Part shown: positions 1 through 64,000 of the stretch, in pieces | How the letters are laid out: the number at the start of each line of letters is the position of its first letter | Numbering within the stretch: position 1 is the stretch's first letter | Source of the DNA: an uncultured Barnesiella sp. | Lineage (GTDB): Bacteria > Bacteroidota > Bacteroidia > Bacteroidales > Barnesiellaceae | Direction: 5' to 3' | Assembly: GCA_944320015.1 (NCBI GenBank) | Contig: CALUFO010000006.1 | Span: 62,001 to 126,000 of the forward strand | DNA length: 64,000 bases | Program-made: the position numbers and the translations under genes | The notes under the pieces: model-generated | The model's input: the letters and a program-made list of their open reading frames with translations, nothing else | The model's database searches: none | What the model was told of the DNA's origin: nothing

Positions 1-2064
1 CATTTGTTTGATGGCATTTGAGGTCATTTCGCGATAGTATCCAGCATATCGGTTCCGGTTTTCCGATTTTACTTTGTAGTCGTTGATAAAAGGATCGAGT
101 ACCATCACTCCGAAATTCCAGTCCTTATAGTTATAGGAAAGTTTAAGGGTGTGTACATTCTCACCGCCTTCGAGGGTTTCTCCCCAAAACCGGTTAAAGT
201 TGGTTTGGAGCATACCTTCGAGCGCAAAGTTCCAATGCGAAAGTTCGAAGGTGGCATAGGCATAAAAGTTGTTATAAGTGTGGGTATAATTGTTCCCCCG
301 CATCCAGTAGCGGTGCCAGGCTGGCCCGGCACTCAGGGTGATCCAATCGGGGATAACCATCACCCGAGTATCGAGGTAAAAGCGTAGTTCCTCAGCATTC
401 TTTTGGTTGTTGTATCGAGTAAGAATTTTGTCGCCCACCCACACTTTCTCGGGCATGATCGCACCGGGAGCGTGGGTATAGAATGCGCCGAGTTTTCCGT
501 AAAATATCCCCCGGTTGTACTGGTATTGCAGTTCGTATTTATAGGTGGCATAGGGCTTTACATCGGGGTTGCCGGTCGATTGTTGAATCCCGTCTATGTC
601 TTGAACGACCGGGCTGAGCATATCGAGGGTGATTACGCTGCCCATGCGGACAAAGTTGAATCGTAGGGAAGAATAGTCGTCGATGGTATATCGGGCCGTG
701 AATCGGGGGCGCCAAATGGAGTAGGTGTGGGACTCCCGTCCACGGGGTGCATAGGAATAGAGGCTATACCCGATACCAGCCGAGAAGTCAAAATGTTTTC
801 CCAACCGCATCCAATATTCGCCGAAAATATAGCTGTTCCCCTGATTCATGTGGTCGTCGATACCTTGCTCCACATAATCGTTGGTAATCCACGACTGGGT
901 GTGGCGGATACCTGCTGTCACACGGCTGTTTTCCCATGTTCTTTCATAATCGACCTCGCCCAACACCGAGTAGGTGTGGCTTTTGATAAGGTTATCGATA
1001 CCGACGAGAGGTTCCCCGGTCTTGAAATCATCGTCGGTATAAATAAGTTCGTCCTCGGTATAGATACGGTGGCTATTGGGCTGCTCATAACTTGCCACGA
1101 TATTGGTCATAATCAGTTGGTCGTCGGTGAGGTTGTTCTGATAGTAAAGATTAAGCTGGGGATTAATACGACAATTTCTCTCTTTGTCGAACATAAGGTT
1201 AGTTGTGCCACCGGGCGAATGGTCGGTGAGAAGCCCCCGAAAAAGGTTCTCGTATTGAAAATTATAGAATTTGAATGTCGCATTGAACATCTGCTTTTTG
1301 GAATCGAGGTAATTGTAGTTGAGCGAATGTCCGTTGTTCCATTGCTCGAAACGACTCCCGTCGAGACTTTCTTCGGTGCGTGTGTAGCGAGTACCATCGG
1401 GCAGCTCGTAATGTTCGGAGTTGTCGCGTTGCATTTTTAAATTCCAACGGGGCGAAAACCAACCCGAATAGGAAACCTCCGACTTGCCGCTGTTGGCTTT
1501 GGCTGCCAACCAGTACTCGCCAAATCCCCGATTGACACTTTGGGTAAGGTCGCCCATGAAACTGCCGCCCGAAGTGGGATTCTTGACAATGAAATCAATC
1601 ACGGCTCCCACCTCACCGTAACGCACGCCCGGGTTGTCGATATACTCGACACGCACGATTTGTTCGGGCAAAAGAGCTTGTATATCCTTGTTATCGACGG
1701 GACGGCCGTTGATGCGTAGGCTCACCTCGTTCTTGTCGGCCAAGGCGATACTATTGTCGGTGGGGTTGATGACGATGCCCGGTATTTGCAGTTTTTGCAG
1801 TAATTGCAATCCGTTTTTCGATTGTTTTATCTGTTGTGCATTAGGATAAAGCAAGTTGCGGTCGGCCTTCTGCACCCACGACGAGGCTTCGACAGTCACT
1901 TCGTCGAGTGCTATGTGATCTATCGAGGCTTCTATGGAGTCGATGTTGATTCCCATTGTATCGGCATAAACTACTTCTATCGTATCGTTGTCGGTTGCGG
2001 GATGCGCTTTTGTCGTGGAAAAGACTGCTAATATACCTGTAAGGAGGAGTGCTTTTTTTATCAT
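1..2064 (-). CDS. TonB-dependent outer-membrane receptor, 3' end outside the window
   Basis: The reading frame stays open on the minus strand from the ATG at 2064 to base 1 (688 codons), so the C-terminus is cut by the window edge. The protein opens with a signal peptide (MIKKALLLTGILAVF). Around residues 48-130 it has a plug-like stretch: an LDEVTVEASSWVQKADRN segment, then GLQLLQKLQIPGIVIN and RINGRPVDNKDIQALLPEQ, then a VRYGEVGAVIDFIVK motif typical of Bacteroidota TonB receptors. The rest looks like alternating beta-barrel strands rich in aromatic residues. There is no SusC-type carboxypeptidase-regulatory or STN domain before the plug and no SusD partner beside it. The substrate is therefore unknown. 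The family call is firm. Confidence 0.85.
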   Translation of the reverse strand, partial: MIKKALLLTGILAVFSTTKAHPATDNDTIEVVYADTMGINIDSIEASIDHIALDEVTVEASSWVQKADRNLLYPNAQQIKQSKNGLQLLQKLQIPGIVINPTDNSIALADKNEVSLRINGRPVDNKDIQALLPEQIVRVEYIDNPGVRYGEVGAVIDFIVKNPTSGGSFMGDLTQSVNRGFGEYWLAAKANSGKSEVSYSGWFSPRWNLKMQRDNSEHYELPDGTRYTRTEESLDGSRFEQWNNGHSLNYNYLDSKKQMFNATFKFYNFQYENLFRGLLTDHSPGGTTNLMFDKERNCRINPQLNLYYQNNLTDDQLIMTNIVASYEQPNSHRIYTEDELIYTDDDFKTGEPLVGIDNLIKSHTYSVLGEVDYERTWENSRVTAGIRHTQSWITNDYVEQGIDDHMNQGNSYIFGEYWMRLGKHFDFSAGIGYSLYSYAPRGRESHTYSIWRPRFTARYTIDDYSSLRFNFVRMGSVITLDMLSPVVQDIDGIQQSTGNPDVKPYATYKYELQYQYNRGIFYGKLGAFYTHAPGAIMPEKVWVGDKILTRYNNQKNAEELRFYLDTRVMVIPDWITLSAGPAWHRYWMRGNNYTHTYNNFYAYATFELSHWNFALEGMLQTNFNRFWGETLEGGENVHTLKLSYNYKDWNFGVMVLDPFINDYKVKSENRNRYAGYYREMTSNAIKQM

Positions 2065-2125
2065 TGTATGTGTCGTTTTCTAATAGAGACGTAATTTCTC
2101 TACATTCGGTTGCAAAAAAACTGTG

Positions 2126-2133
2126 CAAAAATA
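2126..2133 (-). promoter_or_regulatory. Bacteroidota -7 box for the TonB receptor
   Basis: The minus strand reads TATTTTTG, matching TAnnTTTG, about 60 nt before the ATG at 2064. No convincing -33 TTTG was seen, so this is a motif call only. Confidence 0.45.
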
Positions 2134-2285
2134 AGTCCTTTATAACGATATTTTCATTCTATTTATGTTAATGATAAGAAAGGTCTCGATAACTTTTGTT
2201 ATATATTATTTTGAAATATAAATTCCAATTCGGCTTCGTTTTCCGGTATCGATAGCGAATAATTGTTTCGGCGCCTATTTTTCAC

Positions 2286-2293
2286 TATCTTTG
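2286..2293 (+). promoter_or_regulatory. Upstream -7 box of the prenyltransferase operon
   Basis: TATCTTTG inside TTTCACTATCTTTG. The same 14-mer recurs 83 nt downstream at the main promoter, so this may be a degenerate extra copy of the dispersed promoter repeat, or a tandem second promoter. Confidence 0.45.
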
Positions 2294-2303
2294 AATAAGA
2301 TAG

Positions 2304-2377
2304 GATGCGGCTCGGCATAGGACAAAACGAAAACTTTGTTTCCATTTGTCTCTGCGCTCGCCTTTCACTATCTTTGC
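2304..2377 (+). repeat. Dispersed promoter-bearing repeat, copy 1
   Basis: A 74-bp segment from GATGCGGCTC to the -7 box TATCTTTG (2369-2376). It matches 20787-20860 along its whole length with 8 differences. Its right ~50 bp match 55392-55445 (plus strand) and 9188-9238 (minus strand). An imperfect inverted repeat (GAAAAC ttt GTTTCC; GAAAAC/GTTTTC in copies 2 and 3) sits in its middle. In each case it ends a short way upstream of a start codon, here the ATG at 2402. Confidence 0.8.
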
Positions 2378-2401
2378 ACTGGAAGTATATCGATAGAATA
2401 G

Positions 2402-3283
2402 ATGAAAGATTTAATCCTTTTATTGCGCCCACATCAATGGCTGAAAAACGGTTTTATATTTTTGCCGCTTTTCTTTTCGGGACAGATATCCAGTCTTGAT
2501 TATATAATACCCACAGTGGTAGCGTTTTTTGCATTTAGTTTCATAGCGAGTTCGATTTATTGTTTCAACGATATATGGGATGTCGAGTCCGATCGTAAGC
2601 ATGCCCAAAAATGTCGTCGACCCATCGCGTCGGGGCGTGTTTCCAAATTTTGGGGATATGTGTCGATGGGTGTGATGTTTGTGTTGTCGCTGCTGTTGGT
2701 TTATCTCTATTTTCAAGGAGAGATATTTTATAAGGCCATAGGGATATTGTTGTTTTATTACCTGCTCAATATCGCCTATTGCATAAAGTTGAAGAAACTC
2801 GTTCTTGTCGATGTGTTCATCATCGCTGTGGGGTTTGTCTTACGGGTGCTTTTGGGCGGTGTCGTTACAGGAATATGGGTGTCGCACTGGATCATACTGA
2901 TGACATTCCTTTTGGCTCTCTTCTTGGCTTTTGCTAAAAGACGTGACGATGTGGTCGTTTATGAAGAAACTGGGGTGTTGTTGCGAAAGAATATAAATAG
3001 ATACAACTTGGCGTTTATGAATCAGGTTATCTCTATTCTGGCGACGGTCATAGTTGTGTGTTATATCATGTACTCGGTCTCGGAAGAGGTTGTCACCCGT
3101 ATGGGTTCTCCCTATTTGTATATTACCTCTATTTTTGTCTTAGCGGGAATTTTTCGCTATTTGCAGTTGACGATTGTCGATGTAAAAAGCGGTAGTCCCA
3201 CTCATGTGTTGACTCACGACAGGTTTATCCAATTGTGTGTCGTGGCTTGGATACTCTCATTCTTGGTTATCATTTATTTTTGA
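2402..3283 (+). CDS. UbiA-family prenyltransferase, decaprenyl-phosphate phosphoribosyltransferase-like
   Basis: A 293-residue multi-pass membrane protein of the UbiA superfamily. It opens with RPHQWLKNGFIFLPLFF, the N-terminal signature shared with decaprenyl-phosphate phosphoribosyltransferases (the DPPR synthase group, mycobacterial Rv3806c). The first aspartate-rich motif, NDIWDVESD at about residue 57, fits NDxxDxxxD, which binds the Mg-diphosphate of the donor. A second charged loop (AKRRDDVV) lies near residue 178. About eight or nine hydrophobic helices are visible. By family, the enzyme should transfer a phosphosugar or aromatic group onto or from a polyprenyl phosphate in the inner membrane. 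The next gene starts 1 nt after its stop and encodes a phosphatase, as expected if the product is polyprenyl-phospho-ribose 5-phosphate. The exact substrate is inferred. Confidence 0.85.
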   Translation: MKDLILLLRPHQWLKNGFIFLPLFFSGQISSLDYIIPTVVAFFAFSFIASSIYCFNDIWDVESDRKHAQKCRRPIASGRVSKFWGYVSMGVMFVLSLLLVYLYFQGEIFYKAIGILLFYYLLNIAYCIKLKKLVLVDVFIIAVGFVLRVLLGGVVTGIWVSHWIILMTFLLALFLAFAKRRDDVVVYEETGVLLRKNINRYNLAFMNQVISILATVIVVCYIMYSVSEEVVTRMGSPYLYITSIFVLAGIFRYLQLTIVDVKSGSPTHVLTHDRFIQLCVVAWILSFLVIIYF

Positions 3284-3284
3284 T

Positions 3285-3884
3285 ATGGAGAAAAGGGGCG
3301 TTGCTGCATTTGATTTCGACGGGACGATTACTCGAAAAGATACCCTATTGGAGTTTATCAAATTTGTAAAAGGTGAGTCGTCGTGTTACTGGGGGTTGCT
3401 CCTATACGCTCCGTTATTGGTGGCCTATAAGTTGAAGTTGTATCCCAACTGGAAAGTGAAACAACGATTTTTTGCACATTTTTTCAAGGGAATGCCGTAT
3501 ATCGAGTTTTGCCGTTGGGGAGAGTGTTTTGCCGCGCGGATAGACTCGATAGTCAATCCGTCGGTTTTGGAGAAGTTGGTACAGCATCAACGGCAAGGTG
3601 ACGAGACATACATTGTCAGTGCCAGTGTGAAAGAATGGATTTTGCCGTGGGCTCAAAAAGTAGGAGTCTCGCATGTAATCGCCACCGAAGTCGAGGTGGA
3701 TTCACAAGGTGTGTTGACCGGGCGTTTTTCCACAAAAAACTGTTATGGCCGGGAAAAAGTCGTGCGCTTTCTGGCACAGGAGCCTTGTCGGGAGAGTTAT
3801 TATTTATATGCCTATGGCGATAGTTCGGGAGATAAATATATGTTGGAGTTTGCCGATCGAGGTGTTTGGTGTAAAAAAATGTAA
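3285..3884 (+). CDS. HAD-IB family phosphatase
   Basis: A 199-residue HAD hydrolase of subfamily IB (SerB/PgpC-like). All catalytic motifs are intact: motif I FDFDGT near residue 8, motif II serine in YIVSASVKEW, motif III lysine in NCYGREKVV, and motif IV YGDSSGD near the C-terminus. The start is the ATG at 3285, 1 nt after the prenyltransferase stop; a longer in-frame reading from 3237 would overlap that gene and adds non-conserved residues. A natural role is removing the 5-phosphate from the product of the upstream UbiA enzyme. That is an inference from gene order; the family also includes phosphoserine and phosphatidylglycerophosphate phosphatases. Confidence 0.85.
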   Translation: MEKRGVAAFDFDGTITRKDTLLEFIKFVKGESSCYWGLLLYAPLLVAYKLKLYPNWKVKQRFFAHFFKGMPYIEFCRWGECFAARIDSIVNPSVLEKLVQHQRQGDETYIVSASVKEWILPWAQKVGVSHVIATEVEVDSQGVLTGRFSTKNCYGREKVVRFLAQEPCRESYYLYAYGDSSGDKYMLEFADRGVWCKKM

Positions 3885-3886
3885 GT

Positions 3887-4237
3887 ATGATTTATCTGTT
3901 AGCTTTTATAAGTATTCTGTTGGGAGCCGTGGCTCAATATTTCTTGAAAATGGGAATGATGCATTGGGAATTGAAAGGCCCTATCGGGGATATATTGAAG
4001 TCGGGGTTGAGTAACTATTATTTGTGGGGCGGTCTCTTTTGCTACGGGGTGAGTTTGTTGTTTTGGCTGTATGTGCTGTCGCGAATGGAACTTAGCAAAG
4101 CCTATCCGATGGTGAGTTTAGGTTATGTCATCACGTTGTTGATTGGATATTTTTTGTTGAACGAGCCTTTGAATCCATCAAAAATAGCGGGAATCCTGTT
4201 GATTGTGGCAGGAGTGTGTTTCATTGCCCGGGGGTAG
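3887..4237 (+). CDS. Small multidrug resistance/EamA-type four-helix transporter
   Basis: A 116-residue protein with four predicted transmembrane helices (about 1-21, 40-62, 68-88 and 94-114) and SMR/EamA signatures: GAVAQYFLK in helix 1, LSKAYPMVSLGYVIT in helix 3 and GYFLLNEPL before helix 4. The same fold includes ArnE/ArnF, which are implicated in moving undecaprenyl-phosphate-aminoarabinose across the inner membrane. It starts 2 nt after the HAD phosphatase and ends the three-gene operon. In this context a polyprenyl-phosphate-sugar flippase is the attractive reading, while a drug or quaternary-amine exporter remains possible. Confidence 0.75.
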   Translation: MIYLLAFISILLGAVAQYFLKMGMMHWELKGPIGDILKSGLSNYYLWGGLFCYGVSLLFWLYVLSRMELSKAYPMVSLGYVITLLIGYFLLNEPLNPSKIAGILLIVAGVCFIARG

Positions 4238-4269
4238 AATCATGGTTTGCACGCTGTGGGGATATGTTG

Positions 4270-4277
4270 TATCTTTG
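4270..4277 (+). promoter_or_regulatory. -7 promoter box of the RluA gene
   Basis: TATCTTTG, 25 nt before the chosen ATG at 4303. It supports that start over an in-frame ATG at 4216, which would lie upstream of transcription. Confidence 0.65.
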
Positions 4278-4302
4278 TCTCCGGATAAGAAACGAGGTAA
4301 TT

Positions 4303-4989
4303 ATGGAGGTACTCTACGAAGACAATCATGTGATTATCGTGAACAAGACCTGTTCGGAGATTGTGCAAGGCGATAAGACGGGCGATACACCATTGAGCGA
4401 GATGTTGAAGGCGTGGTTGAAAGAGAAATACGACAAGCCCGGGAATGTCTTTGTGGGGGTGACCCACCGCCTCGACCGCCCGGTGAGCGGGGTGGTGGTA
4501 TTTGCCAAGACGAGTAAGGCACTGGCGAGATTGAACGAGATGTTTCGCAATGGCGAGGTGAAAAAACGATATTGGGCCATTGTCAAACAGGCTCCCGAGA
4601 AGGAGAGCGACGAACTGGTGCACTATCTGGTGCGTAACGAGAAGAGCAATAAATCGGTGGCGTACGACCGGGAGAAACCGGGCGCGAAACGTGCTGTATT
4701 GGATTATAAGATTTTGGCGCGGAGCGACCGCTATACGTTGTTGGAAGTCGATTTGAAAACGGGGCGTCATCATCAAATCCGTTGCCAGCTTTCCAAGATA
4801 GGTTCGCCTATCAAGGGCGATTTGAAATATGGGGCAGAACGTTCCAATCCCGACGGCGGCATATCGTTGCACGCCCGTCATGTCGAGTTTGTCCACCCTG
4901 TGTCGAAAGAACTTATCAGTGTGACGGCTCCTGTCCCCGACGATAACTTGTGGAGGGCATTCGAGCGAATGGTCGAAGAGAATCAGTAA
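4303..4989 (+). CDS. RluA-family RNA pseudouridine synthase
   Basis: A 228-residue enzyme that isomerises uridine to pseudouridine in rRNA or tRNA. It begins MEVLYEDNHVIIVNK, the usual start of the catalytic domain, with no S4 domain in front. The catalytic motif HRLDRPVSGVVVFAK (HRLDxxTSG, nucleophilic Asp) is at about residues 55-69, and KTGRHHQIRCQLSKIG (residues ~150-165) is the conserved RhQIR segment. The target site cannot be read from sequence. The start at 4303 follows a TATCTTTG box by 25 nt. Its 3' end overlaps the convergent helicase gene by 7 nt. Confidence 0.9.
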   Translation: MEVLYEDNHVIIVNKTCSEIVQGDKTGDTPLSEMLKAWLKEKYDKPGNVFVGVTHRLDRPVSGVVVFAKTSKALARLNEMFRNGEVKKRYWAIVKQAPEKESDELVHYLVRNEKSNKSVAYDREKPGAKRAVLDYKILARSDRYTLLEVDLKTGRHHQIRCQLSKIGSPIKGDLKYGAERSNPDGGISLHARHVEFVHPVSKELISVTAPVPDDNLWRAFERMVEENQ

Positions 4990-6317
4990 CTGAACGAGAT
5001 TTTAACCTTTTTCCCTTTTATCTTTTCCTCTTTGAGGCGGCGAAGTGTGGCGTGCGCTTTGTTTCGTCGCACGGCGGCATAGCTGTAATGGTCTTTAACC
5101 TCGATGAGCCCTATTTCATCGGCGGTGAGTCCTCCTTTTTGAACGAGGAATCCCACGATGTCGCCTTTGCTCAATTTTTCTTTTTTCCCGGCGGCGAAGT
5201 GTAGGGTGGCCATTGGCGGAATTTGCAGAAAATCGGCTTTGGGGTCGAGCCGAAATTCGATGGCGCCGGCTGCATATTCGGGCAACGCCTCGTCGGGACC
5301 CAGTATGACAAAGGCTTCTCCCTCGGCGTGCATGCGGGCGGTACGTCCGTTGCGGTGGGTGAAACTTTCGGAATCGACGGGCAGGTGGTAGTGAATGATG
5401 TATTTTACCTCGGGAATGTCGAGCCCTCGGGCGGCGAGGTCGGTAGAGATGCAAATGTAGCTGCTTTGGTTGCGGAATTTGCAGAACGCCCGTTCTCGGT
5501 CGGGCTGTTCCATTCCGCCGTGAAATGCTTCGGCGATGATGCCTCGATCGGTGAGGAACTGTTGTACCCGTTCTACGCTTTCGCGCTGGTTGCAGAAGAT
5601 AAGCGCCAGTCCCGGTTTGAGGTTGCGCAAGAGGGCGAGCAAGGTGTCGAGCTTGTCTTTTATCGGGGAGTTTATGCGGTAGATTGTCAGCCTTTCGGCT
5701 GTTTTTTCTTCGGTAGTTTTCGTGCCTAAGAAATTGAGTTTTATCGGTTTTCTCAATGCTGTGAAAGGAGGTAACGAATCGCTGTCGGTAGCCGAGGTGA
5801 GAATCTTTTTCGGGACCTGCCGTAGGGGCGCGACAATCTCTTTCATCTCGTCTTGAAATCCCAGTGCGAGGCATTTGTCAAACTCATCGAGTACGAGGGT
5901 GTCGAGGGTGTCGAGAACAATCCGTCCTCGCCGCAGGTGGTCGGCAATTCGCCCGGGAGTTCCCACGATGAGTGCCGGAGCCACGGCGAGCGATTTGCTC
6001 TCTTCGCGCACCGAGTGTCCGCCATAGCAGCAAACAATTTTTATACCGGCGGCGATTTTGCGTAACACGGCGTCGATTTGCAGAGCGAGTTCTCGCGAGG
6101 GAACGACGATAAGAGCCTGCACACCGGAGGCTTTGGGGTCAATGCGTTGTAGTATGGGCAGTAGAAAAGCCAAGGTTTTTCCCGTGCCTGTGGGAGAGAG
6201 TAAAACGATGTCGTTGGGGCGTTGAGCCGTTTCGAGCATCTGTTTTTGCATGCCGTTGAGCGATTCGATGTTTAGGTTGCGGCAAGCCTTTTCGATGAGC
6301 GGTGTGATTTCTTTCAT
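4983..6317 (-). CDS. DEAD-box RNA helicase with DbpA-type RNA-binding tail
   Basis: A 444-residue ATP-dependent RNA helicase. Visible motifs: Q-motif region MQKQMLETA, Walker A SPTGTGKT, PSRELALQI, TPGRI, motif II DEFD in place of DEAD, SAT, STDLAARGLDIP and HRNGRTAR. The last ~75 residues (KEKLSKGDIVGFLVQKGGL to the end) match the DbpA RNA-binding domain, which in E. coli DbpA recognises 23S rRNA hairpin 92, so ribosome assembly is the likely role. The start is taken at 6317 because a -7 box lies at 6323-6330; the longer frame to 6413 would begin upstream of transcription. This leaves an mRNA with no leader. Confidence 0.9.
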   Translation of the reverse strand: MKEITPLIEKACRNLNIESLNGMQKQMLETAQRPNDIVLLSPTGTGKTLAFLLPILQRIDPKASGVQALIVVPSRELALQIDAVLRKIAAGIKIVCCYGGHSVREESKSLAVAPALIVGTPGRIADHLRRGRIVLDTLDTLVLDEFDKCLALGFQDEMKEIVAPLRQVPKKILTSATDSDSLPPFTALRKPIKLNFLGTKTTEEKTAERLTIYRINSPIKDKLDTLLALLRNLKPGLALIFCNQRESVERVQQFLTDRGIIAEAFHGGMEQPDRERAFCKFRNQSSYICISTDLAARGLDIPEVKYIIHYHLPVDSESFTHRNGRTARMHAEGEAFVILGPDEALPEYAAGAIEFRLDPKADFLQIPPMATLHFAAGKKEKLSKGDIVGFLVQKGGLTADEIGLIEVKDHYSYAAVRRNKAHATLRRLKEEKIKGKKVKISFSY

Positions 6318-6322
6318 GATTG

Positions 6323-6330
6323 CAAAGATA
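6323..6330 (-). promoter_or_regulatory. -7 promoter box of the helicase gene, leaderless arrangement
   Basis: The minus strand reads TATCTTTGCAATCATG: the -7 box ends 5 nt before the ATG. With the usual Bacteroidota spacing the transcript starts at or next to the A of the start codon. Confidence 0.65.
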
Positions 6331-6483
6331 ATACAAACCGGTGAGATGAAAGCCTTTTTTGAAATGGGAGAGGGGCGAATTTCAAAAGGTATATAGGAGT
6401 GGAGGTAAGCCAATGAGGAGTTAAATAATATTAAATGCGCAAGAAATGTGTTTGAAAATTATGTTGTATAACAGAAAAAGCTG

Positions 6484-6491
6484 TATATTTG
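6484..6491 (+). promoter_or_regulatory. -7 box of an orphan intergenic transcript
   Basis: TATATTTG with a TTG 17 nt upstream (6464-6466). It is followed by no ORF but by a terminator at 6537-6567. Confidence 0.5.
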
Positions 6492-6497
6492 CAATGT

Positions 6498-6567
6498 GTT
6501 TTTCATAGTATTAGATTAAGATTAAGGTTAACAAAGATTGGTTGTCGCGAGACAATCAATTTTTTTT
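6498..6567 (+). ncRNA. Candidate small RNA (about 70 nt) with its own promoter and terminator
   Basis: The segment begins about 7 nt after a TATATTTG box and ends in a rho-independent terminator, with no ORF between. It lies in the gap between the divergent helicase and transglutaminase-like genes; the latter has its own -7 box at 6702-6709. No known RNA family is recognised. It could also be an attenuated long leader of the downstream gene. Confidence 0.4.
6537..6567 (+). terminator. Rho-independent terminator of the candidate small RNA
   Basis: Stem ATTGGTTGTC (6537-6546), GNRA-type loop GCGA (6547-6550), complementary arm GACAATCAAT (6551-6560) with one G-U pair, then a run of T to 6567. 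Confidence 0.7.
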
Positions 6568-6701
6568 GTGCCTATATGAATACGTTATATAAATAGCATA
6601 CCGTTGATAAATAGATGTTTATACGATTTTAGCGCAAGAAAAATAAGCGGGGATTTTGTGAAATTCATATTTAAAAGGGCTGCCGGGTGTAACAAATTCG
6701 A

Positions 6702-6709
6702 TATATTTG
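6702..6709 (+). promoter_or_regulatory. -7 promoter box of the transglutaminase-like gene
   Basis: TATATTTG, 33 nt upstream of the ATG at 6743. It rules out the longer frame that begins inside it at 6707. Confidence 0.6.
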
Positions 6710-6742
6710 CGTCTACCAAATAGAATCCTAAAAATACAGAAT

Positions 6743-7939
6743 ATGAAAAAACTCTTGTGGTTGATGTTGTTGCCGCTTTGCCTCGGAGGCCGGGCTGCCG
6801 GGAATGAGTGGAATGCCGATAGTGTGCAGCTTTATTATCAGAGCCAAGTACAGGCCGTGATACTGAAAAATTGGAAAGATCGACCTTTGGTTTTGAAAAC
6901 ATACCGGCAGTTTTTTGACCGCTGCGAGTCTTTGCCCGACTCGATAGTTGGGCGATGCCTGTGGTGTTTTTCCGAGGCTTATTACAATATGGCTTGTATT
7001 CAATCTCTTTCGGGACGTAAGCGGGCGGCTGTCGACGCTTTTGAGCAAGCTATCCGCTATGGGTATTACGATTATGCCCATGCCCAGCAGGATACCGACT
7101 TGGACAACATTCGCAACGACAAGCGATTTCAACGGGCATTGGCGAAGTTGCGCGAGGTCGGCGATTTCAACTACATACTCAAAAAATCGCCCGGTTACGA
7201 CTCGGCGGCTGCGACCGATTCGTTACCTGCCTTTACCTATATGAATCCCAATGATAGCAACTTGGTGCGGGTGCGCCGCTATTTCAACCTCGACAGCATT
7301 GCCGGGGCAGGCGACGAAATCTCTAAAATCAAGAATCTGTTGGCTTGGGTGCATAATACCATCAGGCACGACGGTTCGTCGTATAATCCCGGGGAGAAAA
7401 ACGCTATTGCCATTTATGAAATTTGCCGGCGCGAGAATCGTGGGGTCAACTGTCGCATGATGGCGCAGATGCTCAACGAGTGTTATTTGGCTATGGGTTT
7501 CAAGTCGCGCTATGTCACATGCCTGCCCAAACGGTATATCGACGACTGCCATGTAATCAACGCGGTCTATTCTTGCACCCTCGACAAATGGGTGTGGGTA
7601 GACCCCACATGGAACGCCTATGTCATGGACGAAAACGGTAATTTGCTGGGGCTTTCGGAGGTGCGAGAGCGGTTGAAGACAGGCCGGTTCGTGACGGTGA
7701 ACGAGGACGCCAATTGGAATCACAAGACTCCTTGTACTACCGATTATTATTTGAATTACTACATGAGCAAGAATCTCTATTACTTGCAGTGTTCCGACCG
7801 CAGTGGCTTCGATAACGAGACTTATGTCGAAGGGAAGCCGAGTCCAAGATATGTTACTCTCTCGCCCGAGGGGGAACCTTATGGCAATTCATCGAGTACT
7901 TCGAACGAGGCTTGGTTTTGGGCGTCGCCTTATAAGTGA
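6743..7939 (+). CDS. Exported transglutaminase-like protein
   Basis: A 398-residue protein with a signal peptide (MKKLLWLMLLPLCLGGRAAG). The N-terminal third resembles a tetratricopeptide-type helical hairpin (YYNMACIQSLSGRKRAAVDAF). The C-terminal half is a transglutaminase-like (papain-fold) domain: GVNCRMMAQM supplies the Cys near residue 237, DDCHVINAVY the His near 270, and WVWVDPTWN the Asp near 286, so the catalytic triad looks complete. In bacteria this fold usually works as a cysteine protease or amidase. It stands alone between a minus-strand helicase and a convergent ATP-grasp gene, so no substrate is suggested. Confidence 0.8.
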   Translation: MKKLLWLMLLPLCLGGRAAGNEWNADSVQLYYQSQVQAVILKNWKDRPLVLKTYRQFFDRCESLPDSIVGRCLWCFSEAYYNMACIQSLSGRKRAAVDAFEQAIRYGYYDYAHAQQDTDLDNIRNDKRFQRALAKLREVGDFNYILKKSPGYDSAAATDSLPAFTYMNPNDSNLVRVRRYFNLDSIAGAGDEISKIKNLLAWVHNTIRHDGSSYNPGEKNAIAIYEICRRENRGVNCRMMAQMLNECYLAMGFKSRYVTCLPKRYIDDCHVINAVYSCTLDKWVWVDPTWNAYVMDENGNLLGLSEVRERLKTGRFVTVNEDANWNHKTPCTTDYYLNYYMSKNLYYLQCSDRSGFDNETYVEGKPSPRYVTLSPEGEPYGNSSSTSNEAWFWASPYK

Positions 7940-7986
7940 CGAGGCGGCCGGCTCTTTTCGTGTAGTTTTGTCTCCCGATGTGGGGG

Positions 7987-9168
7987 TTAGGAGTAGATTT
8001 CGATACTTGCCCGGTATCGACTGTGAGGAAATACAGGGGTAAGCGCAAAGTATCCCGATCGGAATTTTCCGTCGATTATTTGTATGGGATATTGGGCTTG
8101 TCGGGCGATATGGTCGTGGTAGAGTTCTCCCGCCTTGGGAAAGTAATCTACTCGGTAGATACCTCTTTTACCCGGTTCCAGAAATCGGTCGGCGATTTTA
8201 CGGGCGACCATGCCCATGTTCATGCGTAGGTTTATTTCTACGAAAGGGTGTAGGCGCACGATTCCTTGGGAATCGCGGTAAGTCATCATATCTATCCCGA
8301 AGTAGCCGGTGTAGTGCGGGGCGACGTGTGTGGTGAAAAACTCGGTGAGCGCTTGTTTTACGGCTGTGATAATTTCCATTCCCACGGCATCGGCCAATTC
8401 TTTTTCCAATGACTCGTTGTCGGCCAGCCGGTTTTCTTTGTAGGCGCCGTGACTGTCGGTGAGAAACGAGGAGTATCCGGCAAACACTGCCCGGGAGCCG
8501 TCGCTGAAAAACTCCATAGCCCAGTCGTCTATTTTGTCGTAGACCGGTTCGCCCATCAATACGCCTTGTTTTTGCAAGGCTCCGTTGCTCCATTGTGCGA
8601 GAGCGGTATCGTATCCGTAGAGGTTCCAATACAGCCCCCGTCCGCTGCCCGACCACGGGGCTTTCAGCACTTTGCGTTCGTCCTGTTCGGTGAAGGCTCT
8701 CACCTCGTCGGGGGTATGCAGCTCTACCGGTAATCGAGGGAAAGGATAGTCGATTTGTTCGCCAAGGAAACGTCCCGCCTCGGCGGCGAATTGGCGGTGA
8801 GAAAGTCGGCGCAGGGTGTCGCATTGTTGTGCGGACGGGAGTAGCGAAGAGTCGATACCGGCCAATCGTAGCCGCTTGGCCAAATCGCGGTTCCAGCCCC
8901 ATACATTCACTTGCTTGATCATAGCGCTGTCTATCTGTCGGGGGGCGACGGTATGAACCTGCAATCCCAAAGGGGCTATCGCATGGAGAAAATCGGCAGG
9001 CGCTTTGTCGGGTGAGACGATGTATATTGGTGCGTTATAGTCGGCATACCAGAGGGGGAGGAGAGCCAACTCTCTCCCGATAAGTTGCGCTGCCGGAGGC
9101 GGGGTGTAGTTCTCTCCGCCAAATGCTATGGCCAAATCGTTTTCGGGATTGAACAGGTAAAGGTTCAC
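7987..9168 (-). CDS. ATP-grasp-like protein of unknown substrate
   Basis: A 393-residue cytosolic protein opening MNLYLFNPENDLAIA from a GTG codon at 9168. I do not recognise a named family, but two features recall the ATP-grasp fold: VLKAPWSGSGRGL around residue 168, like the nucleotide-binding lysine plus glycine-rich loop, and VEINLRMNMG around residue 310, like the metal-binding ExN motif. A YFGIDMMTY stretch before it fits the core strand. ATP-grasp enzymes join a carboxylate to an amine or thiol through an acyl phosphate. The gene is monocistronic and driven by copy 4 of the dispersed promoter repeat. The fold call is an inference from these motifs. Confidence 0.65.
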   Translation of the reverse strand: MNLYLFNPENDLAIAFGGENYTPPPAAQLIGRELALLPLWYADYNAPIYIVSPDKAPADFLHAIAPLGLQVHTVAPRQIDSAMIKQVNVWGWNRDLAKRLRLAGIDSSLLPSAQQCDTLRRLSHRQFAAEAGRFLGEQIDYPFPRLPVELHTPDEVRAFTEQDERKVLKAPWSGSGRGLYWNLYGYDTALAQWSNGALQKQGVLMGEPVYDKIDDWAMEFFSDGSRAVFAGYSSFLTDSHGAYKENRLADNESLEKELADAVGMEIITAVKQALTEFFTTHVAPHYTGYFGIDMMTYRDSQGIVRLHPFVEINLRMNMGMVARKIADRFLEPGKRGIYRVDYFPKAGELYHDHIARQAQYPIQIIDGKFRSGYFALTPVFPHSRYRASIEIYS

Positions 9169-9187
9169 GTCGCACGGTTTTTAGGAG

Positions 9188-9238
9188 GCAAATATAGCGA
9201 AAGGTGTGTGCAGAGGCAAATGAAAACTGAGTTTTGAA
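9188..9238 (-). repeat. Dispersed promoter-bearing repeat, copy 4
   Basis: On the minus strand the segment runs GTTTTCATTTGCCTCTGCAC, then ACACCTTTCGC and the -7 box TATATTTG (9189-9196), about 20 nt before the GTG at 9168. It aligns with the right-hand ~50 bp of copies 1-3. Confidence 0.7.
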
Positions 9239-9577
9239 ATTTGATTTAGTCGAATCGCTGGTTAAATTACTCTGGACATGGAGGCCGGAGAGAGTGATAT
9301 AAAGAATTTGCTTGTTTTGTGTATAACCGGTATTTTATAAATTGAAGAGATGTCGGGGGGATAGAAAACCGCACTTATTTGATTATATGCAGGGGTATGT
9401 CTCATAATTCCCTTTTTGGAGGGCATAAGAGTTGAAGTTGCGACTTGTTTTTGGGGGCAGAGCAAAATGCCACGAATGTGGAGTTGTAGATGTTAGATTT
9501 TGTTCAATATTGTATGTTTCTGAATAAATTATAAAAAAATATATGTGTTATGGTTGCAATTTGTAAAAACAATATTG
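9239..9577. other. Intergenic stretch with nothing recognised
   Basis: AT-rich, no ORF with recognisable motifs and no strong hairpin. It separates the ATP-grasp gene promoter from the promoter of the modular secreted proteins. Confidence 0.5.
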
Positions 9578-9585
9578 TATATTTG
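9578..9585 (+). promoter_or_regulatory. -7 promoter box of the two-gene secreted-protein operon
   Basis: TATATTTG with TTG at 9554-9556, a 21-nt spacing that fits the Bacteroidota consensus. The leader to the ATG at 9710 is about 118 nt. Confidence 0.6.
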
Positions 9586-9709
9586 TATGATGTAAAGTTT
9601 CGATAGTGCGGAGTCAAGGCTGTTTTCCTCCTTGGGGCTGTCTGTTGTCGGGAGGCGGTGTGAAACCCGAATTGCATGTCGAAACTAAATAAACTAAAAT
9701 AGAATAGCT

Positions 9710-12568
9710 ATGAGAAAAATTACTACTGCTGTTTCTCTTTTCTGTTGTTTTTCGATGGGGTGGGCGCAGTCTGTCCCTCCATGCACGTTGGAAATAACCG
9801 ATGCCGAAGCCTTTGGCGAGTGGACTGTTATCGACGCTAATAGCGATGTCAGTCCCAATACATGGATATATAACGATGCCGACGCCTTGTATCCGCAGGA
9901 TATGAGCAATGCGGCCGACGACTGGATTGTTTCGCCAGCGGTTTCCCTCGAAGCGGGGAAAGCCTACGAAGTATCGGCTTATGTGAAGCACGATGGTTAT
10001 ATGTTTGATGAACAACGGATAGAGTTGAAAGTGGGTAATGCTCCTACCGTAGAGGCGATGACTGCCGAAATTTTCCGTAACGAATCATTCAGTAGTTTTT
10101 TGTATTCCGAGGAATCGGGCACATTCTCCCCGATAGAGAGCGGGGTGTATTATATAGGGCTCCATTGTTATAGCGCTTCCTGTATGGGCGATCTTTATTT
10201 CCAAAAGATTGTTATCGAGGAGGCTGCCGTTTATCCGGCTCAGGTATCCGACCTTTCTGCCTCGGCGGGAGAAAAAGGTGTGCTTGCGGCGACGCTTTCG
10301 TGGACATGGCCTTCGACCGACCATTTGGGCGGCTCCTTGTCGAATCTGTCGGGGGCGAAGATATACCGAGAGTCCGATTTGATTGCCACGCTCGACACGG
10401 CAACCGTGGGCGGAAAGGCTGTGTGGACCGATAGCGGTATCGAGGAGGCCGGCAAATATACCTATGAGGTGGTTGCCTACAATACTTTTGGCGATGCCCA
10501 AGGTGCTGCGGCTTCCGTTACTTCGTCGTGGGTTGGCAACGATACGCCCGCGGCGGTGACCGAATTGACGGCGACAGCCGATGGCGAGACGGTACGACTC
10601 ACGTTTACGCCGCCGACGGAAGGAGAGAATGGTGGATATATCGATGTCGATGCGCTCTCCTATGAAATCGAACGCACGCCGGGCGGCATTCTCGAAGAGA
10701 GTTTCTCGGGCGCACTGCCTTATGTCGACAATATTACCGAGCTGGGTAGTTATGTCTACACGGTGACCGCTTTGTTTAATGGAGAACGGGGCGAATCGGC
10801 CGAATCGAACAAAGTCGTGGCGGGTGGCGCAGTGGATGTGCCGTATAGCGAGAGTTTCGACACCGAGTCGTCGCTCGACTTGTTTACGATTATCAATGCC
10901 AATCATGATGGCTCGACATGGAAGTATTACTCATCAGAGAAATCGGTACAGTTCTGGGGTGGCGATGATGCCAATGAGTGGCTTATCCTGCCCAAACTGA
11001 ATTTGGTAGCCGGGAAGAATTATAAGTTGCTGTTCAAAACCGGGCTTGAAAACGCGGCGACGGAGAAGCATTATAAGGATTTGCGAGTAACCATTGGCCA
11101 AGCCGCCACAGCCGAGGCTCAAACCACGCAATTGTTCCAAGAAACGATTCAATCGGCTTTGATGGACGAGAAAGAGGTTGTCTTTTCGGTGCCCGAGTCG
11201 GGAGGATATTATATCGGATTCCATTGTTATGGGAATACCAGTTACTACGCTATTTTCATCGACGACATATCGGTCGATGAAACCGAAGTCGTTCCGGCGG
11301 AGGTTTCCGATCTTGCGGTGATTCCCGGAGAAAAAGGGGCGTTGTCGGCCGAAGTTACATGGACCAACCCGTCGCTTTCGGCGGCAGGTACACCATTGCC
11401 GGCGTTGACCAAGGTGGAATTGTACCGGGGCGAAGAACTCATCTATACTCACGACGCTCCTGAATTGGGCGGCTCGGAGCGAGTGTCCGACGAGAATATT
11501 CCCGCGGCGGGCAAGTATGAGTATAAGGTCGTGGGCTATACCGACGGTAATGCCGGCAAAGCCGCAGTTGTGGAGTCGTCGTGGATAGGAAACGATACAC
11601 CTCGGGCGGTGACCAATGTGGTTTTATCCACGGTAGAAGGAAAGCCCCAACTCACGTTTAGGGCTCCGGCAGGAGGTGTGAACGACGGTTATATCGATAT
11701 TGAAGGGTTGAGATACCGGATTGTGCGCAACCCGGGAGAAGAAGTGTTGACCGAAAATCTGGCTGACACGGTTTATATCGATGAGGACGAACTTGCGTTG
11801 GCTATGTACAGTTACACGGTAACTGCCCTGTGTGGCGAGTTGGAGAGCGAGGTCGTCGTCTCGAATGCGATGAAATTTGGCGAGGCGTTATCTCTGCCCT
11901 ATGAGACCGAAATGGAGACATCGGCCGAGATGGATTTGTGGACTGTTGTCGATGCCAATAAAGATGGCCGGAGTTGGGAGTATGACGAGGACGACCACGA
12001 AATGGCCTATACGGCCTATTTTGCCGCCGACGATTGGTTGTTCACGCCGCCGTTCAAGGCCACCGAAGGTTCGCACACGCTTTCGTTCCGAGTTCGGGCG
12101 TATAGCTATCGTTATCCCGAGTCGATGGAAGTAACATTGAGTCGCGACACTGTGCCCGGTGAATCACAGCAGGTTATCGATTCGTATGCCGAGATAAATT
12201 CGGCATTGGCCGATTTGTACACGGTCGATTTCGAGGTGCCCTCGGAAGGTGTGTGGTATGTAGGATTCCATGTGACGACCGAAGATTCGTGGGGGCTGTA
12301 TATAAGCGCATGCTCGATTATCAGCAATGTGATTTCGGGCATCGACGAAAAGCCTCTTGGCGGGAAACTCTATTTCGATCGAGACCGTGAGGCGCTGATA
12401 TTGGGTGAGACCGGCGATGTGCAAGTGGTGAGCTCCGCGGGGACGACGGTGGTTGTTCGTCGACAGGCAAGCGGGCAGCTCGATTTGTCCCAACTCCCGG
12501 CAGGACTTTATATCGCCCGGTTCAGAACGGTCGGTGGAGAGACATATCAAGTGAAGTTTGTTAAATAA
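9710..12568 (+). CDS. Large modular secreted protein: three choice-of-anchor-J modules, four Fn3-like domains, sorting tail
   Basis: A 952-residue exported protein with a signal peptide ending near MGWAQ (residue 20). It is built of a repeated unit of about 350 residues. A jelly-roll (choice-of-anchor J/cleaved-adhesin type) domain, recognised by the pattern (T/L)xxDANxDG..W, ADDWI/L, GxxYIGxHCY, occurs at about 25-165, 375-525 and 735-875. Pairs of fibronectin-III-like domains (PAQVSDLSA.., SSWVGNDTPAAVTEL..) lie between them at 170-365 and 530-725. The last ~70 residues (VQVVSSAGTTVVV.., LDLSQLPAGLYIARF) form a T9SS type A-like sorting domain. The protein should be carried to the cell surface. 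Such J modules are typical of surface adhesins and proteases of this phylum; no catalytic domain is seen, so an adhesive or binding role is inferred. Confidence 0.8.
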   Translation: MRKITTAVSLFCCFSMGWAQSVPPCTLEITDAEAFGEWTVIDANSDVSPNTWIYNDADALYPQDMSNAADDWIVSPAVSLEAGKAYEVSAYVKHDGYMFDEQRIELKVGNAPTVEAMTAEIFRNESFSSFLYSEESGTFSPIESGVYYIGLHCYSASCMGDLYFQKIVIEEAAVYPAQVSDLSASAGEKGVLAATLSWTWPSTDHLGGSLSNLSGAKIYRESDLIATLDTATVGGKAVWTDSGIEEAGKYTYEVVAYNTFGDAQGAAASVTSSWVGNDTPAAVTELTATADGETVRLTFTPPTEGENGGYIDVDALSYEIERTPGGILEESFSGALPYVDNITELGSYVYTVTALFNGERGESAESNKVVAGGAVDVPYSESFDTESSLDLFTIINANHDGSTWKYYSSEKSVQFWGGDDANEWLILPKLNLVAGKNYKLLFKTGLENAATEKHYKDLRVTIGQAATAEAQTTQLFQETIQSALMDEKEVVFSVPESGGYYIGFHCYGNTSYYAIFIDDISVDETEVVPAEVSDLAVIPGEKGALSAEVTWTNPSLSAAGTPLPALTKVELYRGEELIYTHDAPELGGSERVSDENIPAAGKYEYKVVGYTDGNAGKAAVVESSWIGNDTPRAVTNVVLSTVEGKPQLTFRAPAGGVNDGYIDIEGLRYRIVRNPGEEVLTENLADTVYIDEDELALAMYSYTVTALCGELESEVVVSNAMKFGEALSLPYETEMETSAEMDLWTVVDANKDGRSWEYDEDDHEMAYTAYFAADDWLFTPPFKATEGSHTLSFRVRAYSYRYPESMEVTLSRDTVPGESQQVIDSYAEINSALADLYTVDFEVPSEGVWYVGFHVTTEDSWGLYISACSIISNVISGIDEKPLGGKLYFDRDREALILGETGDVQVVSSAGTTVVVRRQASGQLDLSQLPAGLYIARFRTVGGETYQVKFVK

Positions 12569-12577
12569 AAATAGGAT

Positions 12578-14914
12578 ATGAGCAGATTTATTTTGAACCT
12601 AATCTTAACTGCCGTGCTTTTGTCGGCTATGTCGATAAGCGCGCAGCAACCGGTGAACGAGCGCGTTCACGACAAGGTTGCGAATACAGAGGCTCCCCGT
12701 ATCCAGTTTGCCGGGAAGCAGCAAAGTGCCAATCTGTTCCGTTCGCCGGCGGCAAGCGTGACGGCCGATTTCAGTTGCCAAAGCGCAGGTAGCGCCGTGA
12801 CGGTGTGGGAAGAGGATTTTGACGACGGCGCCACGGGGTGGACCTTGGACAGTCCCGATGAGTTTTCGTGGAGTATGATCACGCAAACCGGCGACAGGGC
12901 TTTCTCGGTATATGACCCTGATGATGTGCAGTCGTTGTATATCGAAGGTCCGATAAGGATTTATGAACGGGGTATCGCCACAGCCACGAGTCCCGAGATT
13001 GAGGTACCGGCCAATGCCATGTTGAAAGGGTACATCGGGTTCACTCAAAATTATGACGATTATTGCCGCCTGCAAATATCGGTCTCGACCGATGCTTTTG
13101 TCACCTCGGAACAGCTTTGGAACAGTGGCGATGAAACGGGCGAAAAGCCGTGGCGTTGGCACGAATTTTCGGTTTCGTTGGAGAAGTATGCCGGGCAGAC
13201 GGTACAAATCCGATTCACCTATGGCCCGGGGAAAGGCGATTCGCTGGGCGGTTATATGGGCGATTTTACCATCGACGGCTTGGTGTTGACCGGTGTGTCG
13301 GCGGTAGAGCAAGTCGAGGTCGCCACGGGCGAGGAAATCGCATTTGCCGATTTGTCCACAGGCTCGCCCACGGCATGGCAATGGTCGTTCCCGGGAGGGA
13401 CACCGGCGACTTCGACCGAGCAGAATCCCCGAGTGTACTATACCCGTGACGGAGTTTACGATGTTACATTGACCGTAAGCAACGCCGACGGTAGCGACAC
13501 CAAAACCCGTACCGAATTTGTGAAGGTAGTCGGCGCGGCTCCGGTAGCCCGCATATTGCCGCCCGCCACATTCCGGTATTACGACACGCGCTTGCCTATG
13601 GTTGCTCCGTTGGTAGGGGTGCAATACCGCGACAATTCGACCAATTATCCCACGTCGTGGGAATGGTCGTTCGATGGTGTCAGCCCCGAACCTTATGTCT
13701 TGACCACATCGCAAGAGCAAAATCCGGTGGTGGGTTACAATTACAGGCACAAACAGGGCGTGGCTCTCGAAGTGGCTAATGAGCACGGCGAATCGAGCGA
13801 TACGATAGAGGTTTCGGTCGAGTATGACGGATTGATTACCAACTTCGAGCCGGGCGATGTAGCCACGACTTTCGATATGGAAGATTGGGGTACTTTCCCC
13901 GGGACGAATACGATAAACATCACGGCCTACGCCGAGAAGTTCTCCAAACCATCTCGTCCTATTCTTGTTTTCGGGGCTTATGTTTGTTTCGTAACCGCCT
14001 CGGCAACGAGTCTGACCGACCAGATAGCCGATGTGGGTGTGCATCTGTACACCAGTGAGAACGGTTTGCCGGGCAAGAAACTAGACTCGATGTGGTGGCG
14101 CGTGTTTGAATTGAATACTTCTTCGGGCGGATCGTTGGTGGCAACGGATTTTGAGTTCAATCCTACGGTAATCGACGATGAGTTTTTTATCGTGGTGGAC
14201 GGTATTCCCGAGAAGAATGACAGTGTGGATGTGTCGTTTGCCATGGCCGGCTTCCGTGATCACGGCAATACGGCCTATATGTTGAAGGACGACGAGTGGA
14301 TCGAGGTGAGCTCGTATTTCCCTGCGGGTGCCAATCACACTTCCTATGCAATATTCCCGTCGATAGTCCATTCGGTCATGTCGCCTCTGCCGGTCGATCG
14401 TGGTCCGTTGGTCGTGGGCAAAGAGGCCGGAATGAGCGAATATCCTTTCTTCTCGATATACGGCTATCAGACGCCTATCCGAAGCGATGCCGAATGGTGT
14501 CGGGTGGAAGGCCGTCCCAACGGGCTGACATTGGATACGCTACAGATTTCTTACGACAGGTTGCCCGACGGCATCGAGGAGCGTGTGGCCACATTGACGC
14601 TTACCGACAGCATTTCGACCTACGAAATTCAAGTGATCCAGAACATGAACGGAGCCAGTGCGATAACTCGTGTCGCCAGCGAGCGGGCTTCGATTTATCC
14701 TACAATCTTCGACAATGAGTTCACTGTGCGGGTTCCCGAGAATACCCATAGTATCTCGGTGTTGGACGGGAATGGCCGTGTGTTGTATCAACAACCGGTC
14801 GCGCCGGCAGCCCGTGAAGTGCGGGTCGACGCATCGGCTTGGACGCAGGGAACATACTTTGTCAGGGTGGTTCGGGAGAACGAGGCCACGGTGATTCGCG
14901 GCATGAAGAGGTAG
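12578..14914 (+). CDS. Secreted multidomain protein with jelly-roll, two PKD, BACON-like and sorting domains
   Basis: A 778-residue exported protein; the signal peptide ends near SISAQQ (residue 23). Domains in order: a jelly-roll J-type domain (EEDFDDGATGWTLD to GYMGDFTIDG, about 68-235), PKD 1 (FADLSTGSPTAWQWSFPGG, about 248-320), PKD 2 (YRDNSTNYPTSWEWSFDG, about 345-420), an unassigned beta-rich region (425-630), a BACON-like Ig domain (SDAEWCRVEG, ERVATLTL, YEIQVIQN, about 640-705), and a T9SS-like tail (IYPTIFDNEFTV to the end). It starts 9 nt after the previous gene and ends at a strong terminator, so the two form one operon. BACON domains commonly bind carbohydrate or mucin; a surface binding role is inferred. 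Confidence 0.8.
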   Translation: MSRFILNLILTAVLLSAMSISAQQPVNERVHDKVANTEAPRIQFAGKQQSANLFRSPAASVTADFSCQSAGSAVTVWEEDFDDGATGWTLDSPDEFSWSMITQTGDRAFSVYDPDDVQSLYIEGPIRIYERGIATATSPEIEVPANAMLKGYIGFTQNYDDYCRLQISVSTDAFVTSEQLWNSGDETGEKPWRWHEFSVSLEKYAGQTVQIRFTYGPGKGDSLGGYMGDFTIDGLVLTGVSAVEQVEVATGEEIAFADLSTGSPTAWQWSFPGGTPATSTEQNPRVYYTRDGVYDVTLTVSNADGSDTKTRTEFVKVVGAAPVARILPPATFRYYDTRLPMVAPLVGVQYRDNSTNYPTSWEWSFDGVSPEPYVLTTSQEQNPVVGYNYRHKQGVALEVANEHGESSDTIEVSVEYDGLITNFEPGDVATTFDMEDWGTFPGTNTINITAYAEKFSKPSRPILVFGAYVCFVTASATSLTDQIADVGVHLYTSENGLPGKKLDSMWWRVFELNTSSGGSLVATDFEFNPTVIDDEFFIVVDGIPEKNDSVDVSFAMAGFRDHGNTAYMLKDDEWIEVSSYFPAGANHTSYAIFPSIVHSVMSPLPVDRGPLVVGKEAGMSEYPFFSIYGYQTPIRSDAEWCRVEGRPNGLTLDTLQISYDRLPDGIEERVATLTLTDSISTYEIQVIQNMNGASAITRVASERASIYPTIFDNEFTVRVPENTHSISVLDGNGRVLYQQPVAPAAREVRVDASAWTQGTYFVRVVRENEATVIRGMKR

Positions 14915-14941
14915 TGTCGCTCACACAGATATAGCGATAGC

Positions 14942-14993
14942 CGAGTGTGGGGGAGATATTTCGAGAGAAGAGTTCCCCCACACTCGTTTTTTT
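14942..14993 (+). terminator. Strong rho-independent terminator after the secreted-protein operon
   Basis: A perfect 13-bp stem (CGAGTGTGGGGGA at 14942-14954 with TCCCCCACACTCG at 14974-14986), a 19-nt loop, then seven T. Confidence 0.9.
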
Positions 14994-14999
14994 AGGGAG

Positions 15000-15581
15000 T
15001 CAGAATTTTTTCAATTCGGTATAAAGCCGTTGTATGGGCAATCCCATTACATTGTAGTAACTGCCGTGCAGCCCGGTCACGCCTATATATCCTATCCATT
15101 CCTGCACGCCGTAGGCGCCGGCTTTGTCGAGAGGCCGGTAGGTCTCGACGTAGTAGTCGATTTCGTCGTCGTCGAGCGGAGCGAAATCGACCTCGGTCGA
15201 GACGGCGAAGGAGGTCTGTTTGTGCAGCGTAGTGAGCGTGACGCCGGTGATGACGGTATGAGTCTTGCCCGAGAGGGCCCACAGCATGGCTTTGGCGTCG
15301 GCCATATCGTGAGGCTTGCCGTAGACTTTCCCGTCGAGCCACACGATGGTGTCGGCGGTAATGAGCAGTGTGTCCTCTTTCATCAGATTCCGGTAGGCTG
15401 CTGCCTTTTCTTGTGAAATATAAAGGGGAATCTCTTCGCCCGAGAGGGAGGCGGGATACGATTCGTCCACTTCGGGAAGGGCTGTTACACGATATTCGAT
15501 ACCCAGCCCGGCCAGCAATTCGCGACGGCGTGGCGAGTTGCTGGCCAATAGAATTTCGTATTGTTTGAGATGCGACAGCAT
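15000..15581 (-). CDS. maf: Maf-family nucleotide pyrophosphatase
   Basis: A 193-residue cytosolic enzyme that hydrolyses non-canonical or surplus nucleoside triphosphates (YhdE/Maf type, dTTP/UTP and modified pyrimidines). The family signature ASNSPRRRELLAGLG is at residues 14-28, ADTIVWLDGKVYGKP at about 95-109, and AGAYGVQEWIG near the C-terminus. It is the last gene of a four-gene minus-strand operon, 20 nt after the KdsC-like gene. Length is normal for the family. Confidence 0.93.
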   Translation of the reverse strand: MLSHLKQYEILLASNSPRRRELLAGLGIEYRVTALPEVDESYPASLSGEEIPLYISQEKAAAYRNLMKEDTLLITADTIVWLDGKVYGKPHDMADAKAMLWALSGKTHTVITGVTLTTLHKQTSFAVSTEVDFAPLDDDEIDYYVETYRPLDKAGAYGVQEWIGYIGVTGLHGSYYNVMGLPIQRLYTELKKF

Positions 15582-15601
15582 GTTTATGACTTTTTAGAGA
15601 A

Positions 15602-16126
15602 TTACCACCCGAAGGCCGTTTTGTCGGCCATCCATTTGCCTTGTGCGCGCAGCACCTGCTCGATAATGTCGCGGCCGCAACCCTGTCCGCCGCAATAGGG
15701 CGAGATATAGCGGGCAATGTGTTTGATTTCGGGGGCGGCGTCGGCCGGGCAGGCGGGCAGTCCGGTCACTCGCATGACCTCGTAGTCGGGAATGTCGTCG
15801 CCCATGTACATCACCTCGTCGGCACTCAGGTTACACTCGGCAAGCCATTGCTCGAATATTTTGATTTTGACGGCGGCTCCCATATAGACGTGCGAGAGCC
15901 CCAAGCCCTCAAACCGTTTGCGCACCGCTACCGTGTTCCCACCGGTAATGATAGCGACGGGATAGCCCAGTTTGGCGGCCAGTTGCAGGGCATATCCGTC
16001 TTTGATGTTGATGACCCGCATGGGTTCACCCGAAGGGTGGAGTGGAATAGCGTTGGACGAAAGCACGCCGTCAACGTCGAAAGCAAAGGCTTTTATTCGA
16101 GAGAGGTCGAAATCGGTTCGGCTCAT
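15602..16126 (-). CDS. kdsC: HAD-III phosphatase, KdsC-like (KDO-8-phosphate phosphatase)
   Basis: A 174-residue class C0 HAD phosphatase lacking a cap, as in KdsC. Motif [12 protein letters not shown] is near residue 13, motif II ITGG near 60, a Lys-containing segment at [10 protein letters not shown], and motif [14 protein letters not shown] near 110. The C-terminal [14 protein letters not shown] corresponds to the KdsC tail (GGxGAVRE) with Cys-Gly replacing Ala-Val. Its role would be release of phosphate from 3-deoxy-manno-octulosonate-8-phosphate for lipid A core synthesis. It begins 3 nt after the stop of the upstream DUF2520 gene. Confidence 0.85.
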
Positions 16127-16129
16127 GGT

Positions 16130-16906
16130 TTAATCGTTTTTGGGGTTATGAGTTTCGTGAATGCTGCGGCTCATCAGGGTGTAAATATCCCGCATGAGTG
16201 GCTCGGAGAGCAGAGCTTTTTGTTTCTCTATGATGTTTTTGTCGTATCGGACAGCCGGTCCTGTTTGGGCTTCGGTCGGGGGCATTTGGGCTACTTTGGC
16301 CGCCGTCTCGCGAATGAGCGGCAACATCGATTCGAACGGAAGCCCGTGCTCTGCGAGGATTCGGTCGCATAGGGCATAGAGGTGGTTGGTGAAGTTGCAG
16401 GCAAATACGGCGGCTAAGTGGAGGTATTTGCGCTGTTCCGAATCGGCTCGATATACTTTGCCCGATACTTTGCCCGCCATGTCGCATAGCAGGAGGGCGT
16501 CGGCTTCGTTGTTCGCCTCGATAAAGACGGGGATTTCGTTGAAGTCGACCTCCCGCTCTTTGCTGAACGTCTGCATGGGATAGAGTACTCCATAGCGGTT
16601 TGTGAAGGGGCGGAACACCTCTTTGTCGACACTGCCTGCGGTGTGTACCCACAGCCCCCAGTTGGCGGGTATGCGGGGGAGCAACTCGGGCAGCGCCGAG
16701 TCTTTCACGGCAAAGACATATAAGTCGCCGTCGGCCGGCAAGTGGTCGATGACGGTCGTGTAGGGCACCCCGTTCAACCGTTCGCTCAACTGTCGAGCCG
16801 ACTCCTCGGTGCGGCTGAACACACAGGCGGGTGTCACTCCTTTTTTGTGCAAGGCAACCGCCAGTTGTGTAGCCAAGTTGCCGGCTCCGATGAGAATGAT
16901 TTTCAT
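16130..16906 (-). CDS. Rossmann-fold NAD(P)-binding protein with DUF2520
   Basis: A 258-residue protein with an N-terminal dinucleotide-binding fold (MKIILIGAGNLATQLAVAL, GxGxxA pattern) and a C-terminal helical DUF2520 domain (EQRKYLHLAAVFACNFTNHLYA). The arrangement resembles ketopantoate or 6-phosphogluconate-type dehydrogenases. No substrate has been assigned to the family as far as I know. The ATG at 16906 is chosen; an upstream TTG at 16933 would overlap the preceding gene and adds nothing conserved. Confidence 0.85.
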   Translation of the reverse strand: MKIILIGAGNLATQLAVALHKKGVTPACVFSRTEESARQLSERLNGVPYTTVIDHLPADGDLYVFAVKDSALPELLPRIPANWGLWVHTAGSVDKEVFRPFTNRYGVLYPMQTFSKEREVDFNEIPVFIEANNEADALLLCDMAGKVSGKVYRADSEQRKYLHLAAVFACNFTNHLYALCDRILAEHGLPFESMLPLIRETAAKVAQMPPTEAQTGPAVRYDKNIIEKQKALLSEPLMRDIYTLMSRSIHETHNPKND

Positions 16907-16919
16907 CTTGTTTTGTTCT

Positions 16920-17447
16920 TTACCATTTGCCAATGTGGACTTTCTCCCACATCATTTTCTCTTCGTCGAAGGGTTTGCGCTCTTCGTCTTTGTGCCCGAT
17001 GGAGAGTATGCAGAGCACACCCATTGTCTCGGGGATACCCAGTATTTCGCGCACGATGTCCTCGGCCGGTTCGTCCATTGCCCCGAATCGTCCCCGCACT
17101 TGTATCCAGCAACTTCCCAGCCCGAGGTCGGAGGCTTGCAGCTGCATGAGTATGGCGGCGACCGAAGCGTCTTCGATCCATGTGTCGGTGCGGGTCATGT
17201 CGGCGGTGACCACGATAGCGAGAGCCGCTCCCTCGATAGGTTTGGCTCCTGCCGTTTTGCACTCGGCCAGCCGGGCCAACACCTCTTTATCTTCGACAGC
17301 GATAAATTCCCACGGGGTGCAGCGTTTCGACGAAGGGGCGAGTAGTCCCGCCTCGAGAATCATTTTCACGGCATCGGGCGAAAGCGTCTCTTGGGTATAT
17401 TTGCGAATGCTTCGCCGATGTATCAACAAGTCGTGCAGACTATTCAT
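16920..17447 (-). CDS. Nitroreductase-family flavoprotein
   Basis: A 175-residue FMN-dependent oxidoreductase of the small nitroreductase group. It begins MNSLHDLLIHRRSIRKYTQE; the RRSIRKY segment is the FMN-binding signature, followed by APSSKRCTPWEFIAVED and GLGSCWIQVRGRF. It is the first gene of the minus-strand operon. A longer in-frame start at 17594 is rejected because a TATCTTTG promoter lies between it and 17447 and the extra residues look nothing like the family. Confidence 0.88.
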   Translation of the reverse strand: MNSLHDLLIHRRSIRKYTQETLSPDAVKMILEAGLLAPSSKRCTPWEFIAVEDKEVLARLAECKTAGAKPIEGAALAIVVTADMTRTDTWIEDASVAAILMQLQASDLGLGSCWIQVRGRFGAMDEPAEDIVREILGIPETMGVLCILSIGHKDEERKPFDEEKMMWEKVHIGKW

Positions 17448-17477
17448 AAGGATAATGTTTTTTACGGTTTGCCATAG

Positions 17478-17485
17478 CAAAGATA
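17478..17485 (-). promoter_or_regulatory. -7 promoter box of the nitroreductase-Maf operon
   Basis: Minus strand TATCTTTG, 30 nt before the ATG at 17447. It sets the start of the operon's first gene. Confidence 0.65.
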
Positions 17486-17621
17486 CAAAACCTAATTCTT
17501 CTGTGGAATATGTGGGAACTTTTTTCAACACTTTTCGGGGTGGGGCATATACTGAACGGCGCTTTTTTGCGTTTAATAAATGTGCTTTCGACAAAAGGAG
17601 GCGCAGCGTGTATAGAACCCG

Positions 17622-20036
17622 ATGAGATACAAGATATTACTTCTTTTTATCACGATAGGTGCGATGTGGCAGCTTGGCGCGCAGGGGCGTGTGAAGCTCA
17701 CGGGGCGTGTGTATGACAGCGACAACCAGCCTATCGAATTGGCTACGGTGCGCGTGGCGGGGACGACTATGGGCACGATGACCGATTTGAAAGGAGAGTA
17801 CCAGCTTTCTATCCCGGCAGGCGACTCTATCGTGGTGATTTATTCTTGTTTGGGCTATCGTGAGGAGCGGCGGCAATTGCTCAACTTGACGAAAGATGTC
17901 ACGGTGTCGGTGCGGTTGAACAAAAATTCCAAACTATTGAGCGAGGTGGTGGTGGAGACTCACCGCCGGCAAACCAGCACGTTACAGACTATCGACACGA
18001 AGGATTTGAAACTGATGCCCGACGCTTCGGGCGGGAGTATCGAGGCGATGCTCACTACCTTTGCGGGAGTCAATTCGAGCAACGAGTTGAGTTCGCAATA
18101 TTCGGTGCGAGGAGGTAACTTCGATGAGAATATTGTCTATATCAATGGAATAGAGGTGTATCGCCCCTTGACTGTCCGTTCGGGGCAACAAGAGGGATTG
18201 AGTATCATCAACCCCGATATGGTAGGCGCTGTAGGCTTTTCGTCGGGCGGGTTCTCGGCCGAGTATGGCGACAAGATGTCGTCGGTACTCGATATTATCT
18301 ACAAGCACCCCGAGGCGTTCGAGGGGTCGGTGTCGGCCAGCTTTTTGGGGGCTTCGGCGTCGATAGGGCAGAGCACCAAGAAGTTTTCGCAACTTCACGG
18401 TTTGCGCTACAAGACCAACTCCACACTGTTGAGCTCGCTCGACACCAAAGGGGAGTATGAGCCTTCGTTCTTTGACTATCAAACCTATTTGACCTATAAA
18501 TTCGCTCCCAAATGGGAGGCTTCGTTCTTGGGGAATATCTCCATTAACGATTATAAGTTTACCCCCCATGAGCGGAATACGTCATTCGGTACGGCAACCG
18601 ACGCCAAACAGTTCAAGGTCTATTTCGACGGTTACGAGAAGGATAAATTCGAGACCTATTTCGGGGCGTTCTCGCTCAACTTTTTCCCCGATAAATATAC
18701 CCAATGGGCATTGATGACTTCGGCTTTCGTGACCAACGAGTTGGTTACCTATGATATTGCCGGGCAGTACTGGCTCGACGATTTGGCCGATGGCGGCGAT
18801 GGCGAGGCTTCGGAGAATACCGGTGCGTTGGGTGTGGGGACTTACCACGAGCATGCCCGTAACCGGTTGAGAGCGTCGGTGGTGGCTACCTCGTTGAAGG
18901 GTGCCACTAAGTTGGGGCAGAACGAATTGAAGTGGGGATTGACCCACCAGTATGAAAAGATATATGACCGGGTGCGAGAGTGGGAAATGCGCGATTCGGC
19001 CGGGTATTCCATGCCGCATACCGGGCAGTCGGTCGAGATGATTTATAACCTTTTCTCCAAACAAGATATGGAGAGCCATCGCTTCTCGGCCTATTTGCAA
19101 GACACCTATCGCCTGCGCACGCTGTGGGGGCGCTTTATTTTCACCGGTGGTGTGCGGGCTTCGTATTGGGGATTCAACAAAGAAACCCTCGTCAGCCCCC
19201 GCGCTTCGATTTCGTTTATCCCGGCGGCCAACGAGCAGATAACTGCCCGCATTGCCGGGGGACTGTATTACCAAGCCCCGTTTTACAAAGAGTTGCGCGA
19301 CACGATATGCGATGCAAACAACAATTATGTGGTGCAGTTGAATCGCAATATCAAGTCACAACGCTCTATCCATGTGGTTTTGGGGGGTGACTATTCATTC
19401 CGGGCGCTGGATAGGCCGTTCAAATTTACGGCCGAACTTTATTACAAGAAACTCGACAACCTCATTCCCTACGAGGTGGATAACCTGAGGGTGTGGTATA
19501 GCGGGAAGAACGAGGCGAAAGGTTATGCCGCCGGGGTGGACTTGAAACTTTTCGGGCAATTTGTCCCCGGAGTCGATTCGTGGCTTACGTTCTCGCTCAT
19601 GAAGACCCAAGAAGAGATCGGAGGTGTAAAGTTGCCTCGACCTACCGACCAGCGATACAGTGTGGGGCTTTATTTCCAAGATTATGTGCCCCGTTTTCCC
19701 AAATACAAATTCAGCCTGCGAGCCATTTTGGCCGACGGATTGCCGGTGGGGTCGCCTCGCAAAGGACGGCAGGCCGGTTATTTCAGGGCTCCGGCTTACA
19801 AGCGTATCGATATAGGAGCCTCCCGTATTTTGGTGGGAGGCGAGGACCGGCTCATGCAAAAGGGAATATTACGCCACTTGAAAAGCGTGTGGATAGGAAT
19901 CGATGTGTTTAACCTCTTCGATATAAGCAATGTGAATTCCTACTATTGGGTGACCGACATTACCAATGCGCAATACGCTGTTCCCAATTACCTTACACGC
20001 AGGCAGATAAACTTGCGGCTCTCTATCGAATTTTAA
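17622..20036 (+). CDS. TonB-dependent receptor with carboxypeptidase-regulatory-like domain
   Basis: An 804-residue outer-membrane receptor. After the signal peptide (to about residue 21, LGAQG) there is a carboxypeptidase-D-regulatory-like beta-sandwich (KLTGRVYDSDNQPIELATV, about 24-100). The plug follows (about 125-225, with SVRGGNFDENIVYINGIEVYRP and GFSSGGFSAEYGDKMSSVLDI), then a barrel ending in LRLSIEF with the terminal aromatic residue. At 804 residues it is shorter than SusC proteins and has no SusD next to it, so it is probably a stand-alone importer of unknown ligand. It is divergent from the nitroreductase operon and ends 5 nt from a convergent gene. Confidence 0.9.
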   Translation: MRYKILLLFITIGAMWQLGAQGRVKLTGRVYDSDNQPIELATVRVAGTTMGTMTDLKGEYQLSIPAGDSIVVIYSCLGYREERRQLLNLTKDVTVSVRLNKNSKLLSEVVVETHRRQTSTLQTIDTKDLKLMPDASGGSIEAMLTTFAGVNSSNELSSQYSVRGGNFDENIVYINGIEVYRPLTVRSGQQEGLSIINPDMVGAVGFSSGGFSAEYGDKMSSVLDIIYKHPEAFEGSVSASFLGASASIGQSTKKFSQLHGLRYKTNSTLLSSLDTKGEYEPSFFDYQTYLTYKFAPKWEASFLGNISINDYKFTPHERNTSFGTATDAKQFKVYFDGYEKDKFETYFGAFSLNFFPDKYTQWALMTSAFVTNELVTYDIAGQYWLDDLADGGDGEASENTGALGVGTYHEHARNRLRASVVATSLKGATKLGQNELKWGLTHQYEKIYDRVREWEMRDSAGYSMPHTGQSVEMIYNLFSKQDMESHRFSAYLQDTYRLRTLWGRFIFTGGVRASYWGFNKETLVSPRASISFIPAANEQITARIAGGLYYQAPFYKELRDTICDANNNYVVQLNRNIKSQRSIHVVLGGDYSFRALDRPFKFTAELYYKKLDNLIPYEVDNLRVWYSGKNEAKGYAAGVDLKLFGQFVPGVDSWLTFSLMKTQEEIGGVKLPRPTDQRYSVGLYFQDYVPRFPKYKFSLRAILADGLPVGSPRKGRQAGYFRAPAYKRIDIGASRILVGGEDRLMQKGILRHLKSVWIGIDVFNLFDISNVNSYYWVTDITNAQYAVPNYLTRRQINLRLSIEF

Positions 20037-20041
20037 CCGGG

Positions 20042-20554
20042 CTATCTCAAACGAATATAGTAAATCAGGTCGGTGATTCCGTATAGCAGGGTTGCCGCCC
20101 CGAATGTAACGACCATGATTCGCTCGGTAGCCGAGAAGGGATTGACCAATATCTCGATGCCGATAAGGAGGATAATGACCGGCAACAGGTAGGAAACCCA
20201 GCCCGCTTTTCTTTTCAGATTCTTTTTCAGCGTGAGCAGGTAGAGAAGTTGGTAGACTCCGATTAAGATGAGTGCGCCGCCCAGCACATAGATAGTTATC
20301 CCGATATACCAGTTCGGCACCAGAATGAGGGAACAGCCAAACAGTAACATGAGCAGAGATAACACCGGGAAGGGCAGACTCTTTCGCTGTTCGCTCAACA
20401 GGTACACCAAGAGGGTGTATAAACTGGGAACTCCGATGAATATCCCGATGATGAGCAGAATCGTAGGCAGCGCCGCATGGGGATACAAAATGAGTAACAA
20501 GCCTACCGCGATGGAGGCGATGATACGGACGAGGGGATTTTGAAAAGCATTCAT
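20042..20554 (-). CDS. DUF308/HdeD-like membrane protein
   Basis: A 170-residue protein with six hydrophobic helices in three pairs (for example ASIAVGLLLILYPHAALPTI and YVLGGALILIGVYQLLYLL), the pattern of the DUF308 (HdeD-like) family. E. coli HdeD is linked to acid resistance, but a function in Bacteroidales is not established. A -7 box (TACCTTTG) lies 46 nt upstream. Confidence 0.75.
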   Translation of the reverse strand: MNAFQNPLVRIIASIAVGLLLILYPHAALPTILLIIGIFIGVPSLYTLLVYLLSEQRKSLPFPVLSLLMLLFGCSLILVPNWYIGITIYVLGGALILIGVYQLLYLLTLKKNLKRKAGWVSYLLPVIILLIGIEILVNPFSATERIMVVTFGAATLLYGITDLIYYIRLR

Positions 20555-20599
20555 AATATTGTAACAGATTAATTGTTTATGTACTACTATAAGTCACAA

Positions 20600-20622
20600 C
20601 AAAGGTAGTGAAAGCCGAGTTC
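20600..20622 (-). repeat. Degenerate partial copy of the promoter-bearing repeat
   Basis: The minus strand reads CTCGGCTTTCACTACCTTTG, close to CTCGCCTTTCACTATCTTTG of copy 1. It includes a -7 box (20600-20607) for the DUF308 gene. The left part of the repeat is not recognisable here. Confidence 0.45.
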
Positions 20623-20786
20623 AAAAAAGCCAAATTTATTTGAGATTTTTTGTCGAGGCGCCTCCTATCTTCTGAAAAGGTCACCAGATGAGAGCGAAAT
20701 GTCATGTCGGCGAGATGCTGTTATTGTTTAGTGAGGTGGACGGGAGGAAGAAGCGTCGTCCGAGGAATAGGGAATATTTACTGGAA

Positions 20787-20860
20787 GATGCGGCTTGGCA
20801 TAGAACAAAACGAAAACTTCGTTTTCATTTGTCTCTGCACTCACCTTTCATTATCTTTGT
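20787..20860 (+). repeat. Dispersed promoter-bearing repeat, copy 2
   Basis: A full 74-bp copy starting GATGCGGCTT, with the inverted repeat GAAAAC ttc GTTTTC in the middle and the -7 box TATCTTTG at 20852-20859. It differs from copy 1 (2304-2377) at 8 positions. The rest of the 370-nt gap (20555-20924) shows nothing else. Confidence 0.8.
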
Positions 20861-20975
20861 TCCCGCTGTGGAAAATTGCCGTTGAGTCGAGCTGGTAGTA
20901 ACCGGGCACTCGTTTAGTGAGGACATGGCTCGATTGGCTTGTTTTTCGGGCGTTTTTTCGAAACCAATAGATGCT

Positions 20976-21944
20976 ATGGCTGCACCGAAAAGACTTTTGG
21001 CTATCATAAATCCCATTTCGGGAACCAAAGATAAAGAGGAGTTGCCCGCCTTGATTGGCGAGGTGATAGACCCGTCGAAATATATTGTGGAGACCTGTTT
21101 CACGCAGTATGCCGGTCATGCCGCCGAGATGACCCGTAAGGCTGTGGAAGCCGGTGTCGATGTGGTTCTTTCGGTCGGAGGCGACGGCACATGCAACGAG
21201 ATAGCCCGTGAATTGATCAATACACCCACCGTGTTGGCGATTGTTCCGGTAGGTTCGGGCAACGGACTGGCGCGCCACTTGGGCATCTCGATGGATGTGC
21301 GCAAGGCGCTTGAGATTGTCAACGACGGCGTGATTGCCGACCTCGACTATTGCACGGCTAACGACCGGCCTTTCTTCTGTACCTGCGGGGTAGGATTCGA
21401 CGCATTGGTTAGCCTCAAATTCGCACAGGGGAAACGCCGGGGAAAACTTTCTTATGTAGCGAAGGCACTTACCGAATACCTCAAATATAAGTCGGAAACC
21501 TATCAAATCGAAATGCCCGACGGCACTGTCACCGAGAAGGCTTTCCTCATTGCCTGCGGCAATGCTTCGCAATATGGCAACAACGCTTATATCGCCCCCC
21601 ACGCCAGTATGCAAGACGGCAAAATCGATGTCACGGTACTGATGCCTTTCACCCCGTTCGACACGGCCGGGCTGGCTTTGTTGCTCTTTACCAAGCATAT
21701 CGATCAAGATACCAATATCAAGAGTTTTACTACCGAATCGCTCGTGATCAAGCGCGAGAAGCCCGGTGCCATGCACCTCGACGGCGAACCTATCGAGTTG
21801 GGGACACGCATCGACATTCGTTGTTTCAAAGGAGGTTTGCGAGCGCTCATTCCAGCCGAAGAGCCCAAACGCTCTATCATCGAGCCGTTTGCCTCGGTAT
21901 TCTGGGAGTTTATCGAGACGGTTCGCCAAGAATTGAATATCTAA
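20976..21944 (+). CDS. Diacylglycerol/lipid kinase family protein (DgkB/YegS type)
   Basis: A 322-residue soluble lipid kinase (DAGK catalytic domain). It shows KRLLAIINPISGTKDK at the N-terminus, the nucleotide-binding SVGGDGTCNEIARELI near residue 67, PVGSGNGLARHLG near 95, and the C-terminal HLDGEPIE segment. The family phosphorylates diacylglycerol or related lipids with ATP. Two starts are possible: ATG 20976, used here because family members begin just before the INPxSG motif, or ATG 20925, which adds 17 residues. The promoter is in copy 2 of the dispersed repeat. Confidence 0.88.
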   Translation: MAAPKRLLAIINPISGTKDKEELPALIGEVIDPSKYIVETCFTQYAGHAAEMTRKAVEAGVDVVLSVGGDGTCNEIARELINTPTVLAIVPVGSGNGLARHLGISMDVRKALEIVNDGVIADLDYCTANDRPFFCTCGVGFDALVSLKFAQGKRRGKLSYVAKALTEYLKYKSETYQIEMPDGTVTEKAFLIACGNASQYGNNAYIAPHASMQDGKIDVTVLMPFTPFDTAGLALLLFTKHIDQDTNIKSFTTESLVIKREKPGAMHLDGEPIELGTRIDIRCFKGGLRALIPAEEPKRSIIEPFASVFWEFIETVRQELNI

Positions 21945-21960
21945 AAAGTTCCGGGAATTT

Positions 21961-22458
21961 TTATCGATTGTCGGCCAACTCGATGATTTCGAGGTCTTTA
22001 AATTCGCCTCGGTCGATGGCGAAGCGTACCAGCGTGCGTTTTTTGTGGAATCCATACAGCCCGGCTGCTCCCGGGTTGATATGCAGGCATTGAAGAGTCT
22101 TGTCGTAGAGAACTTTCAAAATATGCGAATGCCCCGAGATGAATAGTTTGGGAGGGTGTATGTAAATCTCGGGAATCACCTCGCGGGCATATTTACCGGG
22201 GTATCCGCCTATATGGGTTATCCACACATCGGCACCCTCGATGGTAAACCGCTGGTGTAGCGGATAGCGCAGGCGCAGCTCGTGGCCGTCGATATTCCCA
22301 TATACCGCCCGGAACGGTTTCAAAGCCTCGAAGCGGTCGGCCAGTTCGACCGATCCGATGTCGCCGGCGTGCCAAATCTCGTCGCACTCGGCGAAATATT
22401 TTTCGTAGCGATCGTCCCACCAAGCGTGCGTGTCGGACAACAGTCCTATTTTTACCAT
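21961..22458 (-). CDS. YfcE/MJ0936-family metallophosphoesterase
   Basis: A 165-residue calcineurin-like phosphodiesterase. Metal ligands: GLLSDTHAWWD near residue 5, HAGDIGS near 31, YGNIDGHE near 53, THIGGYP near 80, and FISGHSHI near 106. The length and motif spacing match the small YfcE/MJ0936 phosphodiesterases. The physiological substrate is unknown. It is monocistronic and its 3' end is 16 nt from that of the convergent lipid kinase. Confidence 0.88.
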   Translation of the reverse strand: MVKIGLLSDTHAWWDDRYEKYFAECDEIWHAGDIGSVELADRFEALKPFRAVYGNIDGHELRLRYPLHQRFTIEGADVWITHIGGYPGKYAREVIPEIYIHPPKLFISGHSHILKVLYDKTLQCLHINPGAAGLYGFHKKRTLVRFAIDRGEFKDLEIIELADNR

Positions 22459-22523
22459 GATATTTTTCTATTTTATATGGGGTAAAAATACGGCAATAAT
22501 TTGTAAAGTCGAAAAAAAACATC

Positions 22524-22531
22524 TACATTTG
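22524..22531 (+). promoter_or_regulatory. -7 promoter box of the tRNA-Gly gene
   Basis: TACATTTG, with TTTG about 20 nt upstream (near 22500) and the tRNA 5' end 24 nt downstream. Confidence 0.6.
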
Positions 22532-22555
22532 TCCCCATAATAAAAAAGAACATCT

Positions 22556-22628
22556 GCGGTAGTAGCTCAGTTGGTAGAGCATCAGCTTCCCAAGCTGAGG
22601 GTCGCGAGTTCGAGTCTCGTTTGCCGCT
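22556..22628 (+). tRNA. tRNA-Gly (anticodon CCC)
   Basis: A 73-nt cloverleaf that folds completely by hand: acceptor GCGGTAG/TTGCCGC, D stem GCTC/GAGC with loop AGTTGGTA, anticodon stem TCAGC/GCTGA with loop TTCCCAA (anticodon CCC), and T arm GCGAG TTCGAGT CTCGT. Discriminator T; CCA is not encoded (TCA follows). It reads GGG codons. Confidence 0.95.
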
Positions 22629-22638
22629 CATAACCAAG

Positions 22639-22682
22639 AGGGTGACCCAAAAGTCAAAGACTTTCAAGGGTCATCCTTTTTT
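22639..22682 (+). terminator. Rho-independent terminator of tRNA-Gly
   Basis: Stem AGGGTGACCC (22639-22648) with GGGTCATCCT (22668-22677), one G-U pair, and a nested AAAGTC/GACTTT hairpin, followed by six T. Confidence 0.85.
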
Positions 22683-22755
22683 GTTTGGATTACGCCAGAT
22701 GGTCACAATGAGAGAATGAATGCGTGAGAGTGAGTGTGGAGGGGAGAAAAAATTA

Positions 22756-22800
22756 AGAGGCCGACCCAAAAGAGATTTTGGGCGGTCTCTTGTTTATCTT
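22756..22800 (+). terminator. Second terminator-like hairpin downstream of tRNA-Gly
   Basis: A long stem AGAGGCCGACCCAAAA (22756-22771), loop GAGA, arm to 22790, with one bulged A and one G-U pair; the T-tail is weak (TTGTTTATCTTT). It shares GACCCAAAAG with the first terminator. The remaining stretch to 23022 is AT-rich with nothing recognised. Confidence 0.55.
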
Positions 22801-23022
22801 TCGGGTCAGGCTTTTGGAATGAAAAATAAGTTTTAAGATTACATTTTCGTGATATTTTTCATTCCTCTTTGCAGGGTAAATATTTTCTTGATAACTTGCA
22901 CTATATTTCTTTTAAGTATAACAATAAAAGATTATTTTAGCAGATTCGAAAAGGTATAGGTTCTTGATATAGAATTTATTCCGGTTTTTTTGATGTAAAA
23001 AATAGAGGTTAGGCGATTATAG

Positions 23023-23595
23023 ATGGAATATTTAGGCAAGGCAGATGCGTTTTCGTCCTTTAACGAAATCTACCAAAAGTATAGAGAACCGTTTACAAAA
23101 TTGGCAATATCTTATGTAGGAGATAGAAGTATTGCCGAAGATTTTGTAACAGACTCTTTTATAGCTTATTGGGAAAATCGGAACAAATTACCTTCCAATG
23201 CGAATGTTCCGGCCTATATATTAGTTTCGCTTAAAAACAAGTGTTTGACTTATTTAACCCGACTTCGTAAGGAGCAGGAGGTTATCGATTCTATAAAGAG
23301 CCAGTATCAATGGGAGCTGGATTTTCAAATCGCTTCGTTGGAGGCTTGTGATCCTCAGGAAATATTTTCCGAGGAAGTTTGGCAATTGGTGAATGATGCT
23401 ATTCGGTCGCTCCCAGAAAAAACGAAAGAAATTTTTTTATTGAGCCGTATGGAGTATCTCACGAATCGAGAAATTGCCGAGCAACTCAATGTTTCTATTA
23501 AAACAGTGGAATTTCATGTGGGAAAGGCTTTGAAGGTGATGCGTGTGGCCTTGAAAGATTATTTGCCTGTTTTTTTTCTTCTCTTTATAAAATAA
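23023..23595 (+). CDS. ECF-type RNA polymerase sigma factor of the PUL
   Basis: A 190-residue sigma-70 family factor. Region 2 is visible at about residues 10-80 (FNEIYQKYREPFTKLAISYV, AEDFVTDSFIAYWENR) and region 4 at about 125-175 (LPEKTKEIFLLSRMEYLTNREIAEQL). It is followed after 61 nt by a FecR-type anti-sigma and then by a SusC with an STN domain. This is the standard ECF/anti-sigma trans-envelope switch, in which substrate binding by SusC releases the sigma factor to transcribe the PUL. The C-terminus ends in a short hydrophobic tail (LPVFFLLFIK). The cognate promoter cannot be identified by eye. Confidence 0.92.
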   Translation: MEYLGKADAFSSFNEIYQKYREPFTKLAISYVGDRSIAEDFVTDSFIAYWENRNKLPSNANVPAYILVSLKNKCLTYLTRLRKEQEVIDSIKSQYQWELDFQIASLEACDPQEIFSEEVWQLVNDAIRSLPEKTKEIFLLSRMEYLTNREIAEQLNVSIKTVEFHVGKALKVMRVALKDYLPVFFLLFIK

Positions 23596-23656
23596 TTGGT
23601 TTTTTCGTTAGGGTATATTTATACTCGTTAGTTATATATGCGTAAAGGGTAAATTT

Positions 23657-24586
23657 ATGGATAGAGAATTACTATATCGTTTTTTTAACGGAACAGCCTC
23701 CGAATCGGAACGGATAAGCATACGGAAGTGGGCCGAAGCGGCTCCTGAGAATATGCAAGAATTGTTGAAGGAACGTAAACTATATACGGCAATTATACTG
23801 ACTGGGGAGAGGGAAGCCTTTACCTCCTCGAAAGCTCCGGTTGGGTATAAACGATCTTATTTTGTTCGATGGGGGCAATATGCCGCGGTTTTCCTCTGTG
23901 CCGTTTTGCTCACATGGTTTGTTTCGAATCGCATGGATAGGGCTTCGTCGATAATGCAAATCGAGGTTCCTTTGGGACAATATATGAATTTGACTTTGGC
24001 CGATGGCACTAATGTCTACCTCAATTCGGGAACGGTTTTTAAATATCCGACAGCGTTTACCGGAAAAGAGCGCAAGGTAGAGATTGACGGAGAGGGATTT
24101 TTCAAGGTTACCCATCAAGAGAACGATGTCCCGTTTATCGTGAAAACCTCTAAGGGAAATGTGCGGGTATTGGGTACAAAATTCAATGTCGAAGCATATA
24201 AAGAAAAAGATCAATTTGAAACCTCTTTGATTGAAGGGAAAGTAGAAGTGATTGCCGGAGATGAACGGGTAATATTGAACCCGAATGAAAAAGTCCTGCT
24301 CGTTAATGGCAAGTTAGAAAAAGAGTCTTTATACGATTCCAGCTGTTATAGTTGGACCAGCGGCATTATTGAATTTAATAATATCCGATTCGAAGACCTG
24401 ATGGGTGAATTTGAGAAAATATATGGAGTTCGTATTGTTATAAACAATGCCGATTTGAAAGATAATCTTTGCTTGGGTAAGTTCCGGCGTATGGATGGAT
24501 TGGATTATGCTTTACAAGTGTTGCAGGTAGATATTCCTTTTGAATTTCAACACGATTTTGAGACAAAAACCTTTTATATTAACTAA
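23657..24586 (+). CDS. FecR-family anti-sigma factor
   Basis: A 309-residue inner-membrane regulator. A cytoplasmic N-terminal segment (about 1-70, ELLYRFFNGTASESERISIRKW) should hold the sigma factor. One transmembrane helix lies near 75-92 (QYAAVFLCAVLLTWFV). The periplasmic FecR domain (about 105-205, VPLGQYMNLTLADGTNVYLNSG, VLGTKFNVEAY) is followed by a C-terminal DUF4974-type domain (about 235-309, FNNIRFEDLMGEFEKIYGVRI) that contacts the STN domain of the receptor. Order and spacing agree with the neighbouring sigma factor and SusC. Confidence 0.93.
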   Translation: MDRELLYRFFNGTASESERISIRKWAEAAPENMQELLKERKLYTAIILTGEREAFTSSKAPVGYKRSYFVRWGQYAAVFLCAVLLTWFVSNRMDRASSIMQIEVPLGQYMNLTLADGTNVYLNSGTVFKYPTAFTGKERKVEIDGEGFFKVTHQENDVPFIVKTSKGNVRVLGTKFNVEAYKEKDQFETSLIEGKVEVIAGDERVILNPNEKVLLVNGKLEKESLYDSSCYSWTSGIIEFNNIRFEDLMGEFEKIYGVRIVINNADLKDNLCLGKFRRMDGLDYALQVLQVDIPFEFQHDFETKTFYIN

Positions 24587-24640
24587 AAATACCGATACAA
24601 TACCATGGGAAAAACATAGCTGCATAAAAAACGGGAATAC

Positions 24641-24680
24641 CGAACCGTCGCCAAACATATCGATATTCCCTCGAAAGAAT
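24641..24680 (+). other. Hairpin between anti-sigma and SusC genes
   Basis: GGGAATA and TATTCCC can pair around a ~20-nt loop in the 130-nt gap. No T-run follows, so it may adjust or stabilise transcripts without terminating them. Confidence 0.35.
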
Positions 24681-24716
24681 TAACACAATTGTATTAATCT
24701 TAAAACACACAAATAT

Positions 24717-27700
24717 ATGAAAAAGAAATTGATGTCGGAGGGTGTTTATCCTTCAAATTCAATATTATTAAGATTTATGAAAACCACACGTTTCCTATTC
24801 CTGTTGGGTATATTGAATGTATGTGCGTTTAATGTCTATTCTCAAAATGCCCGTGTAACTATGAATCACACGAATACGCCTCTTCGAATTATCCTTAACG
24901 ACATAGAGTCGCAAACCAGTTATCTGTTTGTGATTATTAACTCTCAAGTCGATACTCAAAAGGCATATTCCATCAATGTCGAGTCGAAACCGGTATCTGC
25001 CGTATTGGACAAGTTGTTCGAGGGAGAGAACATCAATTATAAAATGCAAGGGAATCATATTGTACTCTCTCGTGAAACTCAGCAGAACAAACAAAAAGGT
25101 AAACGAACATTGACCGGTTATATCAAAGACAACTCGGGCGAACCCCTTGTTGGAGCCAGCATTCATGTGAAAGGGACCCAGCAAGGAACCGTAACCGACT
25201 TGAACGGCTATTTTCATATCGAAGGCGATTATGATGAAAACACCGTGTTGAGTATCCGTTATGTAGGAATGGAAAGCAAAGATATAGCTATTGCCGATAA
25301 GAACAGTTTCGATATTATTTTGGCCGATGGTACACAACAACTCGACGATGTGGTTGTGGTGGGATATGGAACTCAAAAAAAGATAAATTTGAGTGGCGCT
25401 GTCGAAGCCGTATCGGGTACGGTACTCGAAAACCGCTCGGTCAACAACGTGGGTACGATGTTGCAAGGGTTGGTACCTAACTTGAATATTTCTCTTGACG
25501 GAGGGCAGATAAACCATACTCCGAGTTTTAATATTCGAGGAGCAACGACCATTACCAATGGTGGTGCACCGTTGATTTTGGTAGATGGGATACCTATGGA
25601 GGAAGCTGAATTTTCGCGCATGAATAGTGCCGACATCGAGAGCATTTCGGTGTTGAAGGATGCTTCTTCGGCAGCTATTTACGGTGCTCGGGCCGCATTT
25701 GGCGTTATTCTTGTAACTACAAAAAAAGGAAAAGACGGGAAAGTAAAATTTACATTCAACAATACGGTAAACGTACGGACTTTGGGACGTATGCCCGAGG
25801 TGGTGAAAGACCCTTATATACAAGCTTCGTACAAAGATATTATGGGAGCACCGTGGTACGACCTCTACACCGAAGAAGAATTGGAATATGCCCGACAACG
25901 CTCGCTCGATCCTTCGCTTTCGCCGGTGATGATCGACCCTACCGATCCTAACCGCTATACCTATTTGGGTGCTACCGATTGGTTTCACGAATTGTATAAC
26001 GATACGGGACTATCCCATTCGCACTCTATCGGTATGTCGGGAGCAACGGAAAAGACTTCGTATTATTTGGGTGGTGAATATTTTGGAGAGAGCGGTATGC
26101 TCAAATATAATACCGACCAATATAATAGATATAATTTGCGGAGTAATGTCACCTATCAAGTGACGGACTGGTTGTCTATTTCGAACAATACTTCGATGAC
26201 CTATTACACCTACAAGGCTCCGTCGTCGCTCGATTGCGGTTGGTTATACAAGGAGGTACACAATGCCAATGCGTTAACGATACCCAAGAATCCCGATGGG
26301 AGTTGGACCGAGAGCGGAGCCAAATATATTGCCGGCACAGAAATGGGTGGAGAAAGTGAATACGAAGAATTATTGGCTCAAACGCAAATATCTTTTGACA
26401 TTCAATTGATTAAAAATGTGTGGTCGGTAAAAGGCGATTTTGCCGCCAAGTTTTGGAACAAGCATAAAAACTATTGGGAGTCGGACAAAGACTTTGTTTA
26501 CAGAGATGGTCCCGAAAGCGAACCAAAGGAATTGGGGTGGAGCGATTTTGCGCGTACCGAGCATGATAATTCCCGGTTTACTCTGTTCAACATATATACC
26601 AATTTCAATAAGAAATTCGGGAAGCACGAATTGGGGGTAACGGTAGGTTTTGAACAACAGTCCGAGTCGGCCCAATATTTCACGGGAGAGCGCGATGGCC
26701 TTATCAGTAATTCGGCTCCCAGTATCGGGGTGGCTTCGGGTGAAAATAAATCGTTGACCGACAGCCGTTACAGTTGGGCAACACGAAGCGGTTTTTATCG
26801 GTTGAATTATATTTTCAACGACAAATATATTTTTGAGGCCAATGGCCGTTATGACGGAACTTCCCGTTTCCAAAGAGATCATCGATTCGGTTTCTTTCCG
26901 TCGTTTTCGGCAGCGTGGGTAATCTCGAATGAGAAATTTTATCAAGGAATAAAAGATGTCATGAATACGGCCAAGTTGCGTGCTTCGTATGGTTGGCTGG
27001 GAAATCAGAATGTGGGTTATTACGAGTATATCTCGAATATGACATTCTATGAATGCGACTATTTGGTCAATGGGAAAAAGCCTATCGGAGTAGGGTCTCC
27101 CAACTTAATTTCCGATGATTTGACATGGGAAAAGGTGAATACCATCGATGTGGGTGTCGATCTGGCTTTTTTTAGCAACCGTTTGACTTTCAGTGGCGAT
27201 GTCTATCGCAGGAATACGAAAGATATGCTTACCCCCGGTAAAACGCTTCCGGGTGTTTTGGGAGTTACTTCGCCTCGTCAAAATGCAGCCGACTTGAAAA
27301 CCGAAGGTTGGGAAATCTCCATCGGCTGGCAGGATAATTTTATGTTGGCATCGAAACCTTTCCGTTATTCGGTGAAGTTTAACCTTTCCGATTCGTATGC
27401 CGAGATTACCAAGTTTAATAACGAGACGGGGACTTTGGACGATTACTATCCCGGATGGCGTATCGGCGATATTTGGGGATTGACTACCGAAGGGTTCTTC
27501 CAAAGCGAGGAGGATATTAAGAACCATGCCGACCAATGGGAGGTAACGGCCTATCCCGGCGACCGTCCGTTGGCACCCGGCGATTTGAAATACAAGGATT
27601 TGAATAACGATGGATATGTCAATAGAGGAAAATGGACGATCGACGATCATGGCGATTATTCGATTATCGGTAACAGCAATGCGCGCTATTGTTATGGTGC

Positions 27701-28160
27701 CGATATAAATGCCGAATGGAATGGATTCGATTTGAGAATATTGCTTCAAGGTGTAGGCAAGAAAGATTGGTATCCCAATGTGTTTACTTTCTTTGGAATC
27801 TATCGTGCTCCGTGGTCCGATGTATATACCAATAACCTCGACCATTGGACTCCTGAAAATCCCGACGGTTATTTTCCCCGTCTGAAATCCTATACCGCCG
27901 AGACTGCCGGTGATATGAGTATTCCGCAAACCCGATATTTGCAAGATGCCTCGTATATGAGAATCAAGAATATTACTTTCGGATATACATTGCCCCAGAC
28001 AATTACCCGTAAGATAAAAATAGAGCAGGTGCGATTCTATTTCAGTGGGGATAATGTAGCCGAGATAACCAAACTTTGCAAGAATGTCGACCCCGAAGGA
28101 TTAGGGTTGGTACACCCCATGCAGCGGGTATTTTCGTTCGGTTTGAATCTTAATTTCTAA
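24717..28160 (+). CDS. SusC-like TonB-dependent receptor with STN signalling domain
   Basis: A 1147-residue outer-membrane glycan importer. After a long N-terminus with an embedded signal sequence (MKTTRFLFLLGILNV, residues 21-35) come an STN domain (about 45-115, TPLRIILNDIESQTSYLF), a carboxypeptidase-regulatory-like domain (about 130-205, GYIKDNSGEPLVGASIHVKG), the SusC signature DDVVVVGYGTQKK (about 205-220), the plug with NIRGATTITNGGAPLILVDG, and the barrel ending LNLNF. The STN domain marks it as the sensor for the upstream anti-sigma/sigma pair. In characterised Bacteroides, STN-SusC with ECF pairs often serve host-glycan loci; this is guidance for substrate, not proof. Confidence 0.95.
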   Translation: MKKKLMSEGVYPSNSILLRFMKTTRFLFLLGILNVCAFNVYSQNARVTMNHTNTPLRIILNDIESQTSYLFVIINSQVDTQKAYSINVESKPVSAVLDKLFEGENINYKMQGNHIVLSRETQQNKQKGKRTLTGYIKDNSGEPLVGASIHVKGTQQGTVTDLNGYFHIEGDYDENTVLSIRYVGMESKDIAIADKNSFDIILADGTQQLDDVVVVGYGTQKKINLSGAVEAVSGTVLENRSVNNVGTMLQGLVPNLNISLDGGQINHTPSFNIRGATTITNGGAPLILVDGIPMEEAEFSRMNSADIESISVLKDASSAAIYGARAAFGVILVTTKKGKDGKVKFTFNNTVNVRTLGRMPEVVKDPYIQASYKDIMGAPWYDLYTEEELEYARQRSLDPSLSPVMIDPTDPNRYTYLGATDWFHELYNDTGLSHSHSIGMSGATEKTSYYLGGEYFGESGMLKYNTDQYNRYNLRSNVTYQVTDWLSISNNTSMTYYTYKAPSSLDCGWLYKEVHNANALTIPKNPDGSWTESGAKYIAGTEMGGESEYEELLAQTQISFDIQLIKNVWSVKGDFAAKFWNKHKNYWESDKDFVYRDGPESEPKELGWSDFARTEHDNSRFTLFNIYTNFNKKFGKHELGVTVGFEQQSESAQYFTGERDGLISNSAPSIGVASGENKSLTDSRYSWATRSGFYRLNYIFNDKYIFEANGRYDGTSRFQRDHRFGFFPSFSAAWVISNEKFYQGIKDVMNTAKLRASYGWLGNQNVGYYEYISNMTFYECDYLVNGKKPIGVGSPNLISDDLTWEKVNTIDVGVDLAFFSNRLTFSGDVYRRNTKDMLTPGKTLPGVLGVTSPRQNAADLKTEGWEISIGWQDNFMLASKPFRYSVKFNLSDSYAEITKFNNETGTLDDYYPGWRIGDIWGLTTEGFFQSEEDIKNHADQWEVTAYPGDRPLAPGDLKYKDLNNDGYVNRGKWTIDDHGDYSIIGNSNARYCYGADINAEWNGFDLRILLQGVGKKDWYPNVFTFFGIYRAPWSDVYTNNLDHWTPENPDGYFPRLKSYTAETAGDMSIPQTRYLQDASYMRIKNITFGYTLPQTITRKIKIEQVRFYFSGDNVAEITKLCKNVDPEGLGLVHPMQRVFSFGLNLNF

Positions 28161-28172
28161 AACGCATGGATT

Positions 28173-29948
28173 ATGAAAACAAGAATATTGTATATAACTA
28201 TTATAATTGCAAGTTTGTGTGGTTGTAACGATTCGTTTTTGGATCGTCTCCCCGAGACTTCGCTTGTTACGGAGAATTTCTTTAACTCGCCTTCCGATTT
28301 GGAACTGTTTGTCAACAAATTGTATTTGAGTGAGTCGCCTAAATATTGGGATCCGGGGACCGATAATGTCGTAGCCTCGGAAAAAGATGAAATGTTGGAT
28401 TTGATTCATGGGAATATCACACCGGCTACCGTTGGTGGTTGGGACTGGGGCCAGATAAGGGAATTGAATTATTTCCTCGATAATGCCGGTAAAGCCGAGG
28501 GTGACCAAGAACTTATCAACCATTACATCGGTATCGTGCGTATGTTGCGCGGTCGGGAATATTACGAAATGGTAAAACGGTATAGCGATGTGCCGTGGTA
28601 TGACCACGCTTTGAAAGATACCGAGATCGACGAACTTTACAAGCCACAGGATTCTCGTACGTATGTGGTCGAAAAAATCATGGAGGATTTGGATTTTGGT
28701 ACGAAGAATATTATGACCGATCTCGAAAATCGTACGGTCTATAATCGTTGGTATGCCTATGGATTACTCGCTCGCATAGCTTTGCACGAAGGTACGTTTA
28801 GAAAATATCATACCGAGTTGGGATTGGAAAATACGGCCGATGACTTTCTCAAAATAGCTGTTACAGCTTGCGAAGCGGTTATGGAGAATACGACCGACTT
28901 TGAAATTTACGATACCGACGGACCAGACGATTCGTATCGCAATCTCTTTATCAGTACCAATTTAAGTAAATGTAAAGAGATAATTCTATTTAAGGATTAT
29001 GACTATGATGCCCAAATAAAGCATTATGCTTCGAATCATGTTTTTTCTTATACGACCAATTTGAGCCGTGCATTGATGGAAAATTATTTGGTCAAGAAAG
29101 ACGGTAAGGCTATGCCTTTTTCTTCGGTGGAGAATTACCAGACAAAAACTTTTATGGAGACTTTTGCCGATAGAGATCCCCGATATGCACAGACTTTCAT
29201 GTATCCCGGTTATATTCGTCCGGGCGATGTTCAGCCTTTTATTCCCAATATGAACTTGGGCGGTTATCCGCAGATAAAATTTGTGTCGAAAGATGCCCAA
29301 CAGATTATGCCGGGGACATCGTATAACGATTTGCCTTTGATGCGTTTGGCCGAAATTTTGCTTATCTATGCCGAGGCAAAAGCAGAATTAGGTACCTTGA
29401 ATCAAGAAGATTTGGAGAAATCGGTCAATAAATTGAGGGACCGGGTAGATATGCCGCACATGGTATTGTCCGAACTCACGACCGATCCGGTTTTGGAACA
29501 GCAATATCCCAATGTAACGGGAGGCATGAAAAATGCGATTCTCGAAATCCGTCGGGAAAGGCGGGTAGAGTTGGCTTGCGAGGGATTCCGCAAGGACGAT
29601 GTGTTGAGGTGGAGAGTGGGCACTTTGCTCGAAATGCCGCAAGGAGCTTATATCCCCGAAATCAATACGGTGTTCGATGTTACGGGCGATGGTGTTGCCG
29701 ATGTGGGAATTTTCTTGAACAGTGCAGCGGTAAAGCCTATTTATAAAAAGAAAATATGCTATTATCTTGAAGATGAAAATGGCGAGAAAACCAGTATTTC
29801 TCTTTCTGAAGGAGATCATGGTTATATTATTCTAACGAATGATTTGACCAGTCCGAAGAAATTTATCGAACCGAAATATTATTATTTCCCCATACCTCAG
29901 GGAGAGCGTGTTACAAATCCGAATTTACGCGAAACAAATTTTTGGTAA
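28173..29948 (+). CDS. SusD-like surface glycan-binding lipoprotein
   Basis: A 591-residue SusD/RagB family lipoprotein partnering the SusC 12 nt upstream. The signal peptide ends in SLCGC, so lipidation at about Cys18 is likely. SusD features include FLDRLPETSLVTENFFNSPSDLE at the start, RMLRGREYYEMVKRYSDVPW (tetratricopeptide-like region), RLAEILLIYAEAKAELG, and the C-terminal IRRERRVELACEGFRKDDVLRW and KFIEPKYYYFPIPQGE. It should cap the SusC barrel and bind the oligosaccharide. The sequence alone does not reveal the ligand. Confidence 0.95.
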   Translation: MKTRILYITIIIASLCGCNDSFLDRLPETSLVTENFFNSPSDLELFVNKLYLSESPKYWDPGTDNVVASEKDEMLDLIHGNITPATVGGWDWGQIRELNYFLDNAGKAEGDQELINHYIGIVRMLRGREYYEMVKRYSDVPWYDHALKDTEIDELYKPQDSRTYVVEKIMEDLDFGTKNIMTDLENRTVYNRWYAYGLLARIALHEGTFRKYHTELGLENTADDFLKIAVTACEAVMENTTDFEIYDTDGPDDSYRNLFISTNLSKCKEIILFKDYDYDAQIKHYASNHVFSYTTNLSRALMENYLVKKDGKAMPFSSVENYQTKTFMETFADRDPRYAQTFMYPGYIRPGDVQPFIPNMNLGGYPQIKFVSKDAQQIMPGTSYNDLPLMRLAEILLIYAEAKAELGTLNQEDLEKSVNKLRDRVDMPHMVLSELTTDPVLEQQYPNVTGGMKNAILEIRRERRVELACEGFRKDDVLRWRVGTLLEMPQGAYIPEINTVFDVTGDGVADVGIFLNSAAVKPIYKKKICYYLEDENGEKTSISLSEGDHGYIILTNDLTSPKKFIEPKYYYFPIPQGERVTNPNLRETNFW

Positions 29949-30079
29949 ACATCTGATTCCTAATTAATATCGCCCTTCTTCATTCGAATTTCGTTTCGAA
30001 GTGAAGCCACGATTATACTCTGTTGTGGGAATGGCTATTGGGTCATTCAAGGGGGATTATCATTAAAAAAAGAGCGATT

Positions 30080-31579
30080 ATGAGATATTTATTTCCTTTT
30101 ATACTGGGAATTTTCACGTTTGCACTTAGTGCGAAAGAGGTCTCTGTCACCTTTGACGATCCTGCCGATTTTTATGAGAAATATCGTTTCTCCGAGGGGA
30201 TAGAGGGGAAAGCAATGGATTTGGGAGCCGATGCATATCATCGTAATCCCATTACAGTAGGGCAAATCGATTCGCTCGATATGTGCCACTCTTTCTCGCT
30301 GAGTATTTGGGTGAAATCGGATAGCAAAAAATTGGGCGACAAGGTCATCGTTTCTAACAAACGGTCGTATGAGATGAAGGATGCCGGGATTATGCTATCG
30401 ACACAGGCTAACGGTTCTTGGAGTGTATATTTTACCGATGGGAAAAATTGGCAGTGGGATTACAAGCCAACCGTAGAACGGCAGCCCATTAATGATGGGA
30501 AGTGGCATTTTCTTGCAATTACGCATTTTGCCGAGAAAGAAGAGATGAAAATGTATTACGACGGACAAAATGTAGCAACCTATTGTACCAATGGCAATGT
30601 CAATTTGGCCACAGGAAATCTGTTGTATATAGGCAATCATATCGACGACCAATGGCACAGTTTCGAAGGGCTGTTGGATCGGTTTACATTTGTCGACCGC
30701 GTGAAAAGCAGTGACGAGATTGCCGATGAGTACACTCGTTTTACCGGAATTAAGCATGAAGAACATTTGCCCAAGTTTACCCCGGAGATAAATTTGATGG
30801 CTTTCAATATTTATCATGGAGGTCATGAATTGGGCGAACAGGTTGGTGTGAATCGTGTTGTGGAAGTAATCAAGGAATCGGGAGCCGATATTATCGGTAT
30901 GATCGAAACCTATGGGGCAGGCCCCGAGATTGCCGATGCATTGGGGTATTATTTCTATTTACGGAGTTCCAATCTTTCTATCATGAGCAAGTATCCCATT
31001 GAGCAGACTTGGGATATGTTCCAGCCCTTCAATACGTGTGCGGCGACTATAAGGATAAGCCAAACACAAACAATCAATTATGTCAATTTGTGGCTCGACT
31101 ATCGTCCCATTACCGACGAGCAAGTCAAAGCCCGCCTGTCGGTCGAGGAGATAGAGGCACAGGAGTTACCTACGCGTTATCGCGAACTGAACGCCATATT
31201 GGACGATATGCAACCTTTTTTCGAACAAAGAGATGTCCCTATTTTCGTCTCGGGAGATTTCAATAGCGGCTCTCATTTGGATTGGACCGAAGAAGCCAAA
31301 CATCTGTTCGAAGGGTATGTGTTGAAGTGGCCGACCAGTGTCTTGATGGAACAAAAAGGTTTCAAAGATTCGTATCGTGAACTCTATCCCGATCCGGTGA
31401 AATACCCTTGCCTCACATGGTCTACCATGTCCAAACTGGATATTCAGTATCGTATCGATTTCATCTATTATTTAGGCGATAAGGTAAAAGCCGTCCGCTC
31501 CGAGATGCTCGATAAGCATCCTGTACGCTTCCCCTCGGATCATGCGGCCATGATAACCACATTCAAGTTTAAGAAATGA
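30080..31579 (+). CDS. Exported LamG-EEP protein: lectin-like domain fused to a phosphodiesterase-type domain
   Basis: A 499-residue exported protein (signal MRYLFPFILGIFTFALSAK). Residues ~25-230 form a LamG/concanavalin-like jelly roll (FSLSIWVKSDSKKLGDKVIVSN, DGKWHFLAITHF, LLYIGNHIDDQWHSFEGLLDRF). Residues ~240-499 form an endonuclease/exonuclease/phosphatase (EEP) domain with all hallmark residues: MAFNIYHGG, GMIETYG (Glu), VSGDFNSGSHLDW (Asp-Asn), and FPSDHAAMI (Asp-His). EEP enzymes cleave phosphodiester or phosphomonoester bonds in nucleic acids, inositol phosphates or sphingomyelin. Inside a glycan locus and next to HexNAc hydrolases, a phosphodiester in the glycan is the likely target (inference). 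The start is 30080; an in-frame ATG at 30023 lacks a signal peptide. The 131-nt gap before it holds a weak hairpin. Confidence 0.85.
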   Translation: MRYLFPFILGIFTFALSAKEVSVTFDDPADFYEKYRFSEGIEGKAMDLGADAYHRNPITVGQIDSLDMCHSFSLSIWVKSDSKKLGDKVIVSNKRSYEMKDAGIMLSTQANGSWSVYFTDGKNWQWDYKPTVERQPINDGKWHFLAITHFAEKEEMKMYYDGQNVATYCTNGNVNLATGNLLYIGNHIDDQWHSFEGLLDRFTFVDRVKSSDEIADEYTRFTGIKHEEHLPKFTPEINLMAFNIYHGGHELGEQVGVNRVVEVIKESGADIIGMIETYGAGPEIADALGYYFYLRSSNLSIMSKYPIEQTWDMFQPFNTCAATIRISQTQTINYVNLWLDYRPITDEQVKARLSVEEIEAQELPTRYRELNAILDDMQPFFEQRDVPIFVSGDFNSGSHLDWTEEAKHLFEGYVLKWPTSVLMEQKGFKDSYRELYPDPVKYPCLTWSTMSKLDIQYRIDFIYYLGDKVKAVRSEMLDKHPVRFPSDHAAMITTFKFKK

Positions 31580-33180
31580 AAACGATAAGATTGAAATATT
31601 TGACCTTGTTGGTAATAGCTGCTGCCTCTCTGCTGTGTGGAGGAAGCACGTTTGCCGCAATACTGCCTTATCCCAATCAGATAGAATGGAGACCGGGCGT
31701 GTTTCGGATAAGTGAAGATTTGCGGGTCTATTGCGACTCTTTTTTCAAGAACGAGGCTCAAAAGGTAATGGATAAATTGAGCGAAGAAACCGGTTTGACC
31801 TATCGGTTTGTCGATAAGAAGGACGCCGATATCTTGGCCTCTTTTTCGGAAAATGTAAAGCCCGAAGGTTATACCCTTGAAATAAGCGAAAGTGAGGTGA
31901 ATGTGGGGGCTTCTACTCAGGCCGGATTGTTCTATGCCGCTGAAACTTTGAAGCAGCTAATTCAGCGAGCAAATGGTGATTGTTGCATACCGTGTGTATA
32001 TATCTGCGATTTCCCGGCTTTTTCTTGGCGTGGTTTCTTGTTGGACGAGGCTCGTAATTTTCAAGGGAAAGCAGAAGTAAAAAAGTTGCTCGACGAGATG
32101 GCTGCCTTGAAAATGAATCTATTTCATTGGCACTTGACCGATGATCAAGGTTGGCGGATAGAGATTAAAAAATATCCTTTGCTTACCGAGGTGGGAGGCC
32201 GGCGGGATTCCACGCAACTGAACTGGTATGAAAGCTGCGTATATGACGGGAAGCCGGTGAGCGGCTATTATACCCAGCAAGATATTCGTGAAATTATCGC
32301 TTATGCTGCCGACCGTCACATTACGATTGTTCCCGAAATTGAGTTTCCCGGTCATGCTTCTGCCGCTATTGCAGCCTATCCGTGGTTGGGTTGCCGCGGG
32401 AAAGAAATTTCGGTGCCTTGCAGTTATGGTGTGTTTTCGTCGGTATTCAATATTGCCGATGTGCGGGTACAAACTTTCATTCGTGATGTATTGGACGAGG
32501 TTTCGGACCTTTTTCCCTCGGAAGTTATCCATATCGGAGGCGATGAGGTAAAATATGACGAGTGGCAAAACTCCGAGACGATAAGGCAGTTTATGAAAGA
32601 CGAACATCTTTTGTCGCCGGCCGAATTGCAAATTTGGTTTGCCAACTATCTGTCGTCCTATTTGAGCCGAAAAGGGAAAGTGATGATGGGTTGGAACGAT
32701 ATTACCGGTGATAAAATACACGCTTTCCAACCGGAGTGCAAAGTAGAGAGCCGACTCGATACTCGCAACACGATTGTACAATTTTGGCAGGGAAATCCCG
32801 AAATTTTGGGAAAAACTCTCGAACGGGGATTTAAGGTTGTAAATAGTCAGTGCGACTATACCTATTTGAATTACAACTACGACAAAATTGTTCCCGGCCT
32901 TGAATATGGCCATACGCCTATCCCTATGGAAAAGGCCTACTCTTTTTCTCCTGTTCCGCAAGGATTGGAGTGTAGGCCTGAGCTGGTATTGGGATTGACT
33001 TGTGCCATGTGGGGCGAATGGATTAATCGTCCCGAGATTATGTATCGAATGGTCTATCCTCAAATCGCGGCTTATGCCGAGGTGGGTTGGACATTGAACG
33101 AAAATAAAGACTTCGACAGATTCCTAATTTCTTTGAATGATTTCAAAGAGCGATGGCGCTCTGCCGGATATATTCAATAA
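31576..33180 (+). CDS. GH20 beta-N-acetylhexosaminidase
   Basis: A 534-residue exported glycosidase. The signal peptide is MKTIRLKYLTLLVIAAASLL. A GH20b-type N-terminal domain (~30-130) precedes the TIM barrel, which begins FSWRGFLLDEARNF. Diagnostic motifs are HWHLTDDQGWRIEIKKYP (about 175-192) and the catalytic pair HIGGDEV (Asp ~322, Glu ~323) for substrate-assisted catalysis. A WGEW active-site stretch is near the end. It removes terminal beta-linked GlcNAc or GalNAc. Its ATG overlaps the stop of the EEP gene by 4 nt, so the two are translationally coupled. Confidence 0.95.
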   Translation: MKTIRLKYLTLLVIAAASLLCGGSTFAAILPYPNQIEWRPGVFRISEDLRVYCDSFFKNEAQKVMDKLSEETGLTYRFVDKKDADILASFSENVKPEGYTLEISESEVNVGASTQAGLFYAAETLKQLIQRANGDCCIPCVYICDFPAFSWRGFLLDEARNFQGKAEVKKLLDEMAALKMNLFHWHLTDDQGWRIEIKKYPLLTEVGGRRDSTQLNWYESCVYDGKPVSGYYTQQDIREIIAYAADRHITIVPEIEFPGHASAAIAAYPWLGCRGKEISVPCSYGVFSSVFNIADVRVQTFIRDVLDEVSDLFPSEVIHIGGDEVKYDEWQNSETIRQFMKDEHLLSPAELQIWFANYLSSYLSRKGKVMMGWNDITGDKIHAFQPECKVESRLDTRNTIVQFWQGNPEILGKTLERGFKVVNSQCDYTYLNYNYDKIVPGLEYGHTPIPMEKAYSFSPVPQGLECRPELVLGLTCAMWGEWINRPEIMYRMVYPQIAAYAEVGWTLNENKDFDRFLISLNDFKERWRSAGYIQ

Positions 33181-33217
33181 TTATAAAATTTATGTTTCAT
33201 TAAAAAAATCAATTATT

Positions 33218-34090
33218 ATGAAAAAGTTAACTGTACTTTTGGTGTGTGTGGCTGCCTCGTTTGCTCAAATGTGGTCACAAGTTACGATCTCTTTGGAAAA
33301 TTTTCATATTCAAAGGGGTGAGGATATTGTAGTTTCTTATAGCAATGGTGCTGGGAATGACAAAGATTATATAGGAATTGCTCCTCTCGGACAGCTAATT
33401 ACCGGTATACCGGGTGGATATACGACGACTTATGCCTATTTGGACAACCCGGGGGCGAAAGAGGGTATCTGTACCATTCCGGCCAATAATATGGGCGCTA
33501 CGGGTGACGGATATTATTGGGCTGTATATTTGCTGAACGATGCTTATGATGCGGCTTCGGAGTATATTCCTTTTTATTATGGAGAATCTGCTCCTCAGAA
33601 TGAGAGCCCTGTTTTGACGGTTGATGAGTGCACGGTGGATTATACGACAATCACTTTTACCGATAACGAACTTTGGAGAATGTTGATAAAAGAGATAAAT
33701 GTCGATGGTGAAGTACTTAGTCCCGATGACTATGCCATAGAAGCAGGAGCCTTGTATGTGTTGAAAGATTTGACTTCTGCCGGTTCGCTTACGATTATTG
33801 CATGGGATCACTCCGATGCAACCGTTCAATTAGGCAATAGTTCTTCGATTGATGAAGCGAGCATTCTGAACGGTATACGTTTCTATAATAACGTGTTATA
33901 TGTTGCCAACGGGCAATCGGCAATTCAATCGGTTTCTGTATTCTCTTTGACAGGCGCATTGTCGGCAACTTATCCTGTTGGTATGGGCGAAAACACTATC
34001 GATTTGAACCACTTGAATGGCGGTGTTTATATCGTTAAGGTCAATGGAGCCGTGGCTACCAACGCTATCAAGATTGTTGTTAAACATTAA
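33218..34090 (+). CDS. Secreted Ig-like protein with sorting-type tail, unknown function
   Basis: A 290-residue exported protein (signal to about residue 19, QMWSQ). Residues ~20-120 form a beta-sandwich of the type found before phosphoesterase domains (ENFHIQRGEDIVVSYSNGAG, KDYIGIAPLG). Residues ~130-205 resemble a DUF1533/hemoglobin-interacting-like module (ELWRMLIKEINVDGEVLSPDDY, GSLTIIAWDH), a low-confidence match. The last ~70 residues (RFYNNVLYVANGQSAIQSVSVFSLTG, LNGGVYIVKV) form a T9SS-like tail. It sits where SusE/SusF-type binding proteins are often encoded. A surface binding role is inferred. I do not recognise a named family for the whole protein. Confidence 0.7.
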   Translation: MKKLTVLLVCVAASFAQMWSQVTISLENFHIQRGEDIVVSYSNGAGNDKDYIGIAPLGQLITGIPGGYTTTYAYLDNPGAKEGICTIPANNMGATGDGYYWAVYLLNDAYDAASEYIPFYYGESAPQNESPVLTVDECTVDYTTITFTDNELWRMLIKEINVDGEVLSPDDYAIEAGALYVLKDLTSAGSLTIIAWDHSDATVQLGNSSSIDEASILNGIRFYNNVLYVANGQSAIQSVSVFSLTGALSATYPVGMGENTIDLNHLNGGVYIVKVNGAVATNAIKIVVKH

Positions 34091-34099
34091 ACTCTTGTG

Positions 34100-34131
34100 A
34101 TATACTGCCGATAGAAATATCGGCAGTATAT
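34100..34131 (+). other. Perfect 14-bp hairpin with GAAA loop inside the PUL
   Basis: ATATACTGCCGATA, loop GAAA, TATCGGCAGTATAT, in the 53-nt gap before the GH2 gene. No T-run follows, so it is more likely an mRNA processing or stability element than an efficient terminator. Confidence 0.7.
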
Positions 34132-34143
34132 AAAATATCGATT

Positions 34144-36768
34144 ATGAAAAAGGCCTTTATCCTCATATTGAATATTAGTTTTTGTCTCAATCTTTTGTCA
34201 CAATCTTTTCAACCCGAATTTTCGGTTGCTGGATTTTTCCCGATGAAAGATTCGGGGAGAGAGGTGTATTCGCTGAATCCGTCGTGGCGGTTTTGCAAAG
34301 GTGATATTGCGGCCGCCGAGAGGAAAGATTTTGATGATTCGAATTGGGCACGGGTATCGCTTCCTCATAGTGTAGATACGTTGCCCACCGAGGCCAGCGG
34401 GTGCGTCAATTATCAAGGTATATGTTGGTATAGAAAACATTTCGAGATATCTCCGTCCCTTTTGGGGAAGAAATTATTCCTTTATTTCGAAGCCATTATG
34501 GGTGAGGCCCACGTTTGGGTCAATGGAGAATTGTGCGCTGTTCATTATGGCGGTTATTTGCCTGTAATTATCGATATTACCGATAAATTGGAAGAAGAAA
34601 ATGTCATAGCTGTTTGTGCCGATAATTCCAACAACCCGTTGTATCCGCCGGGTAAGCCCCAAGAGTTTCTCGACTTTACCTATTCGGGAGGGATTTATCG
34701 CGATTGCTGGCTTATCGCCCATAACCGGATTTATATTACCGACGACAATTATGCGTCGGAAGTTGCTGGCGGAGGGACTTTTGTCTCTTATGACCGGGTT
34801 TCGGAGGAGTTGGCCGATTTGAACCTTCGATTGCAATTAAAGAACGAGACAAATACCCCTTTTAGAGGAGAAACCCATATTACATTGTACTCCCCGGCGG
34901 GAAAAATTATAAGTCAAAAAATATCTTCTATCCGCATATTACCGGGCAAAACAAAAGATTACTCGACCCGAATCGAAGTTAAAAAGCCACAACTATGGTA
35001 TCCCTCGTCTCCGTCTCTGTATCAGTTGTATATCGAGGTTAAAGATCGAACCGGTAAAACGATAGATGGGTATCGCAAGAAAATAGGTATACGAAGTATT
35101 GAATTTAAAGGGAAGGAGGGATTATGGATAAACGGGAAACCCTATCCGCATCCGTTAATGGGGGTGAATCGGCATCAAGATTTTGCCGTAGTAGGGAATG
35201 CAATGACTAATAATTTGCATTGGCGCGATGCAAGGAAAATTAAAGATTTGGGGTTGGAGATTGTTCGAAATGCCCATTATCCGCAAGACCCGGCCTTTAT
35301 GGATGCTTGTGATGCGTTGGGGCTTTTTGTCATAGAGAACACGCCGGGATGGCAGTTTTGGAATGATGATCCCATTTTTCAGTCGCGAGTTTTCGACGAT
35401 ATTCGGAATATTATTCGCCGAGATCGGAGCCGCCCCTCGGTTTTCCTTTGGGAACCGATATTGAATGAAACATGGTATCCCGAATCTTTTGTCGATAGCG
35501 TGGTGCGAATTGTTGCCGAAGAGTATCCATATCCCTATTCGCACATTGTGAGCGATTCTGAGGCACGAGGAGCATCTAATTTTTCGGTGCTATATGCTCA
35601 TCCGGCGAATGGCGATACCGATATAGCCATTAAAAAAGCAGATCCCGAGGTCTCTTATTTTACACGAGAGTGGGGCGATAATGTCGATGATTGGAACTCA
35701 CACAATTCTACCAGCCGGGTCAACCGGTGTTGGGGTGAAGTTCCGATGTTGGTACAGGCTACTCATTATGCTTCTCCCCCGTATGTTTGTACAAGCTATG
35801 ATGCTTTGTGGAAAACGTCGCGGCAGCATATCGGAGGGTGTTTATGGCACTCGTTCGATCATCAGAGAGGATACCACCCCGACCCGTTTTATGGAGGTTT
35901 GACCGATGTATTCCGGCAGCCCAAGTATTCGTATTATATGTTTATGGCCCAGCGTCCGGTAGATTCGTTGAATATTCAAGCCGATAGCGGCCCGATGGTT
36001 TATATTGCACACGAGATGTCGCCTTTTTCGCCAGCCGATGTAACGGTATATTCCAATTGTGAAGAGGTGCGGCTTACTGTTTTCCGAAACGGAACGACCT
36101 ATACGTATAAAAAGAAAACCCAAGCAGGAATGCCGTCGCCCATTATTTTGTTCAAAGATGTTTATCGGTTTATGGACGATAAAGCTCTTTCCCGGCAAGA
36201 TCGTCATGAAGAGGTTTTTTTATTGGCCGAGGGATTTCGTAATGGTGTAAAAGTGGCCGAGCACAAACGGATGCCGGCTCGACGACCTGCAAAAATCGCA
36301 TTGAGGTTGGATTCCGAGGAGATCAATCCAATTGCCGATGGCTCCGATTTAGTGACTGTAATAGCTTCGATCACCGATGAGCGAGGAACGGTTAAACGTT
36401 TGAACAATTATCACATACGTTTTTCGGTCGAGGGAGAAGGCCGTTTGGTGGCAGATGAGAGTACGCATACCAATCCGCGGGCGGTGGAGTGGGGTACTGC
36501 TCCTGTCCTTTTGCGAACCACGCTTCGCCCGGGGAAGGTAAAAGTAACGGCCGAGGTCGATTTTCAAGGAATGCAAACGCCTTTACGGGGAGAATTGGAA
36601 TTTGAAGTATTGCCGGCGCCCTATAAGTTTATTTATGATGAAGAAGAGCGAACAGGGGTAAATGAATTGGGTTCGACCGACAAAGTGTCGAATGATGCGG
36701 AAGAGCGATATAAACTGAATGAAGAATTGAAAAAAGTGGAACGTCAACAAACAGAGTTCGGAGAGTAG
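34144..36768 (+). CDS. Glycoside hydrolase family 2 protein
   Basis: An 874-residue exported enzyme (signal MKKAFILILNISFCLNLLSQS). Domain order is that of GH2: sugar-binding jelly roll (~40-215, WRFCKGDIAAAERKDFDDSNW, NYQGICWYRKHFEI), Ig-like domain (~225-325), TIM barrel (~330-600) with GVNRHQDFAVVG and VRNAHYPQDPAFMDACDALGL, then C-terminal Ig-like domains. The acid/base Glu is in ILNETW (~442) and the nucleophile Glu in TREWGD (~509). Substrate is beta-galactoside, beta-mannoside or beta-glucuronide; the family does not say which. The C-terminus ends in a charged ~50-residue segment (EERTGVNELGSTDK..) that is not part of the fold. Confidence 0.92.
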   Translation: MKKAFILILNISFCLNLLSQSFQPEFSVAGFFPMKDSGREVYSLNPSWRFCKGDIAAAERKDFDDSNWARVSLPHSVDTLPTEASGCVNYQGICWYRKHFEISPSLLGKKLFLYFEAIMGEAHVWVNGELCAVHYGGYLPVIIDITDKLEEENVIAVCADNSNNPLYPPGKPQEFLDFTYSGGIYRDCWLIAHNRIYITDDNYASEVAGGGTFVSYDRVSEELADLNLRLQLKNETNTPFRGETHITLYSPAGKIISQKISSIRILPGKTKDYSTRIEVKKPQLWYPSSPSLYQLYIEVKDRTGKTIDGYRKKIGIRSIEFKGKEGLWINGKPYPHPLMGVNRHQDFAVVGNAMTNNLHWRDARKIKDLGLEIVRNAHYPQDPAFMDACDALGLFVIENTPGWQFWNDDPIFQSRVFDDIRNIIRRDRSRPSVFLWEPILNETWYPESFVDSVVRIVAEEYPYPYSHIVSDSEARGASNFSVLYAHPANGDTDIAIKKADPEVSYFTREWGDNVDDWNSHNSTSRVNRCWGEVPMLVQATHYASPPYVCTSYDALWKTSRQHIGGCLWHSFDHQRGYHPDPFYGGLTDVFRQPKYSYYMFMAQRPVDSLNIQADSGPMVYIAHEMSPFSPADVTVYSNCEEVRLTVFRNGTTYTYKKKTQAGMPSPIILFKDVYRFMDDKALSRQDRHEEVFLLAEGFRNGVKVAEHKRMPARRPAKIALRLDSEEINPIADGSDLVTVIASITDERGTVKRLNNYHIRFSVEGEGRLVADESTHTNPRAVEWGTAPVLLRTTLRPGKVKVTAEVDFQGMQTPLRGELEFEVLPAPYKFIYDEEERTGVNELGSTDKVSNDAEERYKLNEELKKVERQQTEFGE

Positions 36769-36794
36769 AGATAAAAGTGAATAATCAATAAATA

Positions 36795-39700
36795 ATGAAA
36801 TCCATGAAGAAATATTTTGTTTTAATTATCACGTTGATTGTATTGTTGTTGCCTGTTCGAGCAATGGCCGGGACAGGTAATGTTTGGGTAATGCCCGGTA
36901 CCGAAATTGTAGAGAATTACCAAAATTTCCCGGCGAAGGAGTATAATCAAGTTGTTATGGGAAGAGGCGAAACCGAGCATATGCAACTGGTATTCTCTTC
37001 TATCCCGACGCAGGATATAACGGTTACAGCGTTGTCTAAACCTGCTGCAATCGATGTACAGTATAGAATCGTGCGCGAAATCGATGGGTTCGACGATGCT
37101 TTGGTCCCTTTCGAGTCTGTTGTGAGGGCCGAAGATGCGACAACGGTTATTTGGCTGACTTTTGAGACCGGTAGGGACTGTCCTGTCGGCACGTATGATT
37201 ATTCGGTAAATGTTAAAACTGTGGCGGTAGATGCTGTGTTGAATTTTAAAATACGGGTAGCCGATTATGAGATTCCGCTTACTCCGTCTATTCCGTCGGT
37301 ATTTAGTATCGACATCGATAATATTCCCGATAATGGTTCGGATAGACAGAAAGAGTTGTGGACCGAGTTCTTGTTGTCGCGGCGTATAGACCCGTATTAT
37401 AGCGAGCTTATCGATAAAGGCGCTTGGCGCTGGGATAATTGTTTCTCACCCTGGGCTTGGGACGATCCCAGAAGTTTGGCTTTGCTCAAAGACGAACGCT
37501 TTTGCCGTTTTGCATTGCCCTTCATGCTCGAAGATGAAGAACTTTTGCGTATGTGCAGTTATATGAAACAAGAGGGCGTTTTTGACAGATGTTACTTTTA
37601 TATTTGGGACGAACCCAAGAAACCGTCGCATTATGACCAAATAGCCGAGTTGTCTTCCCATTTGCATTCGATAGATCCCGATGCAAAAATGTTGGTGCCG
37701 GTTTCGAGTTTTTTGGTAGAAGGCGATCATAAATGGGATTACAATTATACATTCGATTTCCTCTCTCAGTATGTTGAGATTTTACCGGTAGCTGCCGAAG
37801 AGTATAAAGGTGAAAATACAAAGGCCGAGGAGTTTAGAAATATGATAGAACCGCGTTCGGAATGGTGGACCTACGTATGTTGCTATCCCAAAGGCGGGCA
37901 GCCCAATTTCCTTTTGGAGGAGACGTCGTTCCATACCCGGGCCATCATGTGGAGAGTTTGGCGAGAACAGGAGACAGGATTTCTCTATTGGGGAGTAAAC
38001 CGCTATCAGGTGAATCCTTTTGAATTTGACCGCAGTTTGGACGCCGTGGGCGATGGCGCTTTGGTTTTCCCGGGAAGTCTGTTCGGAATAGAAGAACAAC
38101 CGATTGCCTCTGTGCGGTTGGAGCAATGGAAAGAGGGACAAGAGGACTATGAACTGTTGAAACTCGTAGAGCAAAAAATCGGTCGGGAGAAAACCGAGAG
38201 GATATTGAATCAAGTATATCGCACTCCTACCGATTTTGCAAAAAGCTCCGGGGATATCGAGGCGTTTCGAAATAGTTTGATTCGGGTTATGGAGACCGAG
38301 GATCTTTCAACTCAAATTGTGATACGCGGGGAGCTTTGTGAGATAGATACATTGAATGCGTATGAACCGGGACCGGGTTGTGAATATACGCATATCCGTA
38401 TAGATAATTTGCCAATCGAAGCGCATATCTTGAAATTGGATTTGCAAAATCAATACAGTCAGGTAAAAACTTTTTTGGGCAATGATGTCATCGACGGGCT
38501 GGAAAAAGTCTCTTCGGCTTGTGAAAGATATACGACCGGGAGTACCGACGCTTATGCCGGGATAAACGGCGATTTTTTCAATATTGCCGCACATCACGAG
38601 TTCCCTCTTGGGGCTCCTCGGGGTGGTTGTGCGTCGGAAGGCGTTATACAACGGGAACCCCGAAGTATGGAGTGGGCTTTTGCTGCGGTCGATTACGATA
38701 ATAAGCCTATTCTTAATAATTTGGAATTTGAGGGTTCTGTCGTTAGTTTGAAGGCTCCTATTTCGTCCTATACTTTCTACGATGTCAATATTCCGAGGAC
38801 CGATTGTTATTCTTGTGACATGACATTTTATAATGAGTTTGCCGGAGGTTATACGCGCATGGACGAGAATGCCAATATTGGCAATAAACTCAAAACAGAG
38901 GTGTTTTTTAAACTTTCCGATGGACAGAGTTGGGGAATAAATGCTCCAAAAACGTGTGTGGTGACACGAATTATTAAGGATACGCAAGGTCATAATGCGT
39001 TGGCTGCTGGCGAGTCGGCTCTGTCGGGAATAGATGGGGCAAAAGAGTTCTTGGATAAATTGACGGTGGGACAGAAACTGAAAATCAATATGACAATTAG
39101 GACTGCCGATGGCGAGACTCCCAATATAAAAGAGATGGTCGGAGGAAATTCCCTTTTGATGAAGAACGGAGCCATCATGGATTGTAACTTTACCGATTCC
39201 TACAATAATGTATTGTATCCGAGAACTGGCATTGGCTGCTCCTCCGATGGGCGTTGGTTGTACTTGATGGCTATCGATGGGCGTCAATCCCATTCACGGG
39301 GAGTTTACTCCGATGAGATGTGCGATATTTTCAAACATATAGGAGCTTCGGATGTGGTAGGATTTGATGGTGGCGGTTCTACCGGAATGGTAGTAAACCA
39401 TGCCGTAGTGAATAAACCGAGCGATGGCGTAGAGCGAGCCGTAACAAACGGGTGGCTGTTGAGAACATCGGCTCCGTTTGATGAAGAAATATCGCGTTTA
39501 GCATTTAACTATTGGAATAAAGAGCATATCAATGCGTTGACAATTCCGTTGAGTATATTGGGGTATAACCAATATGGTGTACTTCTGGATTCGGATCTTT
39601 CGCCGGTTACGTTGACTTGTTCGCCGGGATTGGGCCATATCGAAGGGCAAACCTTATACCTCGATGGTTCTGAAAAGAAAGGGGTAGTCACCGCCTCTTA

Positions 39701-40013
39701 CAACGGGATAAGTGTTTCGCGTTACCTCAATCTGGGTGAGTCTTCCCATATAAATGATATGTTGAGCGATAACGCTTCTATCCGGTTTTACAAAGATGCG
39801 TCGAGCAATAGGTTTTATTTGAGTAAGAATGGTTCCGAAAAGTGCAGCATGAACTATGCGTTGTATGCGTTGAACGGTAATTGTGTGCAACAAAATGTTG
39901 CCGATTTTTCGGATACGTATTGTTTCGATTTCACTATGGTGTCATCGGGAATGTATCTTTTGCGGGTAAATTTAGCCGATAGCAGTTATACATTTAAACT
40001 TGTTATTCGATAA
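36795..40013 (+). CDS. DUF4091 (GH123-like) - phosphodiester glycosidase (NAGPA) fusion with sorting tail
   Basis: A 1072-residue exported fusion. The signal peptide is MKSMKKYFVLIITLIVLLLPVRAMA. Residues ~30-480 match the DUF4091/GH123-like arrangement (IWDEPKKPSHYDQIAELSSH; LYWGVNRYQVNPFE near 397; GDGALVFPGSLFG; SVRLEQWKEGQEDYELL), related to beta-N-acetylgalactosaminidases. Residues ~540-870 form a phosphodiester glycosidase domain (DUF2233/NAGPA family): AGINGDFFN near 587, PRTGIGCSSDGRWLYLMAIDG, and FDGGGSTGMVV near 855. Human NAGPA removes GlcNAc from GlcNAc-1-phospho-mannose. An Ig-like segment and a T9SS-like tail (ASIRFYKDASSNRFYLS.., GMYLLRVNL) close the protein. Two hydrolases on one surface-bound chain imply linked cleavage of HexNAc and a sugar phosphodiester. 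It starts 26 nt after the GH2 gene. Confidence 0.85.
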   Translation: MKSMKKYFVLIITLIVLLLPVRAMAGTGNVWVMPGTEIVENYQNFPAKEYNQVVMGRGETEHMQLVFSSIPTQDITVTALSKPAAIDVQYRIVREIDGFDDALVPFESVVRAEDATTVIWLTFETGRDCPVGTYDYSVNVKTVAVDAVLNFKIRVADYEIPLTPSIPSVFSIDIDNIPDNGSDRQKELWTEFLLSRRIDPYYSELIDKGAWRWDNCFSPWAWDDPRSLALLKDERFCRFALPFMLEDEELLRMCSYMKQEGVFDRCYFYIWDEPKKPSHYDQIAELSSHLHSIDPDAKMLVPVSSFLVEGDHKWDYNYTFDFLSQYVEILPVAAEEYKGENTKAEEFRNMIEPRSEWWTYVCCYPKGGQPNFLLEETSFHTRAIMWRVWREQETGFLYWGVNRYQVNPFEFDRSLDAVGDGALVFPGSLFGIEEQPIASVRLEQWKEGQEDYELLKLVEQKIGREKTERILNQVYRTPTDFAKSSGDIEAFRNSLIRVMETEDLSTQIVIRGELCEIDTLNAYEPGPGCEYTHIRIDNLPIEAHILKLDLQNQYSQVKTFLGNDVIDGLEKVSSACERYTTGSTDAYAGINGDFFNIAAHHEFPLGAPRGGCASEGVIQREPRSMEWAFAAVDYDNKPILNNLEFEGSVVSLKAPISSYTFYDVNIPRTDCYSCDMTFYNEFAGGYTRMDENANIGNKLKTEVFFKLSDGQSWGINAPKTCVVTRIIKDTQGHNALAAGESALSGIDGAKEFLDKLTVGQKLKINMTIRTADGETPNIKEMVGGNSLLMKNGAIMDCNFTDSYNNVLYPRTGIGCSSDGRWLYLMAIDGRQSHSRGVYSDEMCDIFKHIGASDVVGFDGGGSTGMVVNHAVVNKPSDGVERAVTNGWLLRTSAPFDEEISRLAFNYWNKEHINALTIPLSILGYNQYGVLLDSDLSPVTLTCSPGLGHIEGQTLYLDGSEKKGVVTASYNGISVSRYLNLGESSHINDMLSDNASIRFYKDASSNRFYLSKNGSEKCSMNYALYALNGNCVQQNVADFSDTYCFDFTMVSSGMYLLRVNLADSSYTFKLVIR

Positions 40014-40033
40014 TTTCGATCCGGTAAATTCTT

Positions 40034-40076
40034 CCAACATCGCAACGATTCGGGTTATAATCGATTGCGATGTTGG
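40034..40076 (+). other. Long hairpin after the fusion gene
   Basis: CCAACATCGCAA (40034-40045) pairs perfectly with TTGCGATGTTGG (40065-40076), extended by CGATT/AATCG with one bulged A. There is no T-run. It lies in the 228-nt gap before the GH78-like gene; the rest of that gap is AT-rich with no clear promoter. Confidence 0.65.
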
Positions 40077-40241
40077 GTACGATAATAATTCTAAATCGAA
40101 ATAATCCTGTTTATGGTAGGATAAAAATTTTCGATAATTTTGTGTAGCGGAATACCTTGTAAAAAAGATTGAGTTTGTGGTATTTTGCTTTTTCATCATG
40201 ATTATGCAATAGTATATAAATTCCCGAATTCCTTAATCTGT

Positions 40242-42548
40242 ATGATACGTAAAGCAATCCTGTTTATTTTCGTTTCCATATTTTATTTTTCTGTGCAGGC
40301 CGATGTAGGACGAGGCTATTGGATTACAGCATTTGAAAACCAGAGTGCCACAAATACATGGCTTTGTTTTCGTCAAGATATTTGTTTGGAAACTCTTCCC
40401 CGGGGAGACGTACAACTCAAAATTGCGGCCGATAGCAAATATTGGTTGTGGATAAACGGGCAACTTGCTGTTTTCGAAGGAGCTGTAAAACGAGGTCCTA
40501 CTCCTGCGGACACTTATTACGATATGGTCGAGGTCTCTTCTTTTTTACAAAAAGGGCGAAATACGGTTGCCATACTGTTGTGGTATTTCGGGAAAGAGGG
40601 ATTTTCGTATCAACCGAGTGGTAAAGCCGGGTTGTTTGTAGAGAGCCTTTCGAGAGAGTTTCCGTTGTATAGCAATAAAGGATGGTTGGCGGCTATTCAT
40701 GGCAGCTATTATACTCCGGTCGGGTCGCAGCCTAATTTCAGATTGCCCGAATCCAATATCGGGTATGATGCCCGTCGTTTTTCCGAGTTGTGGAAATCGC
40801 TTCCGATAGATAGCCTTTCGTATCCGTGGCAAGCCGCCGTGGAGATTGGGCCCGAGGGGTGTATGCCATGGAACAAACTTTATCCGAGAATTATACCGTT
40901 GTGGAAAAATTACGGTTTGAAGTCTTATGACCGGCAGGAGTGGCGGCGAGGTTTGGAGAAAGATACATTGGTGTGTTATTTGCCCTATAATATGCAGTTG
41001 ACTCCCTATATGGAGTTGCAAGCGCAGAGCGGCGATACGATAGGTATATGGACCGATAATTATAAAGGTGGGGGTGCGAATAATGTCCGGGCCGAGTATA
41101 TTGCGAAAGAGGGCCCTCAAAGTTATGAAAGTTTGGGGTGGATAAACGGGCATTCTGTCTATTATGTATTTCCCAAAGGAGTAGAACTGCTGAATGTTTC
41201 TTATCGAGAAACTTCGTATGATACTTCGTTCGAGGGTTCTTTCAGTTGCAATGATTACTTTTATAACCGGCTTTGGGAAAAAGCTCAACGCACGTTGTTG
41301 GTTACCATGCGCGATACCTATATGGATTGTCCCGATCGGGAGAGGGCACAATGGTGGGGCGATGAGGTCATCGAGTCGGGCGAGTCGTTTTATGCACTTT
41401 GTCCGAAATCGCATTTGCTCATGAAGAAAGGAATGTATGAGTTGATGCGATGGCAAAGAGCCGATGGTACAATTTTTTCTCCGATACCGGCGTCGAATTA
41501 CCAAACCGAACTTCCGGGACAAATGTTGGCCAGTATCGGGTATTATGGCTTTTGGAACTATTTCCTCAATACGGGCGATACGGCGACGATTGCCGATTTA
41601 TACGATTCGGTTAAACGATATTTGGCCGTTTGGGAATATAACGACGATGGTACCATTAAGTTTCGTAGCGGCGAGTGGACATGGGGCGATTGGGGAACGA
41701 ATATCGATATACAAGGATTGTTCAATGCTTGGTATTATTTGGCTTTGGACGGAGTTTCCCGAATGGCCGAAGTGCTTGATAAAAAAGAAGATGTTATGGA
41801 AATGAGGCAAGAGATGGAGCAGTTGAAAGTCTCTTTTAACCGAGTATTTTGGAAAGGGGATGCCTACCGGGCCGATGAATCGTTACCCGATCCCGATGAT
41901 CGCCTTCAAGCTTTGGCCGTTGTTTCCGGGTTAGCCGATGAATCGAAATACGGAGCCATTCTGAAACTGTTTCAACAGTATGAGTATGCCAGTCCGTATA
42001 TGGAAAAATACGTATTGGAGGCATTGTTCCGTATGGAACATCCTTGTGAAGCTCTTGCCCGCATGAAACGCCGATTCGGCAAAATGGTCGATAATTCCTA
42101 TCTTACTACGCTTTTCGAAGGGTGGGGTATTGGTGCCGAGGGTTTTGGCGGCGGCACTTACAATCATGCATGGAGTGGTGGCGGTTTAACCCTTTTGGCT
42201 CAAAAAGTTTGTGGAATAGCTCCGGTAAAACCGGGCTTTAAGGAATTTAGTGTAATGCCGCAAATGGGTCCGCTTGTTCAGACCGAAACTTCGTTGCTGA
42301 GTGTGAACGGAAGAATCTCGATTGCTTTGAATCGCTCCGGGAAGGACTTGAAAATTCGGTTGAATGTCCCACCCAATACGCAAGCGTTATTACCGATAAA
42401 AGCCGATGTCCGTCAAGTGTCGTTGAACGGAGACGTAATTTATAAGAATAAGCAATTCTGTTTTGGTAAACGGTATAAGATCGATTCTTTGAATGGACAT
42501 TCTGTTCGACTGCCGGAAGGAGAATGGAGAATAACGATTTTGTATTAA
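40242..42548 (+). CDS. GH78-like (alpha-L-rhamnosidase fold) glycoside hydrolase
   Basis: A 768-residue exported protein (signal MIRKAILFIFVSIFYFSVQA). An N-terminal beta-sandwich (YWLWINGQLAVFEGAVKRGPTPADT) and central sandwich precede an (alpha/alpha)6 barrel. The family's acidic catalytic stretch appears as YMDCPDRERAQWWGDEVIESG near residue 360, followed by GWGIGAEGFGGGTYNHAWSGG and a C-terminal sandwich with GFKEFSVMPQMGPL. The stretch departs from the usual GH78 DCPxRxExxGWxGD pattern, so true rhamnosidase activity is uncertain. The start 40242 is chosen because the signal peptide begins there; the frame is open from 40185. It is the last PUL gene. Confidence 0.82.
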   Translation: MIRKAILFIFVSIFYFSVQADVGRGYWITAFENQSATNTWLCFRQDICLETLPRGDVQLKIAADSKYWLWINGQLAVFEGAVKRGPTPADTYYDMVEVSSFLQKGRNTVAILLWYFGKEGFSYQPSGKAGLFVESLSREFPLYSNKGWLAAIHGSYYTPVGSQPNFRLPESNIGYDARRFSELWKSLPIDSLSYPWQAAVEIGPEGCMPWNKLYPRIIPLWKNYGLKSYDRQEWRRGLEKDTLVCYLPYNMQLTPYMELQAQSGDTIGIWTDNYKGGGANNVRAEYIAKEGPQSYESLGWINGHSVYYVFPKGVELLNVSYRETSYDTSFEGSFSCNDYFYNRLWEKAQRTLLVTMRDTYMDCPDRERAQWWGDEVIESGESFYALCPKSHLLMKKGMYELMRWQRADGTIFSPIPASNYQTELPGQMLASIGYYGFWNYFLNTGDTATIADLYDSVKRYLAVWEYNDDGTIKFRSGEWTWGDWGTNIDIQGLFNAWYYLALDGVSRMAEVLDKKEDVMEMRQEMEQLKVSFNRVFWKGDAYRADESLPDPDDRLQALAVVSGLADESKYGAILKLFQQYEYASPYMEKYVLEALFRMEHPCEALARMKRRFGKMVDNSYLTTLFEGWGIGAEGFGGGTYNHAWSGGGLTLLAQKVCGIAPVKPGFKEFSVMPQMGPLVQTETSLLSVNGRISIALNRSGKDLKIRLNVPPNTQALLPIKADVRQVSLNGDVIYKNKQFCFGKRYKIDSLNGHSVRLPEGEWRITILY

Positions 42549-42576
42549 ATCTTATCGGATAGGTTGTTTAATAGGT

Positions 42577-42618
42577 AGCCCCTCTGGTTCTTGGTTTAAG
42601 ATCCGGGGGCTTTGTTGT
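42577..42618 (+). terminator. Probable terminator at the end of the PUL
   Basis: AGCCCC (42577-42582) pairs with GGGGCT (42606-42611) around a 23-nt loop, followed by TTTGTTG. Modest stem and weak T-run; placed correctly between convergent genes. Confidence 0.45.
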
Positions 42619-42636
42619 ATATGGATACGAAATCGA

Positions 42637-44169
42637 CTATTTTTTCATTCTCACTTCGTAAAGGTCGTTGCGACGGTCTTTAAGATTGCGCACGCTACCG
42701 TAGGTGTGCAATTCATTGAGGAGGTCGAGGTCGACGTCCGAGATAAGTATCATCTCGGTGTTTGGGGTAGCCTCGGCGCGGCGACCATCGGTGGGAAAGG
42801 CAAAGTCGCAAGGGGTGAATACACCCGATTGTGCGTACTGTATGTCCATATTGTGAACTTTGGGCAAGTTGCCTACGCTACCGGCAATGACCACGAAGCA
42901 CTCGTTTTCGATAGCCCGGGCTTGGGCGCATACCCGCACACGCGAATAGGCGTTTTGGGTGTCGGTGAGGAAGGGGACAAAGAGAATTTGCATGCCCTCG
43001 CCGGCCATGATGCGCGACAGCTCGGGGAACTCTACGTCGTAGCAGATGAGCACCCCTATCTTGGCACAGTCGGTCTCGAAGGTGCGAATGGCTTTGCCAC
43101 CGCTCAATCCCCAGCATTTCATCTCGTCGGGGGTGACGTGCAGTTTCTCGTACATTTCGTAAGTGCCGTCGCGACGGCAGAGGTAGCCGATGTTGTAGAG
43201 CAGCCCGTCTTCCTTGATGAGTGGCATACTACCGGTGATGATGTTGATGTTGTATCGAATGGCGAGGTTGATGAACCGCTCGCGTATCTCGTTGGTATAT
43301 TGGGCCAGTCCACGAATGGCTTCCGATTCGTTCTCGTCGTTGAAGCGGGCCATGAGGGGCGCATTGAAATACTCGGGGAAGAGTACGAAGTCGCTTTGGT
43401 AGCCGCTTACCGAGTCGATAAAGAATTCGACTTGTTCGAACAGGTCGTCGAGCGTTTTGTAGCTACGCATCTGCCACTGTACGAGTCCTACCCTCACGGT
43501 GGTTTTGGGCGAGACATACTCTTCGGTGGGCTCCTGATAGTAGATGTTATCCCATTGGAGCAGACAGGCGAAGTGCTTCGATTCCTCGTCGTTGGGCAGG
43601 TAGTTGCGCATCACCTTGCGCACATGGAAGTCGTTGGAGAGCTGGAAGAGCAACACCGGGTCGAAAATCTCGCGCTTGCGCACCTTGTCGATATACTCTT
43701 TGGGGCGCATGCGGTCGGCATATTTGTGGTAGTTGGGCAGTCGACCGCCAAACATGATCGCTTTGAGGTTGAGTTTTTCGCACAACTCTTTGCGATATTC
43801 ATACATGCGTCGAGCCAGACGCAGGCCGCGGTAGTCGGGGTGAATGAAAACCTCGATACCGTAGAGTATATTGCCCTTGCGGGTGTGGGTGTTGAAAGTC
43901 TCGTTGCCGGTTACTTGGGCATAGGTGTGGTCGTTTTTCACATCGTTGTAGTTGACTATAATCGAGAGGGCGCATCCCACGATTTTGCCGTCGACCACGG
44001 TCACGATTTGCCCTTCGGGGAAAATGCGGATAAGTTTGTCGATTTGCTCGGGAGTCCAAAACACATCGCTGCCGTCGGCATATACACGGGTGAACGAACT
44101 GGCCAGTTGGTCGTAGTCCTCTTTTTGCAGATTGCGAATCTCGACTTTATTGATTTCTTTGGGTTTCAT
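42637..44169 (-). CDS. Bifunctional GNAT acetyltransferase / carbon-nitrogen hydrolase
   Basis: A 510-residue cytosolic fusion. Residues ~10-200 are a GNAT acyltransferase (acetyl-CoA loop IEVFIHPDYRGLRLARRMYEYR). Residues ~225-510 are a nitrilase-superfamily amidohydrolase with the Glu-Lys-Cys triad: LFPEYFNAPL, YEKLHVTPDE and GVLICYDVEFPEL. The combination is widespread in Bacteroidota; the substrates are unknown, an acylated amine or amide being the general expectation. ATG 44169 is preferred over 44193 because the -7 box at 44195-44202 would put transcription start downstream of the latter. A long ORF on the opposite strand is a shadow of this gene. Confidence 0.9.
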   Translation of the reverse strand: MKPKEINKVEIRNLQKEDYDQLASSFTRVYADGSDVFWTPEQIDKLIRIFPEGQIVTVVDGKIVGCALSIIVNYNDVKNDHTYAQVTGNETFNTHTRKGNILYGIEVFIHPDYRGLRLARRMYEYRKELCEKLNLKAIMFGGRLPNYHKYADRMRPKEYIDKVRKREIFDPVLLFQLSNDFHVRKVMRNYLPNDEESKHFACLLQWDNIYYQEPTEEYVSPKTTVRVGLVQWQMRSYKTLDDLFEQVEFFIDSVSGYQSDFVLFPEYFNAPLMARFNDENESEAIRGLAQYTNEIRERFINLAIRYNINIITGSMPLIKEDGLLYNIGYLCRRDGTYEMYEKLHVTPDEMKCWGLSGGKAIRTFETDCAKIGVLICYDVEFPELSRIMAGEGMQILFVPFLTDTQNAYSRVRVCAQARAIENECFVVIAGSVGNLPKVHNMDIQYAQSGVFTPCDFAFPTDGRRAEATPNTEMILISDVDLDLLNELHTYGSVRNLKDRRNDLYEVRMKK

Positions 44170-44194
44170 AGTTCCGTTGTTTGTTTTGAGCATG

Positions 44195-44202
44195 CAAAAT
44201 TA
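44195..44202 (-). promoter_or_regulatory. -7 promoter box of the GNAT-nitrilase gene
   Basis: Minus strand TAATTTTG. Predicted transcription start is near 44188, about 19 nt before the ATG at 44169. Confidence 0.55.
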
Positions 44203-44267
44203 CCTCTTTTTTACCGGCATTGTCCGTTTGTCGTCCTATTTTTCTTATCGGAGAGGGATAAATATAT

Positions 44268-44303
44268 TAAATTTGTTGTGGTATTCCGGCCGGAATTTTT
44301 TTT
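44268..44303 (+). promoter_or_regulatory. Promoter with start-proximal mini-hairpin before the DUF6249 operon
   Basis: A -7 box TAAATTTG (44268-44275) is followed by the palindrome ATTCCGGCCGGAAT (44283-44296), which overlaps a run of eight T (44296-44303). The predicted transcription start falls at the hairpin, so it could act as a terminator or attenuator at the 5' end, or as a regulator site. The stem is only about 5 bp once a loop is allowed. Confidence 0.4.
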
Positions 44304-44396
44304 GAAAAAAGAGATTTGGGTGCAACTTTTTGGTGGGGCTGTTACGTCTAACGATTGAATTTCCGGAAAGAGAACAAATAGGATTAATTATTAAAA

Positions 44397-45065
44397 ATGA
44401 AAATGAATATGAAGAAGATTTTTATGGCCGTGCTTTTGTCTGTCGTGTCGTGGGCAGGAGCTGCTGTGGCGGCCGAGGCGACAGCCTCTCGTCAATCGGG
44501 CGTCTCAGTGGCACAACAAGAAACAATAGCAGCCGATACACTCGGCGGTATGACCCCCAGCGAGGCTTTTCAACTGCGAATGAAAGAACTCGATCTTGAA
44601 CGGGCGCGTGATAGAGCGCTATTTCAGAGTTCTCCCGATGCCGAGGATATTATAGATTCTTTGGTTCCGCTTGTGGGTGTTTCGTTCCCTTTTTTTGTCG
44701 CTTTTTTTATCGTATTTTTTTATATTTATTATCGTAATAAAAAAGTGCAATCCCGCTACCGGGTGATGGAGAAAGCGATCGAGTCGGGGAGAGAGTTGCC
44801 CGAAGGGTTCTTTGACGAATCGAAGCCAAAGCGCTCCGATAAATTTACCACCTTGAACCAAGGCCTTGTATGTATGGCTGTGGGAATAGGCTCTTTTATA
44901 TGGTATATAAGCGGAGTTAATAACACCGGAGCTACTTTCCTGTTGGGATTTGCCGCTATATTCACGTTGGTAGGTGTGGGCAAATTGATTCTTTATCGGG
45001 TAGAATCGCGCAAGGAGACGCCCAGTGACAAAGATCGGACTATCGAGCAGAGCGACGCTGAATAA
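44397..45065 (+). CDS. DUF6249-type membrane protein
   Basis: A 222-residue protein with a signal sequence (MKKIFMAVLLSVVSWAGAAVA), a charged periplasmic segment, and three hydrophobic helices: FPFFVAFFIVFFYIYY near 100-115, a second near 160-175 (GLVCMAVGIGSFIWYIS), and a third (GATFLLGFAAIFTLVGVGKLI). The PEGFFDESKPKRSDKFTTLNQGLV region between them resembles DUF6249 proteins found beside ECF sigma genes in this phylum. Its stop overlaps the next start by one base (TAATG), so it is co-translated with the sigma factor. Function unknown; part of the signalling cassette by position. Confidence 0.7.
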   Translation: MKMNMKKIFMAVLLSVVSWAGAAVAAEATASRQSGVSVAQQETIAADTLGGMTPSEAFQLRMKELDLERARDRALFQSSPDAEDIIDSLVPLVGVSFPFFVAFFIVFFYIYYRNKKVQSRYRVMEKAIESGRELPEGFFDESKPKRSDKFTTLNQGLVCMAVGIGSFIWYISGVNNTGATFLLGFAAIFTLVGVGKLILYRVESRKETPSDKDRTIEQSDAE

Positions 45066-45601
45066 TGAGCAAGAGTGAGGATATAGCGTGGGTGACTCGT
45101 TGCGCCTTGTTTGACGACCGGCGGGCTTTTGCCCGTCTCGTCGATAAGTATCAAGGGCAGATGAAACGCTTTTTCCTGAATCTTACCGGCGGCGACCAAT
45201 CGCTTAGCGACGATTTGGCGCAGGAGACTTTTATCAAAGTTTATTATAACTTGCGTAGTTATAAGGGATTGTCGGCTTTCTCGACGTGGATTTACCGAGT
45301 CGCCTACAATGTGTTTTACGATGAATCGCGAAAGCGGCGGGCGTGGGGGGATGTTCCTGCCGATGAAGCGGCTTTGTGGGAACAACCAGCCGAGCGGGTG
45401 GATAGGAATATCGATATATCGCAGGCATTACTGGTTTTGCGACCCGAGGAACGCACGGCGATAACCTTGTTTTTCGTTGAAGACCTTGCCGTGGCTAAGA
45501 TAGCAGAGATTATGAATATGTCGGAAGGTACGGTAAAATCGTATCTATTCCGAGCCAAACAAAAATTGGGAGAATATTTAAAGAAAAACGGATATGAATG
45601 A
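45065..45601 (+). CDS. ECF RNA polymerase sigma factor
   Basis: A 178-residue sigma-70 family factor. Region 2 lies at about 22-95 (FARLVDKYQGQMKRFFLNL, LAQETFIKVYYNLRSYKG, FSTWIYRVAYNVFYDESRKR) and region 4 at about 120-172 (LRPEERTAITLFFVEDLAVAK, MSEGTVKSYLFRAKQKL). It is flanked on both sides by small membrane proteins with which its gene overlaps by 1 and 8 nt. No FecR anti-sigma, SusC or glycan enzymes are near, so it belongs to a stress or envelope circuit and not a PUL. Confidence 0.92.
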   Translation: MSKSEDIAWVTRCALFDDRRAFARLVDKYQGQMKRFFLNLTGGDQSLSDDLAQETFIKVYYNLRSYKGLSAFSTWIYRVAYNVFYDESRKRRAWGDVPADEAALWEQPAERVDRNIDISQALLVLRPEERTAITLFFVEDLAVAKIAEIMNMSEGTVKSYLFRAKQKLGEYLKKNGYE

Positions 45602-45920
45602 ATGGAACGATAATCGGTGGCGGGAGTTTTTCGACCGGCATACCCCCCGGCCTCGACACGACAGGTGGTTCACTCGCCGGGTGATGAACCGGTTGCCCCG
45701 CAAGCGGTGGAGCATAGAGACCAAGATTTCATTTGTCGTTTTGGTCGCTGTTATGGCCATTTGCACGGTCTTGTGCGTGATATTTGCCAAAGAGATGGTG
45801 CACAATCCTTGTTGGACTTGTATGTACACTTGGTTGGTCTACATAGGATTTTCGGTGGCTTGTGGGCTATGTGTGTGGCAATTGACTTCTTTTTTGCGCC
45901 AGATTTACGACGCTTCCTGA
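45594..45920 (+). CDS. Small two-helix membrane protein with CxxC, candidate anti-sigma factor
   Basis: A 108-residue protein whose gene overlaps the sigma factor gene by 8 nt. A positively charged N-terminal half (about 1-42, NRWREFFDRHTPRPRHDRW) precedes helix 1 (about 43-66, ISFVVLVAVMAICTVLCVIF) and helix 2 (about 78-100). The loop between them carries NPCWTC, a CxxC pair predicted to face the periplasm or lie at its membrane edge. No family was recognised. Its size, overlap and topology fit a membrane anti-sigma factor holding the sigma by its cytoplasmic segment; the CxxC could sense redox or metal. This role is inference. Confidence 0.65.
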   Translation: MNEWNDNRWREFFDRHTPRPRHDRWFTRRVMNRLPRKRWSIETKISFVVLVAVMAICTVLCVIFAKEMVHNPCWTCMYTWLVYIGFSVACGLCVWQLTSFLRQIYDAS

Positions 45921-45999
45921 ACCTGAAATAAATTTAAGTAGATGAGAAAGGAGTGTGTCCCCACGGCAGAGGGCATGCTCCTCTTGTCGTTGGGGGTAT

Positions 46000-46734
46000 T
46001 TACTGTTTCCCCGTGAGGGGTGAGTGGCGGGCGATAAACTCGGCAAAGGCGTCTTTGTAGGAATCGGAGATGGGGATATACTCTTTCCCGAAGACGATGC
46101 GGTTGCGATCGATGAGTTTTATTTTGCGACCTTGTACGATAAAGGAGCGGTGTACCCGTATGAATTGCTCGTTGGGTAACATTTCTTCGAGCGATTTGAG
46201 GCTCAACAGCGAGAGTATAGGGTGCGGCTCGCCTTCGAGGTAGATTTTTACATAGTCTTTCAGTCCCTCGATATAAAGGATTTTATCGAGTGGAATCTGT
46301 TTGAGCTTGTAATCGCTTTTGACAAATATATATTGTTGATTGTCGGTATTCCCGGCGACCTGAGGAGTAGCCGAGAGTTCGAACCACTGCAACGCTTTTT
46401 GGGCGGCTTTCAGGAAATCGCCATAGGAGAACGGTTTCAGCAAGTAATCGATGGCATCGACTTTGTAACTGTCTACGGCGTATTGCTCGAATGCGGTAGT
46501 GAAGATGATTCGGCTTTTCCCATTTATGATGCGTGAGAACTCCATGCCGTTCAATTCGGGCATTTGGATATCGAGAAAGAGCAGATCGATGTCGCCTTTT
46601 GAAATGGGTTCGATCGCTTGTACCGCCGAGTTGAACGACGCTTCCAGTTGCAGAAAAGGGGTGCGTTTGACATAACTTTCCAATAGCTCTATGGCTAAGG
46701 GCTCGTCGTCGATAATACAGCATTTGAGTACCAT
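46000..46734 (-). CDS. LytTR-family response regulator
   Basis: A 244-residue regulator. Receiver domain at 1-120 with CCIIDDEPLAIELL (acid pocket), LLFLDIQMPELNG (phospho-Asp near 55), FTTAFEQYAVDSYKVDAIDYLLKPF (switch residues). LytTR DNA-binding domain at ~140-240 (LDKILYIEGLKDYVKIYL, LPNEQFIRVHRSFIV). LytTR regulators typically bind short direct repeats. The gene begins 13 nt after the stop of the sensor kinase gene and lies at the end of the efflux operon, so control of that operon is the natural guess. Confidence 0.95.
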   Translation of the reverse strand: MVLKCCIIDDEPLAIELLESYVKRTPFLQLEASFNSAVQAIEPISKGDIDLLFLDIQMPELNGMEFSRIINGKSRIIFTTAFEQYAVDSYKVDAIDYLLKPFSYGDFLKAAQKALQWFELSATPQVAGNTDNQQYIFVKSDYKLKQIPLDKILYIEGLKDYVKIYLEGEPHPILSLLSLKSLEEMLPNEQFIRVHRSFIVQGRKIKLIDRNRIVFGKEYIPISDSYKDAFAEFIARHSPLTGKQ

Positions 46735-46747
46735 AAATACAGTGTTT

Positions 46748-47815
46748 TTAATTCAAGTCGATAACTAAAATAGCCCGATAGGTGTGCGAGTCGCATTCGG
46801 CATGGAGGCTATGTTTGCCGGGATACAGGAGCTCGAGTTGCCTCGATAGGTTTTTCAATCCTATGCCCGAGCCGCTTTTATCGGTTTTGTCTTTGGGGAA
46901 ATAGCTGTTTTCGATGTGGCACTCTATGATTCCTTGCGCGGGCTCCCTCATCTGTATTTTTACAAAAGAGTCCTCGGTCGCACTTGTACCGTGTTTGAAG
47001 GCATTCTCGATGAGTGTGATGAAGAGCAGCGGGGCAATTTTGTATCCTCGGCACAGTCCCTGAGGTATATTTACTTCGGTCTTTACATGGCGAGCCAGCC
47101 GCAGTCGCATCAATTCGATGTAATTTTGATTAAATTCCAACTCTTTTTCTATGGGTACATAGTGTTGTGTGTTTTCATAAAGTACATACCGTAACATTTT
47201 ACTCAGTTCGAGGACTGCGCTTTGTGCGCGGTCGGGGCTAATGGCGATGAGCGAGTAGATGTTGTTGAGCGTGTTGAAGAGGAAATGGGGGTTGAGTTGG
47301 TTTTTCAAATTTTTCAGCTCGGCTTCGGTGCGCTCCTGTTCCAGCTGTTTGCGTTGCTTCTCCGACACAATCCATTTTTGAGTCACTTTGATAGCGATAC
47401 TCAATCCTACAAACAATATCAGCGTGATGGAGTCTTGCCATTGCATGAATTCCGGCCGGGGAGGCGGTATGAGGAACGGTTGCTGATGCGGGATGTCGAC
47501 GGGTACGACCATGCGGTGAACCCAGAAGATGATTACGTTGGCAAGGATAATCAAGATTAAATTGTAGATGATGAATTGTATCGTCTTCTTACGGAACAAA
47601 AATTTGTCGATAAGCCACAGGTAGTTGATATAAAATATGATACCGGTGCAGATGGGCTGAATGTAAAATTTCATGAAACTGAAATTGTGCATTCGGTCCA
47701 TACCTCTAAACCACTCGATGAACAGTAGCGGAAAGATAAAGATAATGCACCACGCCAACAAGTGGATAAAGACGGTGTTCCATTCTTTGCGGATATGTTG
47801 TTTTTCTGATGTCAT
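46748..47815 (-). CDS. LytS/YehU-type sensor histidine kinase
   Basis: A 355-residue membrane kinase. Four hydrophobic helices occupy about residues 15-150, followed by a coiled linker (EQERTEAELKNLKNQLNPHF). The His-kinase domain NPHFLFNTLNNIYSL carries the phospho-acceptor His, and the HATPase domain shows LFITLIENAFKHG (N box) and SGIGLKNLSRQLEL (G box). The start is set at 47815 because the promoter box is at 47820-47827; the open frame to 47914 would precede it. It follows the ABC permease gene by 38 nt and may be transcribed both from the operon and from its own leaderless promoter. Confidence 0.92.
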   Translation of the reverse strand: MTSEKQHIRKEWNTVFIHLLAWCIIFIFPLLFIEWFRGMDRMHNFSFMKFYIQPICTGIIFYINYLWLIDKFLFRKKTIQFIIYNLILIILANVIIFWVHRMVVPVDIPHQQPFLIPPPRPEFMQWQDSITLILFVGLSIAIKVTQKWIVSEKQRKQLEQERTEAELKNLKNQLNPHFLFNTLNNIYSLIAISPDRAQSAVLELSKMLRYVLYENTQHYVPIEKELEFNQNYIELMRLRLARHVKTEVNIPQGLCRGYKIAPLLFITLIENAFKHGTSATEDSFVKIQMREPAQGIIECHIENSYFPKDKTDKSGSGIGLKNLSRQLELLYPGKHSLHAECDSHTYRAILVIDLN

Positions 47816-47819
47816 AGTA

Positions 47820-47827
47820 CAAAGATA
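47820..47827 (-). promoter_or_regulatory. -7 promoter box of the kinase gene, leaderless arrangement
   Basis: The minus strand reads TATCTTTGTACTATG: only 4 nt separate the box from the ATG at 47815. It would give the two-component pair a promoter separate from the efflux operon. Confidence 0.6.
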
Positions 47828-47853
47828 AGGATTTGGAAATAAAATAAGTCGAA

Positions 47854-49074
47854 TTATTCGTAACGAATAGCTTCTATGGGATCGAGATTGGCCGCTTTGC
47901 GAGCCGGATACCAACCAAAAAATATACCTGTGATCGTGCAGACAAAAAAGGAGAGCACCACCGAGTAGGCCTGTACATAGACCGGCCAGTTGAACACGAC
48001 GTTGACGACAGCCGAGGCACCCACACCGAGCAATACCCCGATAATACCGCCGGTGACACTGATGAGTACGGCCTCGATAAGAAACTGGGCGAGGATATCG
48101 ATGCCTCTTGCGCCGATCGACATGCGCAGCCCTATTTCCCGGGTACGCTCGGTTACCGATACATACATGATATTCATGATGCCAATACCGCCGACCAGCA
48201 AGGAGATGCCGGCGATACAGGCGAGTAGGACGGTCATCATGTCGGTCGTGGAACTGAGCATGCTGCTTAATTCCTCTTGCGAACGTATCTCGAAGTCGTC
48301 GTCTTCTCCCTCTTTGATTTTATGATTCTTCCGCAGGATACGGCCTATCTCTTCGGTTGCTTGCGGGGTAAGCTCCTCTGAAAGGGCCGAGCAGTAGATA
48401 CCTTGCAGGTAGGTGATGGCGAGGATACGTTTTTGTACCGTGGTATAGGGAGCCAGCACCATGTCGTCTTGGTCCATGCCCATGCTGTTGTATCCTTTCG
48501 GCGTGAGAGTCCCGATGATTTTAAAGGGTATCTTGTTGAATCGTATCACTTTGCCTATGGGGCTCTCTCCATTTGGGAAAAGGTTGTCGGCAACGGTTTT
48601 CCCCACTAAGCAGACTTTGGCCGAGGTGAGGACATCCTGCGGGGTGAACATGTTCCCTTCTTCCACCGATAATTTGCGAATGTCCAAGTAGTCTTCTGTA
48701 ATGCCATATATGGTACTGGGATAGTTGTTGGCTCCATAGATGAATTGTCCGCTGCTATTGACCGATGGAGAGCAGGCCGATACATATTCGGTCTTTTCGT
48801 CGATGGCTTTATAGTCGGTCAGTTTGAGTGTCTGCATGGACGATGCCTCTTGCCTTACACCGCCCCGCTCCATGTTGCCGGGGTGTATCATGATCATGTT
48901 GGAACCCATTTCGGAGATTTGTTCCCGTATGCTCCGTTTCGAGCCTTGCCCGATAGCCAACATAGTGATCACCGACGCCACGCCGATGATGATGCCCAGC
49001 ATGGTGAGGAAGCACCTCATTTTGTTGTTGTAGAGCGCTTTGAGTGCTATTTTGGTGAGATTGGTCAGATTCAT
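47854..49074 (-). CDS. MacB-type ABC transporter permease
   Basis: A 406-residue inner-membrane permease of the FtsX/MacB type. An N-terminal helix (LKALYNNKMRCFLTMLGIIIGVASVITM) precedes a large periplasmic MacB_PCD domain (~50-240) and three C-terminal helices (MTVLLACIAGISLLVGGIGIMNIM, LIEAVLISVTGGIIGVLLGVG, VVLSFFVCTITGIFFGWYPARKAANLDPIEAIRYE). The closing motif is typical. With the ATPase, adaptor and TolC encoded upstream it forms a tripartite pump for peptides, antibiotics or other compounds; the cargo cannot be read. Confidence 0.95.
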   Translation of the reverse strand: MNLTNLTKIALKALYNNKMRCFLTMLGIIIGVASVITMLAIGQGSKRSIREQISEMGSNMIMIHPGNMERGGVRQEASSMQTLKLTDYKAIDEKTEYVSACSPSVNSSGQFIYGANNYPSTIYGITEDYLDIRKLSVEEGNMFTPQDVLTSAKVCLVGKTVADNLFPNGESPIGKVIRFNKIPFKIIGTLTPKGYNSMGMDQDDMVLAPYTTVQKRILAITYLQGIYCSALSEELTPQATEEIGRILRKNHKIKEGEDDDFEIRSQEELSSMLSSTTDMMTVLLACIAGISLLVGGIGIMNIMYVSVTERTREIGLRMSIGARGIDILAQFLIEAVLISVTGGIIGVLLGVGASAVVNVVFNWPVYVQAYSVVLSFFVCTITGIFFGWYPARKAANLDPIEAIRYE

Positions 49075-49084
49075 AATGTTTTTC

Positions 49085-49831
49085 TTAATCGGTTTCTACC
49101 GGTAGTTTTTGCAACATTTCCAGAGCCGAAGCCTGTTTTTTGTTCGAGGTGTCCGAAATGACTTTCCCGTCTCGCAGTACGATATTCCGGCTGCTGTAAG
49201 ACGATAGTTCGGGATTATGAGTCACGAAGACGATCGTGCGTCCCCGGGCATGCAGCTCTTGGAAGAGAACCAAAATTTCGAACGAGGTACGGGTGTCGAG
49301 ATTTCCGGTGGCCTCGTCGGCAAGGATAATGACAGGGTCGTTTACCAACGCCCGGGCTATTGCCACGCGTTGCTGCTGTCCTCCCGACATTTGGTTGGAC
49401 TTATGGTTTTTTCGGTCGGAAAGCCCTACGGCATCGAGGGCTTTCGATGCCAATTCGTGCCGCATCTTGGCCGAGATGGACGAATTGTACATTAGAGGCA
49501 ATTCTACATTTTCAAGCGCGGTGGTTTTGGGCAATAGGTTGTAGGACTGGAATACGAATCCGATTTTTCGGTTTCGCAGTGTCGACCTATCGTTCTTGCC
49601 CATGCTTTTGACGGGGATTCCGTCGAGATAGTATTCTCCCGAGGTGGGTGTGTCGAGACAGCCCAGTATGTTGAGTAGTGTCGATTTTCCCGAGCCGCTG
49701 GTTCCCATGATTGTTACAAACTCACCTGCATTGATCGTGAAGGTTACGCCTCGCAGGGCATGTACTGTCTCGTTGCCGACGATGAAATTGCGTCGTATAT
49801 TTTCCAACCGTATAATCTCTTTGGTGGCCAT
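49085..49831 (-). CDS. MacB/LolD-type ABC transporter ATP-binding protein
   Basis: A 248-residue ATPase. Walker A GTSGSGKST near residue 43, Q-loop VFQSYNLLPKTTALENVELPL, ABC signature MSGGQQQRVAIARAL, Walker B VIILADEATGNLD and the switch His in FVTHNPEL. It pairs with the permease starting 10 nt downstream. In MacB of Proteobacteria the two are one chain; here they are separate genes, the usual state in Bacteroidota. The C-terminus carries a short extension (NKKQASALEMLQKLPVETD). Confidence 0.95.
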   Translation of the reverse strand: MATKEIIRLENIRRNFIVGNETVHALRGVTFTINAGEFVTIMGTSGSGKSTLLNILGCLDTPTSGEYYLDGIPVKSMGKNDRSTLRNRKIGFVFQSYNLLPKTTALENVELPLMYNSSISAKMRHELASKALDAVGLSDRKNHKSNQMSGGQQQRVAIARALVNDPVIILADEATGNLDTRTSFEILVLFQELHARGRTIVFVTHNPELSSYSSRNIVLRDGKVISDTSNKKQASALEMLQKLPVETD

Positions 49832-49847
49832 GTTTATATCCCTTTCC

Positions 49848-51044
49848 TTATTTCTTTCCCGGTGGTTTGGGCATGAAGGGGCTCTCCTCTTCGTTGCCCG
49901 ACATCTGAGTGTTGGGCAGTGTGGTGTTGCTCTTGCGGTTGATGGCTATTACCTCGCCGGCTTCGAGTCCCGAGCAGACTTCGATATTCACGCCATTGTC
50001 CATGCCTACCGTTATTTGACGAGGCTCCCATGTTGTTCCCTCTTGTATCCAAACGATTTTCAAACTGTCGTTTACAGGTGTGTCTTGTTGAAGTGTCCCT
50101 TCGGGTATAGGGGTGCTATCGTCTACCGGGTCGGGAACGAAGCGGAGCGCTTTGATGGGAATGTTCACCACGTTGCGACGTTCGTCGGTGTAAATGGTGA
50201 TATTGGCGGTTAATCCCGGTTTTAGTTTCAAATCGGGGTTGTGGGCCGATATGACGACCTCATAGGTGACCACATTGCTCTCCTCGGTGGCTTCCAGCCG
50301 TACCTGTGTGACAAAGCCCTCGAAGGTGCTGTTGGGGTAGGCGTCGACGGTAAAGGATACACGTTGTCCCTCTTTCACTCCACCAATGTCGGCTTCATCG
50401 ACATCGGCGATTACTTGCATTTGTGTAAGGTCGGCCGCGATGGTGAAGAGGGTAGGGGTTTCGAATCCAGCGGCTACGGTTTGCCCTTCTTCGACAGCCC
50501 GGCTGATTACCACGCCGTCGATAGGCGAGGTGATGGTAGCATAGGCGAGGTTGCGTTTGGCTTTTGCCAGATTGGCCTCGCTGCTTTCGAACTCGCTTTT
50601 GGCTTTGGCGTAGTTGTAGGCCGATTCTTCAAACTCAGTGTCGCTGATGAGTTGTTTCTCGTGCAGCGCTTTATTCCTCAGGTAATTTTTCTCTTGGTAT
50701 TCATACTCGGCCTTCGCTCCGTCGTAGGTGGCTTGTTGTGAGGTGAGTTCGCTTTGCAGGGTGATTTTATCCATTTCGGCGATGAGCTGGCCTTTGGTGA
50801 CGATAGAGTTATAGTCGGCATATAGTTTGTCGATGATACCCGAGACCTGTGTCCCGACTTCGACCTGTGTGACAGGTTCTATCGTACCGGTTGCCGTGAC
50901 AGCCTCCGATACATCGCCTCGTGTGACGGTGGCTGTTTCGATGATGTAACTTGCGCCCTTGGATCGCGTCCCGAAGCATAGCCACAGAATGGCGACGATT
51001 GCGAGCAGCGAAACGGAGAAAATGATGATTTTTTTGCGTTTCAT
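49848..51044 (-). CDS. MacA-type periplasmic adaptor (HlyD family)
   Basis: A 398-residue membrane-fusion protein. One N-terminal transmembrane anchor (KIIIFSVSLLAIVAILWLCF), a biotinyl-lipoyl-like half-motif (VEVGTQVSGIIDKLYADYNSIVTKGQLIAEMD near 60-92), a helical hairpin (~95-165, SELTSQQATYDGAKAEYEYQEK), the second lipoyl half (ITSPIDGVVISRAVEEGQTV), then beta-barrel and membrane-proximal domains. It bridges the ABC pump and TolC. The C-terminus is polar and Pro-rich (EEESPFMPKPPGKK). Confidence 0.95.
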   Translation of the reverse strand: MKRKKIIIFSVSLLAIVAILWLCFGTRSKGASYIIETATVTRGDVSEAVTATGTIEPVTQVEVGTQVSGIIDKLYADYNSIVTKGQLIAEMDKITLQSELTSQQATYDGAKAEYEYQEKNYLRNKALHEKQLISDTEFEESAYNYAKAKSEFESSEANLAKAKRNLAYATITSPIDGVVISRAVEEGQTVAAGFETPTLFTIAADLTQMQVIADVDEADIGGVKEGQRVSFTVDAYPNSTFEGFVTQVRLEATEESNVVTYEVVISAHNPDLKLKPGLTANITIYTDERRNVVNIPIKALRFVPDPVDDSTPIPEGTLQQDTPVNDSLKIVWIQEGTTWEPRQITVGMDNGVNIEVCSGLEAGEVIAINRKSNTTLPNTQMSGNEEESPFMPKPPGKK

Positions 51045-51075
51045 ATTTCGATGGTGATTTGTATTCTTTAATTCG

Positions 51076-52395
51076 TTAGTCGAGCGTGAGGGGTTTGTTC
51101 TCGTAGTAATCGAGTAGTTTCAGATTCAACAAGGCCATGAATCTCGCTTGCAATTCTTCTTGTTGAGCCGCCAGCCAATTGTTTTTGGCCGTGAGCATCT
51201 CGACCGTGTTTTTCATGCCGAGGTAGAATTGCTCTTCGGTGAGTTCGAACGATATTTTTGTGGCGTTGAGTTGCTCGCGGGCGGCCAGATATTGCGATTG
51301 TGCCGACGAGGCGTCGAGCCAAGCGTTTTCAATCTCGTTCAATAGATTTTTCTCTTCATTTTTGAGATCGAGCAGACTGAGCTTTTGTTGAATCCGTGCC
51401 CGCTCGACAGCCGATTTGTTGCTCCGGCGGCTATATATGGGTACCGACAGTGTGATCCCTATCGACTCGTTGAATCCTTGTTTCATTTGGGTGCCGAAGC
51501 ACCCACTGTTTCCCGTATTATGCCCGCTGCCTATCCCGGCATTGAGCGAGAGATTGGGATAGTATCCGGCTTTGGCGTTGGCAATATCGAGTTCGGCGAT
51601 TTCGATTTCGAGTTTCCCGCTTTGTATCGAAGGAATGAATTGCAGCGCTGTGGCGTAAACCTCACTCTTATCGGGAAGAGGAACCAGCACCATGCTTTCG
51701 TCGATGGTCGGCAGGGCCAAGTTCATCTCCATATCGATGTCGAGTTCGAGCAATTGTTTCAAGTTGAGCTTCAATTGGTCTCTATTGGCTTCGGCTGTGA
51801 CCAATTGGTATTTGTCATTGCTGTATTGCGCTTCGAGTTGAGCCAAGTCGCTTTTGGCGATGGAGCCGGCCGAGAGCAACTCGCGCGAACGTTCTACTTG
51901 ACGCAGGGAAACTTCGACGTTCTGTTTGCAAATGTTCACGGCCTCTTCGGCATAGAGGATTTGCAGGTAATCGGTGAGAATGGCAATCTGCAAGTTGTCG
52001 AGCGTTTCTCGAAAGGCATATTGCTGTTGTTGCTCTTGTAATCGGTTGGCTTTAATGGTATTGCGCCGTTTCCCGTCGAATATGGTCCACGAGGCGTTTA
52101 TCCCATAGGTTCCGGTATAGACGTTGTTCCCCGACTGACTGCCGTCGGCGAACGGATAGTTGCCGTAGTTGTGTGAAGTAGAAAAATCGAACGAAGGGAA
52201 CAGTTGTGCTTTCGCCTCTTTGGTATTCACCGAGCTCTCTTCCACCGATAACCGGTTTTGTTGCAGGGTGATGCTGTGGTCGTGGGCATATTCGAAGCAA
52301 TCTTGTAATGTCCACACGGAAGGAGTAGTTTCTTGTCCCCATAAAGGGTAGCATAATAGCGTCAACAGCCCTCCGTATATTTTTAAACTTTTCAT
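51076..52395 (-). CDS. TolC-family outer-membrane efflux channel
   Basis: A 439-residue TolC-like protein with a signal peptide (MKSLKIYGGLLTLLCYPLWGQ) and the internal duplication of long helices and strands typical of OEP proteins (TLQDCFEYAHDHSITLQQNRL; LDNLQIAILTDYLQILYAEEAVNI; AGYYPNLSLNAGIGSG). It is the first gene of the efflux operon, and its promoter overlaps a palindrome at 52403-52430. Order TolC-adaptor-ATPase-permease-kinase-regulator on the minus strand. Confidence 0.95.
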   Translation of the reverse strand: MKSLKIYGGLLTLLCYPLWGQETTPSVWTLQDCFEYAHDHSITLQQNRLSVEESSVNTKEAKAQLFPSFDFSTSHNYGNYPFADGSQSGNNVYTGTYGINASWTIFDGKRRNTIKANRLQEQQQQYAFRETLDNLQIAILTDYLQILYAEEAVNICKQNVEVSLRQVERSRELLSAGSIAKSDLAQLEAQYSNDKYQLVTAEANRDQLKLNLKQLLELDIDMEMNLALPTIDESMVLVPLPDKSEVYATALQFIPSIQSGKLEIEIAELDIANAKAGYYPNLSLNAGIGSGHNTGNSGCFGTQMKQGFNESIGITLSVPIYSRRSNKSAVERARIQQKLSLLDLKNEEKNLLNEIENAWLDASSAQSQYLAAREQLNATKISFELTEEQFYLGMKNTVEMLTAKNNWLAAQQEELQARFMALLNLKLLDYYENKPLTLD

Positions 52396-52402
52396 CTTTG
52401 AT

Positions 52403-52430
52403 ATGTTAAATTTTGATTCAAATTTAACAT
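52403..52430 (-). promoter_or_regulatory. Palindromic operator over the efflux operon promoter
   Basis: Perfect 11-bp arms ATGTTAAATTT and AAATTTAACAT separated by 6 nt. The minus-strand -7 box TAAATTTG (52419-52426) lies within it, and the predicted transcription start near 52412 falls in the other arm, 17 nt before the ATG. A dimeric regulator bound here would block transcription. Which protein binds is unknown. Confidence 0.6.
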
Positions 52431-52576
52431 TTAAGAAGTGACGAAAAAAAAGTAATGGAAAGAGGGCTCTTTTTTAGAGATAGAATACTCTTTTTTATCG
52501 ATGAACCTATTTATCGATGACCCGTGGAATATACCCGCCGAGCGTTTTTAGGGCTATCCATATCGTGTGCCCGATG

Positions 52577-54253
52577 TCAACAGAACAACAAGATGAGCAG
52601 TTGCGCCGAGAGCACCCGTAAAAACATGGTGAGTGGATAGACGGTCGAGTAGGCTACCGAGGGAGCGTCGTTCCCCGATACTTTGTTGCCATAGGCGAGG
52701 GCGGGGGGATCGGTGCATGCTCCCGAGAGCAGACCCATAATCGAGCAGTAGTTTATTTTGTAATATGCCCGGGCGATAATGCCGATGATGAGCAGGGGAA
52801 TAACGGTGATGAGAAATCCCCACCATACCCACATGAGACCTCCCGACATGATGGTGTTGACAAATTCTCCGCCGGCCGAGATACCTACGCTTGCCAAGAA
52901 AAGGCAGATGCCTATCTCCCGCAGCATGAGGCTCGCCCCGGTCGAGGTATAAGTGACAAGGTGTATTTTGTGACCGAAGCGCCCCAGCAGAATGGCTACG
53001 ACCAGCGGGCCGCCGGCCAAACCTAATTTCATGGGGACGCTCATGCCCGGTATGGCGATAGGTATGCTTCCTAAGATGATACCGAGGAAGATACCCACGA
53101 AAAGAGTTACCATATTGGGTTCGTGCAGGCGCTTCGTGGAGTTACCCAGTTTTTCGGCCAAACGGTCTATGTCTTCGATGCGTCCCACTACGGTGAGGCG
53201 GTCGCCTATTTGCAGTTCCAAATTGGGGTTGGCCAGCAGGTCGAGACCGGCGCGGTTTACTCGTGTGGCGTTCAACCGGTATCCCATTCTCAATCGCAGG
53301 GAGCCAATTTTGCGTCCGTTAAATTCGGGACGGGTTACCAGTATTCGTCGCGAAACGACGGGTGCTTGAATTGCTTCCCAGTTCATTTCGACCGGACGGC
53401 CGATAAAGGCTTCCAATGCGCTTTCGTCGGGTAAGGAGAGGACTACCAGCAGCAGGTCGCCTTCTTGGAGTATTGTGTCGGAGTTGGGAATCACCACCTC
53501 GTCGTTGTGCTTGATTCGAGATACGACAAAATTACGGTCGATGAGCTTGGTCAAGTCGTCGAGCGTACGACCGAAGATAAGTTTGTTTTCCACCTTGTAG
53601 GTGACAACGTGAGGAACGAGTTGGCTCGATTGGTTTTCTTCTTCGATTTGCTTGTTCTCTTTATCCAATTTCACTTTGAAAATAGCTCTGATGACCAGCA
53701 TCGAAGCGATGATCCCGATTACTCCCAACGGATAGGCGGCGGCGTAGCCGAGGGCGATTTCGGGGACATTGGCAATAGTACCGTCGAGATGGAGCTGTGA
53801 GAGAGCCTGTTGGGCGGCACCGAGTCCCGGTGTGTTTGTGACAGCGCCCGAGAGGATACCTACCATCATGGGCATGTCGACCTTGTCTTCATTCATGAAG
53901 TAGATGGTGAGGGCGACGGCGATGTTGAGAAGGACAATGCCTGTTGCCAACATGTTAAGCCTTAACCCGCCTTTCTTGAATGAGGAGAAGAAGCTAGGCC
54001 CCACTTGTAATCCTATGGAATAAATAAAAAGGATTAGGCCGAACTCCTGTACGAAATGGAGTATATTCTTTTCGGCGACAAATCCGAAGTGTCCGGCGAC
54101 CAGTCCGACGAAAAGGACAAAGGTGACACCCAGCGAAATTCCGAAGATTCTTATCTTGCCCAAAGAGACTCCTGCGGCAATGACGAATGCGTATAGAATG
54201 ACGGTATGTGCTACCGATGCGTTGTTGAATAATAGGCTCTGAATCCAATCCAT
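52577..54253 (-). CDS. AspT/YidE-family putative transporter with two TrkA-C domains
   Basis: A 558-residue inner-membrane protein. An N-terminal block of about five helices (residues 10-165) and a C-terminal block (~360-558) flank a cytosolic pair of TrkA-C (RCK-C) domains (~200-365, [23 protein letters not shown] and [28 protein letters not shown]). This is the aspartate:alanine exchanger architecture; many relatives (YidE, YbjL) have no known substrate. The start 54253 (MDWIQSLLF) is preferred to 54274, which would leave only a ~7-nt leader. Repeated [13 protein letters not shown] and [13 protein letters not shown] motifs mark the two halves. Confidence 0.9.
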
Positions 54254-54287
54254 TGCAGGTAAAAAATAGTGCATTTTAATTTCGGTG

Positions 54288-54295
54288 CAAAGTTA
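54288..54295 (-). promoter_or_regulatory. -7 promoter box of the AspT-type gene
   Basis: Minus strand TAACTTTG. Predicted transcription start is near 54281. Confidence 0.55.
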
Positions 54296-54352
54296 GCAAT
54301 ATTCTGCATAAACAAACCTTGTCTATACAGATTTTATTATCGGATTATGACG

Positions 54353-54385
54353 AAAAAGGCCCCGGACATCACGCCCCGGGCCTTT
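54353..54385 (-). terminator. Minus-strand terminator after the HAD-like gene
   Basis: AAAGGCCC and GGGCCTTT arms with an inner GG/CC extension across one mismatch; on the minus strand the stem is followed by five T. It lies about 150 nt beyond the stop at 54531. The stretch 54386-54530 holds nothing else recognisable. Confidence 0.65.
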
Positions 54386-54530
54386 CATCACGTCAATACA
54401 CTTTTTATGCTAAGAGTTTTCCTCGACTATGCTCCCGCACAGCGGTCGGATTATTTTATTAGATTTGTTCTTTCATCACACAGTGCATTGTTCGACAATA
54501 GGATAGTTTGAGTCTTTATATTAGGTTGTT

Positions 54531-55247
54531 TTAGGATAGCAATTGGTTAAGGTCTGTCAAGGAGGTTATATGATAGTTGTACATTCGTTTGGCTGCGGCG
54601 GTCACGGGGCGTAGGTTCAGCCACGCTGTTTGGCAGCCTATTTCTTTGGCGGGCAACAGGTCGTTGTTGATAGAGTTGCTCACGCATAAGGTTTCTTCGG
54701 GAGCAAGGTGCAGGGCGTCGACCGACAATCTGAATATTTTCAGGTCGGGTTTGTCGAGGTTTACCGCACTCGACTCGATTACATCGGTGAAGTAGGGGGT
54801 AAGTCCGAAGTCGACCAACATGGACGGCAAGTTTCCGTACGACTGGTTCACAATGCCCAGACGGTATCGTTTGGCCAGCCGTTCGAGAATTTTCTCGTTT
54901 TTCCGCACATACATGATGGCGATGTTGTAACAAAGAACAGCCAGTTGTTGCGGATACTTCTGTGTGCACCCGTTGTCGGAGAGCAGCCCGTTGTCGATGA
55001 GATATTTAATTTGCAACGAGAGTTTGGTATGGAGCATTTGGTATAAATTGAACCCGGGTTTGATGAGCCGCTTTTCGACAATCTGCTCTTCGGCATACCC
55101 GTGGGCACACAGGTAGTCGCTCTTGGATACCGGGATATGAATGTCCCGATATTCCTGCCAAATGAGGTCAAACCATTCGCGCCCTTCGGTGTCGAGGGTT
55201 CCCGAGAAGTTAAACAAAATACCTTTTATACCGTGTTTCTGTTCCAT
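54531..55247 (-). CDS. HAD-fold protein with degenerate active site (probable pseudoenzyme)
   Basis: A 238-residue protein with the HAD Rossmann fold and a helical cap (about 20-105). Motif I, normally DxDGT, reads FNFSGTLD: the nucleophile Asp is Asn13 and the acid/base Asp is Ser15. Motif IV, normally GDSxxND, reads SNSINND (Asn191 for the metal-binding Asp). The motif III Lys (NLDKPDLKIF) and motif II Ser (GIVNQSYGNL) are kept. The fold is therefore preserved while phosphatase catalysis should be lost, which suggests a binding or regulatory role. It reads well to its normal end, with no frameshift, so it is not a decayed gene. The start ATG 55247 follows a -7 box at 55271-55278. Confidence 0.8.
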   Translation of the reverse strand: MEQKHGIKGILFNFSGTLDTEGREWFDLIWQEYRDIHIPVSKSDYLCAHGYAEEQIVEKRLIKPGFNLYQMLHTKLSLQIKYLIDNGLLSDNGCTQKYPQQLAVLCYNIAIMYVRKNEKILERLAKRYRLGIVNQSYGNLPSMLVDFGLTPYFTDVIESSAVNLDKPDLKIFRLSVDALHLAPEETLCVSNSINNDLLPAKEIGCQTAWLNLRPVTAAAKRMYNYHITSLTDLNQLLS

Positions 55248-55270
55248 ATACCAAGTTGGAGAAAACGATA

Positions 55271-55278
55271 CAAAATTA
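55271..55278 (-). promoter_or_regulatory. -7 promoter box of the HAD-like gene
   Basis: Minus strand TAATTTTG, 23 nt before the ATG at 55247. Confidence 0.5.
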
Positions 55279-55391
55279 TCCCGGGCGGGAACTCCCTACA
55301 AGGTCGTTATGTATATATAATTGTTCTAAATGTCTTATTCGTTAAAACCGGGGGCACCTGTATTGCCGGCTATGTATTTCGGCGTTGGTAA

Positions 55392-55445
55392 GAAACGAAA
55401 ACTTTGTTTTCCTTTGTCTCTGCGCTTACCTTTCTCTATCTTTGC
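55392..55445 (+). repeat. Dispersed promoter-bearing repeat, copy 3
   Basis: ACGAAAACTTTGTTTTCC, then TTTGTCTCTGCGCTTACC and the -7 box TATCTTTG at 55437-55444. It aligns with the right-hand part of copies 1 and 2; the left GATGCGGC portion is missing. Confidence 0.75.
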
Positions 55446-55463
55446 GCCATAAAAGAATAGGAA

Positions 55464-56123
55464 ATGAAACGACTGATTATTTTTGATTTGGACGGAACTT
55501 TGTTAAATACGATTGCCGATTTGGCTGGTAGCACCAATTATGCTTTGCGTTGTTGTGGTTTTCCCGAGCATGCTGAGGAGGCATATTTTCATTTTGTGGG
55601 AAATGGGATAACCAAGTTGTTTGAACGTGCGTTGCCTTGGGATTCTCGTTCGAGCGAGAATATAGCGCGCATGAGGGCTTGTTTCTTGGAGTATTATGCG
55701 CAGCATAACACAGACCGCACACGTCCCTACGACGGAATAGAGGGGTTGCTGTCGGACTTGTCTACCCGAGGTGTGAAGTTGGCGGTGGCGTCGAATAAAT
55801 ATCAGGAGGGGACAGAAAAGTTGATACGTCATTTCTTCCCGGCGATTCCTTTTGTGGCTGTTTTGGGACAGCGAGAGGGTGTGGCGGTGAAACCGGCTCC
55901 CGATATTGTGTATGAGATTCTTGCTGTGGCCGGGGTCGAAAGGGGTGACGCGCTGTATGTGGGCGACTCTGATGTGGATATGTCTACTGCCCGCGCTGCC
56001 GGTGTAGAGTCGGTAGGGGTGACTTGGGGGTTCAGGGGGCGAGAGGAACTGTGTCGTGCCGGAGCTTGTCACTTGGCCGAAACTCCCGACGATATACTGC
56101 GATTTTGCGGAGTGGAATCGTGA
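55464..56123 (+). CDS. Phosphoglycolate phosphatase-like HAD hydrolase
   Basis: A 219-residue HAD-IA phosphatase of the Gph/PgmB type. Motif I IIFDLDGTLLNT at residues 5-16, helical cap 18-85, motif II VASNKY near 110, motif III Lys in VKPAPDIVYEIL, and motif IV YVGDSDVDMSTARAAG are all intact. It would dephosphorylate 2-phosphoglycolate or a similar small substrate. The start is 19 nt after the promoter box of repeat copy 3. It is divergent from the degenerate HAD gene on the other strand. Confidence 0.9.
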   Translation: MKRLIIFDLDGTLLNTIADLAGSTNYALRCCGFPEHAEEAYFHFVGNGITKLFERALPWDSRSSENIARMRACFLEYYAQHNTDRTRPYDGIEGLLSDLSTRGVKLAVASNKYQEGTEKLIRHFFPAIPFVAVLGQREGVAVKPAPDIVYEILAVAGVERGDALYVGDSDVDMSTARAAGVESVGVTWGFRGREELCRAGACHLAETPDDILRFCGVES

Positions 56124-56133
56124 GTGCCCGGAT

Positions 56134-56172
56134 AAAAAAAGTGACAATCCCGCTTCTCAGCGAAATTGCCAC
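56134..56172 (-). terminator. Minus-strand rho-independent terminator
   Basis: On the minus strand GTGGCAATTTCGCT, loop GAGA, AGCGGGATTGTCAC, then seven T. Three pairs are G-U in this sense and would be A-C mismatches on the plus strand, so the element acts only on minus-strand transcripts. Confidence 0.8.
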
Positions 56173-56245
56173 ATAACCAAAATATATAGAATAGTTAATC
56201 GAAAAAAATAGTCTGTACTATTTTACAAGGAGCGATTAATTAATT
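56134..56245 (-). ncRNA. Candidate small RNA downstream of the nitroreductase operon
   Basis: A near-consensus promoter on the minus strand (TTTTG at 56279-56283, 19 nt, then TATATTTG at 56252-56259) starts a transcript with no ORF that ends at the terminator at 56134. A second AT-rich hairpin followed by T7 (56205-56224, AAAATAGT/ACTATTTT) may end a shorter ~45-nt form. The same terminator could also serve the upstream nitroreductase gene. Confidence 0.45.
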
Positions 56246-56251
56246 GTAATA

Positions 56252-56259
56252 CAAATATA
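56252..56259 (-). promoter_or_regulatory. -7 box of the minus-strand intergenic transcript
   Basis: TATATTTG with TTTTG 19 nt upstream, one of the best promoter matches in the window. Confidence 0.55.
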
Positions 56260-56355
56260 TGTCAAATATTCATTGTGTCAAAATAGTATCGACAAAAAGT
56301 GAAAACATATCGCTTAATCACCCAATTTTTTCGGTAAAATTTATTTCGGTAAAAG

Positions 56356-57123
56356 CTATTGCCTGTTATTTTTTTCGGACAAAGGGAGCTTGAAACCCTG
56401 TCGGTTCAGGTAGCCTTCCATATCGTAATCCAGTGCGATTCGATAGTAGTCCAAGATGTGTGCGCACCAATCGTTTTCCGAGGTGGTTCCGCTGCGATGC
56501 CTGTTGTAGTCCGATACGGTTTGGTCGTATTGCATGAGTTCGTCGCCCATGTCGTCGGTGCGGTAGTGGTTGTGGTGTATGACCAGCGAGAGCGGTTGTT
56601 TGGGCTTCAAATCGGGGGATTCGCGGGGGATACCCAGTGTGAGGGCACAAACCACGAAAGTACCTTCGGGAAGTTTCAGAATCTCGGCGATTTTCTCTGG
56701 GTTGGCTGTGCGTGCATATCCCACGCAACAACTGCCGAGTCCCGCGGCTTGTGCCGCCACGACTGCATTCTGCATGGCGAGGGCGGCGTCGATGATTCCC
56801 ACCATCACACCGTCGAGCGTGTTTTCGAAGTGGGGATTTTCGATTCCTTTTTTCCGAGCCAAGACTCCTATTTTATGATAGTCGGCACAGAACACCAGCA
56901 AAGTGGCGCAGGTTTTAATCTGTTTTTGATTGGTTATGGCGTAGAGTTCTTCTTTGATCGATTGGTCATCGATGGCAATAACCGAGAATTGTTGCCCGTT
57001 GTAGCTGGTCGGGGTGTTGGCGATAGCCCGATAGATGAAGTCGAGCGTTTCGGCCGGAATCTTGTCGTATTCATAGCGGCGAACCGATGTGCGGTTGAGC
57101 AGGGTTTCTTCGATAGTCTTCAT
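56356..57123 (-). CDS. NfsA/Frp-type nitroreductase family protein
   Basis: A 255-residue flavin oxidoreductase. FMN-binding RTSVRRYEYDKIP near residue 11, TPTSYNGQQFSVIAIDD, AALAMQNAVVAAQAAGLGSCCVGY and the C-terminal DYNRHRSGTTSENDW are the features of the larger NADPH-dependent nitroreductases. It acts on nitro compounds or quinones with NAD(P)H. It is the last gene of the metallophosphoesterase-Tex-FolK cluster, 26 nt after the FolK-like stop. It is unrelated in length to the small nitroreductase at 16920-17447. Confidence 0.9.
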   Translation of the reverse strand: MKTIEETLLNRTSVRRYEYDKIPAETLDFIYRAIANTPTSYNGQQFSVIAIDDQSIKEELYAITNQKQIKTCATLLVFCADYHKIGVLARKKGIENPHFENTLDGVMVGIIDAALAMQNAVVAAQAAGLGSCCVGYARTANPEKIAEILKLPEGTFVVCALTLGIPRESPDLKPKQPLSLVIHHNHYRTDDMGDELMQYDQTVSDYNRHRSGTTSENDWCAHILDYYRIALDYDMEGYLNRQGFKLPLSEKNNRQ

Positions 57124-57149
57124 ATGGCGTTGTATTTGGGGTTAAACAA

Positions 57150-57536
57150 TTAAGGGGTGAGTATGGTTCTCAATTCTTCGAGTCCGATTTTGAAATAGTC
57201 GCGGGTGTAATCTTGGGGTCGTAGGATCTCTCCGTTCCAAACGACTATGTCGATGTCCAGCGGTATTTCTCCGGTCTGTTTCGACTCGGGAGTGCGCCCA
57301 TGAGCCTGTTCCTGTTTTTTCAAGATTTCGTGCAATTCGTTGTATCCGATCGAGGTAGATACCTGTGCTACGGCGTTGAGGTAATTTTTTTGGCGGGGAT
57401 TCCCGTAAGGGGCGGTTTCGTATATCGATGAGGTCTCGGCAATAATTCCCATTTCGTGCAATTCCTCGAAAGCCGTTCTCATTTGCGCCTGTTTGTCGGG
57501 CGTGTTGGAAGCCAAACTAATTAAAGCGGTATTCAT
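57150..57536 (-). CDS. folK: FolK-like (HPPK) protein, short form
   Basis: A 128-residue protein similar to 6-hydroxymethyl-7,8-dihydropterin pyrophosphokinase in folate synthesis: ISLASNTPDKQAQM, SSIYETAPYGNPRQKNYLNAVAQV, EQAHGRTPESKQTGEIPLDIDIVVW (the last equals the LDIDI segment that binds Mg-ATP). It is about 30 residues shorter than E. coli FolK: the C-terminal PHxxMxxRxFVLxPL block is absent, and the conserved Arg before LDLDI is replaced (EIPLDIDI). Activity is plausible but not certain. It starts with ATGA overlapping the tex stop by 4 nt. Confidence 0.75.
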   Translation of the reverse strand: MNTALISLASNTPDKQAQMRTAFEELHEMGIIAETSSIYETAPYGNPRQKNYLNAVAQVSTSIGYNELHEILKKQEQAHGRTPESKQTGEIPLDIDIVVWNGEILRPQDYTRDYFKIGLEELRTILTP

Positions 57537-59662
57537 GACACATTTTTTAAAGAGAGTTGTATGCGTTTCCGTTCCCGGTCTATTCCGATGACTTTGACTT
57601 TTACCGGCTGGTGCATGGCTACGACTTCGGCCGGATTGGAGATGTAGCGGTCGGCCATTTGCGAGATGTGTACCAGTCCGTTTTCTTTGATGCCGATGTC
57701 GACAAAGCACCCGAATTGGGTGATGTTCGTGACGATGCCGTTGAGAATCATTCCTTCCTGTAAATCGTCGATAATCTTGACTTTGGCGTCGAATTCCATC
57801 ATTTCGATATAGCGGCGAGGGTCTCGCCCGGGTTTGTCCAGTTCGGCCATGATGTCCGAGAGGGTGGGCATCCCCACATCGCCCGAAATGTATTTTTTCA
57901 GGTCGAGGCCTTTTTTCAGCTCTTTGTTTTCGATGAGTTCGCTGATAGAACACCCCAAATCGGCGGCCATTTGTTCCACGATAGGGTATCGCTCGGGGTG
58001 AACGGCCGAGTTGTCGAGCGGGTTTTGGGCATGGGGGATGCGGAGGAATCCGGCTGCCTGTTCAAAGGCTTTGGCTCCCATGCGGGGCACTTTGAGCAGA
58101 TCGCTTCTGCGGGCGAAATCGCCGTTTTCTTTTCGATAATCGACGATATTCTGGGCCAGTTGCGGGCCTAATCCCGATATATAGGTAAGCAGATGTTTGC
58201 TGGCGGTGTTGACGTTTACCCCGACGGAATTTACACAAAACTCGACGACACGGTCGAGCGATTTTTTTAATAGCGTTTGGTCCACGTCGTGTTGGTATTG
58301 TCCTACTCCTATCGATTTCGGGTCGATTTTTACCAACTCGGCAAGAGGGTCGATGAGCCGTCGGCCTATGGAGACGGCGCCACGCACCGTCACATCGTGT
58401 TCGGGAAACTCTTCCCGCGCGACTTTCGAGGCCGAATAAATCGAAGCGCCGCTTTCGCTGACGACAAAAACTTGGATTTTGCGGTCGTAGCGCAGGTTGG
58501 TGACAAATTGCTCGGTCTCCCGGCCGGCAGTCCCGTTCCCGATAGCGATAGCTTCTATTTTGTAACTCTCGACCAGTTGTGTGAGTTTGCGGGCGGCTCC
58601 TGCAAAATCTTGTCGGGGAGGGTGGGGATATATCGTTTCGTTGTGCAACAGATTGCCTTGTGCGTCGAGGCATACGACTTTGCACCCGGTGCGGAAGCCG
58701 GGGTCGATTGCCAATACCCGTTTCTGTCCCAAAGGAGGAGCCAATAGCAGTTGTCGTACATTCTCGGCGAATATCCCGATTGCCTCGCTGTCAGCTTTCT
58801 CTTTGGAGATAGCGGCAAACTCGCTTTCGATAGAGGGGCGTAAAAGCCGCTTGTAACTATCTTTCACCGCATTGGCGACAAGGTCGGCCGTTTCGCCCGA
58901 GCCTTTGATAAAGATTCGTTCCAAATGTTGCAATGCCATGTCGTCGTCGGGGGTGATAGCGACTCGCAAAATGCCTTCGTTCTCGCCCCGCCGTATAGCG
59001 AGGATTTTGTGTGAGGCGCAACGTCGCAATGGCTCGCTCCACTCGAAATAATCGCGGTATTTGTCGCCCTCTTCTTCTTTCCCTTTGATCACTTTGGAGC
59101 TGATGACGGCGCTATGTTCGAAGCTGCGGCGTACCGTATTGCGGGCTCGTTCGTTTTCCGACACCCATTCGGCAATAATGTCGCAAGCTCCTTTGATAGC
59201 ACATGATTCGTCGGGAACTTCGGGCGAGACAAACCGTGAGGCGCTGGTTGCGATATGAGCGCTTTTCTGCGCCATGATTATTTTGGCCAACGGTTCCAGC
59301 CCGTGCTCTCGGGCAACTTCGGCTCGTGTCCTTCGGCGAGGTTTGTAGGGGAGGTATATGTCTTCGAGTTGGGTGCTGTCCCAACAGGAGTCGATACGTT
59401 GTTTCAACTCTTCCGAGAGTTTGCCTTGCTCATCGATTGTCGAGAGGATAAATTCTTTCCGTTTGGCCAATTCGCATAGTTTGTCGTAAGCCTCTTTGAT
59501 ATTGCCTATTTGTACCTCGTCGAGCGAGCCGGTAGCCTCCTTGCGATAGCGGCTGATGAACGGTATGGTGGCTCCGCCGTCGAGCAGCTCGATAGTTTTC
59601 TCGATTTGCTTTTCGGTGAGTCCGAGCGATTGTGACAAGATTTTGTAGAAGAGTATATTCAT
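57533..59662 (-). CDS. tex: Tex-like transcription accessory / RNA-binding protein
   Basis: A 709-residue protein with the complete Tex architecture: N-terminal helical domain (SLGLTEKQIEKTIELLDGGA), YqgF/RNase H-like domain (LAIDPGFRTGCKVVCLD), helix-hairpin-helix domain (LGPQLAQNIVDYRKENG), and C-terminal S1 domain (GMILNGIVTNITQFGCFVDIG, ENGLVHISQMAD). It binds RNA and acts in transcription or translation. The start is ATG 59662; the open frame to 59794 adds a basic, unrelated stretch. The ATG overlaps the stop of the metallophosphoesterase gene by 4 nt. Confidence 0.95.
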   Translation of the reverse strand: MNILFYKILSQSLGLTEKQIEKTIELLDGGATIPFISRYRKEATGSLDEVQIGNIKEAYDKLCELAKRKEFILSTIDEQGKLSEELKQRIDSCWDSTQLEDIYLPYKPRRRTRAEVAREHGLEPLAKIIMAQKSAHIATSASRFVSPEVPDESCAIKGACDIIAEWVSENERARNTVRRSFEHSAVISSKVIKGKEEEGDKYRDYFEWSEPLRRCASHKILAIRRGENEGILRVAITPDDDMALQHLERIFIKGSGETADLVANAVKDSYKRLLRPSIESEFAAISKEKADSEAIGIFAENVRQLLLAPPLGQKRVLAIDPGFRTGCKVVCLDAQGNLLHNETIYPHPPRQDFAGAARKLTQLVESYKIEAIAIGNGTAGRETEQFVTNLRYDRKIQVFVVSESGASIYSASKVAREEFPEHDVTVRGAVSIGRRLIDPLAELVKIDPKSIGVGQYQHDVDQTLLKKSLDRVVEFCVNSVGVNVNTASKHLLTYISGLGPQLAQNIVDYRKENGDFARRSDLLKVPRMGAKAFEQAAGFLRIPHAQNPLDNSAVHPERYPIVEQMAADLGCSISELIENKELKKGLDLKKYISGDVGMPTLSDIMAELDKPGRDPRRYIEMMEFDAKVKIIDDLQEGMILNGIVTNITQFGCFVDIGIKENGLVHISQMADRYISNPAEVVAMHQPVKVKVIGIDRERKRIQLSLKNVS

Positions 59663-60849
59663 GTCGCTTTTTTTAGCGTGATAACGGTCACTTCGGGGCG
59701 GGCGCCGATGCGCATGGGAAGGAATACACACCCGATGCCCTCGTTGACATATAGTTTTTGATTTTGGTCGGGCTCGACATAGAGTCCGCTCCATTCGGGA
59801 TACATGGGTTCGGCCAAAGAGTATTCAAATCCTTTCCAGCCCAGTTTCAACTGCATGGCGTGTGTATGCCCCGATAGGGTAAGGTCGATGTTGGAGTGGG
59901 GTATCACCTCGTGTCGCCAGTGCAGGGGATTGTGTGAGAGGAGAATCTTGAATGTCGAATCGTTCAGCGCCGGGTAAGCTTCGGCCAATTTCCCGTATTT
60001 CGGGAAAGGTGGAAGCCCCCAGTTTTCTACGCCAATCAGGGCGATGCTGTCGTTCCCCCGGTGGAGTGTGACCGAGCGGTTGTTGAGCATGTGCCAGCCC
60101 ATTTTCTCCTCGTTGCCGATGAGCGCCCTGAGGGTTTGCTCTTTTTCCTCGGGGCGTTCCCAGTGAGCGTAATCGCCATAGTCGTGATTCCCCAAAACCG
60201 AGAAAACCCCGTCGCCGGCCGACAGGCGGGATAGGATGTCCATATAAGGAATCAATTCATTCCCTTGCCGGTTGACAAGGTCGCCGGTGAATACGATTAA
60301 ATCGGGTGCGAGTTGGTTGATATGTTCGACCCATCGGGGTAGGTAACGGGCGGCCGAGCCTAAGGTCTCGATGTGGAGATCGGAAAATTGCACGATGCGA
60401 TACCCGTCGAAGCTGTCCGGCAAATGGGGAAAGTCGATTGTCTGGTAGTTGTAGACAGGGTGTTGCCGGGCGTAAAAAGCGCCGTAAAGCATGGCTCCCA
60501 TGACATACAGCGCCATTCCCATGCCAATGATGTGTCCCGCCCGGCTCCTCTTCTTGCGCCATAGGCGGGGCAGATAGTCGAATAGCGAGCATATCGTGTA
60601 GAACCATTTGGGCATGTAAACCAAAAAGAAGGTATAGAACAGCCACATGGTCGCATTGAGGGTGAGTACTCCCCGGAATTTCAAGTTGAAGACTAATCCG
60701 AACAGTACTCCCAATAGCGTGAGGCACGAAATGCTCCACCAAATGATTTTCAGCCATAGGGCTTTATCTCGTAAATTCCGGCGGAAGATATAGATGTCGG
60801 CCAATATAGCTAAAATCGGGAGAGAAATGAGAAGAAGGGGTAATCGCAT
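59659..60849 (-). CDS. Membrane-anchored metallophosphoesterase
   Basis: A 396-residue protein with about four N-terminal transmembrane helices (residues 1-135, for example LWLKIIWWSISCLTLLGVLFG and GMGMALYVMGAMLYGAFYA). A calcineurin-like phosphoesterase domain follows, with FSDLHIETLG near 157, VFTGDLVNRQGNE near 187, LGNHDYGDY near 215, LSHNPLHW and LSGHTHAMQ. The arrangement resembles YkuE-like lipid or membrane phosphodiesterases. Substrate unknown. First gene of the Tex cluster, downstream of a strong terminator that ends the PlsC-like transcript; no clear -7 box was found in the short gap. Confidence 0.88.
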   Translation of the reverse strand: MRLPLLLISLPILAILADIYIFRRNLRDKALWLKIIWWSISCLTLLGVLFGLVFNLKFRGVLTLNATMWLFYTFFLVYMPKWFYTICSLFDYLPRLWRKKRSRAGHIIGMGMALYVMGAMLYGAFYARQHPVYNYQTIDFPHLPDSFDGYRIVQFSDLHIETLGSAARYLPRWVEHINQLAPDLIVFTGDLVNRQGNELIPYMDILSRLSAGDGVFSVLGNHDYGDYAHWERPEEKEQTLRALIGNEEKMGWHMLNNRSVTLHRGNDSIALIGVENWGLPPFPKYGKLAEAYPALNDSTFKILLSHNPLHWRHEVIPHSNIDLTLSGHTHAMQLKLGWKGFEYSLAEPMYPEWSGLYVEPDQNQKLYVNEGIGCVFLPMRIGARPEVTVITLKKAT

Positions 60850-60870
60850 ATAATCGGATATTATAATTGT

Positions 60871-60902
60871 AAAAGCGAAACGACATGTCGTTTCGCTTTT
60901 GT
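60871..60902 (-). terminator. Palindromic terminator between acyltransferase and metallophosphoesterase
   Basis: A perfect 30-nt palindrome, AAAAGCGAAACGACA and its complement (60871-60900), ending in TTTT on both strands. It is positioned as the minus-strand terminator of the acyltransferase transcript. Confidence 0.8.
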
Positions 60903-60910
60903 GTGGATGT

Positions 60911-62077
60911 TTACTCTTTTCCGAGAGCAGCCAGCTGGTTTTTCAACGGGTTGGCATACATCGTCAGGATAGCGTTTTTGAGGAATGCCTTGTCCTCCTC
61001 TTTTGTCACATTGGGCACTTTGGCCAGTTGTGAATACAGATAGTTGTTAAAGACGGTTTGTTCCTTGTCGGTGTAGTGAGTGCCGGCAAATCGTTTCTCG
61101 CCTTGCAGCATGTCGTAGGCGACATAGTTCCCGGGATATAGCCTGTAATTGGCGTGAATGGCCTTGTCGATAATTGTGAGTATGTGGGAGAGCAATTCCG
61201 ATTTCTCTTCGCAGGCCGACAGTTTGTCGAGTTCCTCGTTGATGCAAGGCGATATTTGGAAATGCACGCGCCCTTTGAATCCGAGCAGCCCGGTTTCCAT
61301 GCTGTGCAAGTCGTCTTCCTGTGATTTTTTAAATTCGGGATTGTCCCGTTTGAGCAAAAACTCGTATGCTTTCAAGTAGTCGCAAGGATCGTATTCATAG
61401 GAGATAGATACCGGTACGAGATTAATCTCTTTCAAATTATCGAGGAAATCGCCGTCTCCTGCAATACTCAACATTTTGATGAGCGATTCCTGCGTGCGGT
61501 CGTCCGAGTCTTTGGCGCGTCCTTCGCGTTGGGCAATCCACACCGATTCGTGTTTCTGGGTAATGGCAAAGTGTATGTATCCCGATAATTGCCGGGCAGC
61601 GTCGAGCGTTTGGCGCACTCCCAGATTGCGCTTTACGATAAAACTTTTGTTGAGCCGTACCAAATCCGAAATCCAATCGAATATGAGCAGGTTGTTGCCT
61701 ATGGCTATTTCACTGGTGTTTATCCCGTGATAAATGAGCAACAGGTTTAGGAAAGAGGCGTCGAGGACGATGTCGCGGTGGTTCGACATGAACGTGTAGC
61801 TCTTTGTCTTGTCGAGGATTTCGAAGTTCCCTCCGGTGAGACCCTTTGTCGTTTTTTGGGTGAGACCTTCGAGGAAAGAGCGCATGATGAGCAGCTGAAA
61901 GTCTTTCTTGTTGTCGAGCGCCAATAGTTGTTGACAAAATACATCGTAGTCGATGTCACGCAAAACATAGCGTACTGCATGTTCGAATTTGGGTTCTTTG
62001 ACCAATTCTTTCATTTTGTCATGAAATTCGCTGTCATAAAAAGGGCGAATATCTTCAAATTCTTTTGGGCATTCCAT
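60911..62077 (-). CDS. PlsC-like (1-acyl-glycerol-3-phosphate) acyltransferase family protein
   Basis: A 388-residue protein with the acyltransferase core in the N-terminal half: SNHRDIVLDASFL (NHxxxxD catalytic motif near residue 99), IAIGNNLLIFDWISDLVRLNKSFIVKR, and EGRAKDS (EGTR-like acyl-acceptor motif near 185). The long C-terminal half has no assigned domain. It transfers acyl chains onto a lysophospholipid or other lipid. No transmembrane helices are obvious. It follows the RluD-like gene by 52 nt with no terminator, so it is probably co-transcribed with it. Confidence 0.82.
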   Translation of the reverse strand: MECPKEFEDIRPFYDSEFHDKMKELVKEPKFEHAVRYVLRDIDYDVFCQQLLALDNKKDFQLLIMRSFLEGLTQKTTKGLTGGNFEILDKTKSYTFMSNHRDIVLDASFLNLLLIYHGINTSEIAIGNNLLIFDWISDLVRLNKSFIVKRNLGVRQTLDAARQLSGYIHFAITQKHESVWIAQREGRAKDSDDRTQESLIKMLSIAGDGDFLDNLKEINLVPVSISYEYDPCDYLKAYEFLLKRDNPEFKKSQEDDLHSMETGLLGFKGRVHFQISPCINEELDKLSACEEKSELLSHILTIIDKAIHANYRLYPGNYVAYDMLQGEKRFAGTHYTDKEQTVFNNYLYSQLAKVPNVTKEEDKAFLKNAILTMYANPLKNQLAALGKE

Positions 62078-62129
62078 AACTCTAATGTTTTTAAGGTATA
62101 GAACCGTGGTTTATATTTGTTTTCTCATT

Positions 62130-63197
62130 TTATCCTTGTATCTCTCGGTTGGCGGTATAGTGCCGCCATTTGTCAAAAAGCAATTCCATATCTTGCGGTA
62201 TGGGAGAGTCGAAAAACATTTCCTTACCGGTGAGGGGGTGTTTGAATCCGAGTGTCTTGGCATGTAACGCTTGTCGGGGGCATATCTCGAAACAGTTTTG
62301 TACGAACTGTTTATACTTGGTAAAAGTCGTGCCTTTAAGAATTTGGTCGCCACCATAGCGCTCGTCGTTGAAGAGCGTGTGTCCGATATATTTCATGTGG
62401 ACCCTTATTTGGTGGGTGCGACCGGTTTCGAGCTGGCATTCTACAATCGAGACATATCCCAGCCGTTCTAATGTTTTATAATGTGTGACGGCGTGCTTGC
62501 CCAAGTCGCCTTCGGGGAACACTGTCATTTGGAGCCGGTCTTTGAGGCTCCGCCCGATGTTGCCGGTTATTGTGCCTTCGTCTTTTTCCATGGAGCCCCA
62601 CACCAGCGCCACATATTTCCGCTGGGTCGTTTTGTTGAAAAACTGTGTGCCCAAATTGGTTTTCGCTTCGGGCGTTTTGGCAATGACGAGTAGTCCCGAT
62701 GTGTCTTTGTCGATGCGGTGTACCAATCCCAATCGGGGGTCGCTTACGTCGTAGTCGGGGGTATTCCTGAAATAGTAGGCCAATGCGTTCACCAGTGTGC
62801 CGCTGTAATTCCCGTGGCCCGGGTGTACGACCAGCCCCGCCGGCTTGTTCACGACCAGCACGGTGTCGTCCTCGTAGACGACATCGAGAGGTATGTCTTG
62901 TGGTATGATTTCAAATTCATAGCGAGGTCGATCCATCACGACCGATACTGTGTCGAGCGGCTTTACCCGATAGTTCGATTTGACGGCTTTCCCGTTTACG
63001 AGAATGCAGCCGGCCTCGGCGGCTTGTTGTATCCGATTGCGCGAAGCGTTTTCGAGCCGGGCGACCAAAAATTTGTCGACCCGTAACAGGCTTTGCCCCT
63101 TGTCGGCCACAAACCGGAAGTGCTCATACAACTCCCGTTCGCCCTCTTCGGCTACGATTTTATCGTCGACATCTATATCTTCGTCGCAAAAGTCCAT
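62130..63197 (-). CDS. rluD: RluD-like 23S rRNA pseudouridine synthase
   Basis: A 355-residue enzyme with an S4 RNA-binding domain (about 38-95, LRVDKFLVARLENASRNRIQ) and the RluA-family catalytic domain (VVNKPAGLVVHPGHGNYSGTL; HRIDKDTSGLLVIAKT with catalytic Asp near 150; GRTHQIRVHMKYIGH). A ~30-residue acidic N-terminal extension (CDEDIDVDDKIVAEEGERE) precedes S4. RluD modifies helix 69 of 23S rRNA. It begins 12 nt after the stop of the PASTA gene; that pairing is conserved in Bacteroidales. Confidence 0.9.
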   Translation of the reverse strand: MDFCDEDIDVDDKIVAEEGERELYEHFRFVADKGQSLLRVDKFLVARLENASRNRIQQAAEAGCILVNGKAVKSNYRVKPLDTVSVVMDRPRYEFEIIPQDIPLDVVYEDDTVLVVNKPAGLVVHPGHGNYSGTLVNALAYYFRNTPDYDVSDPRLGLVHRIDKDTSGLLVIAKTPEAKTNLGTQFFNKTTQRKYVALVWGSMEKDEGTITGNIGRSLKDRLQMTVFPEGDLGKHAVTHYKTLERLGYVSIVECQLETGRTHQIRVHMKYIGHTLFNDERYGGDQILKGTTFTKYKQFVQNCFEICPRQALHAKTLGFKHPLTGKEMFFDSPIPQDMELLFDKWRHYTANREIQG

Positions 63198-63209
63198 GTC
63201 TTGGGGATT

Positions 63210-63845
63210 TTAGTTAAACCAACTTTCATCGGTAAGGGGCAATTCATTGTCTGGCTGAATATCTACGCTCGTCGAGTCGGGATATTCGTCGTTGTTTTTC
63301 TCTCCGTTTCCTACGAGTAGCGTCACCGCACTGCCGGCCGGGATTTTATCGCCCGGTTCGAGCGTTTCGCCCCGGTATTGGATTCCGATAACGAGGTCGG
63401 AATATTCCGACGGGACGCTTCTAATTTGCACATCGGTCAATCCGATACTTTCCAGTGTGGAGAGCGCTTGGCGTTGCGACATGTCGGTGACTTTTGGGCA
63501 CGAGATCATTCTGGGCGAAAAGGCATTGATCGAGAGGTATATGATTCGTCCCGACTTGACTTTGCTGCCGCCGGCCGGAGTCTGCTCGACGACGCTGCCC
63601 GGGGTGGCCCCGTCGATAAATAGCGAGTCTACGATGTCGCATCGGAATCCTTCGCGTTCGAGAATCCGTATGGCGTCCGGCACGACCAGCGTCTTGACCT
63701 CGGGAACAATGACGGCTTTTCCGTGGCGAGTATATAGCTTCAACCCATACAAGGTGAGCCATATCAATAGGAAAAAGACGATAATCATCAATACTAATGT
63801 TTTGATTATCGGGTGTTTTTTGAAGAAGTCAATCAATTTTCCCAT
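63210..63845 (-). CDS. PASTA-domain membrane protein
   Basis: A 211-residue protein with one N-terminal transmembrane helix (TLVLMIIVFFLLIWLTLYGL, about 14-34) and three PASTA repeats on the periplasmic side (VIVPEVKTLVVPDAIRILER; PRMISCPKVTDMSQRQALSTL; a third partial repeat ending AGSAVTLLVGNG). PASTA domains bind peptidoglycan stem peptides or beta-lactams. There is no kinase or transpeptidase domain. It ends in an acidic linker (NNDEYPDSTSVDIQPDNE). The start is 63845 (MGKLIDFF); ATG 63866 is an alternative. Confidence 0.88.
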   Translation of the reverse strand: MGKLIDFFKKHPIIKTLVLMIIVFFLLIWLTLYGLKLYTRHGKAVIVPEVKTLVVPDAIRILEREGFRCDIVDSLFIDGATPGSVVEQTPAGGSKVKSGRIIYLSINAFSPRMISCPKVTDMSQRQALSTLESIGLTDVQIRSVPSEYSDLVIGIQYRGETLEPGDKIPAGSAVTLLVGNGEKNNDEYPDSTSVDIQPDNELPLTDESWFN

Positions 63846-63879
63846 AGTCGCTCGAGTACATAACATTTCTAAGATTTCA

Positions 63880-63887
63880 CAAATATA
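63880..63887 (-). promoter_or_regulatory. -7 promoter box of the PASTA-RluD-acyltransferase operon
   Basis: Minus strand TATATTTG, 35 nt before the ATG at 63845. Confidence 0.55.
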
Positions 63888-63940
63888 CGATATTTAGCTT
63901 GTATCGGCTATTAACTTAATTATTTTTATGACAAAAAGAT

Positions 63941-64000
63941 TTATTCTCTCCTGATTTTTCTTGTGCGGGAAGGAATATTGTCGATTCTTTTCCGGGCTTC
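63941..64000 (-). CDS. Possible C-terminal end of a protein entering from the right edge
   Basis: The minus-strand frame is open from base 64000 to a TAA at 63941-63943 and reads EARKRIDNIPSRTRKIRRE, a basic tail that looks like a protein C-terminus. It is only 19 codons, so this could be chance. The product cannot be named. Confidence 0.3.
   Translation of the reverse strand, partial: EARKRIDNIPSRTRKIRRE

Follow-up and report, generated by a model that had tools for sequence, protein, structure and literature searches.

The ten-gene PUL described here is read, with an even chance of being right, as a horizontally acquired system with trans-envelope regulation that dismantles a bacterial cell-surface phosphoglycan containing L-rhamnose and beta-HexNAc, and probably also beta-galactose. 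The best-fitting substrate class would be a Gram-positive wall glycopolymer, of the rhamnan or teichoic type, with a GlcNAc-1-phosphate anchor. As a PUL the locus is of a known kind; what is new is a rare, undescribed GH123-NAGPA fusion enzyme and a SusCD clade linked to phosphodiesterases. The window (64,000 nucleotides, the whole stretch analysed) belongs to a chicken-gut Barnesiella similar to Barnesiella excrementigallinarum, and human-gut relatives carry the locus almost intact.

The ten genes are all on the + strand between 23023 and 42548 (Table 1), and their coordinates and Pfam/NCBIfam profiles, from which the domains were assigned, bear out the gene content and single direction given in an earlier note on this DNA. 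Adjacent susC and susD genes with co-directional degradative enzymes define the locus as a PUL. Gaps between its genes range from -4 to 130 bp, the sole exception being the 228 bp ahead of the GH78 gene; the inverted repeat in this gap is a possible terminator, in which case the GH78 gene would be transcribed separately. The likeliest starts of the EEP, small protein and GH78 genes are the ATG codons at 30080, 33218 and 40242, respectively. The tRNA is the sole match of an Rfam scan of positions 20000-46000. The nearest solved structure to the GH20 protein is 8pxu, the nearest solved chains to the GH2 protein are beta-galactosidases and beta-glucuronidases, and the small T9SS-tailed protein shows no match in the PDB.

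Table 1. Features of the PUL and its borders (positions within the window).
Feature	Position	Strand	Evidence
tRNA-Gly(CCC), left island border	22556..22629	+	ARAGORN; Rfam 66 bits
ECF sigma factor, Sig70_bacteroi1	23023..23595	+	158.9 bits, above cut-off
FecR-type anti-sigma factor	23657..24586	+	FecR 5.3e-16, FecR_C 3.7e-13
SusC-like TonB-dependent transporter, N-terminal STN signalling domain	24717..28160	+	STN + CarbopepD_reg_2 + Plug
SusD-like surface glycan-binding lipoprotein (predicted)	28173..29948	+	SusD_RagB 2.5e-43
Secreted LamG-EEP protein	30080..31579	+	Laminin_G_3 8.8e-21 + Exo_endo_phos 2e-10
GH20 beta-N-acetylhexosaminidase (predicted)	31576..33180	+	GH20 1.2e-102, GGDE catalytic motif
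Small secreted protein	33218..34090	+	Shr-like_HID + T9SS sorting tail
GH2 beta-glycosidase, beta-galactosidase-like (predicted)	34144..36768	+	GH2 profile
GH123-NAGPA fusion	36804..40013	+	GH123_cat 4.5e-22 + NAGPA 3.4e-25 + weak T9SS tail
Intergenic gap, 228 bp, 12-bp inverted repeat CCAACATCGCAA...TTGCGATGTTGG	40014..40241	+	Sequence reading
GH78 alpha-L-rhamnosidase (predicted)	40242..42548	+	Bac_rhamnosid6H + Bac_rhamnosid_C 6.3e-30
GNAT-nitrilase gene, right island border, outside PUL	42637..44193	-	97-98% identical at empty site, PUL-less Barnesiella

The same gene set is found in Barnesiella An55, Coprobacter secundus and Bacteroides nordii, the last copy being a frameshifted draft whose sigma/FecR end is outside the sequence seen. 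Since other genera keep the gene order in their orthologous loci even where protein identity falls to about 60-70%, a chance clustering of the ten genes was rejected; SusC shows 87-91% identity with its Coprobacter and An55 counterparts. The B. nordii locus has an additional GH36 gene and the Coprobacter locus an esterase gene. In Barnesiella, the PUL is an island flanked by tRNA-Gly and the nitrilase gene, and three Barnesiella species without the PUL show the empty site, adjoined by tRNA-Gly. According to the earlier note, loss of the EEP and NAGPA genes from all orthologous loci would refute a phosphodiester-containing substrate; both persist in every orthologous locus whose region was covered, so the proposal survives, and this co-retention supports the phosphoglycan reading.

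The SusD protein belongs to a phosphodiesterase-associated SusD/SusCD clade. Phosphodiesterase-type neighbours (EEP, metallophosphoesterase, GDPD or NAGPA) occur in 16/30 loci of SusD relatives but in 5/40 of the control SusD loci (p=4.4e-4), a loose DGGGS-type motif in two control loci being left out as NAGPA for want of profile support, and an EEP neighbour alone in 11/30 versus 2/40 (p=0.0012). On the SusD tree, a supported clade of 27 rows holds 19 phosphodiesterase-type loci, and the phosphodiesterase label clusters, with 11 changes against 21 (0/500 shuffles). One cousin PUL contains two EEP genes, GH89 and GH3 (and a GH20-like ORF), another contains EEP, GH3, GDPD and an MFS transporter, and these cousins look teichoic-acid-like. 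Together with the EEP/NAGPA retention, the enrichment strengthens the earlier proposal of a glycan with phosphodiester bonds and HexNAc, a substrate that we still infer.

The fusion contains a GH123 half (residues about 25-500), a NAGPA/DUF2233 half (about 505-985) and a T9SS-like tail, and from its domains it is predicted to be bifunctional, a beta-HexNAcase and a phosphodiester glycosidase. The GH123 half shows the GH123_cat profile (formerly DUF4091) and the DE catalytic pair, and its best solved relative is NgaAt (8k2h, 1e-48). Its single-domain relatives sit with GH27 alpha-galactosidases, an arrangement also compatible with other glycans and counted against the favoured reading. The NAGPA half shows the family profile, the fold and the DGGGS, NG(D/G) and RT motifs (NGDFF and DGGGS in the fusion), and its model (pLDDT 88.9) matches animal NAGPA 6pky at 1.5e-10; this retention of the UCE motifs and fold suggests cleavage of HexNAc-1-P. 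The NAGPA/DUF2233 domain is present at 7 places in this genome, and its paralogues lie in PULs that also contain GHL10 and N-acetylmuramoyl-L-alanine amidase, which, with the teichoic-acid-like cousins, argues for a wall polymer. A literature search found no GH123-NAGPA fusion, nothing direct on DUF2233/NAGPA in PULs and no Bacteroidota NAGPA biochemistry.

The LamG-EEP protein joins a lectin-like Laminin_G_3 domain to one of the endonuclease/exonuclease/phosphatase fold. It keeps the metal/catalytic residues N, E, GDFN, RID and SDH, and its fold and the N, E, GDFN, D and SDH residues place it in the EEP superfamily. The AF2 model (pLDDT 90.6) is nearest to TDP2/nocturnin; the single sequence had no match in the PDB, and relatives were found through profile and model. 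The canonical NTHL His (equivalent to DNase I H134) is Trp in LamG-EEP orthologues, and EEP relatives also occur in ordinary loci, beside GH29 and sulfatase genes. For these two reasons, the earlier statement that EEP enzymes cleave phosphodiesters is too strong for this protein; it may nevertheless be active, since ExoIII/APE1-type members likewise lack the His. Both features are counted against the favoured reading and, with the lack of Bacteroidota NAGPA biochemistry in the literature searched, favour a phosphate-free glycan of HexNAc, galactose and rhamnose, on which the EEP and NAGPA folds would be accessory or act on other bonds. This alternative is unlikely, given that two unrelated phosphodiesterase-type families are kept together in all covered orthologous loci, the UCE motifs of NAGPA are intact and several different phosphodiesterase families are enriched around the SusD clade.

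The GH78 protein shows the catalytic-domain profile, matches RhaB (2okx) at 6.6e-38 and conserves the equivalents of its four catalytic acids, D567, E572, D579 and E841. Relatives in its clade are located in L-rhamnose operons elsewhere, and this Barnesiella genome contains an L-rhamnose operon (RhaB-RhaA-RhaT-RhaD pathway) of its own. The rhamnose-containing polymer that the earlier note made dependent on a true rhamnosidase is favoured by the catalytic acids and this operon, the rhamnosidase activity being predicted. Both rhamnose-operon links and the SusD-clade neighbours favour a bacterial phosphoglycan with rhamnose and HexNAc over host glycans. A wall rhamnan is suggested by the matching parts of the streptococcal group A carbohydrate, whose backbone is an alpha-rhamnan, whose beta-GlcNAc side chains bear glycerol phosphate and which is anchored through GlcN(Ac)-1-P (PMC8807736). 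Counted against the favoured reading, this locus shows no teichoic-acid-specific genes (e.g. GDPD, GlpT), and Gram-negative O-antigens and capsules also contain rhamnose and HexNAc.

Many Gram-negative capsule, O-antigen and exopolysaccharide repeats carry HexNAc-P and Rha, the enzyme logic would be identical for such a polymer with a HexNAc-1-phosphate backbone and rhamnose, and the additional GH36 and esterase genes fit variable substituents; the teichoic-acid- or peptidoglycan-type enzymes in cousin and NAGPA paralogue loci nevertheless make it quite improbable. The host options of the earlier note, GlcNAc-phospho-mannose N-glycans or GPI glycans, recall animal NAGPA (UCE), which cleaves GlcNAc-1-P-6-Man, and complex N-glycans suit GH20 and GH2. 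However, GH92, GH18, GH33, GH29 and sulfatase are all absent from the locus, and neither a GH78 that keeps its catalytic acids nor an operon for rhamnose would be of use on vertebrate glycans, which to our knowledge do not contain L-rhamnose, so a host phosphoglycan was rejected as first choice and is very unlikely. Slighter still is the chance of a Flavobacterium-like phosphorus-scavenging PUS locus induced by phosphate starvation: PusCD complexes adjoin phosphodiesterases and phosphomonoesterases (PMC8115612), but PUS membership was rejected because this locus contains CAZymes, which PUS loci lack; it also has no phosphomonoesterase, and its dedicated ECF/FecR/STN control points to substrate induction.

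For the favoured bacterial phosphoglycan, we infer the catalytic steps and their order as follows. Fragments would be captured and imported by SusD/SusC, and the ligand-bound STN-SusC would signal to the ECF sigma factor by way of FecR. GH20, GH123 and GH2 would strip beta-HexNAc and beta-Gal, NAGPA would hydrolyse the HexNAc-1-P phosphodiester of the anchor or backbone, and EEP may take off a phosphodiester substituent, for example glycerol phosphate. Rhamnose freed by GH78 would enter the RhaB-RhaA-RhaT-RhaD pathway. A more specific version, put forward tentatively, is that the SusD clade marks a family of phosphoglycan loci and that the fusion is a dedicated enzyme that first removes beta-HexNAc and then cleaves the HexNAc-1-phosphate anchor by which wall rhamnans or teichoic acids are attached to peptidoglycan; gut Bacteroidota would in this way feed on the walls of Gram-positive neighbours.

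If the favoured reading is right, the locus would give common gut Bacteroidota a defined set of genes for feeding on the phosphate-linked polymers that other bacteria make. The literature search found no described PUL for this nutrient source and nothing direct on teichoic-acid PULs. Surface polymers of other bacteria would be a gut food source. The fusion, predicted to detach wall glycopolymers by cutting the phosphodiester anchor, could serve as an analytical tool, and the NAGPA/DUF2233 domain would gain a testable role.

Among known systems, Bacteroidota PULs with ECF-sigma/FecR/SusC-STN share the SusCD pair, CAZymes and trans-envelope signalling with this locus, which adds NAGPA and EEP. 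Flavobacterium PusCD systems also show SusCD beside phosphodiesterase genes (PMC8115612), whereas this locus is CAZyme-rich, has no phosphomonoesterase and shows a predicted substrate-type regulation. Gut Bacteroidota PULs acting on a bacterial wall polymer have a precedent in Dysgonomonas gadei PUL42 and B. finegoldii PULs, which digest mycobacterial arabinogalactan (PMC10115798); polymer and enzyme families differ. The animal uncovering enzyme NAGPA and BACOVA_00430 (3ohg) share the catalytic-domain fold and the NG(D/G), RT and DGGGS motifs; the Barnesiella domain differs in its fusion to GH123 and its T9SS-like tail, and shows about 15% identity to the animal enzymes. NgaAt, a GH123 group 2 beta-hexosaminidase, shares the DE motif with the GH123 half, but it is a plant enzyme without a NAGPA domain (PMC11087588).

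The PUL contains ten genes in one direction, and the family that the earlier note had given to each of them agrees with Pfam and NCBIfam: an ECF sigma factor, FecR, STN-SusC, SusD, LamG-EEP, GH20, a small protein with a T9SS-type tail, GH2, a GH123-NAGPA fusion and GH78.

Coordinates of the PUL and its flanks in the window
Feature	Position	Strand	Remark
tRNA-Gly	22556-22629		PUL flank
PUL	23023-42548	+	ten genes
SusD	28173-29948	+	
LamG-EEP	30080-31579	+	
WLDY	31091-31102	+	Trp at the canonical NTHL His
GH123-NAGPA fusion	36804-40013	+	
Intergenic gap ahead of GH78	40014-40241		sole long gap of the PUL; holds an inverted repeat, possibly terminator or regulatory stem
GH78	40242-42548	+	
Nitrilase gene	42637-44193		PUL flank, opposite side from tRNA-Gly

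The full-length fusion is encoded at no fewer than five loci across the genome contigs of the whole collection, a lower bound because the scan relied on two peptide patterns: Candidatus Barnesiella excrementigallinarum (99% identity), a second Barnesiella MAG (85%), Barnesiella sp. An55 (76%), Coprobacter secundus (71%) and Bacteroides nordii (68%). By tblastn, An55 and C. secundus show 10/10 genes in the same order, with identities of 87-91% for SusC and 68-92% for the remaining genes. The genes from SusC to GH78 were seen in B. nordii and in excrementigallinarum, where the analysed stretch covers them, and those from GH20 to GH78, the only ones covered, in the second MAG. An additional alpha/beta hydrolase gene separates SusD from EEP in C. 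secundus, and in B. nordii a GH36 gene lies 5' of GH78. In B. nordii JCM 12987 (L062), frameshifts, either draft sequencing errors or decay, break the SusC, fusion, GH36 and GH78 frames and probably that of GH2. The earlier note had proposed a phosphodiester-containing HexNAc glycan as substrate, and the loss of EEP and NAGPA from all orthologous loci, which would speak against it, is absent, since both are kept in every copy whose region is covered by sequence. An55 and C. secundus keep the signature motifs of both proteins intact, and in B. nordii, where the fragments checked were those outside the expected NGDFF site, the EEP motifs and DGGGS are present.

In three PUL-less Barnesiella genomes the DAGK, phosphoesterase, tRNA-Gly and nitrilase genes are contiguous or almost so, the PUL lies between tRNA-Gly and the nitrilase gene in the window and in An55, and its flanks in Coprobacter and B. 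nordii are different; we therefore infer horizontal acquisition beside tRNA-Gly.

A SusD search covered 393 genomes of the order; 30 related loci, orthologous loci excluded, were compared with 40 control SusD loci from the same or from orthologue-bearing genomes, and in all of them EEP, metallophosphoesterase, GDPD and NAGPA were scored with iterated profiles on the same strand up to 9 kb downstream. Phosphodiesterase-type neighbours were found in 16/30 related loci versus 5/40 controls (p=4.4e-4), or 16/25 versus 5/38 among loci with 3 kb or more of sequence downstream (p=7e-5), the metallophosphoesterase and GDPD seeds coming from the related set itself, the controls being stronger SusD profile matches, and the p-values to be read with the related loci not mutually independent. 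EEP alone, with seeds from outside the set, gave 11/30 versus 2/40 (p=0.0012). On a SusD tree from a quick search, the phosphodiesterase label takes 11 changes, against 21 when shuffled (0/500 as low), and a supported 27-row SusD clade contains 19 positive, five negative and three undetermined loci. Cousin loci, of a type confirmed by Pfam, are L179 (G060:C14) and L176 (G356:C4), with two EEPs, GH89 and GH3 in the same clade, and L180 (G019:C62), with EEP, GH3, GDPD and an MFS transporter beside SusCD. In L179 and L176, GH89 is an alpha-GlcNAcase and a GH20-like ORF is also present. L161 (G258:C3) shows SusCD with GDPD and an MFS transporter, which reads like GlpT here and in L180; both are candidate glycerol-phosphate polymer loci. 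EEP and NAGPA are paired again next to a related SusD in two other Barnesiella, L051 (G209:C4) and L183 (G356:C1). Published precedents for SusCD beside phosphodiesterases are the PUS systems (PMC8115612) and 576 susCD loci with phosphodiesterases and without CAZymes.

The "DUF4091" half of the fusion is a GH123 catalytic domain, DUF4091-type enzymes having been assigned to GH123 in a revision of that family (PMC11087588), and NgaAt (8k2h, E 1e-48) is its closest relative with a solved structure. Stand-alone GH123 genes akin to this half, one or two with a GH27, occur in two small PULs, L042 (G356:C1) and L044 (G368:C10). By profile, the NAGPA half matches 3ohg and animal NAGPA chains, with NG, RT and DGGGS conserved, and DUF2233/NAGPA structures are the only Foldseek matches of its AlphaFold2 model (pLDDT 88.9) at E <= 0.001. 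The window's genome contains seven NAGPA matches, two of which belong to a locus conserved in Bacteroidales that also encodes GHL10 and Amidase_3, domains tied to peptidoglycan breakdown, and this shared locus favours bacterial envelope substrates for the family. The locus, which also has PKD lipoproteins in L045 (G000:C13:45000-64999), L046, L043, L048-L050 and L055, shows several T9SS tails, often adjoins SusCD and seems to be one for peptidoglycan or a wall polymer.

LamG-EEP has the EEP fold and most active-site residues, and in its orthologues the canonical NTHL His is Trp, possibly a change of chemistry. This weakens the predicted phosphodiesterase activity, which may still exist, because ExoIII/APE1-type EEPs likewise lack that His. 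GH20 has GGDE, GH2 has both beta-galactosidases and beta-glucuronidases among its nearest structures, and in GH78 all four catalytic RhaB acids have aligned equivalents. In several genomes, relatives 50% identical to GH78 adjoin genes for rhamnose kinase, isomerase, transporter and aldolase, and the window's genome contains RhaA inside a RhaB-RhaA-RhaT-RhaD run (gene names and run read from sequence). SprA of the type IX secretion system was found in 3/3 genomes tested, which makes the T9SS-type tails predicted for the fusion and for the small protein plausible; both score close to curated cut-offs.

The catalytic roles of all PUL enzymes are predictions. The retention of EEP and NAGPA and the enrichment beside SusD support part of the phosphodiester-glycan proposal, the His-to-Trp replacement in LamG-EEP tells against it, and the proposal is sharpened toward the bacterial envelope. 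Judged from sequence, the substrate likely contains a phosphodiester and would fairly probably be of bacterial envelope origin; a wall rhamnan or teichoic-type polymer is a tentative assignment by analogy, at about an even chance or a little less. Any Gram-positive that bears rhamnose could be the source of such a polymer, and a Gram-negative capsule or O-antigen could also be the substrate. For a wall polymer there is precedent among gut Bacteroidota PULs (PMC10115798). One streptococcal rhamnan shows an alpha-rhamnose backbone and beta-GlcNAc side chains bearing glycerol phosphate, and is joined to peptidoglycan via phosphodiester GlcN(Ac) (PMC8807736), a structure which the predicted alpha-rhamnosidase, beta-HexNAcases, HexNAc-1-phosphodiester glycosidase and candidate phosphodiesterase of the PUL would fit.
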